Translations under genes and position numbers: made by a program | DNA from: Kordia periserrulae | GTDB lineage: Bacteria; Bacteroidota; Bacteroidia; Flavobacteriales; Flavobacteriaceae | DNA length: 64,000 bases | NCBI RefSeq assembly: GCF_003054265.1 | Contig: NZ_QBKT01000002.1 | Coordinates: forward strand, 434,001-498,000 | Direction of reading: 5' to 3' | Part shown: one piece after another, positions 1-64,000 of the stretch | How the letters are laid out: every line of letters starts with the position of its first letter | Numbering within the stretch: the stretch's first letter is position 1 | Notes under the pieces: model-generated | What the model saw: the letters and a program-made list of their open reading frames with translations, nothing else | Database searches by the model: none | What the model was told of the DNA's origin: nothing

Positions 1-8
1 ATAGACTA

Positions 9-16
9 TATTTTTG
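9..16 (+). promoter_or_regulatory. Bacteroidetes -7 promoter box of pyrD
   Basis: TATTTTTG matches the Bacteroidetes -7 consensus TAnnTTTG and lies 16 nt before the pyrD ATG. A possible TTG start at 14 falls inside this box, which argues for the ATG at 32. The -33 element would lie outside the window. Confidence 0.65.
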
Positions 17-31
17 CACAAACACAACAAC

Positions 32-1057
32 ATGTACCAAATTCTCGTAAAACCCATTCTTTTTCTGTTTGATCCTGAAAAAGTGCATCATTTTACCTTT
101 TCATTAATAAGAACGCTTTCTAAAATCCCTGGAGTTTCTAGCATTTTTAAAAGTATGTATGTAGTAAATGACAAACGCTTGGAACGCACTGTTTTTGGGT
201 TATCATTTAAAAATCCCGTAGGATTAGCTGCAGGATTTGATAAAGATGCCAAACTCTACAACGAGCTGTCCAACTTCGGATTTGGCTTTATAGAAATAGG
301 AACGTTGACACCAAAACCACAAGCAGGAAATCCTAAAAAACGTTTGTTTCGTTTGAAGCAAGACAAAGCTATTATCAATCGTATGGGATTTAATAATGGC
401 GGCGTTTTTGAAGCGGTGGAGCGTTTAAAAAAGAACAAAGGCGTATTGATTGGAGGAAATATCGGGAAGAACAAAGTCACGCCAAACGACGAAGCAGTAG
501 AAGATTATAAAATTTGTTTTGAAGCGTTATTTCCACATGTAGATTATTTTGTGGTCAATGTAAGTTCACCGAATACACCTGGACTTCGAGAATTGCAAGA
601 CAAAGAACCGTTGACAAAGTTGTTGACGACGTTGCAAAGCATGAACAAAGCGAAAAATGCTCCAAAACCAATCTTACTCAAAATCGCACCTGATTTAACC
701 AATGAACAATTGGAAGACATTATTGAAATTGTGGCAGAGACAAAAATTGCTGGCGTCATTGCTACCAATACGACCATTTCACGAGAAGGTTTGCAATCCA
801 AAGATAAAAATGAAGTCGGAGGATTGAGTGGAAAACCGTTGACCAATCGTGCTACGGAAGTCATTCGTTTTTTAGCTGAAAAAAGCAACAAAGCCTTTCC
901 AATTATTGGTGTAGGAGGAATCCATTCTGCCAAAGATGCACTTGAAAAATTGGACGCAGGAGCCGATTTGGTACAATTGTACACAGGGTTTGTATACGAA
1001 GGTCCAAAACTGGTCAAGAAAATCAATCAAGAGATATTAAAACAAACTCAAAAATAA
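32..1057 (+). CDS. pyrD: Dihydroorotate dehydrogenase (quinone), class 2
   Basis: This enzyme oxidises dihydroorotate to orotate in pyrimidine synthesis and passes electrons to the quinone pool at the inner membrane. The 341-residue length fits class 2 enzymes. Visible motifs are the FMN loop [10 protein letters not shown] (about 64-73), NRMGFNNGG (116-124), and [10 protein letters not shown] (176-185), which carries the class 2 catalytic serine. [16 protein letters not shown] and GVGGI follow and build the phosphate end of the FMN site. The first ~40 residues form the membrane-associating extension typical of class 2. The ATG at 32 is preferred over a TTG at 14, which sits in the promoter box. 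It is monocistronic here, facing a small gene on the other strand. Confidence 0.97.
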
Positions 1058-1075
1058 GAGGAATGTAGCTATATT

Positions 1076-1285
1076 TTATTCGGGAGCTTCTTCTTGTTCT
1101 TCTTCTTTAGATTTTCCTATAAAAAATAGAATAGCACCAAGAACAATCATTCCAATACGAATTGCCCATCCTGTAGTTTCTCCCCATTCATCTATCCACG
1201 TTAGAATTTTGAATTGCATATCAAAAAAATATAAAACAATAGAGCCAATTCCGAAAATGGCTAAATACATACCAATTTGTTTCAT
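1076..1285 (-). CDS. Small two-helix membrane protein
   Basis: A 69-residue protein of unknown function. It has two hydrophobic segments (about 5-22 and 37-58) separated by an amphipathic stretch with WIDEWGETTGW, and a strongly acidic tail ending EEEQEEAPE. The two-TM topology predicts an inner-membrane hairpin. It converges on pyrD with an 18-nt gap and diverges from the LysE-type exporter. I cannot assign a family; similar short proteins are common as lone genes in flavobacteria, so it is probably real despite its size. Confidence 0.7.
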   Translation of the reverse strand: MKQIGMYLAIFGIGSIVLYFFDMQFKILTWIDEWGETTGWAIRIGMIVLGAILFFIGKSKEEEQEEAPE

Positions 1286-1372
1286 AATTATAAAGTTAGT
1301 TAAACCAAATATATAAAAAAAGAAAGGCAGGTTTATGCAAAAAGCATATTTTTACGAACTAAAAGATTTTTT

Positions 1373-1993
1373 TTGAACGTAGAAATACTCATAGGATTTG
1401 TTACTGCTACCTTTTTACTAGCCATTTCTCCCGGTCCCGATAATATTTATGTGTTGATGCAAAGTATTGTCAACGGACGCAAATATGGCATTGCTACCGT
1501 ATTAGGATTGATGACAGGCTGTATTATTCACACATCTTTGGTGGCTTTTGGTGCTTCTACCATTCTCAAGCAAAATCCGACATTATTCTTTAGCATCAAG
1601 CTTTTAGGAGCGTTGTATTTAGTGTATTTGGCGTATAAAGTCTACAAAAGTTCAGGTGCTATTGAATTGGGCAACGAAGCCGTTCCGAAAAAATCTGTTG
1701 GAGAATTATTCAAGCAAGGATTCATCATGAATGTGCTCAATCCGAAAGTCACGTTATTCTTTTTAGCACTATTTCCCGGATTTCTCTTCAGTGAAACCAT
1801 GAATAACGTAATTCAGTTTTATATTTTAGGGTTTTTATTCATTTTAGTATCGTTTATCGTTTTTGGTGCGATTGCTATTTTTGGAGGAATTATCTCAGAA
1901 TCTATCCAAAAAAATAAAAACATAGGCATCTATATGAAATGGTTGCAAATTGTCGTTTTCGTGGGAATTGCTATTTTTATCATGCTGACATAA
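1373..1993 (+). CDS. LysE/RhtB family amino-acid exporter
   Basis: A 206-residue inner-membrane protein with about six hydrophobic segments, the standard size and topology of the LysE/RhtB translocators that export amino acids or related metabolites. The family signature SPGPDN is at residues 19-24, and NPKVTLFFLALFPGF matches the conserved central segment. The start is TTG: no ATG lies near, and the sequence from this TTG aligns with the usual family N-terminus leading into SPGPDN. The substrate cannot be read from sequence. It stands alone between divergent and unrelated genes. Confidence 0.9.
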   Translation: MNVEILIGFVTATFLLAISPGPDNIYVLMQSIVNGRKYGIATVLGLMTGCIIHTSLVAFGASTILKQNPTLFFSIKLLGALYLVYLAYKVYKSSGAIELGNEAVPKKSVGELFKQGFIMNVLNPKVTLFFLALFPGFLFSETMNNVIQFYILGFLFILVSFIVFGAIAIFGGIISESIQKNKNIGIYMKWLQIVVFVGIAIFIMLT

Positions 1994-2148
1994 AACACTG
2001 TAATTTAGAATATTACTTCAATTACTTTCTTGCGGAACAAAATAATTCGCTGCTTACAATTCATAAAAACCGAGCGTTATTGTTTTTAAAAACGCCCAGT
2101 CATCAATACATTTCGTCAACAAAATTAACTTTCAAAAACGTAGTAATT

Positions 2149-2379
2149 ATGAAAAAAAAGAGCCTAAAAAGTTTAAAGTTGACGAAAAACACAATTAGTA
2201 ATTTTAAGCGCAGCGTTACAGGTGGACTTCAAGAAGCACAATCAGAAATTTTATCATGTTTGCCACCGCCGCCACCGCCAGTTACACAACCATACACAGG
2301 TTGTCAAGACACAGTAAACAACTGGTGTGATTCTAGATTTGGAGGCTGCCCAACCTATTACTGTCCAACTGACCAATAA
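2149..2379 (+). CDS. GG-leader Cys-rich peptide precursor 1 (Pro6 core)
   Basis: A 76-residue peptide. Its Lys-rich leader KSLKSLKLTKNTISNF has the K-x-L-x-L-x-K-x-x-I pattern of Bacteroidetes natural-product/lanthipeptide-type precursors and ends in VTGG (about 23-26). The tail holds six consecutive prolines and five cysteines (SC, GC, WC, GC, YC) with several Thr/Ser, and ends PTDQ. The ATG at 2149 is chosen because the leader begins exactly there. A longer in-frame reading upstream overlaps the LysE gene and has no matching family pattern. A strong terminator follows. No modification enzyme or protease is adjacent. Family membership is inferred from the leader, and the product is unknown. 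Confidence 0.8.
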   Translation: MKKKSLKSLKLTKNTISNFKRSVTGGLQEAQSEILSCLPPPPPPVTQPYTGCQDTVNNWCDSRFGGCPTYYCPTDQ

Positions 2380-2406
2380 GATATCACAGTACACGTGAAA
2401 AATTTG

Positions 2407-2441
2407 AAAACAGCTTATTATTTATTAATAAGCTGTTTTTT
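2407..2441 (+). terminator. Intrinsic terminator after peptide gene 1
   Basis: A 10-bp perfect stem (CAGCTTATTA / TAATAAGCTG) with a 5-nt loop, extended by A/T pairs and followed by a T-run. It begins about 30 nt after the peptide stop. Confidence 0.85.
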
Positions 2442-2498
2442 ATGTGTAAAAATGATTGAATCTCTTAAAAAAACATTCGCTAAAACGTTTTCGTTGAT

Positions 2499-2506
2499 TA
2501 TCTTTG
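2499..2506 (+). promoter_or_regulatory. -7 promoter box of the HMG-CoA lyase-like gene
   Basis: TATCTTTG matches TAnnTTTG. It ends only 7 nt before the ATG at 2514, so the transcript would be nearly leaderless. Confidence 0.6.
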
Positions 2507-2513
2507 ACACTCT

Positions 2514-3377
2514 ATGGAAAACATTAAAATAATAGAATGTCCACGTGATGCCATGCAAGGCATTAAGATGTTTATTCCTACAGAAAAAAAGGTGCAATAC
2601 ATTCAATCCTTACTGCGTGTAGGCTTTGATACGATTGATTTTGGAAGTTTTGTGTCGCCAAAAGCCATTCCGCAAATGGTAGATACTGCCGAAGTATTGT
2701 CGCAATTAGACTTGTCTACGACAGAAAGTAAATTATTGGCAATTGTGGCGAATGTTCGTGGTGCAAATGACGCAAGTGCGCATCCAGAAATTCAGTATTT
2801 AGGCTATCCGTTTTCAATTTCGGAAAACTTCCAGATGCGAAATACGCATAAAACCATAGCGCAGTCCATAGAAACTTTACAAGAAATTTTAAACATAGCG
2901 ACTAAAACTAATAAAGAAGTGGTAGCATATCTCTCTATGGGATTTGGAAACCCGTACGGCGATCCTTGGAATGTAGAAATCGTGGGACAATGGACGGAAA
3001 AACTCTCCAACATGGGCGTTAAAATTTTATCGCTTTCGGATACCATTGGCTCTTCCACACCAGATGTGATAGCATATTTGTATTCCAATCTCATTCCAGC
3101 ATATCCAGACATTGAATTTGGCGCGCATTTACACACCACACCAAGTTCATGGCACGAAAAAGTAGATGCCGCATACAAAGCTGGCTGTAGACGTTTTGAT
3201 GGCGCTATTCAAGGATTTGGCGGTTGCCCAATGGCAAAAGATGAACTTACAGGAAACATGCCTACCGAGAAAATGGTTTCGTATTTTACAGCAGCAAAAG
3301 CAAACAGTAATATTCAAGCCATGAGTTTTGAATCTGCCTACAACGAAGCTTCTAAAATTTTTAATTATTATCATTAG
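2514..3377 (+). CDS. Hydroxymethylglutaryl-CoA lyase-like TIM-barrel protein
   Basis: A 287-residue HMGL-like (DRE-TIM) protein. HMG-CoA lyase cleaves HMG-CoA to acetyl-CoA and acetoacetate in leucine and ketone metabolism. The opening IIECPRDAMQG carries the Arg-Asp pair of the family, GAHLHT gives the metal-binding histidines, and GFGGCPMA holds the catalytic-loop cysteine. The glycine-rich loop differs somewhat from classical lyases (KDELTGN after GCPMA), so a related aldol-lyase cannot be excluded. The near-leaderless start places ATG 2514 just after its promoter box. It stands alone between a peptide gene and guaB. Confidence 0.85.
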   Translation: MENIKIIECPRDAMQGIKMFIPTEKKVQYIQSLLRVGFDTIDFGSFVSPKAIPQMVDTAEVLSQLDLSTTESKLLAIVANVRGANDASAHPEIQYLGYPFSISENFQMRNTHKTIAQSIETLQEILNIATKTNKEVVAYLSMGFGNPYGDPWNVEIVGQWTEKLSNMGVKILSLSDTIGSSTPDVIAYLYSNLIPAYPDIEFGAHLHTTPSSWHEKVDAAYKAGCRRFDGAIQGFGGCPMAKDELTGNMPTEKMVSYFTAAKANSNIQAMSFESAYNEASKIFNYYH

Positions 3378-3503
3378 TAGTTGAGAAGTTTAGTGGTTGA
3401 AAAGTTTATTAGTTTAAGTTTCAAACAAAAAGACAAATCAACAAAGAGACAAGCCATCAAAAAGACAAAAAAGGAAAACCTCTTAACTACCAAAAAAAAG
3501 TAG

Positions 3504-3511
3504 TATATTTG
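3504..3511 (+). promoter_or_regulatory. -7 promoter box of guaB
   Basis: TATATTTG is a perfect TAnnTTTG box 26 nt before the guaB ATG. The leader is too short to hold a purine riboswitch. Confidence 0.7.
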
Positions 3512-3536
3512 CACGCAATTATATTTTAATTGCACA

Positions 3537-5018
3537 ATGACAGCACACAACAACAAAATTCTGGGCGAAGGGTTAACTTACGATGATGTCTTACTCGTAC
3601 CTGCGTTTTCAGAAGTTCTTCCAAGAGAAGTCAACATCCAAACAAAATTTACAAGAAACATTACGATTAATGTACCTATCATTTCGGCAGCGATGGATAC
3701 GGTAACAGAATCGTCAATGGCAATTGCAATGGCGCGTGAAGGCGGTATTGGTGTCTTACACAAAAACATGACGATTGAGCGACAAGCCCAAAAAGTACGC
3801 AGAGTAAAACGTGCTGAAAGTGGTATGATTCTCGATCCTGTAACGTTGCCACTTACGGCAACCGTTGCAGATGCCAATGCAAGCATGAAAGAAAACAGTA
3901 TTGGCGGAATTCCAATTGTAGATCATGAAGGAAAACTGAAAGGAATTGTAACCAATAGAGATTTACGTTTTGAGCACAATAGCAAGCGCCCAATTGTTGA
4001 AGTCATGACAAGCGAAAAAGACGGATTAGTAACGTCTTCGGAAGGAACTTCGTTAAAAGATGCTGAAGCAATTTTACAAAAACATAAAATCGAAAAACTG
4101 TTAATCGTAGACGATTCATATAAACTAAAAGGATTGATTACGTTTAGAGACATTACCAAAGTCACCCAAAAACCAATTGCGAACAAAGACTCATACGGAC
4201 GTTTGCGCGTAGCAGCCGCATTAGGCGTTACCGCAGATGCGGTTGATAGAGCAGAAGCCTTAGTAAAAGCGGGCGTGGATGCAGTGGTAATTGATACCGC
4301 GCACGGACATACCAAAGGTGTAGTTACTGTGTTAAAAGACGTAAAAGCAAAATTCCCAAATTTGGAAGTCATTGTTGGAAACATTGCTACAGGTGCAGCA
4401 GCAAAATATTTGGTAGAAGCTGGTGCAGATGCTGTCAAAGTAGGAATTGGTCCAGGTTCTATCTGTACGACGCGTGTGGTGGCTGGTGTTGGTTTTCCAC
4501 AATTTTCAGCGGTATTGGAAGTGGCTGCAGCGATAAAAGGCAGTGGAGTTCCTGTGATTGCTGATGGTGGAATTCGATACACAGGTGATATTCCAAAAGC
4601 AATTGCTGCCGGAGCCGATTCTGTAATGTTAGGCTCGTTATTAGCTGGAACGAAAGAATCACCAGGAGAAACCATCATTTACGAAGGAAGAAAATTCAAA
4701 TCGTATCGTGGAATGGGTTCTGTAGAAGCGATGAAACAAGGTTCTAAAGACCGATATTTCCAAGATGTAGAAGCAGATATTAAAAAATTAGTGCCAGAAG
4801 GAATTGTTGGTCGTGTGCCATATAAAGGAAATTTAGACGAAAGCATTCATCAATTTATTGGCGGATTGCGTGCAGGAATGGGCTATTGCGGAGCAAAAGA
4901 CATTGCTACACTCAAAGAAAACGGACAATTTGTGCGTATTACAGCAAGTGGAATCAACGAAAGTCACCCACATGATGTTGCTATTACCAAAGAAGCGCCA
5001 AACTATTCAAGAAGGTAA
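3537..5018 (+). CDS. guaB: IMP dehydrogenase
   Basis: GuaB oxidises IMP to XMP with NAD+, the committed step to GMP. The 493 residues are full length. The barrel starts with [15 protein letters not shown], and two CBS domains (about 95-215) interrupt it. The active-site loop [15 protein letters not shown] contains catalytic Cys ~310, [12 protein letters not shown] binds phosphate, and the flap has [10 protein letters not shown] and [10 protein letters not shown] with the catalytic Arg/Tyr region. It has its own promoter and ends at a hairpin shared with the convergent peptide gene. purC, another purine gene, is about 31 kb away. Confidence 0.98.
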
Positions 5019-5040
5019 AATCATTTTAATACAACATAAA

Positions 5041-5076
5041 AAAGGCTGTCATTTTCTTTCGAGAATGACAGCCTTT
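5041..5076. terminator. Bidirectional terminator between guaB and peptide gene 2
   Basis: A long hairpin (AAAGGCTGTCATT / AATGACAGCCTTT) with T/A-rich ends lies between the convergent guaB and the minus-strand peptide gene, so it can serve both. Confidence 0.8.
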
Positions 5077-5095
5077 ATCGTTATACTAAGTCATC

Positions 5096-5287
5096 TTATG
5101 GTTCAGTTGGTGCACATTGAATAGCACAAACTCCTCCAAAGCTTGTTTGTACTCCATAACATAAATCTACAAAGCGACTTGTGTAAATGTCAGAAGTTCC
5201 TGTTCCTCCTTTTACTGCTTTTTCAGAAAGTGACGAAATGGTTCTTTTTTGTAAAGTCAAACCATTTTTCAAATTTCTTTTTTTCAT
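5096..5287 (-). CDS. GG-leader Cys-containing peptide precursor 2
   Basis: A 63-residue peptide. The leader KRNLKNGLTLQKRTISSL matches the K-L-x-L-x-K-x-x-I-S pattern shared by the other precursors here and ends VKGG (about 25-28). The tail has three cysteines (LCYG, VCAI, QCAP), is rich in Thr/Ser/Gly, and ends PTEP. The ATG at 5287 begins the leader. It is transcribed toward guaB and ends at their shared hairpin, so it is probably monocistronic. No processing gene is adjacent. The natural-product precursor label is inferred from the leader only. Confidence 0.75.
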   Translation of the reverse strand: MKKRNLKNGLTLQKRTISSLSEKAVKGGTGTSDIYTSRFVDLCYGVQTSFGGVCAIQCAPTEP

Positions 5288-5426
5288 AATCTTAAAAATT
5301 TAATAGTTAATTAATTTGGACATTTCTTTAAAGATATCAAATGATTGTCGCTAATGAAAAAAATATACGTTGAGAAACGCCAAGGACTTGCTCAAATTCA
5401 TGAATTTGACCTCTATATATTCCATA

Positions 5427-5466
5427 AAAAAAGCCTTGCATATATTGAAAATGCAAGGCTTTTATA
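5427..5466 (-). terminator. Terminator downstream of the OmpH-like gene
   Basis: A 13-bp perfect stem (AAAAGCCTTGCAT / ATGCAAGGCTTTT) with a 9-nt loop and A/T-rich flanks, about 16 nt beyond the OmpH-like stop codon. Confidence 0.85.
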
Positions 5467-5481
5467 AAGATATATAATTCC

Positions 5482-6003
5482 TTATTTCTCTTCGTCTAAT
5501 TTGAGTCCTAGTTTGGCTGCAGTTTTTAACGTAATGTCATATTGTGGGTCTATGTATGCCAATTCGTTTCCGTCAAGTGTAAAAACTTGTGTATATTTTT
5601 CTTCTTTCGAAACGGCAGCTACAGCGTCACCTACTTTTTTATACAACGGTCGCATCAACTCGTCTTGTTTTAATTGTACCAATTGCACTGCATTTTGACG
5701 AAACTTTTGAATATCGTTTTCTAAATCGAAAATTTCCTTCTGTTTCTTCTTTTTATCTTCGTCTGTCATGTCTTTAAAAGCAGCATTCGCAGCTTCTACT
5801 TCTTTTCCGTACGCGTCTAATTTTGCTTTTAAATCGGCTTGTAACTCTTTTTCGTAGGCTTCCATACCTTTTTGAACTTCTGCAATTTCAGGTAATTTAG
5901 AAACTAGAATATTGATATTCACAGTACCAACTTTTGTTTGAGCTGACACTGTATAGGAACAAAATACAATAGCGAATGTGTAGAGTAAATGTTTAATTTT
6001 CAT
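5482..6003 (-). CDS. OmpH/Skp family periplasmic chaperone
   Basis: A 173-residue periplasmic protein of the Skp/OmpH family, which holds unfolded outer-membrane proteins for the BAM machinery. The signal peptide MKIKHLLYTFAIVFCSYTVSAQ is followed by KVGTVNINILVSKLPE, matching the family opening. A long charged coiled-coil (about 45-115) contains the tentacle helices. The ATG at 6003 is preferred because the signal peptide starts there; an upstream TTG would only add Lys/Asn residues. It is monocistronic, with its own terminator. Confidence 0.88.
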   Translation of the reverse strand: MKIKHLLYTFAIVFCSYTVSAQTKVGTVNINILVSKLPEIAEVQKGMEAYEKELQADLKAKLDAYGKEVEAANAAFKDMTDEDKKKKQKEIFDLENDIQKFRQNAVQLVQLKQDELMRPLYKKVGDAVAAVSKEEKYTQVFTLDGNELAYIDPQYDITLKTAAKLGLKLDEEK

Positions 6004-6164
6004 TAGATTAAATTTTTTATTTTTCAAAGTTGGCTAAAGTAATGAAAACATCATACCAAAAAAACAAACTTGCAGAAAATTAACGTTTTTAAAGTGATTT
6101 TTTTACGAATTGAAACAGATGTCAAGTGCTGAAACCACTTGAAACTATTAGTAATTAACAAAAA

Positions 6165-6398
6165 TTACTCTACACGTTGTCCGCGATGTGGTTTTAACTT
6201 TTCTCGCATCACCGTAACATCTTCTTCTTTAATAATCATCGTTGCTGCAGCGTGCATTTCGGAAAATTCTACTACTTTAATAGCTTCTCCATGCAGTTTT
6301 TCCATTTTGATAAAATCGTGTAAATGCACACAATGATGTTCAGCAGTCCGTTTTCCGTTTGGGCCTCTAAAATCCCAAATAAGTTTTACTTTTCCCAT
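6165..6398 (-). CDS. Small conserved protein of unknown function
   Basis: A 77-residue soluble protein from MGKVKLIWDFRGPNG. It is rich in His (HHCVHLHDF, about 20-28) and ends in a basic tail. The ATG at 6398 is preferred over an upstream reading that would add a Lys-rich extension without conserved character. There is no signal peptide or membrane segment. The clustered His/Cys could bind metal, but this is only suggested by composition. It lies between OmpH and the minus-strand peptide genes, with a terminator in between. I do not recognise the family. Confidence 0.65.
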   Translation of the reverse strand: MGKVKLIWDFRGPNGKRTAEHHCVHLHDFIKMEKLHGEAIKVVEFSEMHAAATMIIKEEDVTVMREKLKPHRGQRVE

Positions 6399-6453
6399 GT
6401 TTCTTTTTTTTTTACAAAAATACGCATCTCGAGTCAAAGATGATGAAAAAAAG

Positions 6454-6483
6454 AAAAGCTTCCAGTTTCCTGAAAGCTTTTCA
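6454..6483 (-). terminator. Terminator after peptide gene 3
   Basis: Hairpin AAAAGCTTCCAG / CTGAAAGCTTTT with a 4-nt loop. On the minus strand it is followed by a T-rich run, just past the peptide 3 stop. Confidence 0.8.
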
Positions 6484-6500
6484 ACATAAACGATGTATGA

Positions 6501-6659
6501 TTATCTATCCTCATTTTTTGTCGGACAATCTTCCGTTTCACACATAGGACAAACCGTGTTAAATTCAGATTCGCCTCTTGGTGCTAATCCACCTTGAATT
6601 TCAAATTTTGAAATAGAAATTTTGTTTAATCGTAAACTTTGTAAATGTTGTTTTTTCAT
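6501..6659 (-). CDS. GG-leader Cys-containing peptide precursor 3
   Basis: A 52-residue peptide. The leader MKKQHLQSLRLNKISISKF follows the K-x-L-x-L-x-K-x-x-I-S pattern and ends IQGG at about 21-24. The short core begins LAPRGESEF and holds three cysteines in VCPMC and DCP, with acidic residues, ending KNEDR. The CPMC pair resembles a zinc or disulfide CxxC, but in this context a modified or oxidised core is equally possible. A terminator follows directly. Peptide gene 4 lies upstream on the same strand with about 105 nt between them, so the two may be co-transcribed. Confidence 0.75.
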   Translation of the reverse strand: MKKQHLQSLRLNKISISKFEIQGGLAPRGESEFNTVCPMCETEDCPTKNEDR

Positions 6660-6712
6660 AATGATACTTTTAAGTTAATACCTAAAAATATGCAAGCTTA
6701 TGATTTTTTAGG

Positions 6713-6727
6713 TACGGTATTACCGTA
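6713..6727. promoter_or_regulatory. Perfect 7-bp inverted repeat between peptide genes 3 and 4
   Basis: TACGGTA-T-TACCGTA is a perfect palindrome with a 1-nt centre in the short gap between two same-strand peptide genes, 54 nt before the peptide 3 start. It could be an operator or part of a weak terminator; sequence alone does not decide. Confidence 0.35.
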
Positions 6728-6764
6728 TTTTTGATGTTTACAACATTTTATGACGTTAAAAAAT

Positions 6765-6932
6765 CTAATAACAATAATTTATCGGCAAATACAGCGAAAG
6801 TTGTTGACATGCTTTTATGTTTATACAATTTGTAGCCAAGCTCTGTTTCGCTCCTCCATTTATTTTATTAGTACTTAATCCAGCTATTTTTTCACTGTTA
6901 AATTTTAGTGATTTTAATTTCTTTTTTTTCAT
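6765..6932 (-). CDS. GG-leader Cys-containing peptide precursor 4
   Basis: A 55-residue peptide. The leader MKKKKLKSLKFNSEKIAGLS fits the shared pattern (L-K-S-L-K-F-x-x-x-K-I-A) and ends INGG at about 25-28. The tail AKQSLATNC onward has three cysteines (NC, AC, YC) and is more hydrophobic than the other cores, ending INYCY. It is read from the ATG at 6932 to a TAG at 6765. It is the first of two tandem minus-strand peptide genes and sits upstream of peptide 3. No modification gene is adjacent. Confidence 0.7.
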   Translation of the reverse strand: MKKKKLKSLKFNSEKIAGLSTNKINGGAKQSLATNCINIKACQQLSLYLPINYCY

Positions 6933-7002
6933 GATATCTAAATTTAAGACCTCATAAATTTATAAAATAAAGATGCTATTTAAGTAATGTAAAAACTTAC
7001 AA

Positions 7003-8253
7003 TTAATACGTTTTCCGTACAGGTTCAGGAAACAAAGCTTCAAACGTATTCAACACTTCATACGCGTTTTCGCAAATTCCCTGTGTTGGATGATGGTTGG
7101 AAGTATGATTCCAGCGTAATGCAATAATACTTTTATATACATCCACAAACGGAATGTCTGTATTCACATAATATTTATAATACAAGTACAACGCGGTAAC
7201 TGTTACGGAGCGACTTCCACCGTCATGACAATGAATGACTAAATTTCCTTGTGCGTAAAAATTGACCAATCCATCCGCTTTTTGTTGTGTTGGCGACGGA
7301 AAGTTGAGTAATTGTTCTGCTTCTTGTACAGCCGCCACTAAGGTCATGATATCATTATCGCTGCCGTCAATCAAACCAACTTTACTAAGTTGATTCAAAT
7401 AATAATTTTCATTGGCAGCTTTTTCAAAAGGCAGCGCAGAGCGTTTGTCTATTTGCGGGTCAGAAAATGGAATTTGTAAATCTTCTTTATCATTTACATC
7501 ATACGCTACATTTAAAACTGCCGCAATTTGGTTGTCGATAATCGCTTGTTCTGTCAATAAAAAACTTGCACCTACAAAAATATATTGCTCTGTCAATCCT
7601 TCTGGAACATTGGCTTTTGGAACTTGAAAAATACAGGTCATTGCCTGATTTGGAAAGTTTCCTGCGGGAATCGGTGCTTGATTTCCAAACAATTCGCGCG
7701 GATCAATCGTTTGCAATTCTTCACAAAATGTTTTTTCAATAGGGTCAACAATAGTTTGGTCGGTATCGCCATACATCAATAATTGTGGAATTTGTGTTAG
7801 CGTATAAGTTGTATCTCCATTATACGTAAGTTTCCAAACCAAATCAAAACAGCTCTCTGGCCAAAGACTTGAAGGGACTTCTTTTGCGCCAAATGCAGTT
7901 GCAATAGCTTCAATATTTGTGTGTTGCCAAGCAATCGCAATGACGGAATCATTATACGAATCATCATTCAAAATATGTGTCACCATATCTTGATACTGAT
8001 ATTTTAAAAAGGAATCGTGAATTTTCTTGTTCAATCGTGCAGCCAACGGTGTAACGGTTTCTACAGGACGTTTACTTGGACTTTTCAATCCGACACCAGC
8101 CGCAAAAATATGATCTATGGTGTTAAAATTCGCTGGTACATAATAGGCGAGTGCGGCGGCTCTTTCGTAACCTTTGGTTGCTAAGTTTTCATTAGAAGGA
8201 TCTGCAGGTTTTTCTGCATGACGTATAATTAGAATTTCTTTAGGATATCCCAT
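7003..8253 (-). CDS. Histidine-phosphatase / dual-specificity-phosphatase fusion
   Basis: A 416-residue cytosolic protein with two phosphatase-like halves. Residues 1-~150 look like the histidine phosphatase (phosphoglycerate mutase) superfamily: RHAEKP at 11-16 supplies the phospho-accepting His12, RPVETVTPLAARL supplies the second Arg region, and WQHTNIEAI supplies the later catalytic His. The C-terminal half (about 215-400) looks like a dual-specificity protein phosphatase: AVLNVAYDV, a possible general acid in IPFSDPQID, and the signature VIHCHDGGSRS with nucleophile Cys342 and Arg348 (HCxxGxxR). Both active sites look complete. The two families are unrelated in fold and mechanism, so the fusion is unusual. 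No signal peptide. The substrate is unknown. It is transcribed away from the OMPLA-like gene. Confidence 0.8.
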   Translation of the reverse strand: MGYPKEILIIRHAEKPADPSNENLATKGYERAAALAYYVPANFNTIDHIFAAGVGLKSPSKRPVETVTPLAARLNKKIHDSFLKYQYQDMVTHILNDDSYNDSVIAIAWQHTNIEAIATAFGAKEVPSSLWPESCFDLVWKLTYNGDTTYTLTQIPQLLMYGDTDQTIVDPIEKTFCEELQTIDPRELFGNQAPIPAGNFPNQAMTCIFQVPKANVPEGLTEQYIFVGASFLLTEQAIIDNQIAAVLNVAYDVNDKEDLQIPFSDPQIDKRSALPFEKAANENYYLNQLSKVGLIDGSDNDIMTLVAAVQEAEQLLNFPSPTQQKADGLVNFYAQGNLVIHCHDGGSRSVTVTALYLYYKYYVNTDIPFVDVYKSIIALRWNHTSNHHPTQGICENAYEVLNTFEALFPEPVRKTY

Positions 8254-8432
8254 TGGAATTATTTTTTCCCTAAAAGTAGCAAAATATCTGAAAGTGATGT
8301 AGGCGTAGTTTCACGTAATTTTTTATCTAGTCACAAAAACAATTCAACAAATCAAACTAACAATTCTTACAATTACGATTAAAAAGCGATATACTTTTTT
8401 TCTACATTTACCAATAAATTAAACAACGATTC

Positions 8433-9446
8433 ATGAAAAAGCGGCATTTCTTCTTACTTTTTATACTTGTTCAATGGAGTTTTGGACAAACTTCCAATGC
8501 AAATACCAACGACAACAATGCATTCAATGATTTTTATCCCATCGCTGTAAAACCCTCACTTGGCTATTTATCAAACATGAACGCACATGAAGATATCTTA
8601 TTTGATGCAAAACCGACAGTATATTACAGCATTATCAACAATATTATTGAGAATATGCAATCGGAAGAAAACAAAGCAGGAAACGCCTTTTACATGAGCT
8701 TCCAACCACATATTCGGATGTATGCAGAAAACTCAAAACCTGTAAAAACGCCTTCATATCGTGTGTTATTTGGTTGGCAACACATGATTAAAACAAAAAG
8801 TAACAACTTTTTTACATGGGCAATTGAAAGTGGTCATTATTCTAACGGACAATCGGGTTGTGCGTTCCTTTCGGGAGAAGACGACGAATCGATGGCATGT
8901 ATGGATTTTCACACTACTATTACGGACGAAAGCAATCTTTCCCAATTATTGAACAGAGCTAACGGAAATTTTTCCACCAATACCACAAAACTCTCTCTAA
9001 ACTTTCGCTTCAACGAATTGAACAATGCTGATGAACCCTATAAAATTCATTCGTTTACAACTTCGTATGAACTCTATCACAATCGTTTTTTCGGGTTGTT
9101 CAATGTGGGAGGTTATACCGATTTTGACATCCGCATTTACGGTAGACATCGTTTTGGATTGGGATATGAATATGTGCATCAATGGAAGCCGAAAATACGC
9201 TATTCCTTAGAGCAAAAAATAGAACTCATACAAGGTGCGCATTCTTTTGTAGAACCGTTACGGAGTGAAACAACCTTTACTATTTACCCATTCAATCGCA
9301 ACATCGGATTCTTTGGAACGTACGTGTACGGACACGACAATTACAATCTCCGTTTTGTAGATTCAGGGCATCAAATCGGATTCGGCGTCAGCTGGGATTT
9401 ATTTCAACCATTTCAAATCACGCGTGCTAAAACCACAGATTTGTGA
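8433..9446 (+). CDS. Outer-membrane phospholipase A-like protein
   Basis: A 337-residue secreted beta-barrel-type protein with a signal peptide (about 1-19, ending WSFGQ). The segment ESGHYSNGQSG matches the OMPLA (PldA, PF02253) active-site motif HxSNGxS, giving the catalytic His and Ser. The C-terminal strand region GHDNYNLRFVDSGHQIGFGVSW resembles the end of the OMPLA barrel. OMPLA hydrolyses phospholipids in the outer leaflet when membrane asymmetry is lost. An insertion with several acidic residues follows the His/Ser motif, so the catalytic Asn position is uncertain; NRANGN is a candidate. Another outer-membrane enzyme is possible. Confidence 0.7.
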   Translation: MKKRHFFLLFILVQWSFGQTSNANTNDNNAFNDFYPIAVKPSLGYLSNMNAHEDILFDAKPTVYYSIINNIIENMQSEENKAGNAFYMSFQPHIRMYAENSKPVKTPSYRVLFGWQHMIKTKSNNFFTWAIESGHYSNGQSGCAFLSGEDDESMACMDFHTTITDESNLSQLLNRANGNFSTNTTKLSLNFRFNELNNADEPYKIHSFTTSYELYHNRFFGLFNVGGYTDFDIRIYGRHRFGLGYEYVHQWKPKIRYSLEQKIELIQGAHSFVEPLRSETTFTIYPFNRNIGFFGTYVYGHDNYNLRFVDSGHQIGFGVSWDLFQPFQITRAKTTDL

Positions 9447-9454
9447 TTTTTCTT

Positions 9455-9635
9455 TTTAGATGAGGTGTTTGGTTTTGGGTGTTAGGTGTTAGATTCATGT
9501 TTTTTTGTTTTCTATTGTTTGTTATTCGTCGAAAATAATCAGAAGACAAGAAGACAAAACAACAAACAACAAACAACAAAGAACAAATCACCCAAAACCT
9601 AACACCCAAAACCTAACACCCAAAACCCAATAAAA
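9455..9635. repeat. Inverted low-complexity repeats between OMPLA-like gene and helicase
   Basis: The left part reads GGTGTTTGGTTTTGGGTGTT and the right part reads AACACCCAAAACCTAACACC several times, giving an inverted pair. Between them lie G-poor AACAAACAACAAAGAACAAA units. The C-rich strand points outward to the neighbouring gene at each end. Confidence 0.7.
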
Positions 9636-9638
9636 AAG

Positions 9639-9669
9639 TTGTATTAGCGCTGCGAGAGTATTATTTTTG
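9639..9669 (+). promoter_or_regulatory. Promoter of the UvrD-family helicase gene
   Basis: TTG (9639-9641) and TATTTTTG (9662-9669) are separated by 20 nt, matching the Bacteroidetes -33/-7 arrangement. The box ends 9 nt before ATG 9679 and contains the alternative TTG at 9667, which therefore is unlikely to be the start. Confidence 0.7.
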
Positions 9670-9678
9670 AAGTTACTT

Positions 9679-12021
9679 ATGGAGCAGGATATTCAACACT
9701 ACATTTCGCAGCTAAATGATGCACAAAGAGCGCCAACCATTCACAAAGATGGTGCGTTGATGGTAATTGCAGGCGCAGGTTCAGGAAAAACGAGAGTTTT
9801 AACATATCGCATTGCGTATTTAATGAGTCAAGGCGTGGATGCGTTCAACATTTTGGCGTTGACCTTTACCAACAAAGCTGCGCGTGAAATGAAAGAACGT
9901 ATTGCGCGAATTGTGGGCGGAAGTGAAGCAAAAAATCTGTGGATGGGAACATTTCACTCCATTTTTGCAAAAATATTACGTTTCGAAGCAGATAAATTAG
10001 GCTATCCAAGTAACTTCACGATTTATGATACGCAAGATTCTGAACGTTTGATTCGCTCCATCATCAAAGAAATGCAGCTTGATAAAGACATTTACAAGTA
10101 CAAGCAAGTGCGTTCGCGAATTTCTTCGTTTAAAAACAGCTTAATTACGGTGAGAGCCTATTTTAACAATCCTGAATTGGTAGAAGCCGATGCGATGGCA
10201 AAACGTCCGCGTATGGGCGAAATTTACAAGGAATATGTGGATAGATGCTTTAAAGCTGGCGCGATGGATTTTGACGATTTATTGTTAAGAACCAACGAAT
10301 TGCTCAACCGTTTTCCAGATGTATTGGCAAAATATCAAGATCGTTTCCGTTATATTTTGGTAGATGAGTACCAAGATACCAATCATTCACAATATTTGAT
10401 TGTAAAAGCGTTGGCAGATCGTTTTCAGAATATATGTGTTGTGGGAGATGATTCGCAGAGTATTTATGCGTTTCGTGGCGCGAATATCAATAACATTCTC
10501 AACTTTCAGCAAGATTATGACAATGTTGCCATGTATCGCTTGGAGCAGAATTACCGTTCTACCAAAAACATTGTAGAAGCTGCCAATTCAGTCATCGAAC
10601 ATAACAAAACACGTTTAGACAAAGTAGTTTGGACCGCCAATGAAGCTGGACCAAAAATCAAAGTCAATCGTAGCGTTACCGATGGTGAAGAAGGTCGTTT
10701 TGTGGCGAGTTCTATTTTTGAAACGAAAATGCGCGAGCAAGTCAATAATGGCGATTTTGCGATTTTATATCGTACCAATGCACAATCAAGAGCGATGGAA
10801 GATGCTTTGCGAAAGCGTGATATTCCGTATCGTATTTACGGCGGATTATCGTTCTATCAACGCAAAGAAATCAAAGATGTGTTGGCATATTTACGCTTAG
10901 TGGTCAATCCGAAAGATGAAGAAAGTTTAAAGCGTGTCATTAATTATCCCGCAAGGGGAATTGGACAAACAACCATAGATAAATTGGTCGTTGCCGCCAA
11001 GCATTACGGTCGTTCCATGTTTGAAGTGATGGAAAATATTTCCAAAATCGATTTAAAAATCAATAGCGGAACCAAAACCAAATTGGAGAATTTTGTGACG
11101 ATGATTCGTAGTTTTCAAATTATGAATGAAGGCGCGAATGCTTTCGAATTGACAGCACACATCACCAAAAAAACGGGTTTAGTTCAAGAACTCAAAAAAG
11201 ACGGAACGCCAGAAGGTGTCGCACGAATTGAAAATATAGAAGAATTGCTCAACGGTATCAAAGATTTTGTGGAAGGACAGAAAGAAGTGGCAGATGCCAC
11301 AGGTGCGTTGGCAGAATTTTTGGAAGATGTCGCGTTGGCAACCGATATGGACAATGATAAAGGTGATCCTGATAGAGTTGCGCTAATGACCATTCACTTA
11401 GCAAAAGGACTCGAATTTCCGTATGTATACATTGTCGGAATGGAAGAAGATTTGTTTCCGTCGGGCATGAGTATGAACACACGAAGCGAATTGGAAGAAG
11501 AGCGCAGATTGTTTTACGTAGCCTTGACAAGAGCTGAAAAGCAAGCGTATTTGACCTATACACAAAGTCGTTATCGTTGGGGAAAATTGGTTGATGCCGA
11601 ACCAAGTCGTTTCATCGAAGAAATTGACGATGCATATTTAGATTACATCACGCCAGTAGAGAGTTATCGCTTTAAACCGTTGATTGATAATGATATTTTT
11701 GGCGAAGTCGATAAAAGCAAATTGCGTTTGCAGAAACCAAAATCGGGACGTCCGCCTGTCATTGGAAATCCAACGCCCGAACAAATCCGAAAACTGCGAA
11801 AAATTAAGCCAGAATCGTCACAAAGCAGTCCAGCAAGCGGCAGTTTGTTAGATGAAAACTTAAAACCAGGAACCTTAGTAGAACACTCACGCTTTGGTCG
11901 CGGAGAAATTTTACGCTTAGAAGGTGTTGGTGGCGATAAAAAAGCAGAAATCAAGTTTCAGGTTGGCGGTATTAAAAAGTTGTTATTGCGTTTTGCGAAA
12001 TTGGAAATTGTAAAGTCTTAG
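9679..12021 (+). CDS. UvrD/PcrA-type ATP-dependent DNA helicase
   Basis: A 780-residue superfamily 1A helicase, unwinding DNA 3'-5' in repair and replication-fork maintenance. Motifs in order: Walker A AGAGSGKT (31-38), Ia LTFTNKAAREM, II DEYQDTNHSQ, III VVGDDSQSIYAFRGA, IV QNYRS, V MTIHLAKGLEFPYVY, VI EEERRLFYVALTRAE. The C-terminal ~60 residues (LVEHSRFGRGEIL onward) form the Tudor-like domain that PcrA/UvrD uses to contact RNA polymerase. The ATG at 9679 is preferred because a TTG 12 nt earlier lies in the promoter. Length and motifs are complete. It is monocistronic. Confidence 0.95.
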   Translation: MEQDIQHYISQLNDAQRAPTIHKDGALMVIAGAGSGKTRVLTYRIAYLMSQGVDAFNILALTFTNKAAREMKERIARIVGGSEAKNLWMGTFHSIFAKILRFEADKLGYPSNFTIYDTQDSERLIRSIIKEMQLDKDIYKYKQVRSRISSFKNSLITVRAYFNNPELVEADAMAKRPRMGEIYKEYVDRCFKAGAMDFDDLLLRTNELLNRFPDVLAKYQDRFRYILVDEYQDTNHSQYLIVKALADRFQNICVVGDDSQSIYAFRGANINNILNFQQDYDNVAMYRLEQNYRSTKNIVEAANSVIEHNKTRLDKVVWTANEAGPKIKVNRSVTDGEEGRFVASSIFETKMREQVNNGDFAILYRTNAQSRAMEDALRKRDIPYRIYGGLSFYQRKEIKDVLAYLRLVVNPKDEESLKRVINYPARGIGQTTIDKLVVAAKHYGRSMFEVMENISKIDLKINSGTKTKLENFVTMIRSFQIMNEGANAFELTAHITKKTGLVQELKKDGTPEGVARIENIEELLNGIKDFVEGQKEVADATGALAEFLEDVALATDMDNDKGDPDRVALMTIHLAKGLEFPYVYIVGMEEDLFPSGMSMNTRSELEEERRLFYVALTRAEKQAYLTYTQSRYRWGKLVDAEPSRFIEEIDDAYLDYITPVESYRFKPLIDNDIFGEVDKSKLRLQKPKSGRPPVIGNPTPEQIRKLRKIKPESSQSSPASGSLLDENLKPGTLVEHSRFGRGEILRLEGVGGDKKAEIKFQVGGIKKLLLRFAKLEIVKS

Positions 12022-12203
12022 TCTTTTTAGTAGTGAGATATGAGTATTGAGATTTCTCTCGATATAAATTCGCTCCGCGAATTCACTCAAATCCATGAAT
12101 TGAACTCATATCAAATCTTCAAGCTGAACTCGTGTGCTGGACTTGATTCAGTATGATTCAGCTTCCCACAAGCAGCTAAAAAACAATTATGCTTTCTCAG
12201 CTT

Positions 12204-12253
12204 TGAAAACCGAAAACCGACAACTGAAAACCGACAACTGACAACTGACAACT
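12204..12253. repeat. Short tandem repeat of GACAACTGA units
   Basis: Imperfect tandem units of GAAAACCGA and GACAACTGA fill the last ~50 nt before the stop of the TerB-like gene. The rest of the 12022-12260 gap holds imperfect GATTCAGCTT-type repeat fragments and no gene. Confidence 0.7.
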
Positions 12254-12260
12254 AAAAAAA

Positions 12261-12884
12261 CTACGCTTCCGCAGCTTCAAACATTTCGCTTAAAATCCCT
12301 TTGTAATGCGAAGAAGCCATTTCCATCGCTTGCGCCATTTTAGAGATTAAATCCAATTCGGAATCATCCACATGTCCATCCGCCGCAGCGACAGACAAGG
12401 CACATTTTATCACCGTTTCTTTTCCGTGTTCGTTGAGCGAAGGACCAACGCGTTTTAAATACGTAGCAACATCTTCGTTTTCACGTTGTACTTTGGCGAT
12501 ATACGCATCCAAATCTGCCATAGACAAATCGTTTGTACCAAATTTGTTAATGATTTTCAATACTTGGTCTTTTTCGTTTGCATCAATCTCACCATCGGCA
12601 AGCATTACTAATACCATCGAATGTCGAATCGCTTTTTCATAATACGCCATAAATTCATCTTCAGAAGCATCTTGAGAAAGAACTCTTGGGATAAAGGTGC
12701 CTTTACAAGAGCCACATTCTACATATTCGCCAGCACTTCCCAACGGAATGAGTGGAATAAAATAGAGCGTGAAAAATTTCGTGACTTTACGATGTCTGTA
12801 CGGTTTGCTTTGTTCGCATTGTGGGCAGTTAAAATTTCCTGATTTGATGGTAGATTTTACACCGCGAGTTCCAAAAATAATCAT
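12261..12884 (-). CDS. Zinc-ribbon plus TerB-like domain protein
   Basis: A 207-residue protein. The N-terminus has two CxxC pairs, CPQC (about 20-23) and CGSC (about 57-60), flanking a hydrophobic stretch FFTLYFIPLIPLG, typical of bacterial zinc-ribbon membrane-associated proteins. The C-terminal ~130 residues are helical with LADGEIDANEKD and VAAADGHVDDSELDLI, the acidic repeats of the TerB/DjlA-N-like fold, which may bind metal. Function is unknown; TerB-like domains occur in tellurite and stress-response systems, but no other ter gene is present. It is a single gene on the minus strand. Confidence 0.75.
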   Translation of the reverse strand: MIIFGTRGVKSTIKSGNFNCPQCEQSKPYRHRKVTKFFTLYFIPLIPLGSAGEYVECGSCKGTFIPRVLSQDASEDEFMAYYEKAIRHSMVLVMLADGEIDANEKDQVLKIINKFGTNDLSMADLDAYIAKVQRENEDVATYLKRVGPSLNEHGKETVIKCALSVAAADGHVDDSELDLISKMAQAMEMASSHYKGILSEMFEAAEA

Positions 12885-12939
12885 GTTTTATACTATTACT
12901 AAGTTTCGGAACTCAATATACAATAATTTTTGAATTACG

Positions 12940-13071
12940 GTTTTGGATTGTATTCATGAATGTAAGCTTTTCTAATTACAATAGATTTGATGTTTTTTTC
13001 TTTACATAGTGTTTCAAGAGTATCGATAAATCTTTGTCGTACTTTGAGAAGTTTAAAGCGATTTCTTTGTG
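12940..13071 (-). pseudogene. Possible out-of-frame C-terminal remnant
   Basis: Directly beyond the 149-residue protein, another frame stays open for about 44 codons without an ATG, reading like protein (RQRFIDTLETLCKEKN, then IKSIVIRKAYIHEYNPKP) before a TAA at about 12940. It could be the tail of a decayed gene, a frameshifted extension, or chance. Low confidence. Confidence 0.25.
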
Positions 13072-13502
13072 TTTAAATAAAGTTCTAGAGCTTGAATCAA
13101 ATTATGAAAACCTTGAAGATTTTTACCATAACTTCGCAATCTGTAATGACTTTCGTCTTTAAAATGCAGTATGGCAATAGTATTTTTTGCTTTTGTTTCA
13201 ATGTGAGTCAATTCATTAAGTGATAAATAATCGTTATCATCAATAATAACTTCTGTTGAAGTTACTTTTACACACGTTAATTTAGCAATATATTTAGTTA
13301 TACAAAAAAATAGCAAGTTTAATATTACACTAAGAATTAAGATAAAAATGATAAAGTTTACTTCTTGAGAAAAACCAAAATCATATAAAGTATCTCGAAA
13401 AAAGAATAACAAAGTATAAACAATAGCTAAGAAAATGACGGTAGTAATAAATGCTAGTGTAACAGCTTTTGTTTTGTTGATTGTTTTAAAACTATACGTC
13501 AT
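13053..13502 (-). CDS. Two-TM membrane protein with PH-like tail
   Basis: A 149-residue protein of unknown function with two hydrophobic segments (about 13-35 and 48-72) followed by a beta-rich soluble tail (VKVTSTEVIIDD, LSLNELTHIETKA, IAILHFKDESHYRL) that resembles a bacterial PH-like domain. The layout recalls the 208-residue protein at 59595, which also puts membrane helices before such a tail. The gene ends KKSL at 13053. An out-of-frame coding-like stretch follows (see the next entry), so a frameshift or remnant is possible. Confidence 0.65.
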   Translation of the reverse strand: MTYSFKTINKTKAVTLAFITTVIFLAIVYTLLFFFRDTLYDFGFSQEVNFIIFILILSVILNLLFFCITKYIAKLTCVKVTSTEVIIDDNDYLSLNELTHIETKAKNTIAILHFKDESHYRLRSYGKNLQGFHNLIQALELYLNTKKSL

Positions 13503-13532
13503 TCTGAAATTATTTTGTGATAGTTTGAAAAA

Positions 13533-14504
13533 CTACCGAATCATACACACCGAATTCACATGACCTTTCTCGTCATACTCTTTCACAGGATTTTCAGGAT
13601 CGAGAATCCATTCGCCATCTACAATAAATTTATACTGATGTTTTCCGCCAGAAAGCAACACCGAAAGTTCCCAACCGTTGTCAGTTTTTGCCATGCGAAA
13701 TCCATCTTCCGACCAATCGTTAAACGAGCCTGAAAGCAATACGTTTGTAGCATTGTCATATCCAGAAAGCGTGAATGTATGATACGCTTTTACCTCAATT
13801 ACAGAGTTAAATTCGTTAAATTCATTCGGTTTCTTGTTCGGATTGGCTTCGTCGGTAATCCAACGATTGTCTACAATAAATTTGTATTCGTACACGCCAG
13901 GCTTTAGTTGTAAAGTCAAATGCCAGCCGTCGTCTGCTTTTTTCATCTGAAACAATTCTTCATTCCATTTGTTAAAAGAACCGCTTAAAATCACTTTTTC
14001 CGCTTTTTGATAGCCTTTTAAGAAAAAAGACGTATTTCCAGTTTCTGAAATATGCGCGGTGTACATTTTAAGATTGTACACGTGTAAATCCTTCCCATAT
14101 TTGCTTTTGGCTTTGGAAATATTTCCGACATCACTTTCAGGCTCTGCCCAATATTCTTCGTTGATGACGAATTTGAATTCCCAAGAAATTTCGTCGGTAA
14201 AATCGGCTATCTTTTTGCGCAATTCATAGCGATTTTCGTCAATCTTTTTCATAATCCAACGGTCTTCTGCCCAATCGTTGAATTCGCCTGCAACGGCAAT
14301 CATTTCAATATCAAAATCCTCATCATTCATCGACTTTCGATGTTGATACAAACCATGCGTCACTTGAGAATACTCGCGTTTGTCAAACGTAAACACAACT
14401 TCGTCACCTTCAATGCGATAGCCTTGCGTTTTCTTTTGCGCTAAAAGACTCGCTGAAAAACAGAAAGTTAGCAATAAAATAATATGTGTTACGGTTCGAT
14501 TCAC
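13533..14504 (-). CDS. Secreted protein with three CBM48-like (glycogen-binding) modules
   Basis: A 323-residue protein with a signal peptide (about 1-22, ending SLLAQ). Three related beta-sandwich modules resemble the AMPK/CBM48 early-set domains that bind glycogen or starch. They have cores VAGEFNDWAEDRW, LSGSFNKWNEELF and LSGSFNDWSEDGF, each followed by a WEFKFVI/YEYKFIV/HQYKFIV strand and a W-containing turn (YWAEPES, RWITDEANP, EWILDPENP). No catalytic domain is present, so binding or scaffolding is the likely role. The start is GTG, overlapping the upstream aspartyl protease gene by four bases (GTGA), which implies translational coupling in one operon. Confidence 0.78.
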   Translation of the reverse strand: MNRTVTHIILLLTFCFSASLLAQKKTQGYRIEGDEVVFTFDKREYSQVTHGLYQHRKSMNDEDFDIEMIAVAGEFNDWAEDRWIMKKIDENRYELRKKIADFTDEISWEFKFVINEEYWAEPESDVGNISKAKSKYGKDLHVYNLKMYTAHISETGNTSFFLKGYQKAEKVILSGSFNKWNEELFQMKKADDGWHLTLQLKPGVYEYKFIVDNRWITDEANPNKKPNEFNEFNSVIEVKAYHTFTLSGYDNATNVLLSGSFNDWSEDGFRMAKTDNGWELSVLLSGGKHQYKFIVDGEWILDPENPVKEYDEKGHVNSVCMIR

Positions 14505-15469
14505 GGTTTAAATATAGGTGATTTGATGAAATATAACTTTTCTTTTTTGTAATTAATAATCGTACGCTTGTATTTTAAAAATTCGTAGCCCAAAATGCCA
14601 TCTACGGAAGTGCCATAGGCGTCTCGCATTTTCCGCAAATTTGTCACAATGGTATACATGGGACCAACGCCGTTGTGTTCGTTCAATCGAAAATCATACA
14701 ACTTTCCTGCCAAAACACGCACCTTTTTATTGCCCGCGCCAATCATGGACAATCGTTTGATGGGACGAAATTTTTCCAATACTTTTTTAGAACTGTTTTT
14801 GTTCAACTGATTGAATTCGGCACCTGTGTCCAACGCAAAACGCACTTTTTCGTCATTCACAAATCCAGAAACGACAATGGTGTGTTTTTTTAATTCAAAA
14901 TCTAAGCTATCGGTAATAGTTTCAGCAAAAACTTTCGTGTCCAATTTTGTACCGTATTTGTCTGTTTTTGCGAGTGTGATTTGGTTCAGATACAAATCGA
15001 TAAAAATCTCGTAATCCTTTAGAATATTATAGCCAATAATACCGAGCAAGTGCATTTTTTTGCTTTTTTCGATATGCGAAAGGTCAATCACGTCCGATTT
15101 TTTATTTTTCAGGTTAAAATTGTGTAGGATGAACTCGCTGAGCTTTCGTTCGTACGGCTGGTCTATGATACGCGTAACGCCCGTCATTTTACCTTTCTTT
15201 TTGGATAAAATATGTCCTTTCGGGAAATGGACTTTGTTTAAAATCAGTCGTTCCGCGCCAGTATCAATGATAAAATCGCCTTTTTGGTTGAGGAATTCGG
15301 CTTCTACGACAATCAGATGATCTACGACTTTAAACGGAATTCGCGCTGTATGTTGATTGATAAACTCTGCTTGAGGAAACAAAATTTGGATAGGATTTTC
15401 CTCCTCATTTGCCCAAATAGATTGAATGGATAAGAAGAAAACCAACGTGGTAAAGATAAGTTTTCGCAT
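14501..15469 (-). CDS. Secreted retropepsin-like aspartyl protease
   Basis: A 322-residue protein with a signal peptide (about 1-20, ending SIWAN). Two copies of the aspartyl protease motif occur: FIIDTGAERLIL (about 66-77) and FALDTGAEFNQL (about 212-223). Each is followed later by a glycine-rich ILGYEFL/IIGYNIL flap-side motif. Two DTG lobes in one chain suggest an internally duplicated, pepsin-like arrangement of retropepsin domains. It is first in a two-gene operon with the CBM48-like protein, whose start overlaps its stop. Confidence 0.8.
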   Translation of the reverse strand: MRKLIFTTLVFFLSIQSIWANEEENPIQILFPQAEFINQHTARIPFKVVDHLIVVEAEFLNQKGDFIIDTGAERLILNKVHFPKGHILSKKKGKMTGVTRIIDQPYERKLSEFILHNFNLKNKKSDVIDLSHIEKSKKMHLLGIIGYNILKDYEIFIDLYLNQITLAKTDKYGTKLDTKVFAETITDSLDFELKKHTIVVSGFVNDEKVRFALDTGAEFNQLNKNSSKKVLEKFRPIKRLSMIGAGNKKVRVLAGKLYDFRLNEHNGVGPMYTIVTNLRKMRDAYGTSVDGILGYEFLKYKRTIINYKKEKLYFIKSPIFKP

Positions 15470-15910
15470 AATTTTGATTGATGATGATACAATATAGACG
15501 ATTGACTTGGAAAATTGTTGCAGTTTAAGAAAGATTTGGGAAGGTTGTTTGTCAATTTGATGATTTGATAATTCGTCAATTTGTTGATTGGTTTTTATTT
15601 ACTAAGCGTCAGGTCGAGTGAAATTTCGGAGAAATTTTGTATCGAGACTTGCTATGAATTTCAGAGTACTTCTCGATACTTTTTTCTTTCAGAAAAACAC
15701 TCGAAGTGACGGTTTTTAATGTGCAAATTTGATAATGCACCAATGGCTTTTATTTTAGAATTAAAAGATATATTTCGTCATGCAGAACCTTTCGACTGTA
15801 ACTCAAGACAGGCTTGATTCAGCATCTCATAAAAAAGCTTTTTTGATACGTCTTTACGAGGAAGTATGACAAAGTAATCTCAAACTTAACAAACGCTATT
15901 AAAGTACGAT
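15470..15910. repeat. Gene-free gap with two palindromic repeat families
   Basis: The gap holds an element at 15607-15711 bounded by GTCAGGTCGAGTG and CACTCGAAGTGAC. Its inner arms ATCGAGACTTGC and AGTACTTCTCGAT are also inverted. A second element at about 15778-15870 runs from TCGTCATGCAGAACC to GAAGTATGACAAAG and contains CTTGATTCAGCATCTCA. Both families recur elsewhere in the window. No gene is seen. Confidence 0.7.
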
Positions 15911-17533
15911 TTACTGCTTAAATCGCTTGCGTAATGCTAGAATAAAAAACGCCAAAAATGTTCCGCCAAGTACTAATTCAATATTTCTAGGTATTAGCCA
16001 GAAGCCAGTAAAAGGATCTTCAATTCCTATTTCCATGTATGGCAATGCACCTTTAATGCCTCTTTGGATGGCATTCAAAACATTATAATCAATAAAAAAA
16101 TAAATGGTAGAAAAAGCAAAAATTAATTTAAAAATACTGACAATTGGTTTTCTGAAGTCCTGTGTATAACCACCAAAAACATCGTAAAACTTATAAATAG
16201 CCCATTGGTATAATTTGCCTTCAAGATATAATCTACGTTTGCGCATTTCCATTTCACTGACATAAGCTTTTCCCGAAAGTTCCCAACTTTTAGTACTGTC
16301 AAAATTCTTTTTGAGTTGACGATAATGATTTTCAGAATCTCGTAGTTTATCAATCAGCTTTTGAGTTTCCTCTTTTTTGGAAGGATGATGATTTGCTAAT
16401 TTTAATTTATTTTTAGCTTCAAGACTTTGTATCGGTAATTCGTTTACAAGCTTTAATCTATTTTTTTCATCATTCCATATACATCTGCTAAAGGTAATAT
16501 TGGAGACATCACAGTTGTCTAATTCTAGTTTTGTTAAGTCTGAATTTTTGAAAAATGTTTTTGAGTTGAAGAATACATCTCTAAAATACAATTCGGCAGG
16601 TTCAGTGTAATTATTCTCTCTGTATTGCCAATTCGTGTTAATTTCTTTTAAATTAATGTCTTCAAAATAGCAAAAGGAGAAATCTGCTTTTTTCTTGAAA
16701 ATAGGTTTATCAAAAACAGTTATACCATTGAATTGTGATTGGTTGAAATGTACATCATCCCAAAATTCACATTGAATAAGCTCAACTTTTTTTGAAAAAA
16801 AGGTTGGTGTAAATTGTGCTTCTCTATAAAAAATACATTTATAAAATTCTATATCATCATTAAATTCAACCTCATTAAAAATTACTCTATTATCAAGAAA
16901 AGTTATATTATCAAAATATGTTTTACTAAGAAAATTAGATTCATTGAACCATACTAAACCTGTGAAAGTATTATTGTTAAAATTAAATTCATTATTAAAA
17001 ATATTATTTCTAAAATATGAATCCTCATTAAAAGAAGAATTGCTTACAGTAAGCGAAAGGTATTGACTATTATCAAAGATTACACTTTTTCTAAATTCTG
17101 AATTTATAATATATAAATCATGAAACTTTACTCTTTTGAATTCAACTTCTTTTGTAAATATAGTCATAGAAAATTGCATTATATCTAAAAATATTGCTCC
17201 ATTAAAAAAAACTTTTTCATCAAAAATGCTTTTTTCATTTCTATCGTAAAAATTATTATTCTCTACATAGTCTATTTCAGGAAAATTAAAATAACTAAAG
17301 TCATAAAGCTTTCTTTTTTTTCCTATTGGCATGGAAAATTTTCTAATTAGACTCCAAAAATCACTTACTTGTTTTTGGTCTTTCCATATTCTTGTGTCAT
17401 CTTCTTCAAACCAATCTGTTTTATCTACTCGAAAATAGTTTTCAACCAATCGGTCATAATCTTCATCTGAAATCTCAGTGACTTTCGGGTCTAGCAATTC
17501 TTCAACCCACTTATACGTTTTTTCTGTAATCAT
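15911..17533 (-). CDS. Pentapeptide-repeat membrane protein
   Basis: A 540-residue protein. Residues ~95-350 are a long degenerate pentapeptide solenoid with Phe/Ile at every fifth position (for example NEFNFNNNTFTGLVWFNESN), a right-handed beta-helix. Next comes a charged linker (~355-410) with NHYRQLKKNFDSTKSWE and SEMEMRKRR, a motif often found after such repeats in membrane-anchored members, then two C-terminal transmembrane helices (about 461-483 and 515-533) with a loop. It is unusually rich in Asn, Phe, Glu and AT-rich codons compared with its neighbours, which hints at acquisition. Function unknown. A lone gene. Confidence 0.75.
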   Translation of the reverse strand: MITEKTYKWVEELLDPKVTEISDEDYDRLVENYFRVDKTDWFEEDDTRIWKDQKQVSDFWSLIRKFSMPIGKKRKLYDFSYFNFPEIDYVENNNFYDRNEKSIFDEKVFFNGAIFLDIMQFSMTIFTKEVEFKRVKFHDLYIINSEFRKSVIFDNSQYLSLTVSNSSFNEDSYFRNNIFNNEFNFNNNTFTGLVWFNESNFLSKTYFDNITFLDNRVIFNEVEFNDDIEFYKCIFYREAQFTPTFFSKKVELIQCEFWDDVHFNQSQFNGITVFDKPIFKKKADFSFCYFEDINLKEINTNWQYRENNYTEPAELYFRDVFFNSKTFFKNSDLTKLELDNCDVSNITFSRCIWNDEKNRLKLVNELPIQSLEAKNKLKLANHHPSKKEETQKLIDKLRDSENHYRQLKKNFDSTKSWELSGKAYVSEMEMRKRRLYLEGKLYQWAIYKFYDVFGGYTQDFRKPIVSIFKLIFAFSTIYFFIDYNVLNAIQRGIKGALPYMEIGIEDPFTGFWLIPRNIELVLGGTFLAFFILALRKRFKQ

Positions 17534-17728
17534 GTTTAAATATAGCTATTTTCTTACTAAAACATAAGTCTTTGAATATAAGTTGATGTTACAGATATGA
17601 TTGGAGTTAGTTGTAAGATTCCTGCTTTTATGAAAATGATGAAATAAAAAAAGAAACAGATCACTTCGTCATATTTCCTCGTGAAGACGTAAAAAACAAT
17701 TCAAAATTCAACATTCAAACCCCAACAC

Positions 17729-18574
17729 CTAAAAAACCTTCTTCCGAAACTCCGTCGGCGTCACACCTTTAATTTCCTTAAACTTCCGATTGAAATTTGA
17801 CACATTAAAAAACCCACAACTATAGGCGATATCTGAAATCGAAAACTGTTTGGAATTGGTCAAAAACTTACAAGCATTTTCAATTCTAACTTCGGTGAGG
17901 AACTTAAAAAAGGTTTTATTGGTTCGCTGTTTAAAATACTTGCAAAATGCGTTCGGTGTCATGTTGGCGATGGTGGCAACATCTTCCAAGACAATTTTCT
18001 GCTCAAAATGATTCATTACAAATTCAAAAACCGCACTCATGCGTTTTCCTTCGTCATCGGTGTAGTTTTTAGTATTCAGGAACGAAGCAACCGTTTCATA
18101 TTTTGATGCTGCTATTAAAGAAAGTATCTCAAAAAAAGTGGCAAACTGCTGCAAGCTGTTTTCGTGTAAAATCCGCTCAAACAATGGTTTTACAAGCGAT
18201 TGATTTTCTAAAAACTTCACACCGAAATCCGCATCGTATAGTAATTGTTGCAGTTTTTGAAGCTTTGGTAACGCAAAAAAACGTTCACCAAAGCTATGAT
18301 GCGTAAAAAACAGCGAAATCATATACGAATCCTCGTCAAGTGAAGTATCACACTTCAATACATGTGGAATAGTACTGCCAAACAGCAACACATCCTTCGG
18401 TTGAAAATCGCGAATCGTATCACCGACAATAAACGTTCCTTTTCCCGAAATGATACACGAAAGCTGAATCTCTTCATGCTGATGCAATTGCTCATAAAAC
18501 GTTTGTCCAACATCTTCTTGAACAATCAAAATATCGTCTTCAGTTTTCGGAATCTTAAACGGTAAAACTTTCAT
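17729..18574 (-). CDS. AraC-family regulator, likely of hydroxyproline catabolism
   Basis: A 281-residue regulator. The N-terminal ~170 residues form a cupin-like sensor (QLHQHEEIQLSCIISGKG, GDTIRDFQPKDVLLFG). The C-terminal ~100 residues hold the double helix-turn-helix, with VLEDVATIANMTPNAFCKY and FSISDIAYSCGFFNVSNFN then GVTPTEFRKK. It is divergent from the hydroxyproline operon at 18945, separated by 370 nt, so control of that operon by its substrate or an intermediate is the natural inference. Confidence 0.85.
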   Translation of the reverse strand: MKVLPFKIPKTEDDILIVQEDVGQTFYEQLHQHEEIQLSCIISGKGTFIVGDTIRDFQPKDVLLFGSTIPHVLKCDTSLDEDSYMISLFFTHHSFGERFFALPKLQKLQQLLYDADFGVKFLENQSLVKPLFERILHENSLQQFATFFEILSLIAASKYETVASFLNTKNYTDDEGKRMSAVFEFVMNHFEQKIVLEDVATIANMTPNAFCKYFKQRTNKTFFKFLTEVRIENACKFLTNSKQFSISDIAYSCGFFNVSNFNRKFKEIKGVTPTEFRKKVF

Positions 18575-18944
18575 GTTAGGAATTAAATCATGCTAAAATT
18601 AATCTAAAAATAGATTTTAAATAAAAAATTAGGATAAAATAATATCAATATTGGATAATATTCACGATTTCAACAAAAGAACACTTTTATACTTTTACAC
18701 TTCGACAAGCTCAGTGTAAACAGATAGAAAAATGTAAATGCAAAACCGTAAAATAAAATGAAAAAGTATGTGTAACCGACAATACGAAGTTTATATGTTT
18801 ATAAGTTGAGGAGTTTAAATTTTGAAATAACAAATAGTGTAAAGAAGTTAACCAGCAACTAGCAACTAGTTAAAAAGTGATGAGTTAGGAGTTAAGAGTT
18901 ATAAATTGACAAAAAACAAAAAACGAACAACAAACAACAAAAAC
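18575..18944. promoter_or_regulatory. Divergent regulatory gap of the hydroxyproline operon
   Basis: No gene is seen. GGATAA occurs at 18632 and 18653, 21 nt (two helical turns) apart in direct orientation, as expected of AraC-type half-sites; this is suggestive only. ACACTTCGACAAGCTCAGTGT (18699 on) is a fragment of an interspersed repeat, and the last ~60 nt before the ATG are the G-poor AACAAACAACAA repeat. Confidence 0.35.
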
Positions 18945-19865
18945 ATGAAAATCAATTGGAAAGGCGTAATGCCAGCCGTTACGACAAAATTTACAACAAA
19001 TGATACGCTCGATTTAGAAATGTTTGCAGTCAACATCAAAGCACAACTTGATGCAGGCGTGCATGGAATCATTTTGGGCGGAACGCTTGGAGAAGCCAGT
19101 ACATTGACGAATGACGAAAAACGAATTTTAGTGCGAGAAGCGGTGCGACTTGTGAATGGAAAAATCCCTGTCATTATCAATATTGCTGAACAATCTACCG
19201 TTGCGGCGAAACAAGCGGCGCAACATGCCAAAGAAGACGGTGCTAGCGGTTTGATGATGTTGCCGCCGATGCGTTACAAAGCAGATAGCAGAGAAACGGT
19301 GACATACTTTAAATCGGTCGCTCAAAGTACCGATTTGCCGATTATGGTGTACAACAATCCTGTAGATTACGGAATTGAAGTCACGCTCGATATGTTTTCA
19401 GCTTTGCTCAACGATTGCCCAAATATTCAAGCCGTGAAAGAATCGACGCGTGATATTTCAAATATTACCCGAATCAAAAATCGTTTTGGTGACCGATTGG
19501 CGATTTTAAGTGGTGTTGATACCTTGGCGTTGGAAAGTCTGTTGATGGGCGCAGATGGTTGGGTTGCAGGTTTGGTGTGTGCGTTTCCGGCAGAAACCGT
19601 CGCGATTTATGCATTGGCAAAAGCGGGAAAAATTGACGAAGCTATCGCGATTTACAGATGGTTTTTACCGTTATTAGAATTAGACATCAACACGAAACTT
19701 GTTCAAAACATAAAATTAGCAGAAGTGGCTACAGGAATCGGAACAGAACATGTTCGCGAACCACGATTGCCGTTGATTGGAGAAGAACGAGAACGCGTAC
19801 TAGAAATTATTCAAGAAGGAATCAAAAATCGCCCAGTGTTACCAAATTATAAACAGTATCTTTAA
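18945..19865 (+). CDS. DapA-family lyase, likely pyrroline-4-hydroxy-2-carboxylate deaminase
   Basis: A 306-residue class I aldolase-fold enzyme of the dihydrodipicolinate synthase family. Lys165 in AVKESTRD is the Schiff-base lysine and Tyr136 in VYNNPVDYG is the conserved tyrosine; GGTLGEASTLT gives the substrate loop. Its neighbours (semialdehyde dehydrogenase, hydroxyproline epimerase, D-amino-acid oxidoreductase) point to deamination of 1-pyrroline-4-hydroxy-2-carboxylate to 2-oxoglutarate semialdehyde rather than lysine synthesis. The ATG at 18945 is preferred over an upstream TTG inside the AAC repeat. First gene of the operon, 66 nt before the dehydrogenase. Confidence 0.85.
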   Translation: MKINWKGVMPAVTTKFTTNDTLDLEMFAVNIKAQLDAGVHGIILGGTLGEASTLTNDEKRILVREAVRLVNGKIPVIINIAEQSTVAAKQAAQHAKEDGASGLMMLPPMRYKADSRETVTYFKSVAQSTDLPIMVYNNPVDYGIEVTLDMFSALLNDCPNIQAVKESTRDISNITRIKNRFGDRLAILSGVDTLALESLLMGADGWVAGLVCAFPAETVAIYALAKAGKIDEAIAIYRWFLPLLELDINTKLVQNIKLAEVATGIGTEHVREPRLPLIGEERERVLEIIQEGIKNRPVLPNYKQYL

Positions 19866-19931
19866 TGTTAGAATTGAGTGTGTCAAATCAACAAACTGAC
19901 AAAAAACAAAAAACGAAGAACCATCCAAAAA

Positions 19932-21515
19932 ATGATTACAGGAAAAAACTATATTGGAAATTCACTTTCCGCCAAAGGCAATAAAACTTATACAACGTTT
20001 AATCCGCAAGCAAATACGGAGAACAAAACAATTTTTACAGAAGCTACTTCCGAAGAAATCAACGACGCGGTAGACTTGGCTTCAGAAGCTTTTAAAGCAT
20101 ACCAAAGGATTTCTGGAGCAAAAAAAGCCGCTTTTTTAAATGCTATTGCAGATGAAATTATAGCATTAGATGACGAATTAATTCAAACCTACATGTCTGA
20201 AAGTGGTTTGCCTGAAGGAAGAGCTAAAGGCGAACGCGGACGCACGATTGGACAACTTAGAATGTTTGCGGAATTGCTCACAGAAGGTTCCTGGGTAGAA
20301 GCCAGAATTGATCCTGCACAACCGAATCGAGAACCGAATCCGCGCGTAGATTTACGAAAAATGTTAACTCCGATTGGTCCGATTGTCGTTTTTGGTGCCA
20401 GCAACTTTCCGTTCGCGTTTTCAACGGCTGGTGGCGATACTGCTTCTGCACTCGCTGCAGGTTGTTCAGTCATTGTAAAATCGCATCCAATGCACGCTGG
20501 TACTGGCGAAATGGTCGCTGCAGCCATTTTAAAAGCTGCGCAAAAAACAGGCATGCCAAACGGTGTGTTTTCAAATTTGAACAGTAGCGGTATTGAAGTC
20601 GGACAACAATTAGTGCAACATCCCAAAGTAAAAGGTGTCGGATTTACAGGAAGCATTCGCGGCGGACGTGCGTTGTATGATTTGGCGGCAAAACGTAAAG
20701 AACCGATTCCTGTTTTTGCGGAAATGGGAAGCATCAATCCAGTAGTAATATTGCCTAAAGCATTGGAAACAAAAGCCGAAACTTGGGCAAAAACCTATGC
20801 CAGTTCTATCACCTTGGGAACAGGACAATTCTGCACGAATCCGGGATTACTCTTGGGAATACAAAGTGATGATTTGACAACTTTTGCTGCGAAACTTTCG
20901 GACGAAATTGTTCAAATTGCACCACAATGTATGTTGCATCCAAATATTCATTCCAGCTATCAAAACAATAAAGAAAAAGCACAGCAACACGAAAACGTAA
21001 AAACGCTTGCCGATTTGGATATCGCTGTCGCTGAAAACTATGCAAAACAAGCCGTAGTCACAGTTGACGGAAAAACATTCTTAGAAAACAACCAGCTACA
21101 TCACGAAGTTTTTGGACCTTTCTCATTGCTTGTTCAATGTGAAAACGAAGCGGAATTGGAAAAAGTAATTGCAGATTTGGAAGGACAACTTACAGGAACT
21201 ATCATTTCGGAAGAAAACGAAATTTCAGCATATACAAACGTCATTAAAGCATTGTCGAATAGAGTTGGAAGAATCATTTTTAACGGAGTTCCTACGGGAG
21301 TTGAAGTCGCGCCAGCCATGCAACACGGCGGACCGTATCCTGCTTCTACGGACAGTCGTTTTACGGCGGTTGGACAAGATGCAATCAAGCGTTGGGTACG
21401 ACCGTTTAGTTATCAAGATTGGCCCAATGAATTGTTACCTGATGCTTTAAAAAATGAAAATCCTTTAGGAATTCTTCGATTGATTGACGGAAAACAAACA
21501 AGAGAAACTTTGTAA
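19932..21515 (+). CDS. 2-oxoglutarate semialdehyde dehydrogenase (aldehyde dehydrogenase)
   Basis: A 527-residue NAD(P)+-dependent aldehyde dehydrogenase of the long KGSADH type, oxidising 2-oxoglutarate semialdehyde to 2-oxoglutarate, the last step of hydroxyproline breakdown. The catalytic base Glu264 is in FAEMGSINP and the nucleophile Cys301 is in GTGQFCTNPG. FGASNFPFAFS and FTGSIRGGRALYD belong to the cofactor site. The ATG at 19932 begins MITGKNYIG; a TTG further upstream lies in low-complexity repeat. Substrate assignment rests on the operon. Confidence 0.9.
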   Translation: MITGKNYIGNSLSAKGNKTYTTFNPQANTENKTIFTEATSEEINDAVDLASEAFKAYQRISGAKKAAFLNAIADEIIALDDELIQTYMSESGLPEGRAKGERGRTIGQLRMFAELLTEGSWVEARIDPAQPNREPNPRVDLRKMLTPIGPIVVFGASNFPFAFSTAGGDTASALAAGCSVIVKSHPMHAGTGEMVAAAILKAAQKTGMPNGVFSNLNSSGIEVGQQLVQHPKVKGVGFTGSIRGGRALYDLAAKRKEPIPVFAEMGSINPVVILPKALETKAETWAKTYASSITLGTGQFCTNPGLLLGIQSDDLTTFAAKLSDEIVQIAPQCMLHPNIHSSYQNNKEKAQQHENVKTLADLDIAVAENYAKQAVVTVDGKTFLENNQLHHEVFGPFSLLVQCENEAELEKVIADLEGQLTGTIISEENEISAYTNVIKALSNRVGRIIFNGVPTGVEVAPAMQHGGPYPASTDSRFTAVGQDAIKRWVRPFSYQDWPNELLPDALKNENPLGILRLIDGKQTRETL

Positions 21516-21562
21516 TTATTTTATCAGTGGATTAAAAATCAGTTAGAGAAAAAATATATTAA

Positions 21563-22570
21563 ATGAGAAAAACCTTTTTCTGTATTGACGCCCATACCTG
21601 TGGAAATCCTGTGCGAGTCGTAGCTGGCGGCGTTCCGAATTTGAAAGGAATAAATATGAGCGAAAAACGACAGCATTTCCTCAAAGAATACGATTGGATT
21701 CGGAAAGGGCTCATGTTTGAACCGCGCGGTCACGATATGATGAGCGGAAGTATGCTATTTCCGCCAAGCAATCCTGAAAATGATGTTGGAATTCTGTTTA
21801 TAGAAACTTCAGGTTGTTTGCCCATGTGTGGACACGGAACGATTGGTACGATTACCATTGCCATAGAAGAAGGATTGATTACACCGAAAACGCAGGGTAC
21901 AATTCGTATGGAAACGCCCGCAGGTTTGGTCGCTATTTCATATCAGCAAACGAACAAAAAAGTAGATTGGGTACGGTTGACGAATGTTAAAAGCTATTTG
22001 GCAGCTGAAAATTTAACCGTAGCGTGTCCAGAGTTAGGAGAACTGACTTTTGATGTTGCGTACGGTGGTAATTTTTATGCGATTGTGGATCCGCAAGAAA
22101 ATTTTTCAGGCATTCACGACTTTACTGCGAGTAAAATCATCCAGTATTCACAAGTAGTTCGCGCTCGAATCAATCAAAAATATCCGAACATGTTTGTGCA
22201 CCCGGAAGATGAAACAATTCGTGATGTTTCACACATACTTTGGACAGGTAATCCGCTAGACGAAACGTCTTCGGGAAGAAATGCGGTATTTTATGGTGAC
22301 AAAGCGATTGACAGAAGTCCTTGCGGAACAGGAACTTCTGCGCGCATGGCACAATTACACGCCAAAGGAAAATTACAATTAGGAGAAGAATTCATTCACG
22401 AAAGTTATATTGGCTCAAAATTTATAGGGAAAATTGAAGAAGAAACTCAGTTAGCAGGAAAACCCGCGATTGTACCCAGTATTCAAGGTTGGGCAAAAAT
22501 TTATGGTTATAATACAATTATCATTGATGATGAAGACGATCCGTATGCGCACGGTTTTCAAGTGATTTAG
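21563..22570 (+). CDS. 4-hydroxyproline 2-epimerase
   Basis: A 335-residue proline-racemase-fold enzyme. Both general acid/base residues are cysteines: Cys92 in MCGHGTIG and Cys254 in DRSPCGTGTSA. This is the pattern of proline racemase and hydroxyproline 2-epimerase, rather than the Ser/Thr dehydratase variant. It would convert trans-4-hydroxy-L-proline to cis-4-hydroxy-D-proline in the cytosol. The opening FFCIDAHTCGNPVRVV matches the family. It follows the dehydrogenase by 47 nt in the same operon. Confidence 0.92.
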   Translation: MRKTFFCIDAHTCGNPVRVVAGGVPNLKGINMSEKRQHFLKEYDWIRKGLMFEPRGHDMMSGSMLFPPSNPENDVGILFIETSGCLPMCGHGTIGTITIAIEEGLITPKTQGTIRMETPAGLVAISYQQTNKKVDWVRLTNVKSYLAAENLTVACPELGELTFDVAYGGNFYAIVDPQENFSGIHDFTASKIIQYSQVVRARINQKYPNMFVHPEDETIRDVSHILWTGNPLDETSSGRNAVFYGDKAIDRSPCGTGTSARMAQLHAKGKLQLGEEFIHESYIGSKFIGKIEEETQLAGKPAIVPSIQGWAKIYGYNTIIIDDEDDPYAHGFQVI

Positions 22571-22883
22571 TTTGGTTGCTGGTTGTTTGTTTTTTGTTTT
22601 TCGTTGTTCGATGTTTTTTATGTTAGATCGGTTTCTGTGTGAAAAGCAAGTAATTTTTGTTGAAATTTTAGTTACTTTATGAGAAGCTGAATCAAGTTCA
22701 GCTTGACGAAATATATTATCAAATTGCTGCGTTAGTAAGCTCTTCTGTTCGAGTATTTTTCGACAGAAAAATGTATAGAGAACAGCTATGAAATATAAAT
22801 ATATCAACCATCTAAAAATAAAATGAGTCTAAAAGATTCAAAGAATCGGTCTAAAAATCTAAAAGGTCTAAAGAAGTAAAAAT
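22571..22883. repeat. Gap with interspersed repeats inside the hydroxyproline cluster
   Basis: A 313-nt gap without a gene. It holds a G-rich GGTTGCTGGTTGTTTG unit right after the epimerase stop, ATGAGAAGCTGAATCAAG at 22679, a partial TTCGAGTATTTTTCGACAGA palindrome (22747 on), and TCTAAAAATCTAAAAGG units just before the oxidoreductase start. Confidence 0.6.
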
Positions 22884-24131
22884 TTGAAAAAAGAAATAGT
22901 AATTATTGGAGGCGGTATTATTGGACTTTGTTGTGCGTATTATTTGCAACAAGACGGACACCAAGTGACGATTGTTGACAAAAGTGATTTGTCCAGTGGC
23001 GCATCTTTTGTAAATGCGGGTTATATTACGCCAAGTCACATTATTCCGTTGGCAGCGCCTGGCATGATTACTAAAGGTTTGAAGTGGATGTTTGATGCGT
23101 CGAGTCCGTTTTATATAAAACCACGATTAGAAGCCGACTTTTTACGCTGGTCATGGTTGTTTAAAAAATCTGCCACCGCGAAACATGTTGAGAAATCAAT
23201 TCCGATTATAAAAGATATCAATTTGTTAAGTCGAGAATTGTATGTGGATATGAAAAACTCGGGCGATTTTGACTTTCATTTCGAGCGAAAAGGCTTGTTG
23301 ATGTGTTATCAAACCGACAAAGAAGGCGAAGCAGAGTGGAACATGGGAAAACGTGCTATTTCAGAAGGTTTACACGTTCAAAATCTGACCAAAGAAGAAG
23401 TCAAAAAACTTGAGCCGAATGTAGATTTTAATATCAAAGGCGCTATTTATTTTGACTCCGATGCGCACATGACTCCGACGAATTTTATGCCACAACTGAT
23501 AGCATTGTTGCAACAAAAAGGGGTTCAATTTTATACCGATGAAACCATTACCAATCTTGAGTTTTCTGCGGATAAAATTGTTGCTGTACAAACTTCGAAA
23601 CGAACTTTAAAAGCAGATGAATTTATACTTTCGGCAGGTTCATGGAGTTCTATTTTGGCGAAAAAATTACGCATACAAATTCCGCTTCAAGCGGGAAAAG
23701 GCTACCGAATTGATGTTTCGGAAGATACTAAAATTACCATGCCAGCCATTTTAGCAGAAGCCAAAGTTGCCGTAACGCCCATGCAAGGTTTTACGCGTTT
23801 TGCAGGAACGATGGAACTTGGCGGTATCAATCACAACATCAACAAAATACGCGTAAATGCGATTGCAAAAGCAGCGGAAACTTTTTACAACGGATTGAAA
23901 ATTCCAAAGACTTCTATTGAAAATGCTGCTTGCGGATTGCGTCCGTGTTCGCCAGATGGTTTGCCGTATATTGGAAAAACTTCAAACTACAAAAATATCA
24001 CGATTGCTACAGGTCACGCTATGATGGGTTGGAGTTTAGGTCCAGCCACCGGAAAACTAGTCAGTGAATTGATAGGAGCGAAGCCAACTTCGATGAAATT
24101 AGAAGGTTTTGAGGTGGAACGGTTTTCTTAA
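22884..24131 (+). CDS. FAD-dependent D-hydroxyproline oxidoreductase (DadA-like)
   Basis: A 415-residue DAO-family flavoprotein. The dinucleotide motif IIGGGIIGLCCAYYL begins at residue 7, KSDLSSGASFVNAGYI matches the FAD ribose region, and the C-terminal GLRPCSPDGLPYIG and ATGHAMMGWSLGPATGKL match DadA-type dehydrogenases. In this cluster it should oxidise cis-4-hydroxy-D-proline to the pyrroline substrate of the DapA-like deaminase. The start is TTG; the nucleotide-binding motif lies so close to the N-terminus that no downstream start is possible. Confidence 0.85.
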   Translation: MKKEIVIIGGGIIGLCCAYYLQQDGHQVTIVDKSDLSSGASFVNAGYITPSHIIPLAAPGMITKGLKWMFDASSPFYIKPRLEADFLRWSWLFKKSATAKHVEKSIPIIKDINLLSRELYVDMKNSGDFDFHFERKGLLMCYQTDKEGEAEWNMGKRAISEGLHVQNLTKEEVKKLEPNVDFNIKGAIYFDSDAHMTPTNFMPQLIALLQQKGVQFYTDETITNLEFSADKIVAVQTSKRTLKADEFILSAGSWSSILAKKLRIQIPLQAGKGYRIDVSEDTKITMPAILAEAKVAVTPMQGFTRFAGTMELGGINHNINKIRVNAIAKAAETFYNGLKIPKTSIENAACGLRPCSPDGLPYIGKTSNYKNITIATGHAMMGWSLGPATGKLVSELIGAKPTSMKLEGFEVERFS

Positions 24132-24245
24132 TTTGATAATTTGAAAATGTAGCAATGTGTTAATTATCTTCAAAATTCAATTGTAATAGGAAAGAAAAAC
24201 AACAAACAACAAACAACAAAGAACGAAGAACGAAAAACAACAATC

Positions 24246-26468
24246 TCAAAATCGATACGTAACACTCGCTTTCGCAAAAAACGGTACACCTGGCGTAAAA
24301 TGTATTTCTTCTACGGATTGTGTTTCGTTTTGTAAACGCGATTCTGTGGCGAATTGGGTTTCGTTCCATTCCGTGTCAAACAAGTTTTGAATTTGCAATC
24401 CGAAACTCATGTTTTTCCAGTCGTAACCTATATTGAAATCCACAACGGTGTAGCCTTCTGCAACAATCGAATTGTCTTCATTGGCAGGTCTGTCTTTGAT
24501 GTGTCTGAGTTTGAATCCGCCGTAAAAACCATCTTTCGACTGAAAATTTAAACTACTTGATACGGTAAAATCTGGAGCTAATGGAATAAAATCCTCTCCA
24601 TTTGGCGCTTCTGTTGAACGTGCGTGTGTGTAATTGGTGTCAACATTCCAAAATAACCACTGAAACGGTTGGTAACGAACGCTGAGGTCAATTCCTTGTC
24701 GGCGCGTTTTTCCACTTGGTTCTACAATTCCAGCATCACCTACATAGACAAATTCTTGCTCTAAATACAATTGCCAATACGCGGTGTTTAGAACTAATTC
24801 AGGAATTGGTTTCCAAATGAATCCAGCATCAAAACCATAGGCAGAAGGCAAAATTTCTCTTCCGTTTTGTGTCACAACCACACGAGTATCATTGGAGTGA
24901 AATCCTTTTCCTGTTTTTACGTAGGCTTGTAAATTATCCGAATGATTGTATAAAAAGTTTAGTTTCGGACTGAGAATCGCTTTCGTTTCCGACTGTGTTT
25001 CGTATTGTGTTTGCAGAAAATCGTTGTATTGAAAATCAAAATAATCTACGCGAATTGCCGGATTGATAGTCCATTTTCCAAATTCAAGACTCGCATTTAA
25101 AAAGGCTCCAACGTTTGTTTCATCAATGTCACCAAATTGCGTTCGTGATAGTATTTCGCGGCGGTTCAATGTTTTGGAAAGCGCATTATCATTGCTCAAA
25201 TCTTTACGCAAACTGATTCCTGCGTTCCATTCACCTTCAAACGAATTTGTACGAAACGAGCGTGAATATTCACTTTTGAAACCGAATAAAGTTCTGTTTT
25301 CTTGCTGTTTGATTTGATCACCATTTATCGGATCATCCAGAAAAAATGTAAAATTGGAATAAAGTGTAAAATCATATTTACTGTAGAAAAAACTGTTTTC
25401 AACAGAAGCATTTGGCGACAATCGTTTATCGTAATTGATTAATAGATTCGTTCTGCTAGTAGTTCCGCCTTCTGTGTCATCAATCGCACCAAAACGACTT
25501 ATCAATCCACTATCAACAGCACGTTGTGGAATTTGTCCAGAAGCATCCCACGTACTTTCAAAATGTGATAATGTAACGCCAACACGGTCATTTTCGGAGA
25601 TATTTCCTGTATATTTTCCCAAAATATTAAAGCGGTAAAAATTCTGCGGACTTTCAAAAGGACCATCGGTTGCTAAATATTCACTGGCGATATAGGCAGA
25701 ATGCTCGCTTGTATTCAGAATATTGAACATTCCCAACATTCGGTAGGTATCAAACTGTCCAGCTTCCAACTTTATCATGCTTTCTTTTAGACGTTTTTTT
25801 GTTTTAAAATCTACATATCCTGCGGTGTTAAAGTTTCCTTGATTGGCGTAATACGGCCCTTTTCCAAAATCGATTTTATCTAAGGTTTCAGGAATGAGAA
25901 AGTGTAAATCGGCATATCCTTGTCCGTGCGCGTGCGATACCATATTTACAGGAATTCCGTCTGCCGTAATAGCAATATCGGTACCGTGATCGATATCAAA
26001 TCCGCGAAGAAAAATCTGCTCCGCTTTTCCGCCGCCAGCGTGCTGTCCGATAAACAATCCGGGAACTTGTTGCAGAATTTCTTGTGAGGAGTTTACAGGA
26101 TTTATCTGAATATTGATATCACTCATTAAATTAAGCGCATCTAATTCTGGCGTGATGACAACTTCATTTAGCGAAATTGTTTTTTTCTCCAGAAAAATAC
26201 TAAGTTTTTCGTTTAGAGAATTGATGACTATATATTTTGTTTGATATCCAATATGAGAAACTCGCAAACTGTCGCCCACAGAAACATTTTCTAACAAAAA
26301 TGTTCCATATTCGTCACTATGTGTATGTTTTTTTGTGTTTTGATTGAAGATTTGTGCTTCGGCAATCGGAATGTCGTACGGATTGGTAATTTTTCCTGTG
26401 ATAGATTGCGCAAATGCGATGATTGGTAAAAGGATGCAGACAATAAATGCTTGTAATTTAGTTTTCAT
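24246..26468 (-). CDS. TonB-dependent outer-membrane receptor
   Basis: A 740-residue outer-membrane transporter. It has a signal peptide (about 1-20, ending IIAFAQ), a carboxypeptidase-regulatory-like domain (~21-105, SITGKITNPYDIPIAEAQIF), a plug (~110-225) and a 22-strand barrel ending in aromatic YRF. The plug has an unusual His-rich stretch, MVSHAHGQGYADLHFLIPE, following LRGFDIDHGTD. The substrate is unknown; the position, convergent with the hydroxyproline operon, makes peptide or amino-acid uptake possible but not shown. The ATG at 26468 starts the signal peptide, in preference to a TTG at 26492. Two copies of a 175-bp repeat lie upstream. Confidence 0.9.
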   Translation of the reverse strand: MKTKLQAFIVCILLPIIAFAQSITGKITNPYDIPIAEAQIFNQNTKKHTHSDEYGTFLLENVSVGDSLRVSHIGYQTKYIVINSLNEKLSIFLEKKTISLNEVVITPELDALNLMSDINIQINPVNSSQEILQQVPGLFIGQHAGGGKAEQIFLRGFDIDHGTDIAITADGIPVNMVSHAHGQGYADLHFLIPETLDKIDFGKGPYYANQGNFNTAGYVDFKTKKRLKESMIKLEAGQFDTYRMLGMFNILNTSEHSAYIASEYLATDGPFESPQNFYRFNILGKYTGNISENDRVGVTLSHFESTWDASGQIPQRAVDSGLISRFGAIDDTEGGTTSRTNLLINYDKRLSPNASVENSFFYSKYDFTLYSNFTFFLDDPINGDQIKQQENRTLFGFKSEYSRSFRTNSFEGEWNAGISLRKDLSNDNALSKTLNRREILSRTQFGDIDETNVGAFLNASLEFGKWTINPAIRVDYFDFQYNDFLQTQYETQSETKAILSPKLNFLYNHSDNLQAYVKTGKGFHSNDTRVVVTQNGREILPSAYGFDAGFIWKPIPELVLNTAYWQLYLEQEFVYVGDAGIVEPSGKTRRQGIDLSVRYQPFQWLFWNVDTNYTHARSTEAPNGEDFIPLAPDFTVSSSLNFQSKDGFYGGFKLRHIKDRPANEDNSIVAEGYTVVDFNIGYDWKNMSFGLQIQNLFDTEWNETQFATESRLQNETQSVEEIHFTPGVPFFAKASVTYRF

Positions 26469-26556
26469 TATATACGATTGATTTGTTTTCAATAATACGT
26501 ACGAGAAAGCAGAAGGTTTGGTTTTTATTTTTGGAAGAAATTTTAAAATAGACTTA

Positions 26557-26730
26557 AAAAGAAAAAAACCAACTGTAAGGGCGGCAGATGGTTTTTTCGA
26601 TCAGATTATTCACAACAATTTACAATCCATTATGTGAGATTTTGTTGTTTACGATTTTATATACGAAGAAAGTTTTCGAGTGGTTTTTATTTTTTTGAAA
26701 AAAGTTGAAATTATTTTGTAAGTAATTGAA
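26557..26730. repeat. 175-bp direct repeat, copy 1 (upstream of TonB receptor)
   Basis: It is nearly identical to the copy at 26775-26949, offset by 218-219 nt. It contains a hairpin at 26563-26597 (arms AAAAAACCAACTG and CAGATGGTTTTTT with an internal T·T mismatch) and, on the minus strand just upstream of the hairpin, a 6-codon ATG...TGA (26610-26630, MDCKLL). On the minus strand it lies about 90 nt before the receptor ATG. Confidence 0.85.
26563..26597 (-). terminator. Terminator-like hairpin in repeat copy 1
   Basis: A/T-flanked stem around a GC-rich loop (GTAAGGGCGG), with a T-run on either strand. It lies in the presumed leader of the receptor, so it may act as an attenuator or as a terminator for mnmE. 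Confidence 0.55.
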
Positions 26731-26774
26731 TTTCAGTACGATAATTTTTATTTTTTTCAAAACCAAATTGTTAT

Positions 26775-26949
26775 AAAAGAAAAAAACCAACTGTAAGGGC
26801 GGCAGATGGTTTTTTCGATCAGATTATTCACAACAATTTACAATCCATTATGTGAGATTTTGTTGTTTACGATTTTATATACGAAGAAAGTTTTCTAGTG
26901 GTTTTTATTTTTTTTGAAAAAAGTTAAAATTATTTCATAAGTAATTGAA
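26775..26949. repeat. 175-bp direct repeat, copy 2 (downstream of mnmE)
   Basis: The second copy of the repeat differs from copy 1 by only a few bases (for example G/T at 26896 and one extra T). The matching hairpin is at 26781-26815 and the 6-codon minus-strand reading at 26828-26848. About 44 nt separate the copies; the whole 26469-26994 gap has no other gene. Confidence 0.85.
26781..26815 (-). terminator. Terminator-like hairpin in repeat copy 2
   Basis: Same hairpin as in copy 1. It is the first one met by transcription leaving mnmE, about 180 nt after its stop. Confidence 0.6.
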
Positions 26950-26994
26950 ATTTAAATAGATAAAATTCTATTTTTTTTTAATTCTTCCGAAAAA

Positions 26995-28386
26995 TCACTT
27001 CCCAATACAAAAATTAGCAAAAATATTTCCTAACAAATCATCCGTAGTAATCTCACCTGTGATTTCCCCAAAATGAAAGAGTGCTTGACGAATGTCGATT
27101 GCCATCAAATCGCCTGACAATCCAGCTTCGAGTCCGTAATGTACTTTGTCAATTTCTTCCAAAGCTTTCAACAGCGCATCATAATGACGTGTGTTAGTAA
27201 TAATGGTTTCGTTGTTTCGAAGCGCGCCTGTATTAACAAAGGAAACAAGTTTTTCTTTCAACGAATCGACACCGATATTTTCTTTGGCAGATAAGAGATG
27301 AATGTTTTCAATTTCCGCTTGTAATTGTTCAATGTGCGATGATGCTAGCTTATCGATTTTATTAGCAACAATGATGAGTGGCTTTTGCGGATATTTATTT
27401 TTGATTTTTCCGATTTCTGTTTTGAGTAAAGTCAAATGTTCGTCTGTAAGTTGTAAACTGTCAATCAAGTAAATGACCACTTGCGCTTGCTCAATTTTTT
27501 CAAATGTTTTCTGAATTCCGATGCTTTCTACGACATCTTTGGTATCGCGAATTCCTGCGGTATCAATGAATCGGAAGCCAATTCCGTCAATAATCAATTC
27601 GTCTTCAATCGTATCTCGTGTGGTTCCTGCAATGTCAGAAACAATGGCGCGTTCTTCGTTTAGTAGAGCATTTAATAAGGTAGATTTCCCCACATTCGGT
27701 TCGCCAACAATCGCTACAGGAATTCCGTTTTTAATCACGTTTCCAACCGCAAAAGAATCAATCAAGCGTTTTAAGACAAATTGAATGCGTTCTACCAATG
27801 TTTTAAATTGTGTACGATCGGCAAATTCGACATCTTCTTCGGCAAAATCGAGTTCCAATTCAATTAAAGACGCAAAATTGAGTAATTCTTCACGTAAGTT
27901 TTTTATTTCGTTGCTAAATCCGCCACGCATTTGTTGCATTGCCAATTGGTGTGACGCTTCGGAATCGCTAGCTATTAAATCAGCAACCGCTTCTGCTTGT
28001 GATAAATCGAGTTTTCCGTTGAGAAATGCACGTAGGGTAAATTCGCCCGCATTGGCGTTTCTACAGCCGTTTCGCAACAATAATTGAATGATTTGCTGCT
28101 GAATGTACACCGAACCGTGACACGAAATTTCAATCGTATTTTCGCCCGTGTAGGAGTGCGGTCCTTTAAACACAGACACCAATACTTCATCCAAATAACG
28201 GTTTTCATCCACAATATGACCTAAATGAATGGTGTGCGACTTTTGCTTGGTCAATTTCTTATTGCGAATCGATTTGAAAAGCGGTTCACAAATGGAAATT
28301 GCTTCCTTTCCCGAAACGCGAATCACAGAAATCGCGCCAGCTCCCGAAGGTGTTGCCAAAGCCACAATGGTATCATTTGGAATCAT
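26995..28386 (-). CDS. mnmE: tRNA modification GTPase MnmE
   Basis: MnmE, with MnmG, installs the 5-carboxymethylaminomethyl group on wobble U34 of tRNAs. The 463 residues are full length. The N-terminal folate-binding domain opens DTIVALATPSGAGAISVIR. The inserted Ras-like G domain (~215-380) has GEPNVGKST, GTTRDTIED, DTAGIRDT and NKID. The helical domain ends with the invariant C-terminal CIGK, whose Cys is catalytic. Upstream of its ATG lies an inverted low-complexity repeat shared with dnaN. Confidence 0.97.
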   Translation of the reverse strand: MIPNDTIVALATPSGAGAISVIRVSGKEAISICEPLFKSIRNKKLTKQKSHTIHLGHIVDENRYLDEVLVSVFKGPHSYTGENTIEISCHGSVYIQQQIIQLLLRNGCRNANAGEFTLRAFLNGKLDLSQAEAVADLIASDSEASHQLAMQQMRGGFSNEIKNLREELLNFASLIELELDFAEEDVEFADRTQFKTLVERIQFVLKRLIDSFAVGNVIKNGIPVAIVGEPNVGKSTLLNALLNEERAIVSDIAGTTRDTIEDELIIDGIGFRFIDTAGIRDTKDVVESIGIQKTFEKIEQAQVVIYLIDSLQLTDEHLTLLKTEIGKIKNKYPQKPLIIVANKIDKLASSHIEQLQAEIENIHLLSAKENIGVDSLKEKLVSFVNTGALRNNETIITNTRHYDALLKALEEIDKVHYGLEAGLSGDLMAIDIRQALFHFGEITGEITTDDLLGNIFANFCIGK

Positions 28387-28415
28387 AGATTAAATTTTGT
28401 GCAAAAATAGGGAAA

Positions 28416-28645
28416 TTTTGTTGGGTATTAGGTGTTGGGTGTTGGGTTTTGGGTTTTGGGGTGCTTCGCTTTTTGGTGTTTTTATGTTTGTTCTTTGTTC
28501 TTTGTGTTTCGTGTTTTGTAGTTTCACGAATAACGAATAACAAAAAAATCCGCCACACATACTTGCATAACGGATTTCACTATATTTTTAAAAAGGTTCT
28601 TGGGAAAGCACTAACACCTAATACCCAACACCTAATACCCAACAC
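28416..28645. repeat. Inverted low-complexity repeats between mnmE and dnaN
   Basis: TTGGGTATTAGGTGTTGGG on the mnmE side and AACACCTAATACCCAACACC on the dnaN side are inverted copies, bracketing GTTCTTTGTTCTTTGTG and ACGAATAACGAATAAC units. The C-rich strand runs outward toward the adjacent gene at each end. No gene is seen. Confidence 0.7.
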
Positions 28646-29764
28646 CTAGTTATTCAACATCACCGGCATCACCAACATCGTAATGTGTTCGCCTTCGTCT
28701 AAACCATCGATTGGCGTTAGAATTCCTGCGCGGTTTGGTAGCGACATTTCCAACGAAACTTCATCAGAATTTAGATTGTTAATCATTTCTGTTAAGAAAC
28801 GTGAGTTGAACCCAATCTGCATGTCATCACCTTGGTAATCACATGTTAAACGTTCTTCTGCTTTGTTTGAGTAATCGATATCTTCTGCAGAAATATTCAA
28901 TTCGGCACCTGCAATTTTTAAACGAATTTGATGCGTGGTTTTGTTTGAGAAGATACTCACACGACGTACTGAGTTTAAAAATTGATTACGGTTAATTTCT
29001 AATTTGTTAGGATTTTCCTTTGGAATTACCGCTTCGTAGTTAGGATATTTTCCATCAATCAAACGACAGATTAATACGGTATTATCAAAAGAAAACTTCG
29101 CATTGCTATCGTTATATTCAATCAACACTTCGTCTTCGCTTCCGCCTAAAATTCCTTTTAAAAGATTCAAAGGTTTCTTTGGCATGATGAATTCTGCTAC
29201 TTGCGAAGCGCTCAAATCTGTACGTTGGTATTTTACTAGTTTGTGCGCGTCTGTGGCAACAAAGGTTAAATTTTCTGGAGAAAACTGAAAAAATACACCG
29301 CTCATTACCGGACGTAAATCGTCGTTTCCAGAAGCAAAGATTGTTTTGCTAATCGCCGTTGCCAATACATCGCCTTCAATCGTCGTAGCGCTTGGCTCTT
29401 TCAATTCCACTGCCGCAGGAAATTCGTCTCCATCTGCATACGCCAAGGCATATTTACCGTGATTAGAGCTGATTTCAACCGTATTATTATCTTCCACAAC
29501 AAACGTTAATGGCTGCTCAGGAAACGTTTTTAAAGTATCTAATAATAACTTTGCAGGGACTGCAATATTTCCTGTACTGTCTGATTCTACGGTTAACACA
29601 GAAGACATCGTCGTTTCTAAATCGGATGCAGACACTTTCAATTCGTTATGATCGAGTTGAAATAGGAAATTGTCTAAAATTGGTAAGGTATTGCTGTTAT
29701 TGATAACGCCGCCCAAAACTTGCAGCTGCTTTAATAGATATGTACTTGATACAATAAATTTCAT
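28646..29764 (-). CDS. dnaN: DNA polymerase III beta subunit (sliding clamp)
   Basis: The ring clamp that tethers the replicative polymerase to DNA and binds many repair proteins. The 372 residues fit the three-domain fold: it opens MKFIVSSTYLLKQLQ, mid-domain motifs include ATDAHKLVKYQRTD, and the C-terminal tail ends in the hydrophobic-cleft segment HITMLVMPVMLNN. The ATG at 29764 aligns with the family N-terminus; an upstream TTG would add nine residues. A -7 box lies about 105 nt upstream. It is downstream of gldG on the same strand with 152 nt between. Confidence 0.96.
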   Translation of the reverse strand: MKFIVSSTYLLKQLQVLGGVINNSNTLPILDNFLFQLDHNELKVSASDLETTMSSVLTVESDSTGNIAVPAKLLLDTLKTFPEQPLTFVVEDNNTVEISSNHGKYALAYADGDEFPAAVELKEPSATTIEGDVLATAISKTIFASGNDDLRPVMSGVFFQFSPENLTFVATDAHKLVKYQRTDLSASQVAEFIMPKKPLNLLKGILGGSEDEVLIEYNDSNAKFSFDNTVLICRLIDGKYPNYEAVIPKENPNKLEINRNQFLNSVRRVSIFSNKTTHQIRLKIAGAELNISAEDIDYSNKAEERLTCDYQGDDMQIGFNSRFLTEMINNLNSDEVSLEMSLPNRAGILTPIDGLDEGEHITMLVMPVMLNN

Positions 29765-29869
29765 GTGATTGTGTGCTATATTAATGTTCAAAAATAATTC
29801 TTCCCAGTTAAATTACATAGCTTTTCAATGGTAAATTGTGGCAAAAAGAATCACTTTGTGATATTCTTA

Positions 29870-29877
29870 CAAATATA
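29870..29877 (-). promoter_or_regulatory. -7 promoter box of dnaN
   Basis: On the minus strand this reads TATATTTG, a TAnnTTTG match about 105 nt upstream of the dnaN ATG, within the gldG-dnaN gap. Confidence 0.5.
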
Positions 29878-29916
29878 TCTCAAAACTCGTTGTAAAGAAA
29901 GGAAACTTATTAACAA

Positions 29917-31572
29917 CTATTTTGCGTATGCACGCCTGCGGATATAGTTAAAAACAACACCGAAAATTGCAAGTATTGCCAGCGGAAAGCCAATGTTTAT
30001 CCATTGCCAGAACCCTTTTTCGTCTGTTATTTTTTGACTGTCTAAAAAGGCTAGTTTTAATTCTTTGGAGCGAATGTTTATAAGTCCGTTGTTGTCCAAC
30101 AGGTAATTTACCGAATTTAATAGGAATTCTTTGTTTCCGTATTGGCGTTGTGTGATGATATCAAAGCCTAATTCTTGTGGTCGTCCACGCGAGACTTGAT
30201 TTTTGATAACATCGCCGTCCGCAACAACAATCATTTTGGATTCACCTGCTGTTTTTTCGTTTTCGAGTTGAAATGGCTTAACACGATTTTTGTATACAGA
30301 TTGAAAATTTCCTGCGACCAAAACCGCTAAATTTTGATTGCCTTTTCCTTGATAGGTTTCCGCTTCTGGTTCGTTTTCGATGATATTTAACGAAATTTCT
30401 TTGGGAATTCCTTCCAATTTGGAACGCGGCGAACTTTTGAGCAATACGGTTTTTTCAGGACCTTTTGGCAACACATCAATTTGATTGGCAAATTCAAAAC
30501 GTACCAAGTTGATGTTGTTGGTTATTGGATGATTCAAATCGGTTTGCGCGAGCGGATTGTAGCGCCATTGCACAGGCAAATATTGCGTGTTGCTACCTTC
30601 GCCAAATTCCATTCCAATCGCGCCGCATTGCATGTCGTTCACCAATTTCGGATTGACGCGAATTCCGTAATCTAGAAAATAATCTGTCAATCCTAAATCT
30701 CTTGGAAATGCTAAGGTTTTTCCTTTTTCGCGAATGCTGTCCATTTCTGCTTGTGCCGTTTCTACCAACCACAACGATTTTCCACCATTCATGGTATATT
30801 GGTCTAAAATGTATTTTTCTTCGTCTGAAAACTTCGTCGTTGGTTTCGCAATGATTGCCAAATCGAAACGATTCAAGTTTTCCAATGATTTCTGCGGATT
30901 GTCTGGAAATGCTTTGATATCAAACGGCGCAATTCGGTAGTATTCTTTCAGACTTTGCAAAAAGCTGGCAATATAAATATCGTCCAATTCGCCATTTCCT
31001 TTTAAAATAGCGATGCTTTGTTTTTCTAATAATGTCAATTTTGAAAAGGCATCTGCAAACGCATATTCTAAATGTTGAACGGAATTGGCAATTTGTTCTT
31101 TGTCAGAATTGGCAATATTGTTTTTATATAGTGAAACATTGACAATTTTATTTTCATATTGCGCAATTGCCCATGGATATACGACTTCTTGTGACACTTT
31201 ATTCGCCACTTCTTCGGTCACGTAGCGTGGCGGCATTTGGTTTTCTGCTAAATACTCAACAGCGTTTTCTTCAATAGGATCTACAAATACATAGTCAATA
31301 TTGTCATTATACGCGGCAAATTCTTCTAACAATTGCACGGTTTCGTCTGCCAAACGTTTGTATTCTGTTGGTAAATCTCCTTTTAAGAAAATAGTCACGC
31401 GTAATGGCGATTGTACTTTTGTGACGGTGTTTTTTGCGGGTTCAGAAAGGGTATAACGTTTGTCTTGAGTTAAGTCAAAACGTGTAAAGATGCTGCTCGA
31501 AACGATATTTAAAATAATCAATCCGACCAACACTAAGAGTATTTTTACAGGAATAGGAATTTCTTTTTTCAA
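29917..31572 (-). CDS. gldG: Gliding-motility ABC transporter component GldG
   Basis: A 551-residue membrane-anchored component. It has an N-terminal helix (~10-30), a large periplasmic ABC-transporter-associated region with FTRFDLTQDKRYTLSEPAK near the start, and a C-terminal helix (~527-545) before a basic RRRAYAK tail. GldA/GldF/GldG form the ABC system needed for gliding in several flavobacteria. The start is TTG, two nt after the gldF stop, so the genes are coupled. gldA is not in the window. Confidence 0.92.
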   Translation of the reverse strand: MKKEIPIPVKILLVLVGLIILNIVSSSIFTRFDLTQDKRYTLSEPAKNTVTKVQSPLRVTIFLKGDLPTEYKRLADETVQLLEEFAAYNDNIDYVFVDPIEENAVEYLAENQMPPRYVTEEVANKVSQEVVYPWAIAQYENKIVNVSLYKNNIANSDKEQIANSVQHLEYAFADAFSKLTLLEKQSIAILKGNGELDDIYIASFLQSLKEYYRIAPFDIKAFPDNPQKSLENLNRFDLAIIAKPTTKFSDEEKYILDQYTMNGGKSLWLVETAQAEMDSIREKGKTLAFPRDLGLTDYFLDYGIRVNPKLVNDMQCGAIGMEFGEGSNTQYLPVQWRYNPLAQTDLNHPITNNINLVRFEFANQIDVLPKGPEKTVLLKSSPRSKLEGIPKEISLNIIENEPEAETYQGKGNQNLAVLVAGNFQSVYKNRVKPFQLENEKTAGESKMIVVADGDVIKNQVSRGRPQELGFDIITQRQYGNKEFLLNSVNYLLDNNGLINIRSKELKLAFLDSQKITDEKGFWQWINIGFPLAILAIFGVVFNYIRRRAYAK

Positions 31573-31574
31573 GC

Positions 31575-32300
31575 TTATCGTTTTTTGAGTTGTACAACTG
31601 TTAAGAATAAAAAGAAAATGGTCACGCTAAGGAAATAGACAACATCTCGTGTGTCAATCACGCCGCGCGCTATGCTGTCGAAATGACGTTTCATGCCAAT
31701 TTTCTCAACCGTAGGATTCAAATCGCCGAACACATCTGCGGAAGCGATGCCTTCAAAGCCAAAATACATCACAAAACAGATAAAAACCGCCGCAATAAAC
31801 GCCACAATTTGATTTTGCGAAAGCGTTGAGGTAAACACACCAATACTTGTATATGCCGCAATCAAAAATAGCAAACCAAAGTAGGAGCCAAGCGTGCTAC
31901 CCACGTCCAAATTTCCCGTAGGATTTCCCAAATTCCAAACCGTGTAGACGTATAAAAGTGTCGGAATCAACGCGAGAAGGATTAATACAAACGCACCGAG
32001 ATATTTACCCAATACGATTTGCCAACCTGAAATAGGTTTTGTCAACAACAATTCTAGCGTTCCTACTCGTTTTTCTTCGGAGAAACTTCGCATGGTAATG
32101 GCAGGAATTAAAAAGATAAGAATCCACGGTGCTAGCGTGAAAAATGGCGTTAAGTCTGCAAATCCGTAATCGAGGATGTTGAATTCGCTTTTAAAAAACC
32201 ATAAGAATAATCCGTTGAGAATTAAAAAAATGGCAATCACCAAATATCCTATCGACGAGGAAAAAAATGAGTTGATTTCTTTTTTGAGTATGGCTAACAT
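31575..32300 (-). CDS. gldF: Gliding-motility ABC transporter permease GldF
   Basis: A 241-residue ABC-2-type permease with about six transmembrane segments. MLAILKKEINSFFSSSIGYL opens the protein and MRSFSEEKRVGTLELLLTKP is the conserved cytosolic loop of ABC-2 permeases. It pairs with GldG immediately downstream and would need an ATPase (GldA) encoded elsewhere. The gene lies 6 nt after the methyltransferase in the same orientation. Confidence 0.93.
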   Translation of the reverse strand: MLAILKKEINSFFSSSIGYLVIAIFLILNGLFLWFFKSEFNILDYGFADLTPFFTLAPWILIFLIPAITMRSFSEEKRVGTLELLLTKPISGWQIVLGKYLGAFVLILLALIPTLLYVYTVWNLGNPTGNLDVGSTLGSYFGLLFLIAAYTSIGVFTSTLSQNQIVAFIAAVFICFVMYFGFEGIASADVFGDLNPTVEKIGMKRHFDSIARGVIDTRDVVYFLSVTIFFLFLTVVQLKKR

Positions 32301-32306
32301 GTAGTG

Positions 32307-33122
32307 TTATTTCTTTTGTAATATAATAATATCTTGGTACGATACGGTATTTTCGGTTCTTCCAGACCATGTGCCTGGAAAATAGTGTTTTATGGTAAAA
32401 CCTTTGGCTTCAAACTGTGCAAATAAATACGCTTTGTCAAACGCCACGTTGGCTTCTTTCACTTTTTCGTCCATCAATGCGTAATTGTCACGCTGAATTT
32501 TAAAGTTCATTTTGCTCGATTGCATGTGCTTTCGCGAGATTTCATCCAACACAAAAAACGTTGCCAAACATATTTTTTCATCGTCCAACACACGGTGAAT
32601 TTCGTCTAAATAATGCAAGACATCTTCGGGCATCATGTGTGTAAAAACAGACGTTAAAAAGGCAAAATCGAAACTTTTATTGTTGTATGGAAAGGTAAAA
32701 TCTTTCGCTTCTGCGTTTGTATTTAGGTTGTATAAGTCGTTTTTTAGTGGCGTGTGTGTGAAGGTAAAATTCGGATATTTTGAGGTGATATGTTCCGTAC
32801 ACCAATTCACACCTTGCGCCACCACATCAAAACCTTTGTAGCTTCCTTCTTGGCTTAAAAAGTTCGTAAACGGAATCGCCATACGCCCAATTCCAGAGCC
32901 AATATCCAAGATGCGACTGTTGGGTTGAATGTTTCCGTATTGTTGGAAGTATTCAAAAAAAGTTTCACCAATTTCGATATAATTTCCAGGACCTGTGTAC
33001 ACATACCCTTTTGGCGGTTCGAGCTCGTGGCGTTTTCTGAAAAGATCAATAGGCGCGTACACAACTTTGCGCAGTAATAATCGCTGTTTGGGTGATAATT
33101 TATAATAGATTGATCTTAACAT
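32307..33122 (-). CDS. SAM-dependent methyltransferase, class I
   Basis: A 271-residue Rossmann-fold methyltransferase. Motif I is ILDIGSGIGRMAIPF (about 70-84) and motif II/III YKGFDVVAQGVNW follows. FDFAFLTSVFTHMMPEDVLHYLDEI is the post-core region. The basic N-terminus (SPKQRLLLRKVVYAP) lacks a signal peptide, so it is cytosolic or peripheral. The substrate is unknown. It sits inside a tight run of genes (SAM hydrolase, monooxygenase, this gene, gldF, gldG). Confidence 0.85.
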   Translation of the reverse strand: MLRSIYYKLSPKQRLLLRKVVYAPIDLFRKRHELEPPKGYVYTGPGNYIEIGETFFEYFQQYGNIQPNSRILDIGSGIGRMAIPFTNFLSQEGSYKGFDVVAQGVNWCTEHITSKYPNFTFTHTPLKNDLYNLNTNAEAKDFTFPYNNKSFDFAFLTSVFTHMMPEDVLHYLDEIHRVLDDEKICLATFFVLDEISRKHMQSSKMNFKIQRDNYALMDEKVKEANVAFDKAYLFAQFEAKGFTIKHYFPGTWSGRTENTVSYQDIIILQKK

Positions 33123-33181
33123 ACGGTTTTATAAACAATTCTTTGAATGTGTAACGTTCGCTTCTGTATTCTAGTATTTTT

Positions 33182-33478
33182 TTAGGATAAACTTACCAAT
33201 TTGTCCACACTCCACGCATACGGTTTGTCGTTAAACATGGCTTTGGTTTGCTTCCACACATCTTTAAACAAGTCCGAATTTCGATACGCTTCCAAATCGT
33301 CTACATGTCGCCAATGACTGTACGTAAAGAAGATTTCAGGATTGTTTTTATCTTGATATAACTCCAAAAATTCACAACCTTCACGATTTTTGATGGACTG
33401 TTTTTTTTCTTCAAACATTGCCAAAAAATCGGGAATGTATTTTTGGTGAAAGCTCATTTTTACGATGCGTACAAACAT
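33182..33478 (-). CDS. Antibiotic-biosynthesis-monooxygenase-like protein
   Basis: A 98-residue dimeric alpha-beta-barrel (ABM/YgiN-type) protein. MFVRIVKMSFHQKYIPDFL begins the first strand and helix, REGCEFLELYQD the second strand, and FFTYSHWRHVDDLEAYRNS the characteristic W-x-D-x-x-A-x-x-x-H-like segment. Such proteins act on quinols or heme or serve as small metabolite enzymes. The gene is one nt from the SAM hydrolase stop, so the two are co-translated. The exact reaction is unknown. Confidence 0.8.
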   Translation of the reverse strand: MFVRIVKMSFHQKYIPDFLAMFEEKKQSIKNREGCEFLELYQDKNNPEIFFTYSHWRHVDDLEAYRNSDLFKDVWKQTKAMFNDKPYAWSVDKLVSLS

Positions 33479-33479
33479 A

Positions 33480-34313
33480 TTAAGAACTAAAATTTATCGT
33501 TATGGTATCTCTAAATCGCAAGCCAAAAAGGGTAGAAGCGCTCCCAACCGTTTGCGGATTGCTTTTGTAAATTGCCAATTCTAAAAAATTTGCCGAATTG
33601 AACAACGCTAACTTTTTACCATCTTCTTCGCGTTTGTGTTTTTCTAGGTTGAAATTAATTGCGTCGCTGTAACACTCGTGAATCGTTCTAAACTTGTAAT
33701 TTCGTGCAGAAATTTCAAATTTTCGTCCTTTTCCAACATCTTTAAACAACTTTCGTGAAATATTGGTAATCACGTTGCCGTAATTGTCAATATAAATTAC
33801 GTTTCCAATAATCTGCGTTTCATCCGTATTCACCACAGGTTTGATGCCTGTTAAGTACTTGATTTCTTGAATCGTTTTTCCAATTACTTCCAACGTTCCG
33901 CCGCGTGCGATGTGACATGCCACTTGAACAAACACATCCAACACAGGGAAATTTGACTCAATTCGATCGTGGATATTAATCTCTACAATCTTTTCAGGAA
34001 CAATCTCAGAAGCAATCAAACTCATAATGCCATTATCGGCACACACAAAAAAATGACCGTCCAATTTGAGCGCAATATGCTTGTTTTCAGGATTCAACTC
34101 TGAGTCGATTCCGATAATATGAATACTGCCTTTTGGGAAGCTATTAAACGCATTTTGAATAATATAAGCCGCTTCCGTAATGCTAAATGGATTGATACTG
34201 TGTGAGATATCAACAATACGAACATCGGGAAGTTCACTATAAATAGCTCCTTTAACTGCGCCCACAAAATGGTCTTTCTCCCCAAAATCAGTTGTCAAAG
34301 TTATAATTGCCAT
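33480..34313 (-). CDS. SAM hydroxide adenosyltransferase (SAM hydrolase, DUF62)
   Basis: A 277-residue enzyme of the fluorinase/chlorinase superfamily that splits S-adenosylmethionine to adenosine and methionine using hydroxide. It opens ITLTTDFGEKDHFVGAVKG, has VDISHSINPF, and the conserved central NYGNVITNI near 187 plus a C-terminal beta domain. The non-halogenating version is the common one in Bacteroidetes. First gene of the operon leading through the monooxygenase and methyltransferase to gldF/gldG. Confidence 0.9.
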   Translation of the reverse strand: MAIITLTTDFGEKDHFVGAVKGAIYSELPDVRIVDISHSINPFSITEAAYIIQNAFNSFPKGSIHIIGIDSELNPENKHIALKLDGHFFVCADNGIMSLIASEIVPEKIVEINIHDRIESNFPVLDVFVQVACHIARGGTLEVIGKTIQEIKYLTGIKPVVNTDETQIIGNVIYIDNYGNVITNISRKLFKDVGKGRKFEISARNYKFRTIHECYSDAINFNLEKHKREEDGKKLALFNSANFLELAIYKSNPQTVGSASTLFGLRFRDTITINFSS

Positions 34314-34421
34314 TGGCGAATTGTTGATATTTTTTTAAGTTTAATCTATTAAAAAATGGTAAGTTTGCTTTGCAAATCTAAAAAAACAAAACGGAAATCT
34401 AATCTTTAATACGAGTCGCTT

Positions 34422-35375
34422 TTGAACGAAATTATTTTTGAACTTTCAGAAATCAGTCCACGAGAGTTTTTTGGTCATCAAAACACCAATATAGAATTGC
34501 TTAAAAAGTACTTTCCAAAACTAAAAATTGTCGCTAGAGGAAACAAAATAAAAGCCTACGGCGATGAAGCGTTATTGGAAGAATTTGACAAGCGCTTGAC
34601 CATGTTGATGGAACATTTTGCCAAATACAACAAAATTGATGAAAATGTCATTGAACGCGTATTGACAAGTCAAAGCTCCAAAGATTATGATACCTCAGAA
34701 GCGAGTGGAGAAGTGTTGGTACACGGCACTAATGGAAAATTGATCAAAGCCTTGACGGCAAATCAACGTAAGTTGGTGGAATTGATGAATAAGAACGATA
34801 TGGTGTTTGCCATTGGTCCCGCAGGAACAGGAAAAACCTATACAGGCGTGGCTTTGGCTGTGAGAGCGTTGAAAAATAAGGAAGTCAGACGTATCATTTT
34901 AACACGTCCAGCAGTAGAAGCTGGCGAAAGCTTAGGTTTCTTACCGGGCGATTTAAAAGAAAAACTCGATCCGTACATGCAACCGTTATACGATGCGTTG
35001 CGCGATATGATTCCGCCAGAAAAATTGGCAAAATACATTGAAGATGGCACCATTCAAATTGCGCCGATGGCATTTATGCGTGGACGAACGTTAGACAATG
35101 CATTTGTGATTTTGGATGAAGCACAAAATACCACGCATGCGCAAATGAAGATGTTTTTGACGCGTATGGGGAAAAATGCAAAATTCATGCTTACAGGCGA
35201 TCCAGGACAGATAGATTTGCCAAGAAGAGTCATTTCAGGATTGAAAGAAGCATTATTAGTGCTAAAAGACATCAAAGGTATCGGAATGATTTACTTGGAT
35301 GACAAAGACGTGGTACGTCACAGATTGGTTAAGAAAGTTATTGAAGCCTATAAAAGTATAGAGCATCAGAATTAG
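34422..35375 (+). CDS. PhoH-family P-loop ATPase
   Basis: A 317-residue cytosolic ATPase. The N-terminal ~110 residues (FELSEISPREFFGHQNTN) form a KH-like region; the PhoH domain follows with Walker A FAIGPAGTGKTYTGVALA (about 130-147), RPAVEAGESLGFLPGD, FVILDEAQNTT (Walker B) and LTGDPGQIDL. PhoH proteins are linked to RNA metabolism and phosphate starvation. The start is TTG, consistent with the family's usual NEII/ELTEIS opening. Divergent from the SAM hydrolase operon. Confidence 0.92.
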   Translation: MNEIIFELSEISPREFFGHQNTNIELLKKYFPKLKIVARGNKIKAYGDEALLEEFDKRLTMLMEHFAKYNKIDENVIERVLTSQSSKDYDTSEASGEVLVHGTNGKLIKALTANQRKLVELMNKNDMVFAIGPAGTGKTYTGVALAVRALKNKEVRRIILTRPAVEAGESLGFLPGDLKEKLDPYMQPLYDALRDMIPPEKLAKYIEDGTIQIAPMAFMRGRTLDNAFVILDEAQNTTHAQMKMFLTRMGKNAKFMLTGDPGQIDLPRRVISGLKEALLVLKDIKGIGMIYLDDKDVVRHRLVKKVIEAYKSIEHQN

Positions 35376-35799
35376 GAAATTATAAATGTCGAATGTTAAA
35401 TTTTAAATGTAAAAGTGTTTTTTTGATGTTCAACTTTGAATTGAAAAAGACTAAAACGTCACTTCGAGTAAAATTCTGAAAGAGTTTAGTATCGAGAAGT
35501 ACTTTGAATCGTAATTTTAGTACCAAAGCACTTCTCGATACAATTTTCTATCTATCTCAACTGCGCTCGATATGACAGAAAATCACTTGAAATGACGGCA
35601 GTTTTCAATCAAAACAACAAATAACAAAAAGAAACAAGAGTCAGTATTTAAGAGTAAAGACAAATAGACGAATCGACAAAAAACGAATAACGAACAACGA
35701 ACAACGAACAACAAAACACCTAACACCTAACACCTAACACCCAAAACCTAACACCCAAAACCTAATACCCAACACCAAAAACCCAACACCCAAAAAAAA
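35376..35799. repeat. Gene-free gap with a palindromic element and low-complexity repeats
   Basis: A palindromic element at 35457-35597 is bounded by CGTCACTTCGAGT and ACTTGAAATGACG, with inner ATCGAGAAGTAC and GCACTTCTCGAT arms. From about 35675 to the purC ATG run G-poor units: ACGAATAACGAACAACGAAC, then CACCTAACACCTAACACC repeated about ten times. No promoter box or gene is obvious. Confidence 0.75.
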
Positions 35800-36753
35800 A
35801 TGAACACCATAACAGCAACAAATTTCAACTTTCCGAATCAAACTGCGAAATACACAGGAAAAGTACGCGAAGTGTACACGATTAACGAGGATGTGTTAGT
35901 CATGATTGCTACCGATCGTTTGTCAGCGTTTGATGTGGTGATGCCGAAAGGAATTCCGTTTAAAGGACAAATTCTGAATCAAATTGCGACGAAAATGATG
36001 AAAGCTACGGAACATTTGGTGCCAAATTGGTTGCTAGCGACACCAGATCCAAATGTTGCGATTGGTCACAATTGTGAGCCTTTTAAAGTGGAAATGGTGA
36101 TTCGTGGGTATTTGTCGGGACATGCAGCACGTGAGTACAAAGCTGGAAAACGTACCTTGTGTGGTGTAGCAATGCCTGACGGTATGATTGAAAATGATAA
36201 ATTTCCATCACCAATCATCACACCGGCAACAAAGGCGGAAATGGGAGCACACGATGAAGATATTTCTCGCGAAGATATTTTAGCACGCGGAATCGTTTCG
36301 GAAGAAGATTATGTGCAGTTGGAAAACTATACACGATTACTTTTTGAAGAAGGCACAAAAATTGCCAAAGAACGCGGTTTGATTTTGGTAGATACCAAAT
36401 ACGAATTCGGGAAAACAAAAGAGGGTAAAATCGTGTTGATTGATGAAATTCACACACCAGACTCTTCTCGTTATTTTTATGCGGATACCTACGAGGAATT
36501 GCAAGCCAAACAACAGCCACAAAAACAATTATCGAAAGAATTCGTACGCCAATGGTTGATTAGCAACGGATTTCAAGGCAAAGAAGGTCAAGAAGTGCCT
36601 TTTATGAGCGATGACTATATCAATTCCGTTTCTGACCGTTATATTGAACTTTACGAAAACATTACTGGCGATACTTTTGAAAAGGCAGATGTTTCCAATA
36701 TTCAGCATAGAATAGAGCAAAATGTCGTTAGTTTTTTAGAAAGTCATTTTTAA
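35800..36753 (+). CDS. purC: SAICAR synthetase (purine synthesis)
   Basis: PurC joins CAIR and aspartate with ATP to give SAICAR in purine synthesis. The 317 residues match the longer PurC form common in Bacteroidetes. Motifs: GKVREVYTI near the N-terminus, [47 protein letters not shown] and [11 protein letters not shown]. The ATG follows a block of AACACC-type repeats, and no clear promoter box is visible nearby. Confidence 0.97.
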
Positions 36754-37016
36754 TTGTACCGATTTTAGTCTAAATTGTATTACAAATAACACAGAAGCGA
36801 TTTTTAATCAGAAAAGTCTGTATTTCCCTATCATTTCTTAACCTATTGTAGTGCGTTGAGCATCAGTTTTTTTAGCGATATTTAAAAAAAAGACGCTAAA
36901 AAAGCTTCGTTATATTTATAAAAAAGTATATTCTTATATGATTTTAATTCTAAGATGCCACTTCACCTATAAAGTTGTAGCTTAGAGCTAAATTCGTATT
37001 ATAGCCTATTTACCAG

Positions 37017-38708
37017 ATGATGAATCGCTTTTTTCTATACTATCTTTTATTTTTTCTAGTGATTGCTTGTGCAGATACGTCTTCTCAGCAAAGCGCGAAT
37101 AGTACAAAACAATTATTGGAAGAAGCAGAAGAAGCGGTGTTGAATTATCAAGGAATTGAAACCGATTCCATCATGCAACTTCGGATGGAATATTACCACA
37201 AAGCTTCTACGTTTAACGATTCTGTTCATACCTATCGTGCGCATTTTTATTTAGGCGAATTTTACCAAAGTAGAGGCATTTACAAAGATGCGATGTCCGA
37301 ATATGAAAAAGCATTGCGACATATTTCCGACGACGCCGACAGCGCGCGCTATGTGCAAACTAAGATTGCCATTGCTACCACTGAGATTGAACTAGGAAAC
37401 AAATACAAAGCAGGCGAAATTTTGTTGGATGCGTATGAAGTCGCGCAACGTAATAAACGCACCATGCAGCTCATCAACGTGAATGGAAACATGGGGATTT
37501 TGAGTTTGGATTTAAAGAATTTTCAAGAAGCTAAAAAGAGTTTCAAAGAAGCCATCCAAACGATAGAAGAGAAGCAACTCATTGAAAAAGATTCTATCAA
37601 TTATGTGGAAGATTATATTAATTATCACATGTTTTTGGCTAAAGCGTATCAAGCTGAAATATTGTTGGATTCTGCCATGTCTTATATTGATAAAGGCATC
37701 ATCATTGCCGATTATTATCAAGATATTGAAGGAAAGGCCTATTTGTACGAACTAAAAGGGAAAACACATACTGCACAAGGAAAATATGCGGAAGCACATG
37801 AAAATTTAACCGCTTCCAAAGAAATTTTCACCGATTTACAGAATGAAAAGCAAATTTCTAAAATTATGTATTTGCTAGCCGACAATCATTTTCAAAGAGG
37901 AGAAACTTCCAAAGCATTGGCATTGCTTGACGAGTTGGAAGCACGTTACCAGCAAAAATTTCTCTTAGAAACCGATTATTATGACGCTTTAGTGTTGAAA
38001 GCTGATGTGTATAAAAGTAGTAAGCAATTTGAAAACGAATCTGTCTATCGTCAAAAATCAGCAGATATTCAGAAGGAAATTGCGGAGCGACAAGATAAAA
38101 CGGCGTTTTTTCAAACGGCAACGCAATACGAAATTGAAAAACTTAAAAATAAATTTGAAGCGCAACATCAAAAAGATAAAAAGCGTTTTTACAGTTTTTT
38201 AGCAATCGCTATCATTGTGATTGCAGTTTTTAGCTTCTTACTCTACAAACAAATTTCTAAGAAAAAAGCAGCAGTAGTTTCTGTAACAGAAAACGAACTA
38301 GAAAAAACAGTTTCAATCGCTAAAAAAGAAAAATCGACCACACAAACCAGCATTAAAAGCGATAAAACTGTTGATGAGATACTTCAAAAGTTGAAAAATT
38401 TGGAAGCACAGGAATTTTACCTAAATCCTAAATACAATTTGTATGCAACGGCGAAAAAGATTGATACCAATACGACGTATTTATCTACCATTTTGAATGT
38501 GCATAAAAAGATGACCTTTACCGAATACTTAAACAATCTTCGCATTCAATATACACTCAATCGATTGGAGAACGATAAGAAATTTAGGATGTACACTATT
38601 AAGGCAATTGCCAAAGAAGTTGGTTATAAAAGTCATGGTTCGTTCTCGCGTGCTTTTAAAGCTAAAACAGGCGAAAACCCATCTACATATCTCAAAAAAA
38701 TACGTTAA
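37017..38708 (+). CDS. Membrane TPR-AraC hybrid regulator
   Basis: A 563-residue protein with an N-terminal lipobox-like signal (FLVIACADTSSQQ, about 12-24), a series of tetratricopeptide helices (~40-375), one transmembrane helix (~391-410, FLAIAIIVIAVFSFLLY) and a C-terminal AraC-type DNA-binding domain (~460-563) with TVKAIAKEVGY-type and FSRAFKAKTGENPSTYLKK segments. The sensor would face the periplasm and the HTH the cytosol. If the Cys is really lipidated the topology needs checking. The start is one of two adjacent ATGs. It lies next to a peptide gene (38803). Confidence 0.85.
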   Translation: MMNRFFLYYLLFFLVIACADTSSQQSANSTKQLLEEAEEAVLNYQGIETDSIMQLRMEYYHKASTFNDSVHTYRAHFYLGEFYQSRGIYKDAMSEYEKALRHISDDADSARYVQTKIAIATTEIELGNKYKAGEILLDAYEVAQRNKRTMQLINVNGNMGILSLDLKNFQEAKKSFKEAIQTIEEKQLIEKDSINYVEDYINYHMFLAKAYQAEILLDSAMSYIDKGIIIADYYQDIEGKAYLYELKGKTHTAQGKYAEAHENLTASKEIFTDLQNEKQISKIMYLLADNHFQRGETSKALALLDELEARYQQKFLLETDYYDALVLKADVYKSSKQFENESVYRQKSADIQKEIAERQDKTAFFQTATQYEIEKLKNKFEAQHQKDKKRFYSFLAIAIIVIAVFSFLLYKQISKKKAAVVSVTENELEKTVSIAKKEKSTTQTSIKSDKTVDEILQKLKNLEAQEFYLNPKYNLYATAKKIDTNTTYLSTILNVHKKMTFTEYLNNLRIQYTLNRLENDKKFRMYTIKAIAKEVGYKSHGSFSRAFKAKTGENPSTYLKKIR

Positions 38709-38802
38709 AAAAGACTGTTCAATTTATAAATTAGCAAGACTTTTTTTGATGTATAAAGCAAGTTGTTATGTATCTTGAATAAAACTAATAAATATACCCA
38801 TC

Positions 38803-38988
38803 ATGAAAACAAATCGAAAACCATTAGCCTTTAACAAAATAAAAATCGCAAGAGTCAATTCTTATGCTATCATTGGAAGAGGAACTACCGTCCCAAATAC
38901 GGTATTTCCAGAATGCGCGCCAGAAGAATCAAGAACTCCAAAAGGCGGAAGAACACAATCTACAGAAGACACGAATGATTGTGCCTAA
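38803..38988 (+). CDS. Leader-type peptide precursor 5 (no GG)
   Basis: A 61-residue peptide. The N-terminus MKTNRKPLAFNKIKIARVN fits the L-x-F-N-K-x-x-I-A leader pattern, but the usual double glycine is replaced by AIIGRG. The tail is rich in Thr, Glu, Arg and Pro (PEESRTPKGGRTQSTED) with only two cysteines (PEC and DC near the end). It is followed by a strong terminator shared with the convergent peptide 6. Family membership is weaker than for the others. It lies 94 nt after the TPR-AraC regulator. Confidence 0.55.
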   Translation: MKTNRKPLAFNKIKIARVNSYAIIGRGTTVPNTVFPECAPEESRTPKGGRTQSTEDTNDCA

Positions 38989-39010
38989 GATTATTTATTA
39001 AAAAGATTTG

Positions 39011-39046
39011 AAAGGCTTCTTGCAATCACTCAAGAAGCCTTTTTTT
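39011..39046. terminator. Terminator between convergent peptide genes 5 and 6
   Basis: Perfect stem AAAGGCTTCTTG / CAAGAAGCCTTT with a 7-8-nt loop and a T-run; A-rich on the other side. It can serve both convergent genes. Confidence 0.85.
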
Positions 39047-39074
39047 GTAAATTAATCTTAATTAACCTCTAAAA

Positions 39075-39272
39075 TTAAAATGTAGCATCGTCACAAGTAT
39101 ACACTTGCGGACACGCTATATACCAATTGCAATAAAATGGTCCTGTAACGCGTCCTGCGCAGTCACATCCACATTTTGATAAATCTGGATTACTCCCAAT
39201 TCCACCATTGATTTTACTCTGAGCTGCTTTTGAAATCTCAGTAGCTCCTTTAATGTTTAAAATTTTACTCAT
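39075..39272 (-). CDS. GG-leader Cys6 peptide precursor 6
   Basis: A 65-residue peptide. The leader MSKILNIKGATEISKAAQSKINGG is of a different subtype from peptides 1-4 (N-I-K-G-x-x-x-I-S-K then Q-x-x-INGG). The core has six cysteines: CGCDC, YC, AC and TC, in the order KCGCDCAGRVTGPFYCNWYI then ACPQVYTCDD. Peptide 7, 476 nt away, is its close paralogue, with the same cysteines and leader. The six cysteines and the CGCDC motif suggest disulfide, metal or thioether chemistry; none is proven. Confidence 0.8.
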   Translation of the reverse strand: MSKILNIKGATEISKAAQSKINGGIGSNPDLSKCGCDCAGRVTGPFYCNWYIACPQVYTCDDATF

Positions 39273-39454
39273 TATTACGAATGTTATAGTTAATATTTGT
39301 TTTTTTAAATGTGTAAAGTCAACGCTTCTACTATTAAAATTACATACAGTTTTATAAGAATAAAAGAGGAATCGTTTTCGTTTTAAAAATTGTAGTTGTT
39401 TGTTTTATAAAGTGAATACACTAAAAACGCGCTGAAAAACGGAGTAGATAATCG

Positions 39455-39490
39455 AAAAGGCTTCAATGTTGTAACATGAAGCCTTTCTTT
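39455..39490 (-). terminator. Terminator after peptide gene 7
   Basis: Hairpin AAAGGCTTC / GAAGCCTTT with inner ATGTT/AACAT pairs. The minus-strand T-run is weak. It separates the two paralogous peptide transcripts. Confidence 0.65.
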
Positions 39491-39555
39491 CCCCTAAATA
39501 TAGTTGTGCTTATGAATAACTATATGATGATTTGATTTTATGTTTTGGTGTCGAC

Positions 39556-39747
39556 TTAAATAGTGTCACCGCAAGTATATACTTGTGGACAAGCAATAAA
39601 CCAGCTGCAATATTTTGGTCCTGTAACGCGTCCTGCGCAATCGCATCCGCATTTTGATAGGTCGTATCCTGCTCCACCATTAATTTGGCTTTGTTGCTCC
39701 TTAGAGATCGCAGAAACACCTTTGATGTTTAAAATGTTTTTTTTCAT
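39556..39747 (-). CDS. GG-leader Cys6 peptide precursor 7
   Basis: A 63-residue close paralogue of peptide 6: leader MKKNILNIKGVSAISKEQQ, INGG at about 22-25, and a core with the same six cysteines (KCGCDCAGRVTGPKYCSWFI, ACPQVYTCGD). The upstream DNA of the two genes is also related: a GAATAAAAGA...GTTTTAAAAAT...TTTTATAAA segment lies about 100 nt before each start, showing that a unit with its promoter region was duplicated. The divergent neighbour is a MATE pump. Confidence 0.8.
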   Translation of the reverse strand: MKKNILNIKGVSAISKEQQSQINGGAGYDLSKCGCDCAGRVTGPKYCSWFIACPQVYTCGDTI

Positions 39748-39954
39748 TGTTTTTAGTTTTAAGTTAATAATCTGAAATCATAAATCACAATTGTTTTAAG
39801 CCACTCATGCATAATTTATGACATTCCAAATGTAATAGGAGATTTTTTCGAATAAAAGAACTCTTATGTCTGTTTTAAAAATCAAGCTGTTTATTTTATA
39901 AAATAGAAAGGGTAAATTCACTTCAAAGTATGCGTCTTTACAAGAAAAGAAGGC

Positions 39955-39962
39955 TATATTTG
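39955..39962 (+). promoter_or_regulatory. -7 promoter box of the MATE gene
   Basis: TATATTTG, a perfect TAnnTTTG box 19 nt upstream of the GTG start at 39982. Confidence 0.7.
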
Positions 39963-39981
39963 CCACGTCAAAAACAAACCT

Positions 39982-41373
39982 GTGATTTTACAAAACTACA
40001 CGAAAGAATTTAGGTATAATCTTAAATTGGCGTCTCCAATTATCCTAGGAATGTTGGGGCATACCTTTGTAAGTTTTGTAGATAATGCAATGGTGGGACA
40101 ATTGGGAACGGCGGAACTCGCCGCAGTGTCTTTAGGGAATAGTTTTCTCTTCATTGCGATGTCACTCGGTATCGGATTTTCCACAGCAATCACCACTTTA
40201 GTCGCTGAAGCAGATGCAGCAGGAAACAAGCAAAAGGTAAAAAGTGCCTTAAAACACGGTTTGATTCTTTGCACCATCATCGGAATTGTTGTATTTGTCG
40301 GTGTTTTGCTAGCCAAACCGTTAATGTACGAAATGAAGCAGCCTGAAGAAGTCGTTGTTCTTGCGATGCCTTATTTAAATTTGGTTGCCGCTTCGTTGAT
40401 TCCGTTAATCATGTTTCAAGCGTTTAAGCAATTTGCAGACGGATTGTCACAAACCAAATACGCCATGTGGGCAACTTTACTAGCAAATGTGGTAAATGTC
40501 ATTATCAATTACTTCTTAATTTTCGGAATCTGGATTTTTCCAAAATGGGGAATCATTGGTGCTGCAATTGGTACGCTAGCATCGCGAATTATCATGTTGC
40601 TCTTTATTTGGTTATTGCTGCGCTACAAACAAAAATTCAGAGCGTATGTTACAAATTTTGACTTTAAAAGCATCCAAAAATCTGTCTTAAAAAAAATCAT
40701 TGCCTTAGGTTTTCCGTCGTCGTTACAAATGTTGTTTGAAGTAGCGATATTTACGGCTGCTATTTGGTTGTCAGGGATTTTAGGTAAAAATGCGCAAGCG
40801 GCAAATCAAATTGCACTAAACTTATCTGCCATGACCTTTATGGTTGCCATGGGACTCAGTGTTGCGGCAACGATTAGAGTAGGAAACCAAAAAGGATTAC
40901 AGCAATTTTCAGAATTGCGACGCATCGCATTATCACTGTTGTTTTTGGTATTGATTATTGATGTTTTCTTCGCAGGAATGTTTATGTTATTCAACGATTG
41001 GTTTCCAACCTTATACGTCAACGAGCACAATATCATCAATATGGTGGATAATGAAGAAGTAATCATTACGGCAGCAAAACTCTTACTTGTTGCGGCGTTT
41101 TTTCAAATTTCGGATGGAATACAAGTTGTCGGACTGGGGATTTTACGCGGTTTGCAAGACGTGAAAATTCCAACACTTATTACCTTTATTGCGTATTGGA
41201 TTGTTGGTTTTCCAACCTCGTATTATCTCGGATTGCACACCGAATATAAAAGTACTGGAATTTGGATTGGTTTATTGGCAGGATTGACAACTTCAGCAAT
41301 ATTATTGTATATTAGATTTAATTATTTATCCAAAAAACTTATAAATAAGCAACTGACGCATGGAGCTTCCTAA
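39982..41373 (+). CDS. MATE-family efflux transporter
   Basis: A 463-residue inner-membrane protein with about twelve transmembrane segments in two pseudo-symmetric halves, the MATE fold for Na+ or H+-coupled drug/metabolite export. The opening KLASPIILGMLGHTFVSFVDNAMVGQLG is typical of family starts, and ALNLSAMTFMVAMGLSVAATIRVGN is the second-half counterpart. The start is GTG, placed by the promoter box just upstream. The substrate is not predictable. It overlaps the next small gene by 14 nt. Confidence 0.93.
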   Translation: MILQNYTKEFRYNLKLASPIILGMLGHTFVSFVDNAMVGQLGTAELAAVSLGNSFLFIAMSLGIGFSTAITTLVAEADAAGNKQKVKSALKHGLILCTIIGIVVFVGVLLAKPLMYEMKQPEEVVVLAMPYLNLVAASLIPLIMFQAFKQFADGLSQTKYAMWATLLANVVNVIINYFLIFGIWIFPKWGIIGAAIGTLASRIIMLLFIWLLLRYKQKFRAYVTNFDFKSIQKSVLKKIIALGFPSSLQMLFEVAIFTAAIWLSGILGKNAQAANQIALNLSAMTFMVAMGLSVAATIRVGNQKGLQQFSELRRIALSLLFLVLIIDVFFAGMFMLFNDWFPTLYVNEHNIINMVDNEEVIITAAKLLLVAAFFQISDGIQVVGLGILRGLQDVKIPTLITFIAYWIVGFPTSYYLGLHTEYKSTGIWIGLLAGLTTSAILLYIRFNYLSKKLINKQLTHGAS

Positions 41374-41587
41374 ATTTTTATTGGGCGATAACACCGATTA
41401 TCCCAACGCAATTTTTATTGTACACACTGAGTTTCCACGATTTATCATCAATCTAGAAAATGATGAGGTAGAGTGGATGGAAGAATTTGACAAGGAAGAT
41501 GAAAAAGAATTGGCTTCTGAAGCAGAAAATTTATTTCAAGCTGCCAACGATTTCTACGATCGTGAATTGGAGCGTTACGACGAATAG
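41360..41587 (+). CDS. Small acidic conserved protein
   Basis: A 75-residue highly acidic protein (about one third Asp/Glu) beginning MELPKFLLGDNTDYPNAIF. No signal peptide, membrane segment or known domain. The N-terminal half is a short beta-rich region (IVHTEFPRFIINLENDEVEW), the C-terminal half an acidic helix. It overlaps the MATE gene by 14 nt and is followed 14 nt later by the PAP2 gene, so the three probably form an operon. I do not recognise a function. Confidence 0.75.
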   Translation: MELPKFLLGDNTDYPNAIFIVHTEFPRFIINLENDEVEWMEEFDKEDEKELASEAENLFQAANDFYDRELERYDE

Positions 41588-41601
41588 CATAATTTAGCTA
41601 C

Positions 41602-42171
41602 ATGATTGATCAACTGATACAATTTGACAAAGAAGTTTTTCTATTTCTCAACGGACTCGGAACGCCCACTTGGGATGGTTTTTGGATGTTCATCACCAAT
41701 AAATATTACGCCATTCCGTTGTATGCTTTTTTGTTGTTTCTCATCATCAAAACACACAAAAAAAAGGAAATCTTTTTTACTTTGGTATTGGTTGCGTTGC
41801 TCATTACAATTACTGACCAAACGGCAAATTTGTTTAAAAAAACACTTTTTCTACGTCCGCGACCTTGCTACACCGAAGACTTAATGGAGCATCTGCGTTT
41901 GGTCAAAGATTCTTGTGGCGGCGCGTATGGCTATTTCTCAGGACATGCGTCTAATGCGATGGCGTTAGCTGTATTTATTGGGCTGGTCTTAAAAAAACAT
42001 TTTAACTATATCTTTCCTTTCCTATTAATTTGGGCAGCATTTGTTGGCTACAGCCGAATTTATATTGGTGTCCATTTTCCTGGCGATGTGCTTACGGGAG
42101 CCATTGTTGGCGCGATTTACGGAACACTTTTGTACAAATTCCGCCAATTTTTGATTCGAAAATATGCTTGA
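41602..42171 (+). CDS. PAP2-family membrane phosphatase
   Basis: A 189-residue membrane protein of the type 2 phosphatidic acid phosphatase family. The three catalytic motifs are present: KKTLFLRPRPC (~74-84), SGHASNAMA (~113-121) and SRIYIGVHFPGD (~149-160). Five or six helices flank them. Candidate substrates are phosphatidic acid or undecaprenyl pyrophosphate, which this family dephosphorylates at the periplasmic face. Last of a three-gene run with the MATE pump. Confidence 0.9.
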   Translation: MIDQLIQFDKEVFLFLNGLGTPTWDGFWMFITNKYYAIPLYAFLLFLIIKTHKKKEIFFTLVLVALLITITDQTANLFKKTLFLRPRPCYTEDLMEHLRLVKDSCGGAYGYFSGHASNAMALAVFIGLVLKKHFNYIFPFLLIWAAFVGYSRIYIGVHFPGDVLTGAIVGAIYGTLLYKFRQFLIRKYA

Positions 42172-42277
42172 TGATTCGAGTAAATTCTTGCAAAATTCTG
42201 TTAAGGTACTCCTAAAATAGAAACGGTTGCGACTACGAATGGTTATCTTTAAGCTTTAATAACTTAAAATTTAAACC

Positions 42278-42472
42278 ATGAAAAAGCAAAAATTACAAAC
42301 CTTACAATTGAACAAAAAATCAATTTCAAGCTTGACGCAAAACCTTTTAAAAGGTGGAGAAGATACTACGTTATACGGCTGTCGTTGGACAGAAAACTCG
42401 TGGTGCGATTGTCCAACCGAAAGAGATTGCACTGACACTGAATGTCACACCGTTTGGGATTGTGAATTGTAA
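42278..42472 (+). CDS. GG-leader Cys6 peptide precursor 8
   Basis: A 64-residue peptide. The leader MKKQKLQTLQLNKKSISSLT fits the K-L-x-L-x-L-x-K-x-x-I-S pattern and ends LLKGG at about 23-27. The core is acidic and has six cysteines alternating with Thr and Asp (YGCRW, SWCDCPTERDC, TECHTVWDCEL). A near-consensus -7 box (TATCTTTA) lies about 27 nt upstream and a UUCG-loop terminator follows, so it is a separate transcript. Again no modification gene is next to it. Confidence 0.8.
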   Translation: MKKQKLQTLQLNKKSISSLTQNLLKGGEDTTLYGCRWTENSWCDCPTERDCTDTECHTVWDCEL

Positions 42473-42484
42473 TATAAAAACATG

Positions 42485-42512
42485 AAAAAGTGGACTTCGG
42501 TTCACTTTTTTA
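42485..42512 (+). terminator. UUCG-tetraloop terminator after peptide gene 8
   Basis: Stem AAAAAGTGGAC / GTTCACTTTTT (one G·T pair) closed by a UUCG loop, with a T-run. A longer reading of the next gene from 42482 would have to cross it, which supports the later ATG at 42581. Confidence 0.85.
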
Positions 42513-42580
42513 TATTTTTAGGCGCAACCAAATTGTACTTTTATCATCTAAAAGACAAACATTACCATAAACCGATTTAT

Positions 42581-43003
42581 ATGAAAAAAATTTTATGCCT
42601 TTTTGTAGCAACTTCATTCCTATTTTCTTGTGCAAGCGATGATAACACAGAAACACCTGAAGAAGTCTCGCTTATTGGAAACTGGAAATTGATTGAACGT
42701 CTTGTCGATCCAGGAGATGGAAGTGGTACATTTATAGCAATTACTTCGGACAAAACAGTAACTTTTAATTCGAATGGAGAAGTTACTTCTAATTATTCTC
42801 TTTGCAACATGCTTTTGGTAGCAGATCAAGAAGCTGGTACTGGAACTTACTCGGCAGATACAGGAGTTTTAAATGTAACAAACTGCGATTTTGATTTACC
42901 TTTTCCAGTCAATTTTGAAATCTCTACTGAAGGAAAACTACTTATTCATTATCCGTGTATTGAAGGTTGTAGCGAAAAATATGAAAAAGAAGCAACACCA
43001 TAG
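42581..43003 (+). CDS. Lipocalin-like lipoprotein
   Basis: A 140-residue predicted lipoprotein: signal MKKILCLFVATSFLFSCASDD with lipobox cysteine at about 17, an acidic linker, then a lipocalin-like module beginning LIGNWKLIERLVDPGDGSG, a pattern common in small flavobacterial outer-surface proteins. The ATG at 42581 is chosen because the signal peptide starts there and a terminator lies in the longer reading. Function unknown. Confidence 0.8.
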   Translation: MKKILCLFVATSFLFSCASDDNTETPEEVSLIGNWKLIERLVDPGDGSGTFIAITSDKTVTFNSNGEVTSNYSLCNMLLVADQEAGTGTYSADTGVLNVTNCDFDLPFPVNFEISTEGKLLIHYPCIEGCSEKYEKEATP

Positions 43004-43004
43004 T

Positions 43005-44090
43005 CTAGCTATTCAATAACTTTAACAATTGTTGTGCCGCATGAAACGGAGAAATCATGCTGTTTTCTGTGGCGTTTAAATAGTCACCCAATACGTTTTT
43101 CACCTTTTCATTGGTATAAAAATTATGTTTCAAGCGTTCTTCAATGGTTTGTAACAACCAAAAACGATTCTGCTGCTTCCGGTGATTTTCAAAATAACCG
43201 TTATTTTTGGTGCTTTCGCGAAAAGCTGAAATCATTTGCCACACATCGTCAATACCATTTTTTTGTAGCGCAGAAGCTGTTACAACTTTGGGTTGCCACT
43301 CAGAAGCTTTTTGTGGATAGAGATGTAATGCACGTTTAAATTCCGTTCGTGCCATTTGCGCACGCTTCACGTTATCGCCGTCGGCTTTATTAATCACAAT
43401 CGCGTCTGCCATTTCGATAATGCCACGTTTAATGCCCTGCAATTCGTCTCCGGCACCAGCCAATTTCAACAACAAAAAGAAATCTACCATACTATGCACG
43501 GCGGTTTCACTCTGTCCCACACCAACCGTTTCAATAATAATCGTATCAAATCCGCAAGCTTCACACAAAATAATTGTTTCGCGCGTTTTTCGAGCCACAC
43601 CGCCAAGCGAATCTCCAGAAGCGGACGGACGAATAAAAGCGTTTTCATCCTTCACCAACTCTTCCATACGGGTTTTATCACCTAAAATGCTTCCGCTCGA
43701 AATAGAACTGCTTGGATCTACCGCCAATACGGCAACTTTCTTCCCTAAACTCGTCAAATGCTTCCCAAAGGCTTCAATAAACGTACTTTTTCCGACGCCA
43801 GGAACGCCAGTAATGCCAATTCGAATCGACTTATTAGCATGCGGCAAACACTTTTCAATAATTGCTGTAGCTTTCTCGAGATGTTTGGTGTTTTTACTTT
43901 CTACTAAGGTAATAGCACGACTCAACGCGACTTTATCTTGATTCAAAATTCCTGTAACCAATTCATCTACAGAAGGTTGTTTTCTTCTATTTTTTTTGAT
44001 GGAAGCGATGGACGATTTGTTTAACGAATCAGGTTGTGAAACGCCATCTTTTTCATGTAACGCAGAAGTATGTGTTGGTTTTGAACTCAA
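43005..44090 (-). CDS. meaB: Methylmalonyl-CoA mutase-associated GTPase MeaB
   Basis: A 361-residue G3E-family P-loop GTPase that protects and reloads the cobalamin cofactor of methylmalonyl-CoA mutase. It has Walker A GVPGVGKSTFIEAFG (about 96-110), VAVLAVDPSSSISSGSILGDKTRM, FIIETVGVGQSE-type G3 motif and NKADGDN. A hydrophilic N-terminal extension (~1-40) precedes the conserved region. The start appears to be TTG; an ATG nearby is out of frame. The mutase genes are not in the window. It faces the lipoprotein gene at its 3' end. Confidence 0.93.
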   Translation of the reverse strand: MSSKPTHTSALHEKDGVSQPDSLNKSSIASIKKNRRKQPSVDELVTGILNQDKVALSRAITLVESKNTKHLEKATAIIEKCLPHANKSIRIGITGVPGVGKSTFIEAFGKHLTSLGKKVAVLAVDPSSSISSGSILGDKTRMEELVKDENAFIRPSASGDSLGGVARKTRETIILCEACGFDTIIIETVGVGQSETAVHSMVDFFLLLKLAGAGDELQGIKRGIIEMADAIVINKADGDNVKRAQMARTEFKRALHLYPQKASEWQPKVVTASALQKNGIDDVWQMISAFRESTKNNGYFENHRKQQNRFWLLQTIEERLKHNFYTNEKVKNVLGDYLNATENSMISPFHAAQQLLKLLNS

Positions 44091-44526
44091 GAAAATTGCC
44101 TATTTTACGTTTATAAACGAAATTACGATATAATTTTTGATTGGAAAATTAAAAGAAGGAATGATTCTTAAACTGAAATCTTGAATGCTGAATCTTGAAT
44201 GTTGAATGTTGATTTTTTTTAACTAAACTTTTAAACGCTTAAACAGATAAACTAAAAAGTTTCAGAGAAGTGCTCTATACAATTTTCTCATTTTAGTACG
44301 AAAATCACTCAATCTGACGTTTATGTTATCGAAAATCAAATAAATCAACAATCGTTAATCTTCCATCAAATAGCGTCACTTCGAGTGAAATCTCGTAGAG
44401 ATTTTGTATCGAGAAGTGCTATGAAATCTAAAAAGTCTAACAATCTAACAAAGTCCAATCTTCTGACAAAAAAATGAAACGCTACCCAAAAAGCCTCGTA
44501 TTTACAATAGAACACAAACCAAACAC
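44091..44526. repeat. Gene-free gap with two pieces of a palindromic repeat
   Basis: TTCAGAGAAGTGCTCTATAC to AATCTGACG (44262-44319) matches the right half, and CGTCACTTCGAGTG to GAGAAGTGCTATG (44374-44426) the left half, of the element whole at 35457-35597. Also present are TTGAATGCTGAATCTTGAATG units and TCTAACAATCTAAC units near the sigma-factor start. No gene is seen. Confidence 0.65.
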
Positions 44527-45081
44527 ATGAACCCAAAGCATTTCGAAATTGTAAAAAAATGTCTGCAAGGCAACCGAAAAGCACAAATGCAATTGTATGA
44601 TTTGTACGCAGATGGCATGTATGTGGTCGCTTGTCGATATATTTCCAATCGGGAAGATGCCAAAGATGTGATGCAGGAAGCCTTTTTAAAAGCATTTACG
44701 CGTTTGTCACAATACAAAAGCGAATTCACTTTTGGTGCGTGGTTGAAGCGAATTGTTATCAATCAATGTATGGATACGTTGAAAAAACGCTCGCTGGTGT
44801 ACGAAGAAATGAGCCATCAAACCCTAGCGATTGTTGACGACGATGCTTCTTGGGAAATTTCCGTGAATGTGACCAAACAAGAGATTCTTCACACCATAGA
44901 AAGGTTACCCGCAAAATACAAATACGTGTTACAATTGTATTTGATAGAAGGATACGATCATCAAGAAATTTCAGAAATACTAGACATTCCTGTTCAAACC
45001 TCACGCACACAATTAATGCGCGGAAAGGCGAAATTGAAAGATAAATTACAAGACACATACAAACATAAGATATCGTTATGA
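44527..45081 (+). CDS. ECF-type RNA polymerase sigma factor
   Basis: A 184-residue group 4 sigma factor. Region 2 contains LYDLYADGMYVVACRYISNREDAKDVMQEAFLKAF (about 22-56) and region 4 has PAKYKYVLQLYLIEGYDHQEISEILDIP with the DNA-reading helix. It is followed with an ATGA overlap by a membrane protein that is probably its anti-sigma partner. Target promoters are unknown. An interspersed-repeat gap precedes it. Confidence 0.92.
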   Translation: MNPKHFEIVKKCLQGNRKAQMQLYDLYADGMYVVACRYISNREDAKDVMQEAFLKAFTRLSQYKSEFTFGAWLKRIVINQCMDTLKKRSLVYEEMSHQTLAIVDDDASWEISVNVTKQEILHTIERLPAKYKYVLQLYLIEGYDHQEISEILDIPVQTSRTQLMRGKAKLKDKLQDTYKHKISL

Positions 45082-45596
45082 ACAATATAAAAGACATCTT
45101 ACACGAAAATGATGCTCCTGCGGAAACACCAACGTTACCGAAAGGACATCGCGCTGAATTTTTAGAAAAATTGACAGTAACCGAAACGAATTCCAGTGTT
45201 ATAAAATCCTTTTTCTATTGGCGTGCCATTGCAGCTGCATGTGTATTGCTGATAGGAATTGGAGCTTTTGTATATGCAAATTATGGTAAAGAAGCTGCGC
45301 AGCCTTCACTATTTGCAGAAATGAAAGCGATTGAAGACGAGTATTTAAAAAATATTGCTTCGGAATGGGAAACGTTTCAACTCTCGGCAAATGATAGTTA
45401 TTTGGTAAAAAAGTACGAAGAACGCTTGCAACATTTAGACGCGTCGTATCAAGAATTGAAAGCAACGTTCTTAGTACAAAAAAATAGCTTGACAACGCTG
45501 GAAAAAATGATTCAAAACTTGCAAATGCGCTTGACACTTTTGCAGGAAATTCAACAACATTTAAAACGATTAAAAAATGAACAACAAACCTTATAA
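45078..45596 (+). CDS. Single-TM putative anti-sigma factor
   Basis: A 172-residue protein with an N-terminal cytosolic part (~1-48) including LPKGHRAEFLEKL, one transmembrane helix (~52-70, WRAIAAACVLLIGIGAFVY), and a periplasmic coiled-coil C-terminus of Lys/Glu/Gln-rich heptads. It starts inside the sigma gene's stop (ATGA), the usual layout of sigma/anti-sigma pairs. The family match itself is not strong, so the role is inferred from position. It overlaps the next gene by 20 nt. Confidence 0.7.
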   Translation: MNNIKDILHENDAPAETPTLPKGHRAEFLEKLTVTETNSSVIKSFFYWRAIAAACVLLIGIGAFVYANYGKEAAQPSLFAEMKAIEDEYLKNIASEWETFQLSANDSYLVKKYEERLQHLDASYQELKATFLVQKNSLTTLEKMIQNLQMRLTLLQEIQQHLKRLKNEQQTL

Positions 45597-46740
45597 AGTC
45601 TTTCTACTACTCGTATTTTTTACAGTTGGATTGACAGCTCAGACAGAAAAAAAGTATCAAAAAACATTTTATGTTACTGAAAAAACACAACTAAGATTTC
45701 AAACGAACAATATTGACGTTACCTTTAAAACGTGGAATAAAGATGAAGTGAAGGTCGATTTTTCAATAGATTTTAAGAATTATTCCGAAAAAGAAATCAA
45801 AAACATCTCTGATAATGTGATAGTGTCGGCTCGTATGCAATCGTCCATGGATGATACCAGCTTTTTGCAGATAGAAAACAACTCGCAGACTTCCATTGGC
45901 AGATTGAGTTATCAGTTGAAATCTGGGGAAATTCGCTTGGAAAATCTTTCATGGGACAATGACTCCGAGAAAAAACACAAATCGGTTTCAGATATCCATC
46001 GAGAAATTGACACGAGTGACGATGGTTTTGAGGATTTGGACGGTTATGTGTTATTTGAAAATGGTGACAAAGTTCCTTTAAAAGACATCGATAACAGTTC
46101 CAACAAACAAATTTTGAGCATTCGTTCGCAATATGTCGTCTATGTTCCGAAATACATCACGATTGATATCATGGCAGACAATGCAACGATAACTTTTGAC
46201 GGAACGTTTACAAATGTCATTCGTGGAAACTTTAAAGAAGGAACCTTACAGGCAGAAACGCTTCAAAACGAGCACAATAATATGGCGATTATGAACGGAA
46301 ATCTCAAAGTGAAAGAGATTTCAGGCGGAAGATACATGCTTAGAAACATCAGTAATGGTTTGATTGGCGAGCTGGAAAATACGATGATAGACACCGAATT
46401 TTCTAAAATCTCTGTTGGGGAAATCAAGAAAAATGTAAAATTTCGCGATTTTAAGAGCAAGTACTTCTTTTACAATTTAGGAGAAAACTTTGAGTCGATT
46501 GAAATGTTTTGCGAATATTCAGACATCAACATTTTTAACGAGAAAAAGCAGCACTATTATCTTGAAGCATACGGACATGATGCTATTTTGAACGATGGCG
46601 GCACGAAAATCGTCGCGCAACCAAGTCGCGATGGTAAAAAGTCAAAAATGTTCACCATTGGAAAAGATGATTCAGAAACGCGGAAAAACACCTTTAAACT
46701 CGATATTGTGCATGGTTTTGTGACGCTTTTGTATAGGTAG
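45577..46740 (+). CDS. Secreted adhesin-like protein of the ECF operon
   Basis: A 387-residue secreted protein with a signal peptide (about 1-22, ending GLTAQ). The rest is beta-rich without clear motifs: FYVTEKTQLRFQTNNIDVTFKTW near the start recalls the DUF4097-like putative adhesin domains often encoded after sigma/anti-sigma pairs in Bacteroidetes. There is no TM anchor. It is third in the operon with a 20-nt overlap. The adhesin label is tentative. Confidence 0.6.
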   Translation: MNNKPYKVFLLLVFFTVGLTAQTEKKYQKTFYVTEKTQLRFQTNNIDVTFKTWNKDEVKVDFSIDFKNYSEKEIKNISDNVIVSARMQSSMDDTSFLQIENNSQTSIGRLSYQLKSGEIRLENLSWDNDSEKKHKSVSDIHREIDTSDDGFEDLDGYVLFENGDKVPLKDIDNSSNKQILSIRSQYVVYVPKYITIDIMADNATITFDGTFTNVIRGNFKEGTLQAETLQNEHNNMAIMNGNLKVKEISGGRYMLRNISNGLIGELENTMIDTEFSKISVGEIKKNVKFRDFKSKYFFYNLGENFESIEMFCEYSDINIFNEKKQHYYLEAYGHDAILNDGGTKIVAQPSRDGKKSKMFTIGKDDSETRKNTFKLDIVHGFVTLLYR

Positions 46741-46843
46741 TTTTTTGCTAGTTGCTAGTTGTTCATTATGTAGTAGTAAACCAGAAAGTTACATCTGATT
46801 CGACGAAAAACAAAAAACAAAAAACGAATAACAAATAACAAAC

Positions 46844-47716
46844 CTAATGATGTTCCAAAGCAAAATCTATAAACTTTACCCACGTATCAATCGCGTTTAC
46901 GCCTGTCCAGCCGTGACCTTCTTCTGGATAAAATGTAAATTCGTGCGTAACGCCAAGTTGTGTTAAACGATTGCTTAAATCGCTTCCTTGCGAATTTGGA
47001 ATCAACGGATCTTGTCCGCCGTAAAACAACGCTGTTGGTGGCGCAGCAGCCGTTACTTGGTGAAAAGGGCTGTAGGTTTCCAAAAACGGAATCACCACTT
47101 CTGTGCCCAACACATCAATGTATCCTTGTATGATTGGATCGGCAGCGTTCAAATAAGCTTCATCAGCTAAGTTTGTCGGTCCAACAATACTTACGACCAT
47201 ATTGACATCCGCTTGTGTGTCGTACGCATAACTCCATAACAACGATAAATGTCCGCCCGCACTAGTTCCTAAAAACGCATAGTCTTCTGAAATAATATAT
47301 TCTTCATTTCGAGCTTTCAAATCGTTGATAATTGTTGTAATATCTTCCAATTGCATAGGAAAAGGTGAGGTTGTTTCGTTTGCCAAACGATAATTAATAT
47401 TTACTACAGCATACTGCGGCAAATCGGCTTGCATCAACTCTACAAAACTGCTCATATCAGACTTATCGCCACTTGTCCAGCCGCCGCCATGCACTAAAAT
47501 AACCACTTTGGTGTCTAACGTTCTGTTTTGCGGTAAATAAATATCGTATTTCTGATTGACATCTGCGCCATACGAAACATCGAGTAACGTAGCAGCAGCA
47601 ACCGTAGAAGGGTTGGTAGGCGATAGATTGTCATTCAAATCAAGTGCATCCGAACTACAGGAATAGTTCAACACCATAAAAAGACTCAAAACGAAAAGGG
47701 AAAGCGTTTTTTTCAT
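46844..47716 (-). CDS. Alpha/beta-hydrolase lipoprotein (BD-FAE/carboxylesterase type)
   Basis: A 290-residue predicted lipoprotein (signal with lipobox LNYSCSSD). The catalytic features of the esterase/lipase family are visible: oxyanion VILVHGGGWTSGDKS (~80-95), nucleophile FLGTSAGGHLS (~155-165) and a C-terminal GHGWTG histidine with an upstream DPLIPNSQG acid. Such enzymes deacylate peptides, sugars or lipids. The ATG at 47716 starts the signal peptide; a longer TTG-type reading adds nothing useful. A lone gene. Confidence 0.88.
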   Translation of the reverse strand: MKKTLSLFVLSLFMVLNYSCSSDALDLNDNLSPTNPSTVAAATLLDVSYGADVNQKYDIYLPQNRTLDTKVVILVHGGGWTSGDKSDMSSFVELMQADLPQYAVVNINYRLANETTSPFPMQLEDITTIINDLKARNEEYIISEDYAFLGTSAGGHLSLLWSYAYDTQADVNMVVSIVGPTNLADEAYLNAADPIIQGYIDVLGTEVVIPFLETYSPFHQVTAAAPPTALFYGGQDPLIPNSQGSDLSNRLTQLGVTHEFTFYPEEGHGWTGVNAIDTWVKFIDFALEHH

Positions 47717-47913
47717 GCGAAAGGGTTTAATGTCAACGATAACGCAATATCTCAAAAAAAAGGATGCGCAACTCTTAATGTTCCCTTAAAATTTGAGTGT
47801 GGCATTGTTTGTGAAAATAATTAAAAATCAGGAAGTTGATTTTTTATAGAAGCAAGATTTGGTTGATAATTATCCGATTCTACCAGAAATACGTTTTTTA
47901 ACGAAAAATCAAT

Positions 47914-47921
47914 TACTTTTG
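47914..47921 (+). promoter_or_regulatory. -7 promoter box of the Sua5-like gene
   Basis: TACTTTTG, matching TAnnTTTG, 24 nt before the ATG at 47945. Confidence 0.65.
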
Positions 47922-47944
47922 TAGTTATGTAATCGTCCGTAATC

Positions 47945-48568
47945 ATGGCAGAATTTATTAAACTATACAACGAAAATCCGAATCCGCGACAGGTAAAGCA
48001 AGTTGTGGACATTCTTCGTGATGGCGGTTTGGTGATTTATCCAACCGATACGGTGTACGGTTTGGGTTGTGATATTACGAATGCGCGCGCGCTGGAACGT
48101 ATCGCACAGATAAAAGGCGTAAAATTAGACAAAGCAAAATTCTCTTTTATCTGTAACGATTTAAGTCATATTAGCGATTACATTCGTCAGATTGATACGG
48201 CAACTTATAAAATTCTCAAAAAAGCGCTTCCGGGTCCGTATACGTTTATCCTTGCGGGAAACAACAATCTACCAAAAGTATTTAAAAAGAAAAAAACGGT
48301 CGGAATTCGTGTGCCAGACAACAACATCATCCGAACGTTGGTGCGCGAACTGGGAAACCCGATTGTATCTACTTCTATACGCGATGATGATGATATTATT
48401 GAATATACGACCGATCCAGAACTGATTTATGAAAAATGGGATCATTTGGTAGACGCAGTAATTGATGGCGGTTATGGCGACAATGTAGCTTCTACCATTA
48501 TTGATTTGTCGGGTTATGAGCCTGAAGTAATTCGTGAAGGAAAAGGCGATATTGACGTTATTCTTTAA
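47945..48568 (+). CDS. Sua5/YciO/YrdC-family threonylcarbamoyladenylate synthase
   Basis: A 207-residue enzyme of the family making threonylcarbamoyl-AMP for tRNA t6A37, or the close paralogue YciO. Visible features are GGLVIYPTDTVYGLGCDI (~28-45), LPGPYTFIL and STSIRDDDD. The ATG at 47945 follows a -7 box closely. YciO-type proteins lack tRNA activity, so the exact role is uncertain. It precedes mltG by 19 nt in the same orientation. Confidence 0.88.
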   Translation: MAEFIKLYNENPNPRQVKQVVDILRDGGLVIYPTDTVYGLGCDITNARALERIAQIKGVKLDKAKFSFICNDLSHISDYIRQIDTATYKILKKALPGPYTFILAGNNNLPKVFKKKKTVGIRVPDNNIIRTLVRELGNPIVSTSIRDDDDIIEYTTDPELIYEKWDHLVDAVIDGGYGDNVASTIIDLSGYEPEVIREGKGDIDVIL

Positions 48569-48587
48569 AACTGATAGTGCATATTTT

Positions 48588-49631
48588 ATGAAGAAATTTA
48601 AAATAATTGGATTGCTATTGCTCGTCATTATAATTGTCGTTGGAATTTTAGTCTATCCAAAAGCTTCCATGTATTTATATGGTGAAGAAACCGCTTCCAA
48701 TACAGAAGATGTGTCTTTTTATGTGCCTACAGGAGCTACGTTTGATGCAGTTTTAGAAGACTTAAAAGCAAAAGGCATCGTAGAAAATACCGAAAAGTTT
48801 AAAGAATATGCGGAGCTTCGAAATCTAAAAGAAAGTACGCTGGAAGCTGGAAAATATGTCTTTCCTAAAAACGTAACACACAGCAAAATTGTAGAAGATT
48901 TACGTCAAGGAAATGGCGAACAAGAAACGCAAGTTACGTTCAACAATGCACGAACCAAGCAAGAACTCGCTGAAAAAATCGCTTTGACCATTGAACTGAC
49001 AGCGGATGACATTCTTAAACTCATCACAGACGAAAAATTCACCAGCAAATACGGTTTTACGCCAACAACTATCAATACGATGTTTATTCCAAATACGTAC
49101 AATGTGTATTGGGACATTTCTGCGGAAGATTTAATTGCGAAACTTGCCAAAGAATACAAACGTTTTTGGACGCCTGAACGAAAAGCGAAAGCCAAAGCAT
49201 TAGGCATGTCACAAACCAAAGTGTCTATTTTGGCTTCAATTGTGGTTTGTGAAACCATTATGATGGACGAAGCTCCGAAAATTGCAGGCGTGTACGTAAA
49301 CCGTTTAAAACGTGGAATTCCACTCGATGCCGATCCAACTTTAGTGTGGATTTTGGGTGATTTCACCATCAAACGTGTATTGAACAAATACAAAGAACTC
49401 GATTCTCCGTACAACACTTACAAATACAGAGGTTTGCCGCCAGGACCTATTTACATTCCGTCCGTGCAATACATTGACGCGGTGTTGAATTATGAAAAGC
49501 ACGATTACATCTTTTTCTGTGCGAAAGAAGACTTTTCAGGCTATTCCAACTTTGCGAAAACCAATCGTCAACACGAAATCAATGCGCGAAAATATCACAA
49601 AGCATTAAACGAACGTAAAATCTACCGTTAA
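48588..49631 (+). CDS. mltG: Endolytic murein transglycosylase MltG
   Basis: MltG cuts nascent glycan strands and ends peptidoglycan polymerisation. The 347 residues start with an N-terminal membrane helix (about 4-24, FKIIGLLLLVIIIVVGILVY). The LysM-like and YceG catalytic regions follow, with ASIVVCETIMMDEAPKIAGV (containing the catalytic Glu position) and YVNRLKRGIPLDADPT, and NTYKYRGLPPGPI. The ATG at 48588 starts the membrane helix; the longer reading overlaps Sua5. Last base shared with the next gene's start. Confidence 0.95.
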   Translation: MKKFKIIGLLLLVIIIVVGILVYPKASMYLYGEETASNTEDVSFYVPTGATFDAVLEDLKAKGIVENTEKFKEYAELRNLKESTLEAGKYVFPKNVTHSKIVEDLRQGNGEQETQVTFNNARTKQELAEKIALTIELTADDILKLITDEKFTSKYGFTPTTINTMFIPNTYNVYWDISAEDLIAKLAKEYKRFWTPERKAKAKALGMSQTKVSILASIVVCETIMMDEAPKIAGVYVNRLKRGIPLDADPTLVWILGDFTIKRVLNKYKELDSPYNTYKYRGLPPGPIYIPSVQYIDAVLNYEKHDYIFFCAKEDFSGYSNFAKTNRQHEINARKYHKALNERKIYR

Positions 49632-51070
49632 TGGCGAATTACAACAGAAGAGACTTTGCAAAATTGGTCGTTTTAGGCGGAATCGGATATACGGTTTTTG
49701 CTTGCGGTGAGGATGCTAAAAAGGAAAAATCTGATGTAAAAGATGAAGTGCCAAAAATGCCTGAGTTGTTGCCAAAAAATGTACAACTCTACCAAAAAGC
49801 AGATGCGGAATATCAAGAATTAGCAGTACGATTCAACAAACGATTTCAACAATCGCCCACATATATTGCGCAGTGTTTTACAACACAAGGCGTTGCAGAT
49901 GCTGTAAAATTCGCGAGATTCAAGGATTTAAAAGTCGTTGTAAAAAGTGGTGGACATAGTTTTGAAGGTTTCTCCAGTACCAACGACGGTTTGGTCGTAG
50001 ATGTTTCTGCCATGAAAACCATGGAATGGACGTCCGATCACAGTTTGACTGTTGGCGCAGGTTGTATTCTCAAAGAATTGTACGATGAAATGTTACCAAA
50101 ACAGCGCATTTTGCCATCAGGTTCGTGCGCTACGGTCGGAATTGCTGGTCTAGCACTCGGTGGCGGTTATGGTTTCTTCAGTCGGAAATACGGTTTAACC
50201 TGCGATAGTTTACAAGAAATCACCATTGTAGATGGCAATGGGAACATTCTCCACGAAAGTGGTAATTCGGCTATTTTAAAAGCGTGTAAAGGTGGCGGAA
50301 ATGGAAACTTTGGCATTGTTACGAAAATGAAATTTAGAACCTATCAAGCGCCAAAATTCTTTCAAGCATTTCGTTGCAAATCGTATAAATTAGACACCAA
50401 ACGGGCTAAAGAGTTATTGCAAACGTGGTTTCGTTACACAGAAAAATTACCGAAAACTGCCTTTTCTGCCTTTGTCCTGAACGGAAAGACACTGACGATT
50501 CTCATCACGAGTTATTCCGACGATGATAAAGAAGTGTTGCAAATGTACAACGCACTCAAAGCAAAATCGGACAAAGCTACGATTGGAAGCAAACGTCCGT
50601 TAGCAAAAGCTCTAAAAACGTTTTACGGCGTGCAGCATCCTATTTATTTTAAAAACGCTTGCGCGGGATTGTATAAAGATTTTGCTGAAATTGAAGGTTG
50701 TATTGACGACGTTATTTCCAAAGTAATTTCTTCTCGCGGACTGATTTACCAAGTGAATACGCTTGGTGGCAATATCAATTCGACAGCTGCTGAAAAACGT
50801 TCGGTTTATCCACATAGAAGCTATCCGTATTTGTCTGAACTGCAATCGTATTGGGACAAACCTTCACAAGAGGCGAGTCGATTAGCGGCGTTTCAAGAAG
50901 TGCAGGAGTATTTTTACCAACATGGAATTCGCGCGCATTACCGCAATTATCCCGATATTAACTTCAAAGACTTTCAAACGGCGTATTACGGCAAGTATCT
51001 TCCTGAATTGAAAAAAATCAAACAACAGCTTGATTCTGAAAATCGCATTCAGCATCCGCAGAGTATATAG
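49631..51070 (+). CDS. Berberine-bridge-type FAD-linked oxidoreductase, Tat/lipoprotein signal
   Basis: A 479-residue secreted FAD oxidase/dehydrogenase. The signal MANYNRRDFAKLVVLGGIGY has a twin-arginine pattern and ends in a lipobox-like FACGED, so it is likely exported folded and anchored. The FAD domain shows VKSGGHSFEGFSS (His for 8-alpha linkage) and PSGSCATVGIAGLALGGGYG (Cys for 6-S-cysteinyl linkage), which suggests bicovalent FAD as in glucooligosaccharide oxidase and BBE. The C-terminal BBE motif NYPDINFKDFQTAYYGKY is present. Substrate unknown. Its ATG overlaps the mltG stop by one nt. Confidence 0.88.
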   Translation: MANYNRRDFAKLVVLGGIGYTVFACGEDAKKEKSDVKDEVPKMPELLPKNVQLYQKADAEYQELAVRFNKRFQQSPTYIAQCFTTQGVADAVKFARFKDLKVVVKSGGHSFEGFSSTNDGLVVDVSAMKTMEWTSDHSLTVGAGCILKELYDEMLPKQRILPSGSCATVGIAGLALGGGYGFFSRKYGLTCDSLQEITIVDGNGNILHESGNSAILKACKGGGNGNFGIVTKMKFRTYQAPKFFQAFRCKSYKLDTKRAKELLQTWFRYTEKLPKTAFSAFVLNGKTLTILITSYSDDDKEVLQMYNALKAKSDKATIGSKRPLAKALKTFYGVQHPIYFKNACAGLYKDFAEIEGCIDDVISKVISSRGLIYQVNTLGGNINSTAAEKRSVYPHRSYPYLSELQSYWDKPSQEASRLAAFQEVQEYFYQHGIRAHYRNYPDINFKDFQTAYYGKYLPELKKIKQQLDSENRIQHPQSI

Positions 51071-51326
51071 TTTCGCTTCGCTCAATTCAAGGATTCAAAA
51101 ATTCAATGATTTAAGGTTATTTCTTCGCTATGCTTTTGGAATTATTTTCGTTTATGGAAGAATTGATTTGGTGTGATGTAAACTTTAATGCTTATCGTAT
51201 TGTGTATGTTTCATTGCAGAAAACCACAGCCAATTTTCCACAATAGCTTAAGTATAGCAAATTGTAAGTAATTCCTTAATTCTACCGCAATGAGCTATGT
51301 ATATTATTGATTGACTTAACTTGGAT

Positions 51327-52544
51327 TTAATTTTCTTTCAAATATTCAACTAACTTTCTGTCTTTTATATATTCTTCAATAATTGCTCGGATAAATAAAT
51401 AAACATCACTAATTAAATTCTCTAAAATAGTATCTTTTAAAACTTCATTAGATAAATTTAATGTGTTTTCTTTTGGGTCTAATTTTTTTATTTCTTTCTC
51501 TAAATATTTATCTAATTCTTTAAAGTTTCCATGTGCAATATTTGACCTTTGACTATAAATATCTCTCAATCTATTTTTTAACCAATTTAAATCTAACTTA
51601 TTATTATTTTTATATACAAGTATGCTAGTTTTAAGCTTAAATTGTTTACTAATTGAATCCTCAACATTAAATCTTTGATAGTTTGGACTGTGCGTTAATA
51701 ATAGTTCTATAATGCTTATTAGTGTTACTAGTTTAAATCTTGAATCTTTGATTTCTTCACTTGTTACTTTTAGTAAATTTGATATGAATAAAATTTTGTC
51801 TTCATTAGAATCATCAATTACAGAGTCAAGGTTATTAGCAATTTTAATTAAATTTTCTTTGATATGTGAAAACGATTTCCACACATCTTCTTTATGGTTA
51901 ATTGTTTCTGAATATGAGATAAACCCGAAATTCAAAACAACTAAATTAAGATGTCTATCAATTTTCAGTTCTTGAGAAGATATATCACTATCATGTAAGA
52001 AAAAAGACTTTCCGTAATAATCGGATTTCTCCGTATATAATAAAAGTGAAATTAAGTATGAAAAATTAATTAGATTATTCGAATTATTAATGATTGGATT
52101 TCCTTTATCTAACATAAAAAAACCACGTTGTTGTTGTTCTGACATTTCTTGATAAGTAGTTTTCATACTTTCATATTGACCATTATCATCAAATCTTCCT
52201 ATTACCCATAATTTTGCTAATTTTTCAAGAATGTTTGTTTCCTTATTATGCTTAAAAAAAATTGAAACATATTTGTCAGATTTAGAGTAGTTTTTTTCAA
52301 AGTTGATTAAAGCACTTTCAACGGAAAGAAAGTTTTTAGTTTCTTCTGTTAAAAATACTGGTAAGTTTGCACTCCATCTATCCTTATAAAATTCTTCTGG
52401 GCTGTTTAAGGATTTTTCAAGATGTGCCTTTACTAACTTGATTTCTTCATTAGTTCTTGGGTTATCAAGTGAAAATTTAAATCGTTTAGAAATTTGAATT
52501 TCCTCCTTAATTGGATAGATATATGTGGTCAGTATAAAATTCAA
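51327..52544 (-). CDS. Orphan Apea-like HEPN-domain protein
   Basis: A 405-residue soluble protein, mostly helical, with no signal or membrane segment. The C-terminal ~160 residues carry the HEPN RNase motif RX4H as RSNIAH (Arg333, His338) in YSQRSNIAHGNFKEL, the Apea-like HEPN pattern. The N-terminal two thirds (NFILTTYIYPI onward) is unrecognised. The composition is notably richer in Asn, Lys and Ile than its neighbours, which hints at transfer. HEPN proteins often act as toxins or defence RNases, but no antitoxin or partner gene is adjacent. The start is a TTG with uncertain placement. Confidence 0.7.
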   Translation of the reverse strand: MNFILTTYIYPIKEEIQISKRFKFSLDNPRTNEEIKLVKAHLEKSLNSPEEFYKDRWSANLPVFLTEETKNFLSVESALINFEKNYSKSDKYVSIFFKHNKETNILEKLAKLWVIGRFDDNGQYESMKTTYQEMSEQQQRGFFMLDKGNPIINNSNNLINFSYLISLLLYTEKSDYYGKSFFLHDSDISSQELKIDRHLNLVVLNFGFISYSETINHKEDVWKSFSHIKENLIKIANNLDSVIDDSNEDKILFISNLLKVTSEEIKDSRFKLVTLISIIELLLTHSPNYQRFNVEDSISKQFKLKTSILVYKNNNKLDLNWLKNRLRDIYSQRSNIAHGNFKELDKYLEKEIKKLDPKENTLNLSNEVLKDTILENLISDVYLFIRAIIEEYIKDRKLVEYLKEN

Positions 52545-52642
52545 TTTTTAATTTTTTTAGCTTTTATTGATTCTTAAATCTACAATTTTCTTACACATCA
52601 CCAAAACCGCTCAATATATTTTAATTAAAAAATACAATCACA

Positions 52643-52678
52643 AAAAAAGCGTTCAAGAACAATCTTGAACGCTTTTTT
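52643..52678 (-). terminator. Terminator downstream of the OmpA-like gene
   Basis: Perfect 16-bp stem AAAAAAGCGTTCAAGA / TCTTGAACGCTTTTTT with a 4-nt loop. It lies about 24 nt beyond the OmpA-like stop. Confidence 0.9.
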
Positions 52679-52702
52679 AATATGTTTTTGCCTAAAACTA
52701 GC

Positions 52703-53587
52703 TTATTTTCCTTCCGCAGAAAGGTTTTTCATTTCTTTTTCAATCATATCATAGAATTGATCGATTTTTGGCAATACGACAATTCGTGTACGTCTGTTTT
52801 TCGCTCTGTTTTCTGCGGTGTCATTTTCCACCAATGGAACATAGTAGCTTCTTCCTGCTGCGATTAATTTTCCAGGATCTACACCTAACTCTTGCAATAC
52901 GCGAATGATAGAGGTGGAGCGTTTTACGCTTAAATCCCAGTTATCGAGTAAAATATCGCCTTTTTTGTACGGTACATTGTCGGTATGACCTTCTACCATA
53001 CATTCGAAATCAGGCTTGCTTTTTACCACTTTAGCAACTTTCGCTAATACTTCTTTTGCTCTGGTAGTTACGTTGTAGCTTCCGCTTTTAAATAATAATT
53101 TATCTGCAATAGAGATAAAAACAACGCCTTTTTCAACATTAATTTCAATATCTGGATCGTCGATTCCAACCGCTTTTTTCAAGCTAGAAACAATCGCTAA
53201 AGTGACACTATCTTTTTTGTTTAATGCATCTTGTAGACGTGTAATCTTTAAGTCTTTCTCTTTCATGCTTTCCAACGACTTTTCTAAGTTTTCAGCACCT
53301 TTGGTTGTCAACACCGTCATATCTTTTGTGTTTTCAATCAAACCTTGGTTGGTTTCTTTTAAGTCATTATTGGCTTTACGTAAATCGGCAACTTGACCTT
53401 CCATGGCTTCAACTTTTGCAGTTGCAGAAGCTTTTTCTTCAAGGCAAGCATTCAGTTTTACAGTGGCAGAATTTAACAAGTCCTTCGTTTCTTTATGTCT
53501 TGCTTCCAAATCGGCAAATTCTTTTTTAGAAACACAAGAGGACAACACTAGGGACGCTGTGGCTGCCATTAAAAAAATCTTCTTCAT
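52703..53587 (-). CDS. OmpA/MotB-domain lipoprotein
   Basis: A 294-residue outer-membrane lipoprotein: signal with lipobox VLSSCVSKKEF (~16-26), a long coiled-coil region (~30-150) and a C-terminal OmpA_C/MotB-like peptidoglycan-binding domain (~175-290). The domain has the GHTDNVPYKKGD core and NRAKNRRTRIVVLPK at the end. It would tie the outer membrane to peptidoglycan. The ATG at 53587 starts the signal peptide, in preference to a TTG-initiated longer reading. Confidence 0.9.
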   Translation of the reverse strand: MKKIFLMAATASLVLSSCVSKKEFADLEARHKETKDLLNSATVKLNACLEEKASATAKVEAMEGQVADLRKANNDLKETNQGLIENTKDMTVLTTKGAENLEKSLESMKEKDLKITRLQDALNKKDSVTLAIVSSLKKAVGIDDPDIEINVEKGVVFISIADKLLFKSGSYNVTTRAKEVLAKVAKVVKSKPDFECMVEGHTDNVPYKKGDILLDNWDLSVKRSTSIIRVLQELGVDPGKLIAAGRSYYVPLVENDTAENRAKNRRTRIVVLPKIDQFYDMIEKEMKNLSAEGK

Positions 53588-53772
53588 AAGTCTGTATTTT
53601 ATATAATTAAGTGGTTTGTTCAAAAATTTTACTCAAAAGTATTAAAAAAGCGAGGTATTATAAAAGTATTAACAAAGTTTTAAAGGTATATTTCGTAGAT
53701 TTTTTAACATTTCTAAGAGAACTACTTTTTATTCGAAATATTGTTTGTCTTTTTAAAAAAATTATATGTTTT

Positions 53773-54762
53773 TTAGAACTGAGAAAATGTTTTTTTCCCT
53801 TTGATAAAGTATGTATACACAATCGATTTGTGCTGAAAGTACTGTTTGTTTTGATGTGTATCACGCTTTTTCATCATGCTAGAAAAACGCGCATAAAAGT
53901 GAAAATGAGCTTTGATAATTGCCCAAAAGTGTTTGAATTTGAATTGAAATAGAAATTGAATTCCCGCAATTCCATCTAGTACCAATCGCATGAATATGAT
54001 GGGAAATAGTTTCTCTTTCGGGAGATTTTTTGCTAGCATACACAAGGAATTCCGAAAGTTTAAATAGGTTTTCTGCGGATTTGTATTGCTCAACGTCGCG
54101 CCACCGACATGATACACCACACTTTCGGAAACATATTGTGTTTTATACCCTTTGTTAAACGCGCGCCAACACAAATCAATTTCCTCTTGATGCGCAAAGA
54201 AATCTTCATCAAAACCGCCCAATTCTTCAAAAACTGATTTGCGAATAAACAAACACGCGCCCGAAGCCCAAAATATTTCTCGGTTGTCGTTGTATTGTCC
54301 GCTGTCTTTTTCAATGGTATTAAAAATACGTCCACGGCAGTACGGATAGCCATATTTGTCTAGAAATCCGCCAGCGGCACCTGCGTATTCAAAATGTGTT
54401 TTTTGTTTAAAATCTAAAATTTTTGGTTGAATGATAGCAGTTTCTGGCTGTTCTTCGAAAGCGAATCGAATAGGAGTGAGCCAGTTTTCCGTGACTTCAA
54501 TGTCAGAGTTTAACAGACAGAAAATTTCTTCTTTCACAAATGGAAGTGCATCGTTGTAGCCTTTCGCATACCCGCCATTTTCAGTGTTTTGTATGATTTT
54601 CACCGTGGGAAAATTTGCTTCAACATAGGCAATGGAATAATCTGCGGAAGCGTTATCCGCCACATAAATCGTTGCGTCGCCTGAAAAAGTTACCACTTTC
54701 GGTAAAAACTCTTCCAACAATGCTTTTCCATTCCAATTGAGGATGACGACGGCGATGTTCAT
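53773..54762 (-). CDS. GT2-family glycosyltransferase
   Basis: A 329-residue glycosyltransferase family 2 enzyme: VVILNWNGKALLEEFLP at the N-terminus, YVADNASADYSIAYV, the nucleotide-sugar metal motif FCLLNSDIEVTENWL, FWASGACLFIRKSVFEELGGFDEDFFAHQEEIDLCWR with the acceptor/catalytic ED-like residues, and a C-terminal amphipathic membrane-associating tail. This layout is typical of rhamnosyl/galactosyl transferases in surface polysaccharide assembly. Donor and acceptor are unknown. A lone gene at a repeat-rich border. Confidence 0.88.
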   Translation of the reverse strand: MNIAVVILNWNGKALLEEFLPKVVTFSGDATIYVADNASADYSIAYVEANFPTVKIIQNTENGGYAKGYNDALPFVKEEIFCLLNSDIEVTENWLTPIRFAFEEQPETAIIQPKILDFKQKTHFEYAGAAGGFLDKYGYPYCRGRIFNTIEKDSGQYNDNREIFWASGACLFIRKSVFEELGGFDEDFFAHQEEIDLCWRAFNKGYKTQYVSESVVYHVGGATLSNTNPQKTYLNFRNSLCMLAKNLPKEKLFPIIFMRLVLDGIAGIQFLFQFKFKHFWAIIKAHFHFYARFSSMMKKRDTHQNKQYFQHKSIVYTYFIKGKKTFSQF

Positions 54763-55095
54763 TTTTTTTTGTTTTAGGTGTTGGGTTTTGGGTGTTAGGT
54801 TTTTTTAGTTGCTGGTTGTTGGTTCTTTGTTTGTAGCGTAATCAGTATTTTTCAAGCTGAACTTAAATGATATTTTTTAGTTTATAGGTTTATAAGTTTA
54901 GTAGTTTATGATAATTTAACATTTCAAGTTTCAAAGCACTTCTCGATACTTTTTTCCTTCATTTCGACAGGCTCAATGTGCGGAAAAATACTCGAAGTGA
55001 CGTTTGGTTTCAAGTTCGAGTTCAAATTCGAGTTCAAAAATAAAGCTTTTCACTCATACCATTTAAACTTCTAAAAATCTAACAAGTCTAACAAT
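54763..55095. repeat. Gene-free gap with inverted repeat families
   Basis: TTTTAGGTGTTGGGTTTTGG and GTTGTTGGTTCTTTGTTTG lie by the glycosyltransferase start. A right-half palindromic element (GCACTTCTCGATAC to CTCGAAGTGACG) is at 54937-55002. TCTAACAAGTCTAACAATC units lie at the HsdR_N-like stop, with short AATTCGAGTTCAAA repeats between. No gene is seen. Confidence 0.65.
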
Positions 55096-55545
55096 CTAAC
55101 CTTTCTTATACTCCGGAATAGCTCTCAAAAAATGATATTGCTGCGCTTCGTAATCCATAATGCAATAATAATGCTGCAATCCGTTGGTGACCATTAAATA
55201 ATCGGCATCGAGAATCATATTGTAACGCGCAATTTGATCAAAGGTTTCTTGATTGATGGTTACGGTACTTCGTTTGCATTCGACCACCAAAAAAATACTT
55301 CCATCCGAATTAAAGACAACAACATCATATCGTTTTTTTAAGTCGTTGAATACGAGTTCTTTTTCTACGTTGATAAGACTTATGGGATATTTCTTTTCCT
55401 GTATCAAAAATTGCACAGTATGTTGCCGAACCCATTCTTCTGGAGTCAGCACCACAAACTTTTTCCGTATCGCATCAAAAATATAGATTTTATTTTCCCT
55501 ATTTTTGAAGCGGAACGTATATTTTGGAAAATTCAAGTGTTCCAT
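55096..55545 (-). CDS. HsdR N-terminal-domain-like protein (PD-(D/E)xK)
   Basis: A 149-residue protein similar to the N-terminal domain of type I restriction HsdR subunits. The nuclease-fold core shows RYDVVVFNSDGSIFLVVECK (D...ExK, about 73-92). It is a single stand-alone domain, found next to holA in many Bacteroidetes; no hsdM or hsdS is present, so it is not a working type I system. It diverges from holA by 59 nt. The function is unknown. Confidence 0.8.
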   Translation of the reverse strand: MEHLNFPKYTFRFKNRENKIYIFDAIRKKFVVLTPEEWVRQHTVQFLIQEKKYPISLINVEKELVFNDLKKRYDVVVFNSDGSIFLVVECKRSTVTINQETFDQIARYNMILDADYLMVTNGLQHYYCIMDYEAQQYHFLRAIPEYKKG

Positions 55546-55604
55546 AGCACAAAGCTACATATTCAAACACCGAAAACCAATACAATTTCACATTTGTCCT
55601 GAAC

Positions 55605-56609
55605 ATGGAAGAAGCGAAACAAATCGTCATTGATATACAAAAAGGCAATATTAAACCTATTTATTTTTTAATGGGCGAGGAAGCGTATTATATTGATAAA
55701 ATTGCGGAATATATTGAAAACAATGTGTTGGATGAAGCCGAAAAAGGGTTCAACCAAATGGTATTGTACGGACGCGATGTTTCTGTAGATGATATTGTGG
55801 CAAATGCCAAACGATATCCAATGATGGCAGAACGCCAAGTGGTGATTGTAAAAGAAGCACAAGATTTATCGAGAACCATTGAAAAACTCGCGGATTATCT
55901 TGAAAATCCACAGCCAACAACCGTTTTGGTGATTTGTTATAAGTACAAAAAGATTGCGCGTAATAAAAAAGTAATCAAAGCGGCTGCAAAACAGGGCGTT
56001 GTGTATGAAAGCAAGAAATTGTATGAAAATCAGGTTGCGGATTGGATTCGTAGAGTATTGGCTGGAAAAAAATATCACATCACACCGAAAGCCGCGCAAA
56101 TGTTGGTGGAGTTTTTGGGAACGAATTTGAGTAAAATTGATAATGAACTCGAAAAGTTACAATTGATTCTCCCAAAAGGAAGCGAAATCACCGCTGAAAT
56201 TATTGAGGAAAACATCGGAATTAGCAAAGACTATAACAATTTTGAGTTACGCAAAGCCATTGGCGACCGTGATATCAAAAAAGCGTTCCGAATTATTACC
56301 TATTTTGCTGAAAACCCGAAAGACAATCCGACAGTTGTGACGGTTTCGTTATTGTTCAATTTCTTTTCGCAACTATTGCAATATCACGGTTTGCATGACC
56401 ATAGTCAGCGCAATGTAGCTTCAGTATTGCGCATCAACCCGTTTTTTGTTAAAGAATACCAAACCGCTGCCCGCAATTACCCAATGAAAAAGGTGAGCGG
56501 TATTGTGGCGACTTTACGCGAAATGGACGTAAAAAGTAAAGGCGTGGGCGCCAGTAATTTATCCAACGGTGATTTGTTGAAAGAGTTGTTGGTAAAGATT
56601 ATGAATTAG
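55605..56609 (+). CDS. holA: DNA polymerase III delta subunit
   Basis: A 334-residue clamp-loader delta subunit that opens the beta ring. The N-terminal ATPase-like domain (KPIYFLMGEEAYYIDKIAEYI, ~18-38) lacks a functional P-loop, as expected for delta. The central region has LVICYKYKKIARNKKVIKAA, and the C-terminal collar contains FNFFSQLLQYHGLHD and KEYQTAARNYP. Length is standard. dnaN, its target, is also in the window. Confidence 0.93.
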   Translation: MEEAKQIVIDIQKGNIKPIYFLMGEEAYYIDKIAEYIENNVLDEAEKGFNQMVLYGRDVSVDDIVANAKRYPMMAERQVVIVKEAQDLSRTIEKLADYLENPQPTTVLVICYKYKKIARNKKVIKAAAKQGVVYESKKLYENQVADWIRRVLAGKKYHITPKAAQMLVEFLGTNLSKIDNELEKLQLILPKGSEITAEIIEENIGISKDYNNFELRKAIGDRDIKKAFRIITYFAENPKDNPTVVTVSLLFNFFSQLLQYHGLHDHSQRNVASVLRINPFFVKEYQTAARNYPMKKVSGIVATLREMDVKSKGVGASNLSNGDLLKELLVKIMN

Positions 56610-56959
56610 ATGCGCTTCGCTATTAGGTTCGCTAGGCTCAATTCAAAGATTTAAAAATTCAAGGATTCAAGGTTTGTTATTGAGACCATTTTTTCATGTT
56701 ATGATACATTTTGTTGCACAGAACATTCTTTTACAAATAATTTGATAGCTTTCACATCTTCAATCAAAAAGCTCGACTCTAGAAACTTTGCCTTTGGATT
56801 CGCTTCGCTGTTAGATTTTTAGATTGTTAGAAACGCTTCGCTCATCGTTTTGCTCTTGGTATTTTGGTATTGTTTTGCTCAGGTTATTAGTTTTAAATAA
56901 ACAAATACACAAAAAACCAACACCCAACACCTAAAACCCAACACCCAACACCTAAAAAA
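56610..56959. repeat. Gene-free gap with interspersed repeats
   Basis: A CGCTTCGCTATTAGGTTCGC segment followed by AATTCAAAGATTTAAAAATT units begins right after holA, similar to a block after the FAD oxidoreductase at 51073. Later come TTAGATTTTTAGATTGTTAG units and CCAACACCCAACACC-type repeats just before the cyclotransferase stop. No gene is seen. Confidence 0.6.
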
Positions 56960-58024
56960 CTACTTCTCCACAATCTCCACTTCAAACATTTTGTCCCAGT
57001 ATTTTCCAGTTACAAAAAACGTTTTTCGTGTGGGATGATAGGCAATTCCGTTGAAAACATCGGTTGTAGGAAGCACGGTTGTTTTTTCTTTTAAACCTCT
57101 AAAATCGACCAAACCTTCCAAAGCACCGTTTTTCGGATTGATAATCATGATGCTTGGTTTTTGGTAGCTGTTGGCATAAATTTTTCCGTCCACAAACTCC
57201 AATTCGTTCGATTTTACATAGGTATTTTTATTATCGCACACCTGAATTGCGTATTGCTCTTGCAAGGTTTTTGCATCTAAAATCCAGATTTTTTCGGTAC
57301 CGTCACTTTTATAAAATTTTTCGCCATCGGTACACAATCCCCAACCTTGCTTGCTTTTTTTGTATGAAAACGTTCGCAATTGTTTCAAATTATCAGGATT
57401 GAATACAAAACCTTTGTTTGCTTGCCAGGTCAGCATGTATAAGGTATCGTTTAACACCGTGATGCCTTCGCCAAAATATTTATTCTCTAAATTTATCTGT
57501 TGATATACTTCCCCTGTTTTAAAATCTACTTTACGTAAGGAAGATTGTCCTCGTTGTCCGGTACTTTCAAAAAGCGTATCTCTGTAAAATTCTAATCCTT
57601 GTGTGTAAGCTTTGTTATCGTGCGGATACGTATTGATGATTTTGTAGGTGTAAATTTTAGGTTTCGAGGTTGATAATACCGTGATATTCGTTTTTACAGG
57701 AACTGTTTTGCCGCCACCGTATGTTACCGAAGCTTTCAATAATTGTTTTCCGAGTAGCATATCGGTAGGAATGGTAGTTTCCAAAACGGCAGGATTTGTG
57801 CTAGAATTTGTCAATTTTTGATTGTTCAATGTATATTCAACCGCTTCAATTGGGCCATTATTTACATTGACTACTTTCGCTTTTAAGGAAGCATTTAGCT
57901 GAAATTTGCTCGTTTTTCCTTCAACTTCTAGTGTAAACTTGGCTGGAGCAGGTTTTTTTTTGCTTTCGCATGAAAAAACAATCAAACTTAAAAATGTGAT
58001 TATGAATATTTTATAAAATTTCAT
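56960..58024 (-). CDS. Glutamine cyclotransferase (Glu_cyclase_2) lipoprotein
   Basis: A 354-residue lipoprotein (signal with FSCESKKK lipobox, about 16-23) with an N-terminal Ig-like linker (~30-120). It has the beta-propeller glutaminyl cyclase domain (~130-350): YPHDNKAYTQGLEFYRDTLFESTGQRGQSSL near its start and FNGIAYHPTRKTFFVTGKYW at the end match the plant/bacterial QC family. These enzymes form N-terminal pyroglutamate on exported peptides. The ATG at 58024 starts the signal peptide. Confidence 0.88.
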   Translation of the reverse strand: MKFYKIFIITFLSLIVFSCESKKKPAPAKFTLEVEGKTSKFQLNASLKAKVVNVNNGPIEAVEYTLNNQKLTNSSTNPAVLETTIPTDMLLGKQLLKASVTYGGGKTVPVKTNITVLSTSKPKIYTYKIINTYPHDNKAYTQGLEFYRDTLFESTGQRGQSSLRKVDFKTGEVYQQINLENKYFGEGITVLNDTLYMLTWQANKGFVFNPDNLKQLRTFSYKKSKQGWGLCTDGEKFYKSDGTEKIWILDAKTLQEQYAIQVCDNKNTYVKSNELEFVDGKIYANSYQKPSIMIINPKNGALEGLVDFRGLKEKTTVLPTTDVFNGIAYHPTRKTFFVTGKYWDKMFEVEIVEK

Positions 58025-58100
58025 CGCAGTACTTAATTTTTCGGCAAGGTAATTCATAAAAATCAGTTTAAAAAATCATTGCTATAATGTAAAAACATTT

Positions 58101-58108
58101 TATCTTTG
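58101..58108 (+). promoter_or_regulatory. -7 promoter box of the SRP RNA
   Basis: TATCTTTG, a TAnnTTTG match, ends about 5 nt before the first paired base of the SRP RNA. Confidence 0.75.
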
Positions 58109-58112
58109 CAGC

Positions 58113-58206
58113 GGCAAGTCCTACACAACCAGCTCCTGTTGAATCCTCCAGGGCGGGAACGCAGCAAAGGTAAATGGTCGTAGCGGTGTGATGTAGGTAG
58201 CTTGCC
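58113..58206 (+). ncRNA. ffs: Small signal recognition particle RNA (4.5S type)
   Basis: An approximately 94-nt hairpin RNA closed by GGCAAG / CTTGCC. It holds the conserved domain IV core CGGGAACGCAGCAAAGG with the GGAA-type loop context and the partner GGTCGTAGCGG on the other arm. The promoter box lies just upstream and a T-run (58207-58213) follows, so the gene is complete. It pairs with Ffh for co-translational membrane targeting. Confidence 0.92.
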
Positions 58207-58214
58207 TTTTTTTA
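58207..58214 (+). terminator. T-run terminator of the SRP RNA
   Basis: TTTTTTTA follows directly on the closing helix of the SRP RNA, so the RNA's own stem acts as terminator hairpin. Confidence 0.6.
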
Positions 58215-58287
58215 TTCCCGAAAGTCAACTACTATTTCTCCTTTTTTTTAAGCATATTTGTAAAAAAGTTAACCAAAATTTAATCGC

Positions 58288-59094
58288 ATGTCAAAAGTTG
58301 TATTGATTACTGGCGGCTCGTCAGGAATTGGAAAATCTATTGGAATTTTATTAGCCGAGAAAGGATATAACGTTTACGGAACAAGCCGAAACCCTGACAA
58401 ATTTGACAATTTTACAGACTTTAAACTCATTGCTTTAGATGTGCGAGATACGGCAACGATTGAAAAAGCAGTACAAACCATCATTGATGCAGAAGGTCGC
58501 TTGGATGTGTTGATTAATAATGCCGGCGTTGGCATTACAGGTCCGATAGAAGAAACACCCGATGAAGAAATCCACAAAGCGTTTCAAACCAATTTGTACG
58601 GTCCAATTTCGGTCATGAAAGCAGTTTTGCCACACATGCGTGCGCAAAAAAGCGGGTTGATTATCAATGTAACGTCTATTGCAGGATATATGGGATTGCC
58701 ATACCGAGGAATTTATTCGGCAACCAAAGGCGCGTTGGAATTGGTGACAGAAGCTATGCGCATGGAAACCAAAATGTTTGGTGTCGAAATTACAAATGTC
58801 GCACCAGGCGATTTTGCCACCAATATTGCTGCGGGACGTTATCATACGCCTGTTTTTGAAAATTCTCCCTATAAAGAAGTATATGGAAATATGTTGAAAG
58901 AAATGGACGCACATGTCGATGAAGGTTCTGATCCGAAAGAAATGGCGGAAGCAGTGTTGAAAATCGTTCAAACCAAAAAGCCTAAAATTCATTACAAAGT
59001 AGGCGCGTTTATGCAGAAATTTTCTATTGTATTGAAACGCGTGTTACCCGATAAAATGTATGAGAAGCTGTTGATGAATCATTATAAGTTGTAA
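58288..59094 (+). CDS. Short-chain dehydrogenase/reductase
   Basis: A 268-residue SDR oxidoreductase. Cofactor motif TGGSSGIGKS at 8-17, NNAGVG near 78, catalytic Tyr143 and Lys147 in YSATKGAL, and the Asn/Ser region NVTSIAGYMGL. The N-terminal glycine motif followed by acidic/Arg residues (TSRNPDKFDN) is compatible with NADP(H). Reaction and substrate unknown. A near-consensus -7 box CATATTTG is at 58253. The next gene starts directly after its stop. Confidence 0.9.
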   Translation: MSKVVLITGGSSGIGKSIGILLAEKGYNVYGTSRNPDKFDNFTDFKLIALDVRDTATIEKAVQTIIDAEGRLDVLINNAGVGITGPIEETPDEEIHKAFQTNLYGPISVMKAVLPHMRAQKSGLIINVTSIAGYMGLPYRGIYSATKGALELVTEAMRMETKMFGVEITNVAPGDFATNIAAGRYHTPVFENSPYKEVYGNMLKEMDAHVDEGSDPKEMAEAVLKIVQTKKPKIHYKVGAFMQKFSIVLKRVLPDKMYEKLLMNHYKL

Positions 59095-59508
59095 ATGATA
59101 CAAATTAAGAACATAAAATCTATTTTACTATTTTGTTGTTTACTTCTAACAGTACAATATGTATTTTCACAAACCGATGTTTCAAAGAAAATTTTAGGAA
59201 AGTGGAAGTTTGAAAGTGAAGAAAAAATCATTTTGAGTACAGATATTATACGAACGGATACACTTTCAAAGTATACGGCAGATAGTTTTTTTCAAAAGGG
59301 AATTGACATGTCTTTTCGCGATAGTTTGGATATAGAGTTTTCCGTTTCACATGAAGGCTTATCACTTGTCATTCCATATACAATTGAAGATTCTGTATTA
59401 ACTATTGTAAAACGTTCGTATCGTATTTTGCAACTCGATGATAAAGTATTGCATTTTAGGGTGGAAACAGATTCTGTACAAACCAAATACACTTACAAAA
59501 AGTATTGA
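59095..59508 (+). CDS. Small secreted protein of unknown function
   Basis: A 137-residue protein with a signal peptide (about 1-26, ending VQYVFSQ), followed by a lipocalin-like beta-rich region beginning ILGKWKFESEEK. No catalytic motif. It starts immediately after the SDR stop and probably belongs to the same transcript. It resembles small lipocalin-like exported proteins of flavobacteria, but I cannot name a family. Confidence 0.65.
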   Translation: MIQIKNIKSILLFCCLLLTVQYVFSQTDVSKKILGKWKFESEEKIILSTDIIRTDTLSKYTADSFFQKGIDMSFRDSLDIEFSVSHEGLSLVIPYTIEDSVLTIVKRSYRILQLDDKVLHFRVETDSVQTKYTYKKY

Positions 59509-59594
59509 TATGCAATACTTAGCCTAATAATAGCTTTTTAATCATTGTAACATTCTAAGCATCTTACCCACTAATTTTATATAAACTTTTATAA

Positions 59595-60221
59595 ATGAAA
59601 AACATTTATCCTATTGTAGTTATATTTTTAGTATCGATTTTAGGACTTTATATTGATTTTCCTGTTTGGCTAAATATCGGACTTATTTTCTCCCTCTTTA
59701 TAGCGTTATTAATGGCAGAAATTTCAGTATTCTTCCATACATATACAGGTGATTTTCAGATGAGAAGTTTTAGAAAAAAGATTAGTAGATATACTATATT
59801 CATGGGACTATTGTTTCTTGGGGTACTAACTCTTAGACTTATTGAAAACAAAACTGAAGAATTTATAAAAAGTTCTGATATCATATTTTTCATTTGGGTT
59901 TTTATAATGTTGGTGGAGTTTATTACTTTTTTTATCTACAAGAAAAGAAAGCCTGTAACTTTAGTAATTGATAAGAATACTTTGATATTTTTCAGTACAT
60001 ATGTTCAAAAACGTGACCTCAAAAAATTAAAGCATATTGATTTTACCACCTTTGGGAATGATTTTAGATTGATTTTTGAGAAAAAAGCGGACATACAAAT
60101 TCCTTTTAATGAATATGAAAAAGCAGATTTTCGTCAGTTTTTAGAAATTCTTCTTGATAAATCGGAACATGATTTGAAACTTACCGAAGAAATGGAAAAA
60201 GTGTTTCCAGCTTTAGAGTAA
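59595..60221 (+). CDS. Polytopic membrane protein with PH-like tail
   Basis: A 208-residue protein with four hydrophobic helices in the first ~110 residues (about 4-20, 25-48, 68-85, 95-113), then a soluble C-terminus with LVIDKNTLIFFSTYVQKRDLKKL and ADIQIPFNEYEKADF that could form a PH-like domain. The layout echoes the 149-residue protein at 13053, though the sequences are clearly different. It ends in an acidic helix. Function unknown. Confidence 0.6.
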   Translation: MKNIYPIVVIFLVSILGLYIDFPVWLNIGLIFSLFIALLMAEISVFFHTYTGDFQMRSFRKKISRYTIFMGLLFLGVLTLRLIENKTEEFIKSSDIIFFIWVFIMLVEFITFFIYKKRKPVTLVIDKNTLIFFSTYVQKRDLKKLKHIDFTTFGNDFRLIFEKKADIQIPFNEYEKADFRQFLEILLDKSEHDLKLTEEMEKVFPALE

Positions 60222-60658
60222 AACAAACTCACAAGCTACCAACATTACAACATTCCGATACATCTACACATCTTTTTGTACAAGCGTTCGAACTTTTCGC
60301 GTACTTTATAGTGCAATAAAATCATTGTGTTTCATTAATTACATCATACTGCTGTCTTTCTGTAAACGACAGTAGCATACTTTGAAATTTGTATTGGGAA
60401 AGCTGTCTCTTGTTAGAGGCAGTTTTTTTGTTAATAACTCACGGATTATTCTATAACTGATGTTTCTTATCACATACTTTATTGTTGTAATTTTACGCAA
60501 AATTGCGTTAAGGATAGTAGCGACATCCTTTTTGGCACTTTGAGCGCGTCGAATGGAGACATTGAGCGTGTCGAAATGTGCCAAAAAGATACAGCGAATA
60601 GCCTGTTAAAACGCCCAAATATAAAAACACAACTGATATATTTTAAACTACGTAACAG
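60222..60658. repeat. Gene-free gap with hairpins and an inverted repeat
   Basis: From left to right: two successive hairpins and a terminator (candidate small RNA, 60350-60429), a palindrome TTTACGCAAAATTGCGTTAA (about 60492-60511), and a larger inverted repeat at 60528-60588 with arms CTTTTTGGCAC / GTGCCAAAAAG around two TTGAGCG-x-GTCGAA units. No protein gene is seen. Confidence 0.55.
60403..60429 (+). terminator. Terminator hairpin upstream of the aldolase gene
   Basis: Stem CTGTCTCT / AGAGGCAG (one G·U), loop TGTT, then seven T. It lies about 180 nt after the membrane-protein stop. Confidence 0.6.
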
Positions 60659-61312
60659 ATGAAATTTTTTATTGACACGGCTAATTTAGATCAAATTCGT
60701 GAAGCACAAGCCTTAGGTATTTTGGATGGTGTAACCACAAATCCTTCGTTGATGGCTAAGGAAGGAATTACAGGAGAAGACAACATTTTAAACCATTATA
60801 AAGCAATTTGCGAGATTGTAGATGGCGATGTTTCTGCAGAAGTCATTGCTACCGATTTTGACGGAATGGTAAAAGAAGGCGAAGCATTGGCTGCGTTAAA
60901 TCCACAAATTGTGGTAAAATTACCAATGATTGCAGACGGCGTAAAAGCGTGTAAATATTTTTCTGATAAAGGCATCAAAACAAACGTGACGTTGGTATTT
61001 TCTGCGGGACAAGCCTTGTTAGCAGCAAAAGCAGGCGCAACGTATGTATCACCATTTATCGGTCGTTTGGACGATATTTCAACAGATGGATTGAATTTGA
61101 TTGCAGAAATTCGATTGATTTATGATAACTATGCATTTGAAACAGAAATTTTAGCAGCTTCTGTACGTCACACGATGCATGTGATTGATTGTGCTAAGAT
61201 TGGCGCAGATGTGATGACAGGACCTTTGTCATCAATTAAAGGATTATTGAAACATCCGTTGACAGATATCGGATTAGAGAAATTCTTAGCAGATTATAAG
61301 AAAGGGAACTAA
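60659..61312 (+). CDS. Transaldolase-like fructose-6-phosphate aldolase
   Basis: A 217-residue class I aldolase of the short TalC/FSA type. [15 protein letters not shown] and [13 protein letters not shown] open the barrel, the Schiff-base lysine is Lys87 in VVKLPM, and [11 protein letters not shown] plus [14 protein letters not shown] follow. This small subfamily contains true transaldolases as well as fructose-6-phosphate aldolases, so the precise reaction in the pentose-phosphate network is open. A strong shared terminator follows. Confidence 0.9.
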
Positions 61313-61330
61313 TACGTTTCTCAACAGCAT

Positions 61331-61367
61331 AAAAAAAGCGTTTCATACTGTATGAAACGCTTTTTTT
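61331..61367. terminator. Bidirectional terminator between aldolase and thioredoxin-fold genes
   Basis: A perfect 17-bp stem (AAAAAAAGCGTTTCATA and its complement) with a 3-nt CTG loop between convergent genes. Confidence 0.9.
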
Positions 61368-61387
61368 ATGATTTTTTAAGTAAAATA

Positions 61388-62809
61388 CTACTTCAACTGC
61401 TCATTTAAATCAGCATCATAAATATCAGCAAAAGCGTTTATGATATTTCCACTTCGGTCAGTAATGATTAATTTATTGATGCTAATCAAAGCAAAATCAC
61501 GCAGTACGTCTTCTCGTTCGCCAATTCGATATTGCCTGCTTTGTGGAAAATCGAAGGTTTTTACATCTTTTTTCCATTGTTTGTGGTCTTCATCTAGACT
61601 AATTCCAATGATATTCAAACTAGGAAATTCTTTAGACAACGCTTTGATTTTATCTGTAATCAAACGTTTGTGTCGTTTTTGTTTGGAAGTCCAAAAGTAA
61701 AATAAGGTCTTTCCGCGTTTCGAATTTAAACGATTTACAGGGACACGTGCATGCTTTTCGTCGTACACAAAAATCTGATTCGAAAAGTTGTTTCCAGATT
61801 GCAGACTTTTAATGCCGTTGTGCAAATTGGTAATTTCTTCTTTCGATTTGGTATCTGTGGTAACTTTTTGATACAGTTTGAAAAATTCATTATTCTGAAC
61901 AATATCTGTAGCATTGTTTCTATAATACGAATACGCCGTGTAGCGTAATAATTCATTTCGCAAAAACGGATACGTCACTAAACTGTCAATAATTTTCAAT
62001 TTATTTTTATTGTACGTCAACGATGTATTGATGGGTTTCTCACCTTTCCACGATTTCTGTAAACATTCACTATATGCTGAATTGTTGATAAACTGCATAA
62101 TGTATCTTGCGTACGGACTGTAATGGCTCATCGTAGAATCGTTCATGTTGACTCTCGATTTATAATCGTAAAAAGAATGGCTCAGCGTTAGGGTAGAATC
62201 TTCTTTTTTTCGCTTAAAAAACATATTCTGATACGTTTCACGGTATCTGAAATTTCGATATTGAATTGCTTTGTCTGTAAATGATTTGAATTCATCCGAA
62301 ACATCTGGATTGGACGCTAGAAACTTTTTCTGTTTTGCTAATTTAATGTCTTGTAGTGAATCAATTTTTTCAAGAAATTCGTCACTATCTAGCTTTGTAA
62401 ATTGATATACAGGACGCTCATGACTCGCATTTAGCAGAAATAATTCAATATAAAAATTATTCTTTTCAGCGCCTTTTCCCGTAAAAAAAAGTGTTTCGTC
62501 AAACTTATACGTGTTCAATCGCAACAATAAACTATCACCTTTTTCTAAATAAATATATTGATATTCTGGATAATGATAAAACTTATACAAACCGTCTTTA
62601 TGGTTTTTCAATTTTCCCATAAATCGGTTCTTTTCGTCTAATTTTAAAGAGTCTACAAATTTCCCCTGATGGTACAATACTACATAATCATCAGCAGGAT
62701 TGATAATTTCTCCACCAAAATACACCACATCTTCCGCGGTTTCTTTTTGAGAGTTATTACAACCTACTAAACACAAAAATATAAGTAATAACGGGGTAAA
62801 ATATTTCAT
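61388..62809 (-). CDS. Thioredoxin-fold lipoprotein lacking CxxC
   Basis: A 473-residue lipoprotein (lipobox LCLVGCNNS, about 12-20) with an N-terminal DUF4369-like beta region, a helical middle, and a C-terminal thioredoxin-like domain (~365-470). Where redox-active relatives have a CxxC after FYFW, this protein reads KTLFYFWTSKQKRHKRLIT, so it cannot be a dithiol oxidoreductase. The later IIGISLDEDHKQWKKD and NKLIITDRSGNII strands keep the fold. The role may be binding or structural. It converges on the aldolase. Confidence 0.75.
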   Translation of the reverse strand: MKYFTPLLLIFLCLVGCNNSQKETAEDVVYFGGEIINPADDYVVLYHQGKFVDSLKLDEKNRFMGKLKNHKDGLYKFYHYPEYQYIYLEKGDSLLLRLNTYKFDETLFFTGKGAEKNNFYIELFLLNASHERPVYQFTKLDSDEFLEKIDSLQDIKLAKQKKFLASNPDVSDEFKSFTDKAIQYRNFRYRETYQNMFFKRKKEDSTLTLSHSFYDYKSRVNMNDSTMSHYSPYARYIMQFINNSAYSECLQKSWKGEKPINTSLTYNKNKLKIIDSLVTYPFLRNELLRYTAYSYYRNNATDIVQNNEFFKLYQKVTTDTKSKEEITNLHNGIKSLQSGNNFSNQIFVYDEKHARVPVNRLNSKRGKTLFYFWTSKQKRHKRLITDKIKALSKEFPSLNIIGISLDEDHKQWKKDVKTFDFPQSRQYRIGEREDVLRDFALISINKLIITDRSGNIINAFADIYDADLNEQLK

Positions 62810-62958
62810 AGCAATCTGCTGCTTCTTTTCAATTTTAACAAAACTAACTATCCCAAACGCAATACGCTGTTAATAGGCTGTTAAAAATAACGGATAAAGC
62901 ATTAAAAGCAATCAAAGTAAAATTCGCTGTAAAGCTTAGTAATATTCAATGTAATTCT

Positions 62959-62966
62959 TACTTTTG
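62959..62966 (+). promoter_or_regulatory. -7 promoter box of the ABC-F gene
   Basis: TACTTTTG, matching TAnnTTTG, 34 nt before the ATG at 63001. Confidence 0.65.
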
Positions 62967-62988
62967 CGCAATATATAAAAAAGTTTAA

Positions 62989-64000
<1,012 letters not shown>

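Follow-up and report, generated by a model that had tools for sequence, protein, structure and literature searches.

The window, a 64,000-nt stretch of a Kordia periserrulae contig (NZ_QBKT01000002.1, positions 434,001 to 498,000), carries eight small peptide genes, named here by their lowest coordinate, together with a regulator gene and candidate promoter elements (Table 1). All eight genes were open reading frames with ATG starts, as originally predicted, and they fell into three groups: class A (2149, 5096, 6501, 6765, and 42278), class B (38803), and class C (39075 and 39556). The common leader (LxL/F...K...I-S/A) that the original prediction assigned to the whole set was plain in the five class A peptides and looser in 38803, but the class C pair has a different leader (LNIKG...ISK..QS.INGG). 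The GG end described for seven of the eight was confirmed, and 38803 has GR at that place; an LxLxK leader ending in GG was clear in the class A peptides and loosely recognizable in 38803. When 38803 and its orthologue were left out of its construction, a profile of regulator-linked leaders still picked the six class A and B peptides from the 563 ORFs of the window (38803 at an E-value of 8e-4, the next ORF at 0.065), and the class A/B leader profile did not recover the pair 39075/39556 from these ORFs.

Table 1. Peptide genes, regulator gene, and candidate promoter elements in the window
Feature	Coordinates	Strand	Details
TTYATRAA element upstream of 2149	2060-2067	+	Arms match weakly
Class A precursor, LxLxK leader, GG	2149..2379	+	ORF, Cys core, orthologue dN/dS
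Class A precursor	5096..5287	-	Sole one of the eight above the NF038153 cut-off (22.5 vs 22 bits)
Class A precursor with promoter 1	6501..6659	-	ORF, Cys core, orthologue dN/dS
Promoter 1 palindrome, TACGGTAATACCGTA	6713..6727	-	68 nt from ATG of 6501; -7-like word at 6684-6690
Class A precursor	6765..6932	-	ORF, Cys core
Degenerate promoter 1 site before 6765	6985..6999	-	67 nt from ATG; 12.5 bits
TPR-AraC (HTH_18) regulator	37017..38708	+	Hydrophobic segments N-terminal and before the DNA-binding domain
TTYATRAA element between regulator and 38803	38723..38730	+	80 nt from ATG
Class B precursor-like peptide behind TPR-AraC regulator	38803..38988	+	Leader profile, orthologue dN/dS
Class C GG-leader peptide	39075..39272	-	ORF, orthologue dN/dS
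Class C GG-leader peptide, paralogue of 39075	39556..39747	-	ORF, orthologue dN/dS
Class A precursor	42278..42472	+	Core 34/36 identical and leader 19/27 identical to the G179 orthologue

Orthologues in other Kordia were found for seven of the eight peptides. All seven pairs tested showed purifying selection (dN/dS 0.04-0.23, with some dS values near saturation), which supports the coding status of these genes. Comparison with family models gave few matches. The NF038153 cut-off was passed by one of the eight window peptides and by 12 places genome-wide. The proposed likeness to the TIGR04149 group was not borne out, as none of the eight exceeded its cut-off and the one match, 39556, reached 14 of the required 25 bits; the TIGR04149/radical-SAM reading of the window peptides was rejected on this ground. 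Two other places in the genome passed the TIGR04149 model. The NF047798 model (leader_Chryseo, bacteriocin-like) gave no match to 39075 or 39556 at E ≤ 1.

The genome-wide leader scan suggested in the original prediction returned 148 places (139 at E ≤ 0.001), far above eight. The class A and B peptides of the window, six in all, belong to a set of about 150 similar genes scattered over this Kordia genome. Among the 147 precursors read, 142 had at least two Cys in the core and 145 had a core with both Cys and Ser/Thr; Cys made up 11.8% and Ser+Thr 19.4% of core residues. In G179, 16 leader matches were found in 380 kb, corresponding by rough extrapolation to approximately 212 in the whole genome. 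LanB was present in 8 of the 9 family genomes in which the leader occurs, compared with 13 of the 240 that lack it. NF038153 matches were absent from 13 of the 21 family genomes with LanB, and one genome (G190) had a match without LanB.

The genome encodes one LanB, which is split into a glutamylation gene and a separate, adjacent elimination gene behind LanC. PF04738, PF14028, and PF05147 lie on three adjacent genes of one contig (C7), so that the LanB parts are on separate proteins accompanied by LanC, as in the pinensin type. Within the window, no match was found to LanB, LanC, C39, SPASM, or LanB C-terminal families, which agrees, for these families, with the original description of eight genes without neighbouring machinery. 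That description had also presupposed modification or GG-protease genes elsewhere in the genome, and split LanB, LanC, and C39 genes were indeed present. Across the genome, 1 of 147 precursors lay within 10 kb of LanB, and 144 were separated by more than 10 kb from every LanB or LanC-like gene identified. As LanB and LanC are in the genome and not in the same gene cluster, we call the peptides precursor-like rather than members of a LanB cluster.

Upstream of the precursors, two kinds of promoter element recurred, and one of them is also typical of a TPR-AraC regulator gene family. Promoter 1 (TACGG-N5-CCGTA-N22-TAnnTTT) was present in 37/147 precursors vs 2/309 other genes, both elements having been discovered and counted in the same gene set, with leave-one-out applied to the promoter 1 matrix only. 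It scored below 8 bits in 110/147 precursors and was absent from six of the eight window peptides. The TARA_039 orthologue of 6501 is also preceded by promoter 1 (27.6 bits). Spacers of 3, 4, 6, and 7 in place of N5 gave no comparable enrichment, and other palindromes of the 5-N5-5 form were in weak excess (15.5% vs 7.8%) among precursors without promoter 1. The element also lies upstream of some class C GG peptides of the genome. One of these adjoins VKOR and a C39-like gene, and one scored 20.4 bits against NF047798, below the cut-off of 23.5. No promoter 1 with one mismatch or less was found outside genes at the LanB locus, indicating that enzyme and substrates need not share promoter 1 control. 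In other genera, the LanB loci yielded two sites scoring 11-12 bits (G102 and G195), and neither precedes an ORF.

A feature overlooked in the original prediction is that 38803 starts 95 nt past the stop of a TPR-AraC gene. In this genome, a leader peptide follows 14 of 17 TPR-AraC genes and is missing from three; in other genomes, 11 of 30 TPR-AraC loci had a peptide within 140 nt, and tandem arrays of seven and five TPR-AraC genes in two other genera (G077 and G102) had none. One peptide per regulator was therefore rejected as a general rule. The gap between regulator and peptide often contains TTYATRAA with variable inverted arms (operator 2), which was found in 15/25 gaps vs a shuffle mean of 1.6, and operator 2 also precedes 25 dispersed precursors (the 172 TTYATRAA words counted as lying elsewhere still include some cassette operators). 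The arms of dispersed and cassette operators matched at 5.58 of 8 positions, compared with 4.69 and 4.88 in shuffles; these shuffles preserve base pairs and not whole arms, so shared promoter ancestry may account for the matches. The first, column-shuffled arm test included one divergently linked gene, and later arm tests were run without it. Agreement in all 8 letters was seen for the precursors at C2:347390 and C11:15395 (contig:position), which share the arms GTGA/TCAC with the regulator located next to LanB at C7:163-165 kb. In Firmicutes, Rap-Phr systems encode a TPR regulator and a small peptide side by side. The Kordia cassettes likewise pair a TPR protein with a small-peptide gene, but their TPR part is fused with an AraC-type domain and, judging from hydropathy, probably lies outside the inner membrane.

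Based on these sequence comparisons, we consider it likely that the window holds six of about 150 class I lanthipeptide-type precursors of Kordia, processed in trans by the split LanB and LanC, exported by C39, and placed under two promoter systems. Processing in trans by one enzyme set, as originally predicted, is the best reading for class A and probably also for 38803, given the enzymes encoded in the genome, the 148 leader places, and the co-occurrence of leader and LanB. It is not supported for 39075 and 39556, because their leader is of another type; they are probably a different kind of GG peptide and not LanB substrates. The leader would dock on the single LanB, which would act with LanC, and the C39 exporter would cut after GG and secrete the product. 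One dimeric activator would read TACGG-N5-CCGTA. We further infer that TPR-AraC cassettes control dispersed precursors, with the regulators reading the variable arms around TTYATRAA and switching the neighbouring peptide and the precursors with matching arms. A more tentative extension, possible but not the outcome we would favour, is that each regulator senses, beyond the inner membrane, the peptide encoded next to it. Arm-matched operators would then switch this peptide plus a private subset of dispersed precursors, and a single LanB would serve the resulting addressable regulon of peptides.

Several alternatives were weighed against this interpretation. That the ORFs are chance or decaying sequences might be argued from their shortness and variability and from 6765, which had no counterpart on the one contig of a neighbouring species compared; purifying selection in all seven pairs and 400 kb of control DNA from two LanB-less genomes, which contained no leader match of 15 bits or more, led us to reject this. 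It is also conceivable that the dispersed peptides escape modification, form disulphide bonds, and act as GG bacteriocins or signals that C39 systems export, with LanB modifying its adjacent precursor only. The single precursor near LanB would fit such an arrangement, as would the use of promoter 1 by class C peptides, including the one beside VKOR and the C39-like gene. We regard it as unlikely, since LxLxKx5L is a class I lanthipeptide leader in the accessible part of PMC7268733 and co-occurs with LanB, and since the cores contain Ser+Thr besides Cys.

Different precursor subsets might instead be served by different enzymes, as the genome also encodes a LanM, a lone LanC, a kinase/HopA1/LanC set, and SPASM proteins; the lone LanC adjoins two precursors, and a SPASM match occurs less than 10 kb away from four others or the same ones. 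This appears improbable, because no class A precursor lies within 10 kb of LanM or the kinase/HopA1/LanC set and a single leader is common to the whole set. The TTYATRAA inverted repeats might instead terminate transcription of the upstream gene or fold as hairpins in its mRNA, which would be in keeping with the cassette repeats, as these lie past the regulator stop codon. The near-constant distance of the repeats from the peptide ATG, also at dispersed precursors (22/28 sites at -86 to -79, cassettes included), their conserved centre, and the -7-like word that follows at exactly 39 nt in 10/28 make operators the better reading and terminators an unlikely one.

Set beside known systems, the preferred reading of precursors processed in trans resembles two of them in different respects. 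Bacteroidetes class I lanthipeptides of the pinensin group share the leader motif, the GG end, the split LanB with LanC, and a C39 exporter at the LanB locus, but the precursors in the accessible part of that study (PMC7268733) lie in clusters, unlike the dispersed Kordia set. Prochlorosins and synechococsins likewise have many genome-scattered precursors per modifying enzyme, with 79 SyncA for SyncM in the available text of PMC10783134 and PMC12328550. As those sources present them, they are class II (LanM) and cyanobacterial, whereas the Kordia set has class I LanB and LanC, more precursors, shared promoters, and regulator cassettes. Prochlorosins have LanM and Nif11-type leaders and the Kordia leaders match a class I profile; the Kordia set would work alike without being a member. 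The TrRiPP survey, in its accessible portion, reports Kordia as RiPP-rich and counts as many as 176 precursors for a single Bacteroidota genome; that portion draws no link between the dispersed genes and one LanB and describes no promoters or regulator cassettes (PMC11118758).

The sharing of promoter 1 among precursors and the TPR-AraC/leader-peptide cassettes with TTYATRAA elements are apparently unreported, and a literature search on TPR/AraC regulators with RiPPs and on combinatorial LanB returned nothing relevant. If the preferred reading is correct, the prochlorosin system would have a natural equivalent among class I lanthipeptide enzymes, one that adds a readable regulatory code and in which the substrates per enzyme outnumber the 79 given for SyncM in the available part of PMC10783134. 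Operator arms would then predict regulator-precursor pairings, and promoter 1 would offer a route to precursors of several leader types without prior knowledge of their enzymes. The private terminators ascribed to most of the genes in the original prediction were scanned for in positions 38600-42800, where six were found vs 2.6 in shuffles.

All eight short leader-peptide genes of the original prediction, named here by start coordinate, are present as ORFs as described. They had been taken to share one leader. A profile of 24 regulator-linked leaders, with 38803 and its orthologue left out of the build, picked up the five class A peptides and 38803 among 563 window ORFs (next ORF, E 0.065), so the common leader stands for class A and the related 38803 but not for 39075/39556, whose leader is different. 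Orthologues in other Kordia were found for 7/8 peptides, with dN/dS of 0.04–0.23, and constraint was equal in cores and leaders (pooled dN/dS 0.115/0.876 and 0.103/0.623, respectively), some dS values being near saturation. The closest named contig belonged to Kordia sp. TARA_039_SRF (OmpH-like protein 96% identical), and a search of that contig yielded no orthologue of 6765. An extra class A-like precursor near guaB on the same contig (L049:13618-13827; L numbers denote stretches read, with internal coordinates) is absent from the window; this precursor and 6765 mark one syntenic place where genes were gained or lost.

Leader classes and upstream elements of the window peptides
Start	Class	Leader or context	Upstream element
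2149	A	MKKxxLKxLxLNKxxISxL...GG	TTYATRAA at -89
5096	A	MKKxxLKxLxLNKxxISxL...GG	
6501	A	MKKxxLKxLxLNKxxISxL...GG	promoter 1, 26.7 bits
6765	A	MKKxxLKxLxLNKxxISxL...GG	promoter 1, weak, 12.5 bits
38803	B	class A-related, GR at GG position; directly 3' of TPR-AraC gene	TTYATRAA at -80
39075/39556	C (pair)	LNIKG...ISK..QS.INGG	
42278	A	MKKxxLKxLxLNKxxISxL...GG	

The genome (4,725,576 bases, 38 contigs, 99.96% complete) contains 12 places matching the leader model NF038153. The whole-genome leader scan proposed with the original prediction did bring out further precursors: a profile of 30 own-genome leaders, which finds these seeds by construction, matched at least 148 places on 14 contigs at E<=0.1, of which at least 139 passed E<=0.001 (150 of 268 candidates scored). 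We retained 147 precursors scoring at least 17 bits in 89 stretches (772,615 bases) picked around hits and enzymes; three sit in regulator cassettes and were excluded wherever dispersed genes were counted. GG was present in 139/147, both Cys and Ser/Thr in 145 cores, and two or more Cys in 142, with core shares of 11.8% Cys and 19.4% Ser+Thr. As controls, 400 kb taken from two family genomes without LanB contained no match that reached 15 bits; 19 stretches of 20 kb each, spaced evenly through another Kordia (G179), gave 16 that reached 20 bits. The set is of class I lanthipeptide type and unusually large, and we infer lanthipeptide chemistry for it. Such abundance is not new, since PMC11118758 describes Kordia as rich in RiPPs and gives precursor counts of as many as 176 for a single Bacteroidota genome.

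A search for modification genes revealed one LanB glutamylation gene adjoining one separate elimination gene, both behind LanC, with a C39-ABC exporter gene ~6 kb beyond; G179 and G077 showed a similar LanC/LanB gene order (ORFs judged by eye). Two further genes stand immediately ahead of LanC and LanB, one for a sigma-70 region 2 protein, the other for a TPR protein (L025:9057-10420, C7 157-158 kb). Further LanC-like genes comprise a class II LanM (L030:6985-9858, C2 128-131 kb; TIGR03897, 774 bits) lying more than 10 kb from any class A precursor, a lone LanC adjoining two near-identical precursors and a transglutaminase-core gene (L027:8120-10844, C1 236-239 kb), and a row of APH-type kinase, HopA1-domain and LanC genes (L028:8856-13386, C10 28-33 kb) that adjoins a 313-aa Gly/Thr/Cys-repeat ORF and resembles a class V lanthipeptide kit.

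Only 1/147 precursors lay within 10 kb of LanB, and 3, 4 and 2 lay that close to a LanC-like gene, a SPASM match and a C39 match, respectively. Among 249 family genomes, the NF038153 leader occurred in 9 and LanB in 21; LanB was present in 8/9 leader-positive genomes (exception G190) vs 13/240 others (p 5e-9, relatedness uncorrected). Walker et al. describe Bacteroidetes class I clusters in which an LxLxKx5L leader ending in GG goes with C39 and a split LanB (PMC7268733). Because of these distances, this co-occurrence and this precedent, dispersed precursors are very likely processed in trans, as originally predicted; the large set and the single split LanB with LanC support this reading.

Two upstream elements recur among the precursors. 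For promoter 1 (TACGG-N5-CCGTA-N22-TAnnTTT), the palindrome with at most one mismatch occurred between -120 and -10 in 29/147 precursors, 7/309 other genes of the same stretches and 0/216 genes of LanB-less genomes. The looser TAHGG-N5-CCDTA within 200 nt was found in 31/147 precursors vs 10/309 other genes, with TAnnTTT exactly 22 nt past it in 20 of the 31; TAnnTTTG is the phylum's -7 element, according to PMC6847099. Leave-one-out scoring at 8 bits recovered 37/147 precursors vs 2/309 other genes; the six window peptides besides 6501 and 6765 scored without a site. Counted from the -7 element, the palindrome centre lies near -42, a frequent binding place of dimeric activators. All 17 exact sites in own-genome stretches lay 65–88 nt before a GG-leader-type peptide ORF, a figure for stretches picked around class A genes and not genome-wide; 13 of these peptides were class A and four of the MLKNI..LSKxEQ..I.GG kind, one with GK instead of GG. 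At 11 bits, 41 of 54 sites in own stretches preceded small GG-like ORFs, and among the remainder are two secreted-protein genes and sites for which no ORF was listed; in G179, 5/9 sites of 11 bits or more lay ahead of GG peptides, at 69–73 nt. A VKOR plus C39-like gene adjoins a class C peptide with an exact site (L042:373-2290, C13).

The protein encoded at 37017-38708 has 17 full-length TPR-AraC relatives in its own genome, itself counted, and 14/17 genes carry a leader-type peptide ORF 73–216 nt downstream, forming cassettes; those in L052, L066 and L068 showed no such ORF downstream. The same test was positive for 12/204 genes in G179, two of the 12 being such regulators, and for 2/236 in LanB-less genomes (14/17 vs 10/202, p 3e-13, a comparison spanning different genomes). 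In 23 hand-picked genomes of the 249 (E<=1e-15), the 12 with LanB gave 17, 1, 15, 6, 7, 9, 4, 1, 1, 7, 1 and 1 matches and the 11 without gave 1, 0, 0, 0, 0, 0, 0, 1, 0, 1 and 1, counts in which the Kordia query favours Kordia kin. A regulator lay within ~6 kb of LanB in 6/13 LanB-positive genomes compared (own, G179, G148, G045, G010, G177), and a leader-type peptide within 140 nt in 11/30 regulator loci of other genomes, including 0/4 of those from LanB-less genomes. A hydrophobic segment precedes the DNA-binding domain in 34/34 aligned regulators, 22 of which also have an N-terminal one at the same cut-off, compatible with a TPR part that may lie outside the inner membrane. Two other genera have tandem arrays of 7 and 5 TPR-AraC-type genes (L209:2537-14715 and L211:9344-18290), with no leader peptides between the genes.

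Operator 2, TTYATRAA with variable inverted arms, occurred in the regulator-peptide gap of 15/25 cassettes from this genome and others (1000 shuffles averaged 1.6 and never exceeded 7), at -80 to -82 in 9 of the 15. In bins -90 and -80 it was found 25 times in 147 precursors vs 5 in 309 other genes. Between -98 and -74 it preceded 28 genes, 3 for cassette peptides and the other 25 for dispersed precursors; 10 of the 28 had a -7-like word exactly 39 nt past it; two precursors had promoter 1 and operator 2 together. Both promoter classes and the regulator cassettes look new: among the titles listed by searches of one open-access library, none dealt with these promoters, the cassettes or a dispersed set with one LanB. 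PMC10734526, PMC7477175 and PMC13101523 refer to gene clusters, and PMC10783134 and PMC12328550 describe scattered prochlorosin genes and SyncM with 79 precursors.

The arms vary from cassette to cassette. Positions 8–11 from the centre paired in 34/44 cases in 11 own cassettes and 50/100 in 25 dispersed precursors (background ~0.28). For 24 dispersed sites, one divergently linked gene having been removed, the best-cassette arm match was 5.58 of 8 letters, compared with 3.64 when 316 TTYATRAA-type words from LanB-less genomes were used and 3.76 with 172 from other places in the own genome; column shuffles gave 4.69 (5.58 reached in 0/2000) and 4.88 (1/2000). We infer from these matches a link between regulators and operator arms. 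Upstream of 5096 (window ~5390-5410, minus strand), 117 nt before the ATG, farther than usual, lies a perfect palindrome, TCAAATTCATGAATTTGA, that resembles the arms of the cassette at C1:643 kb.
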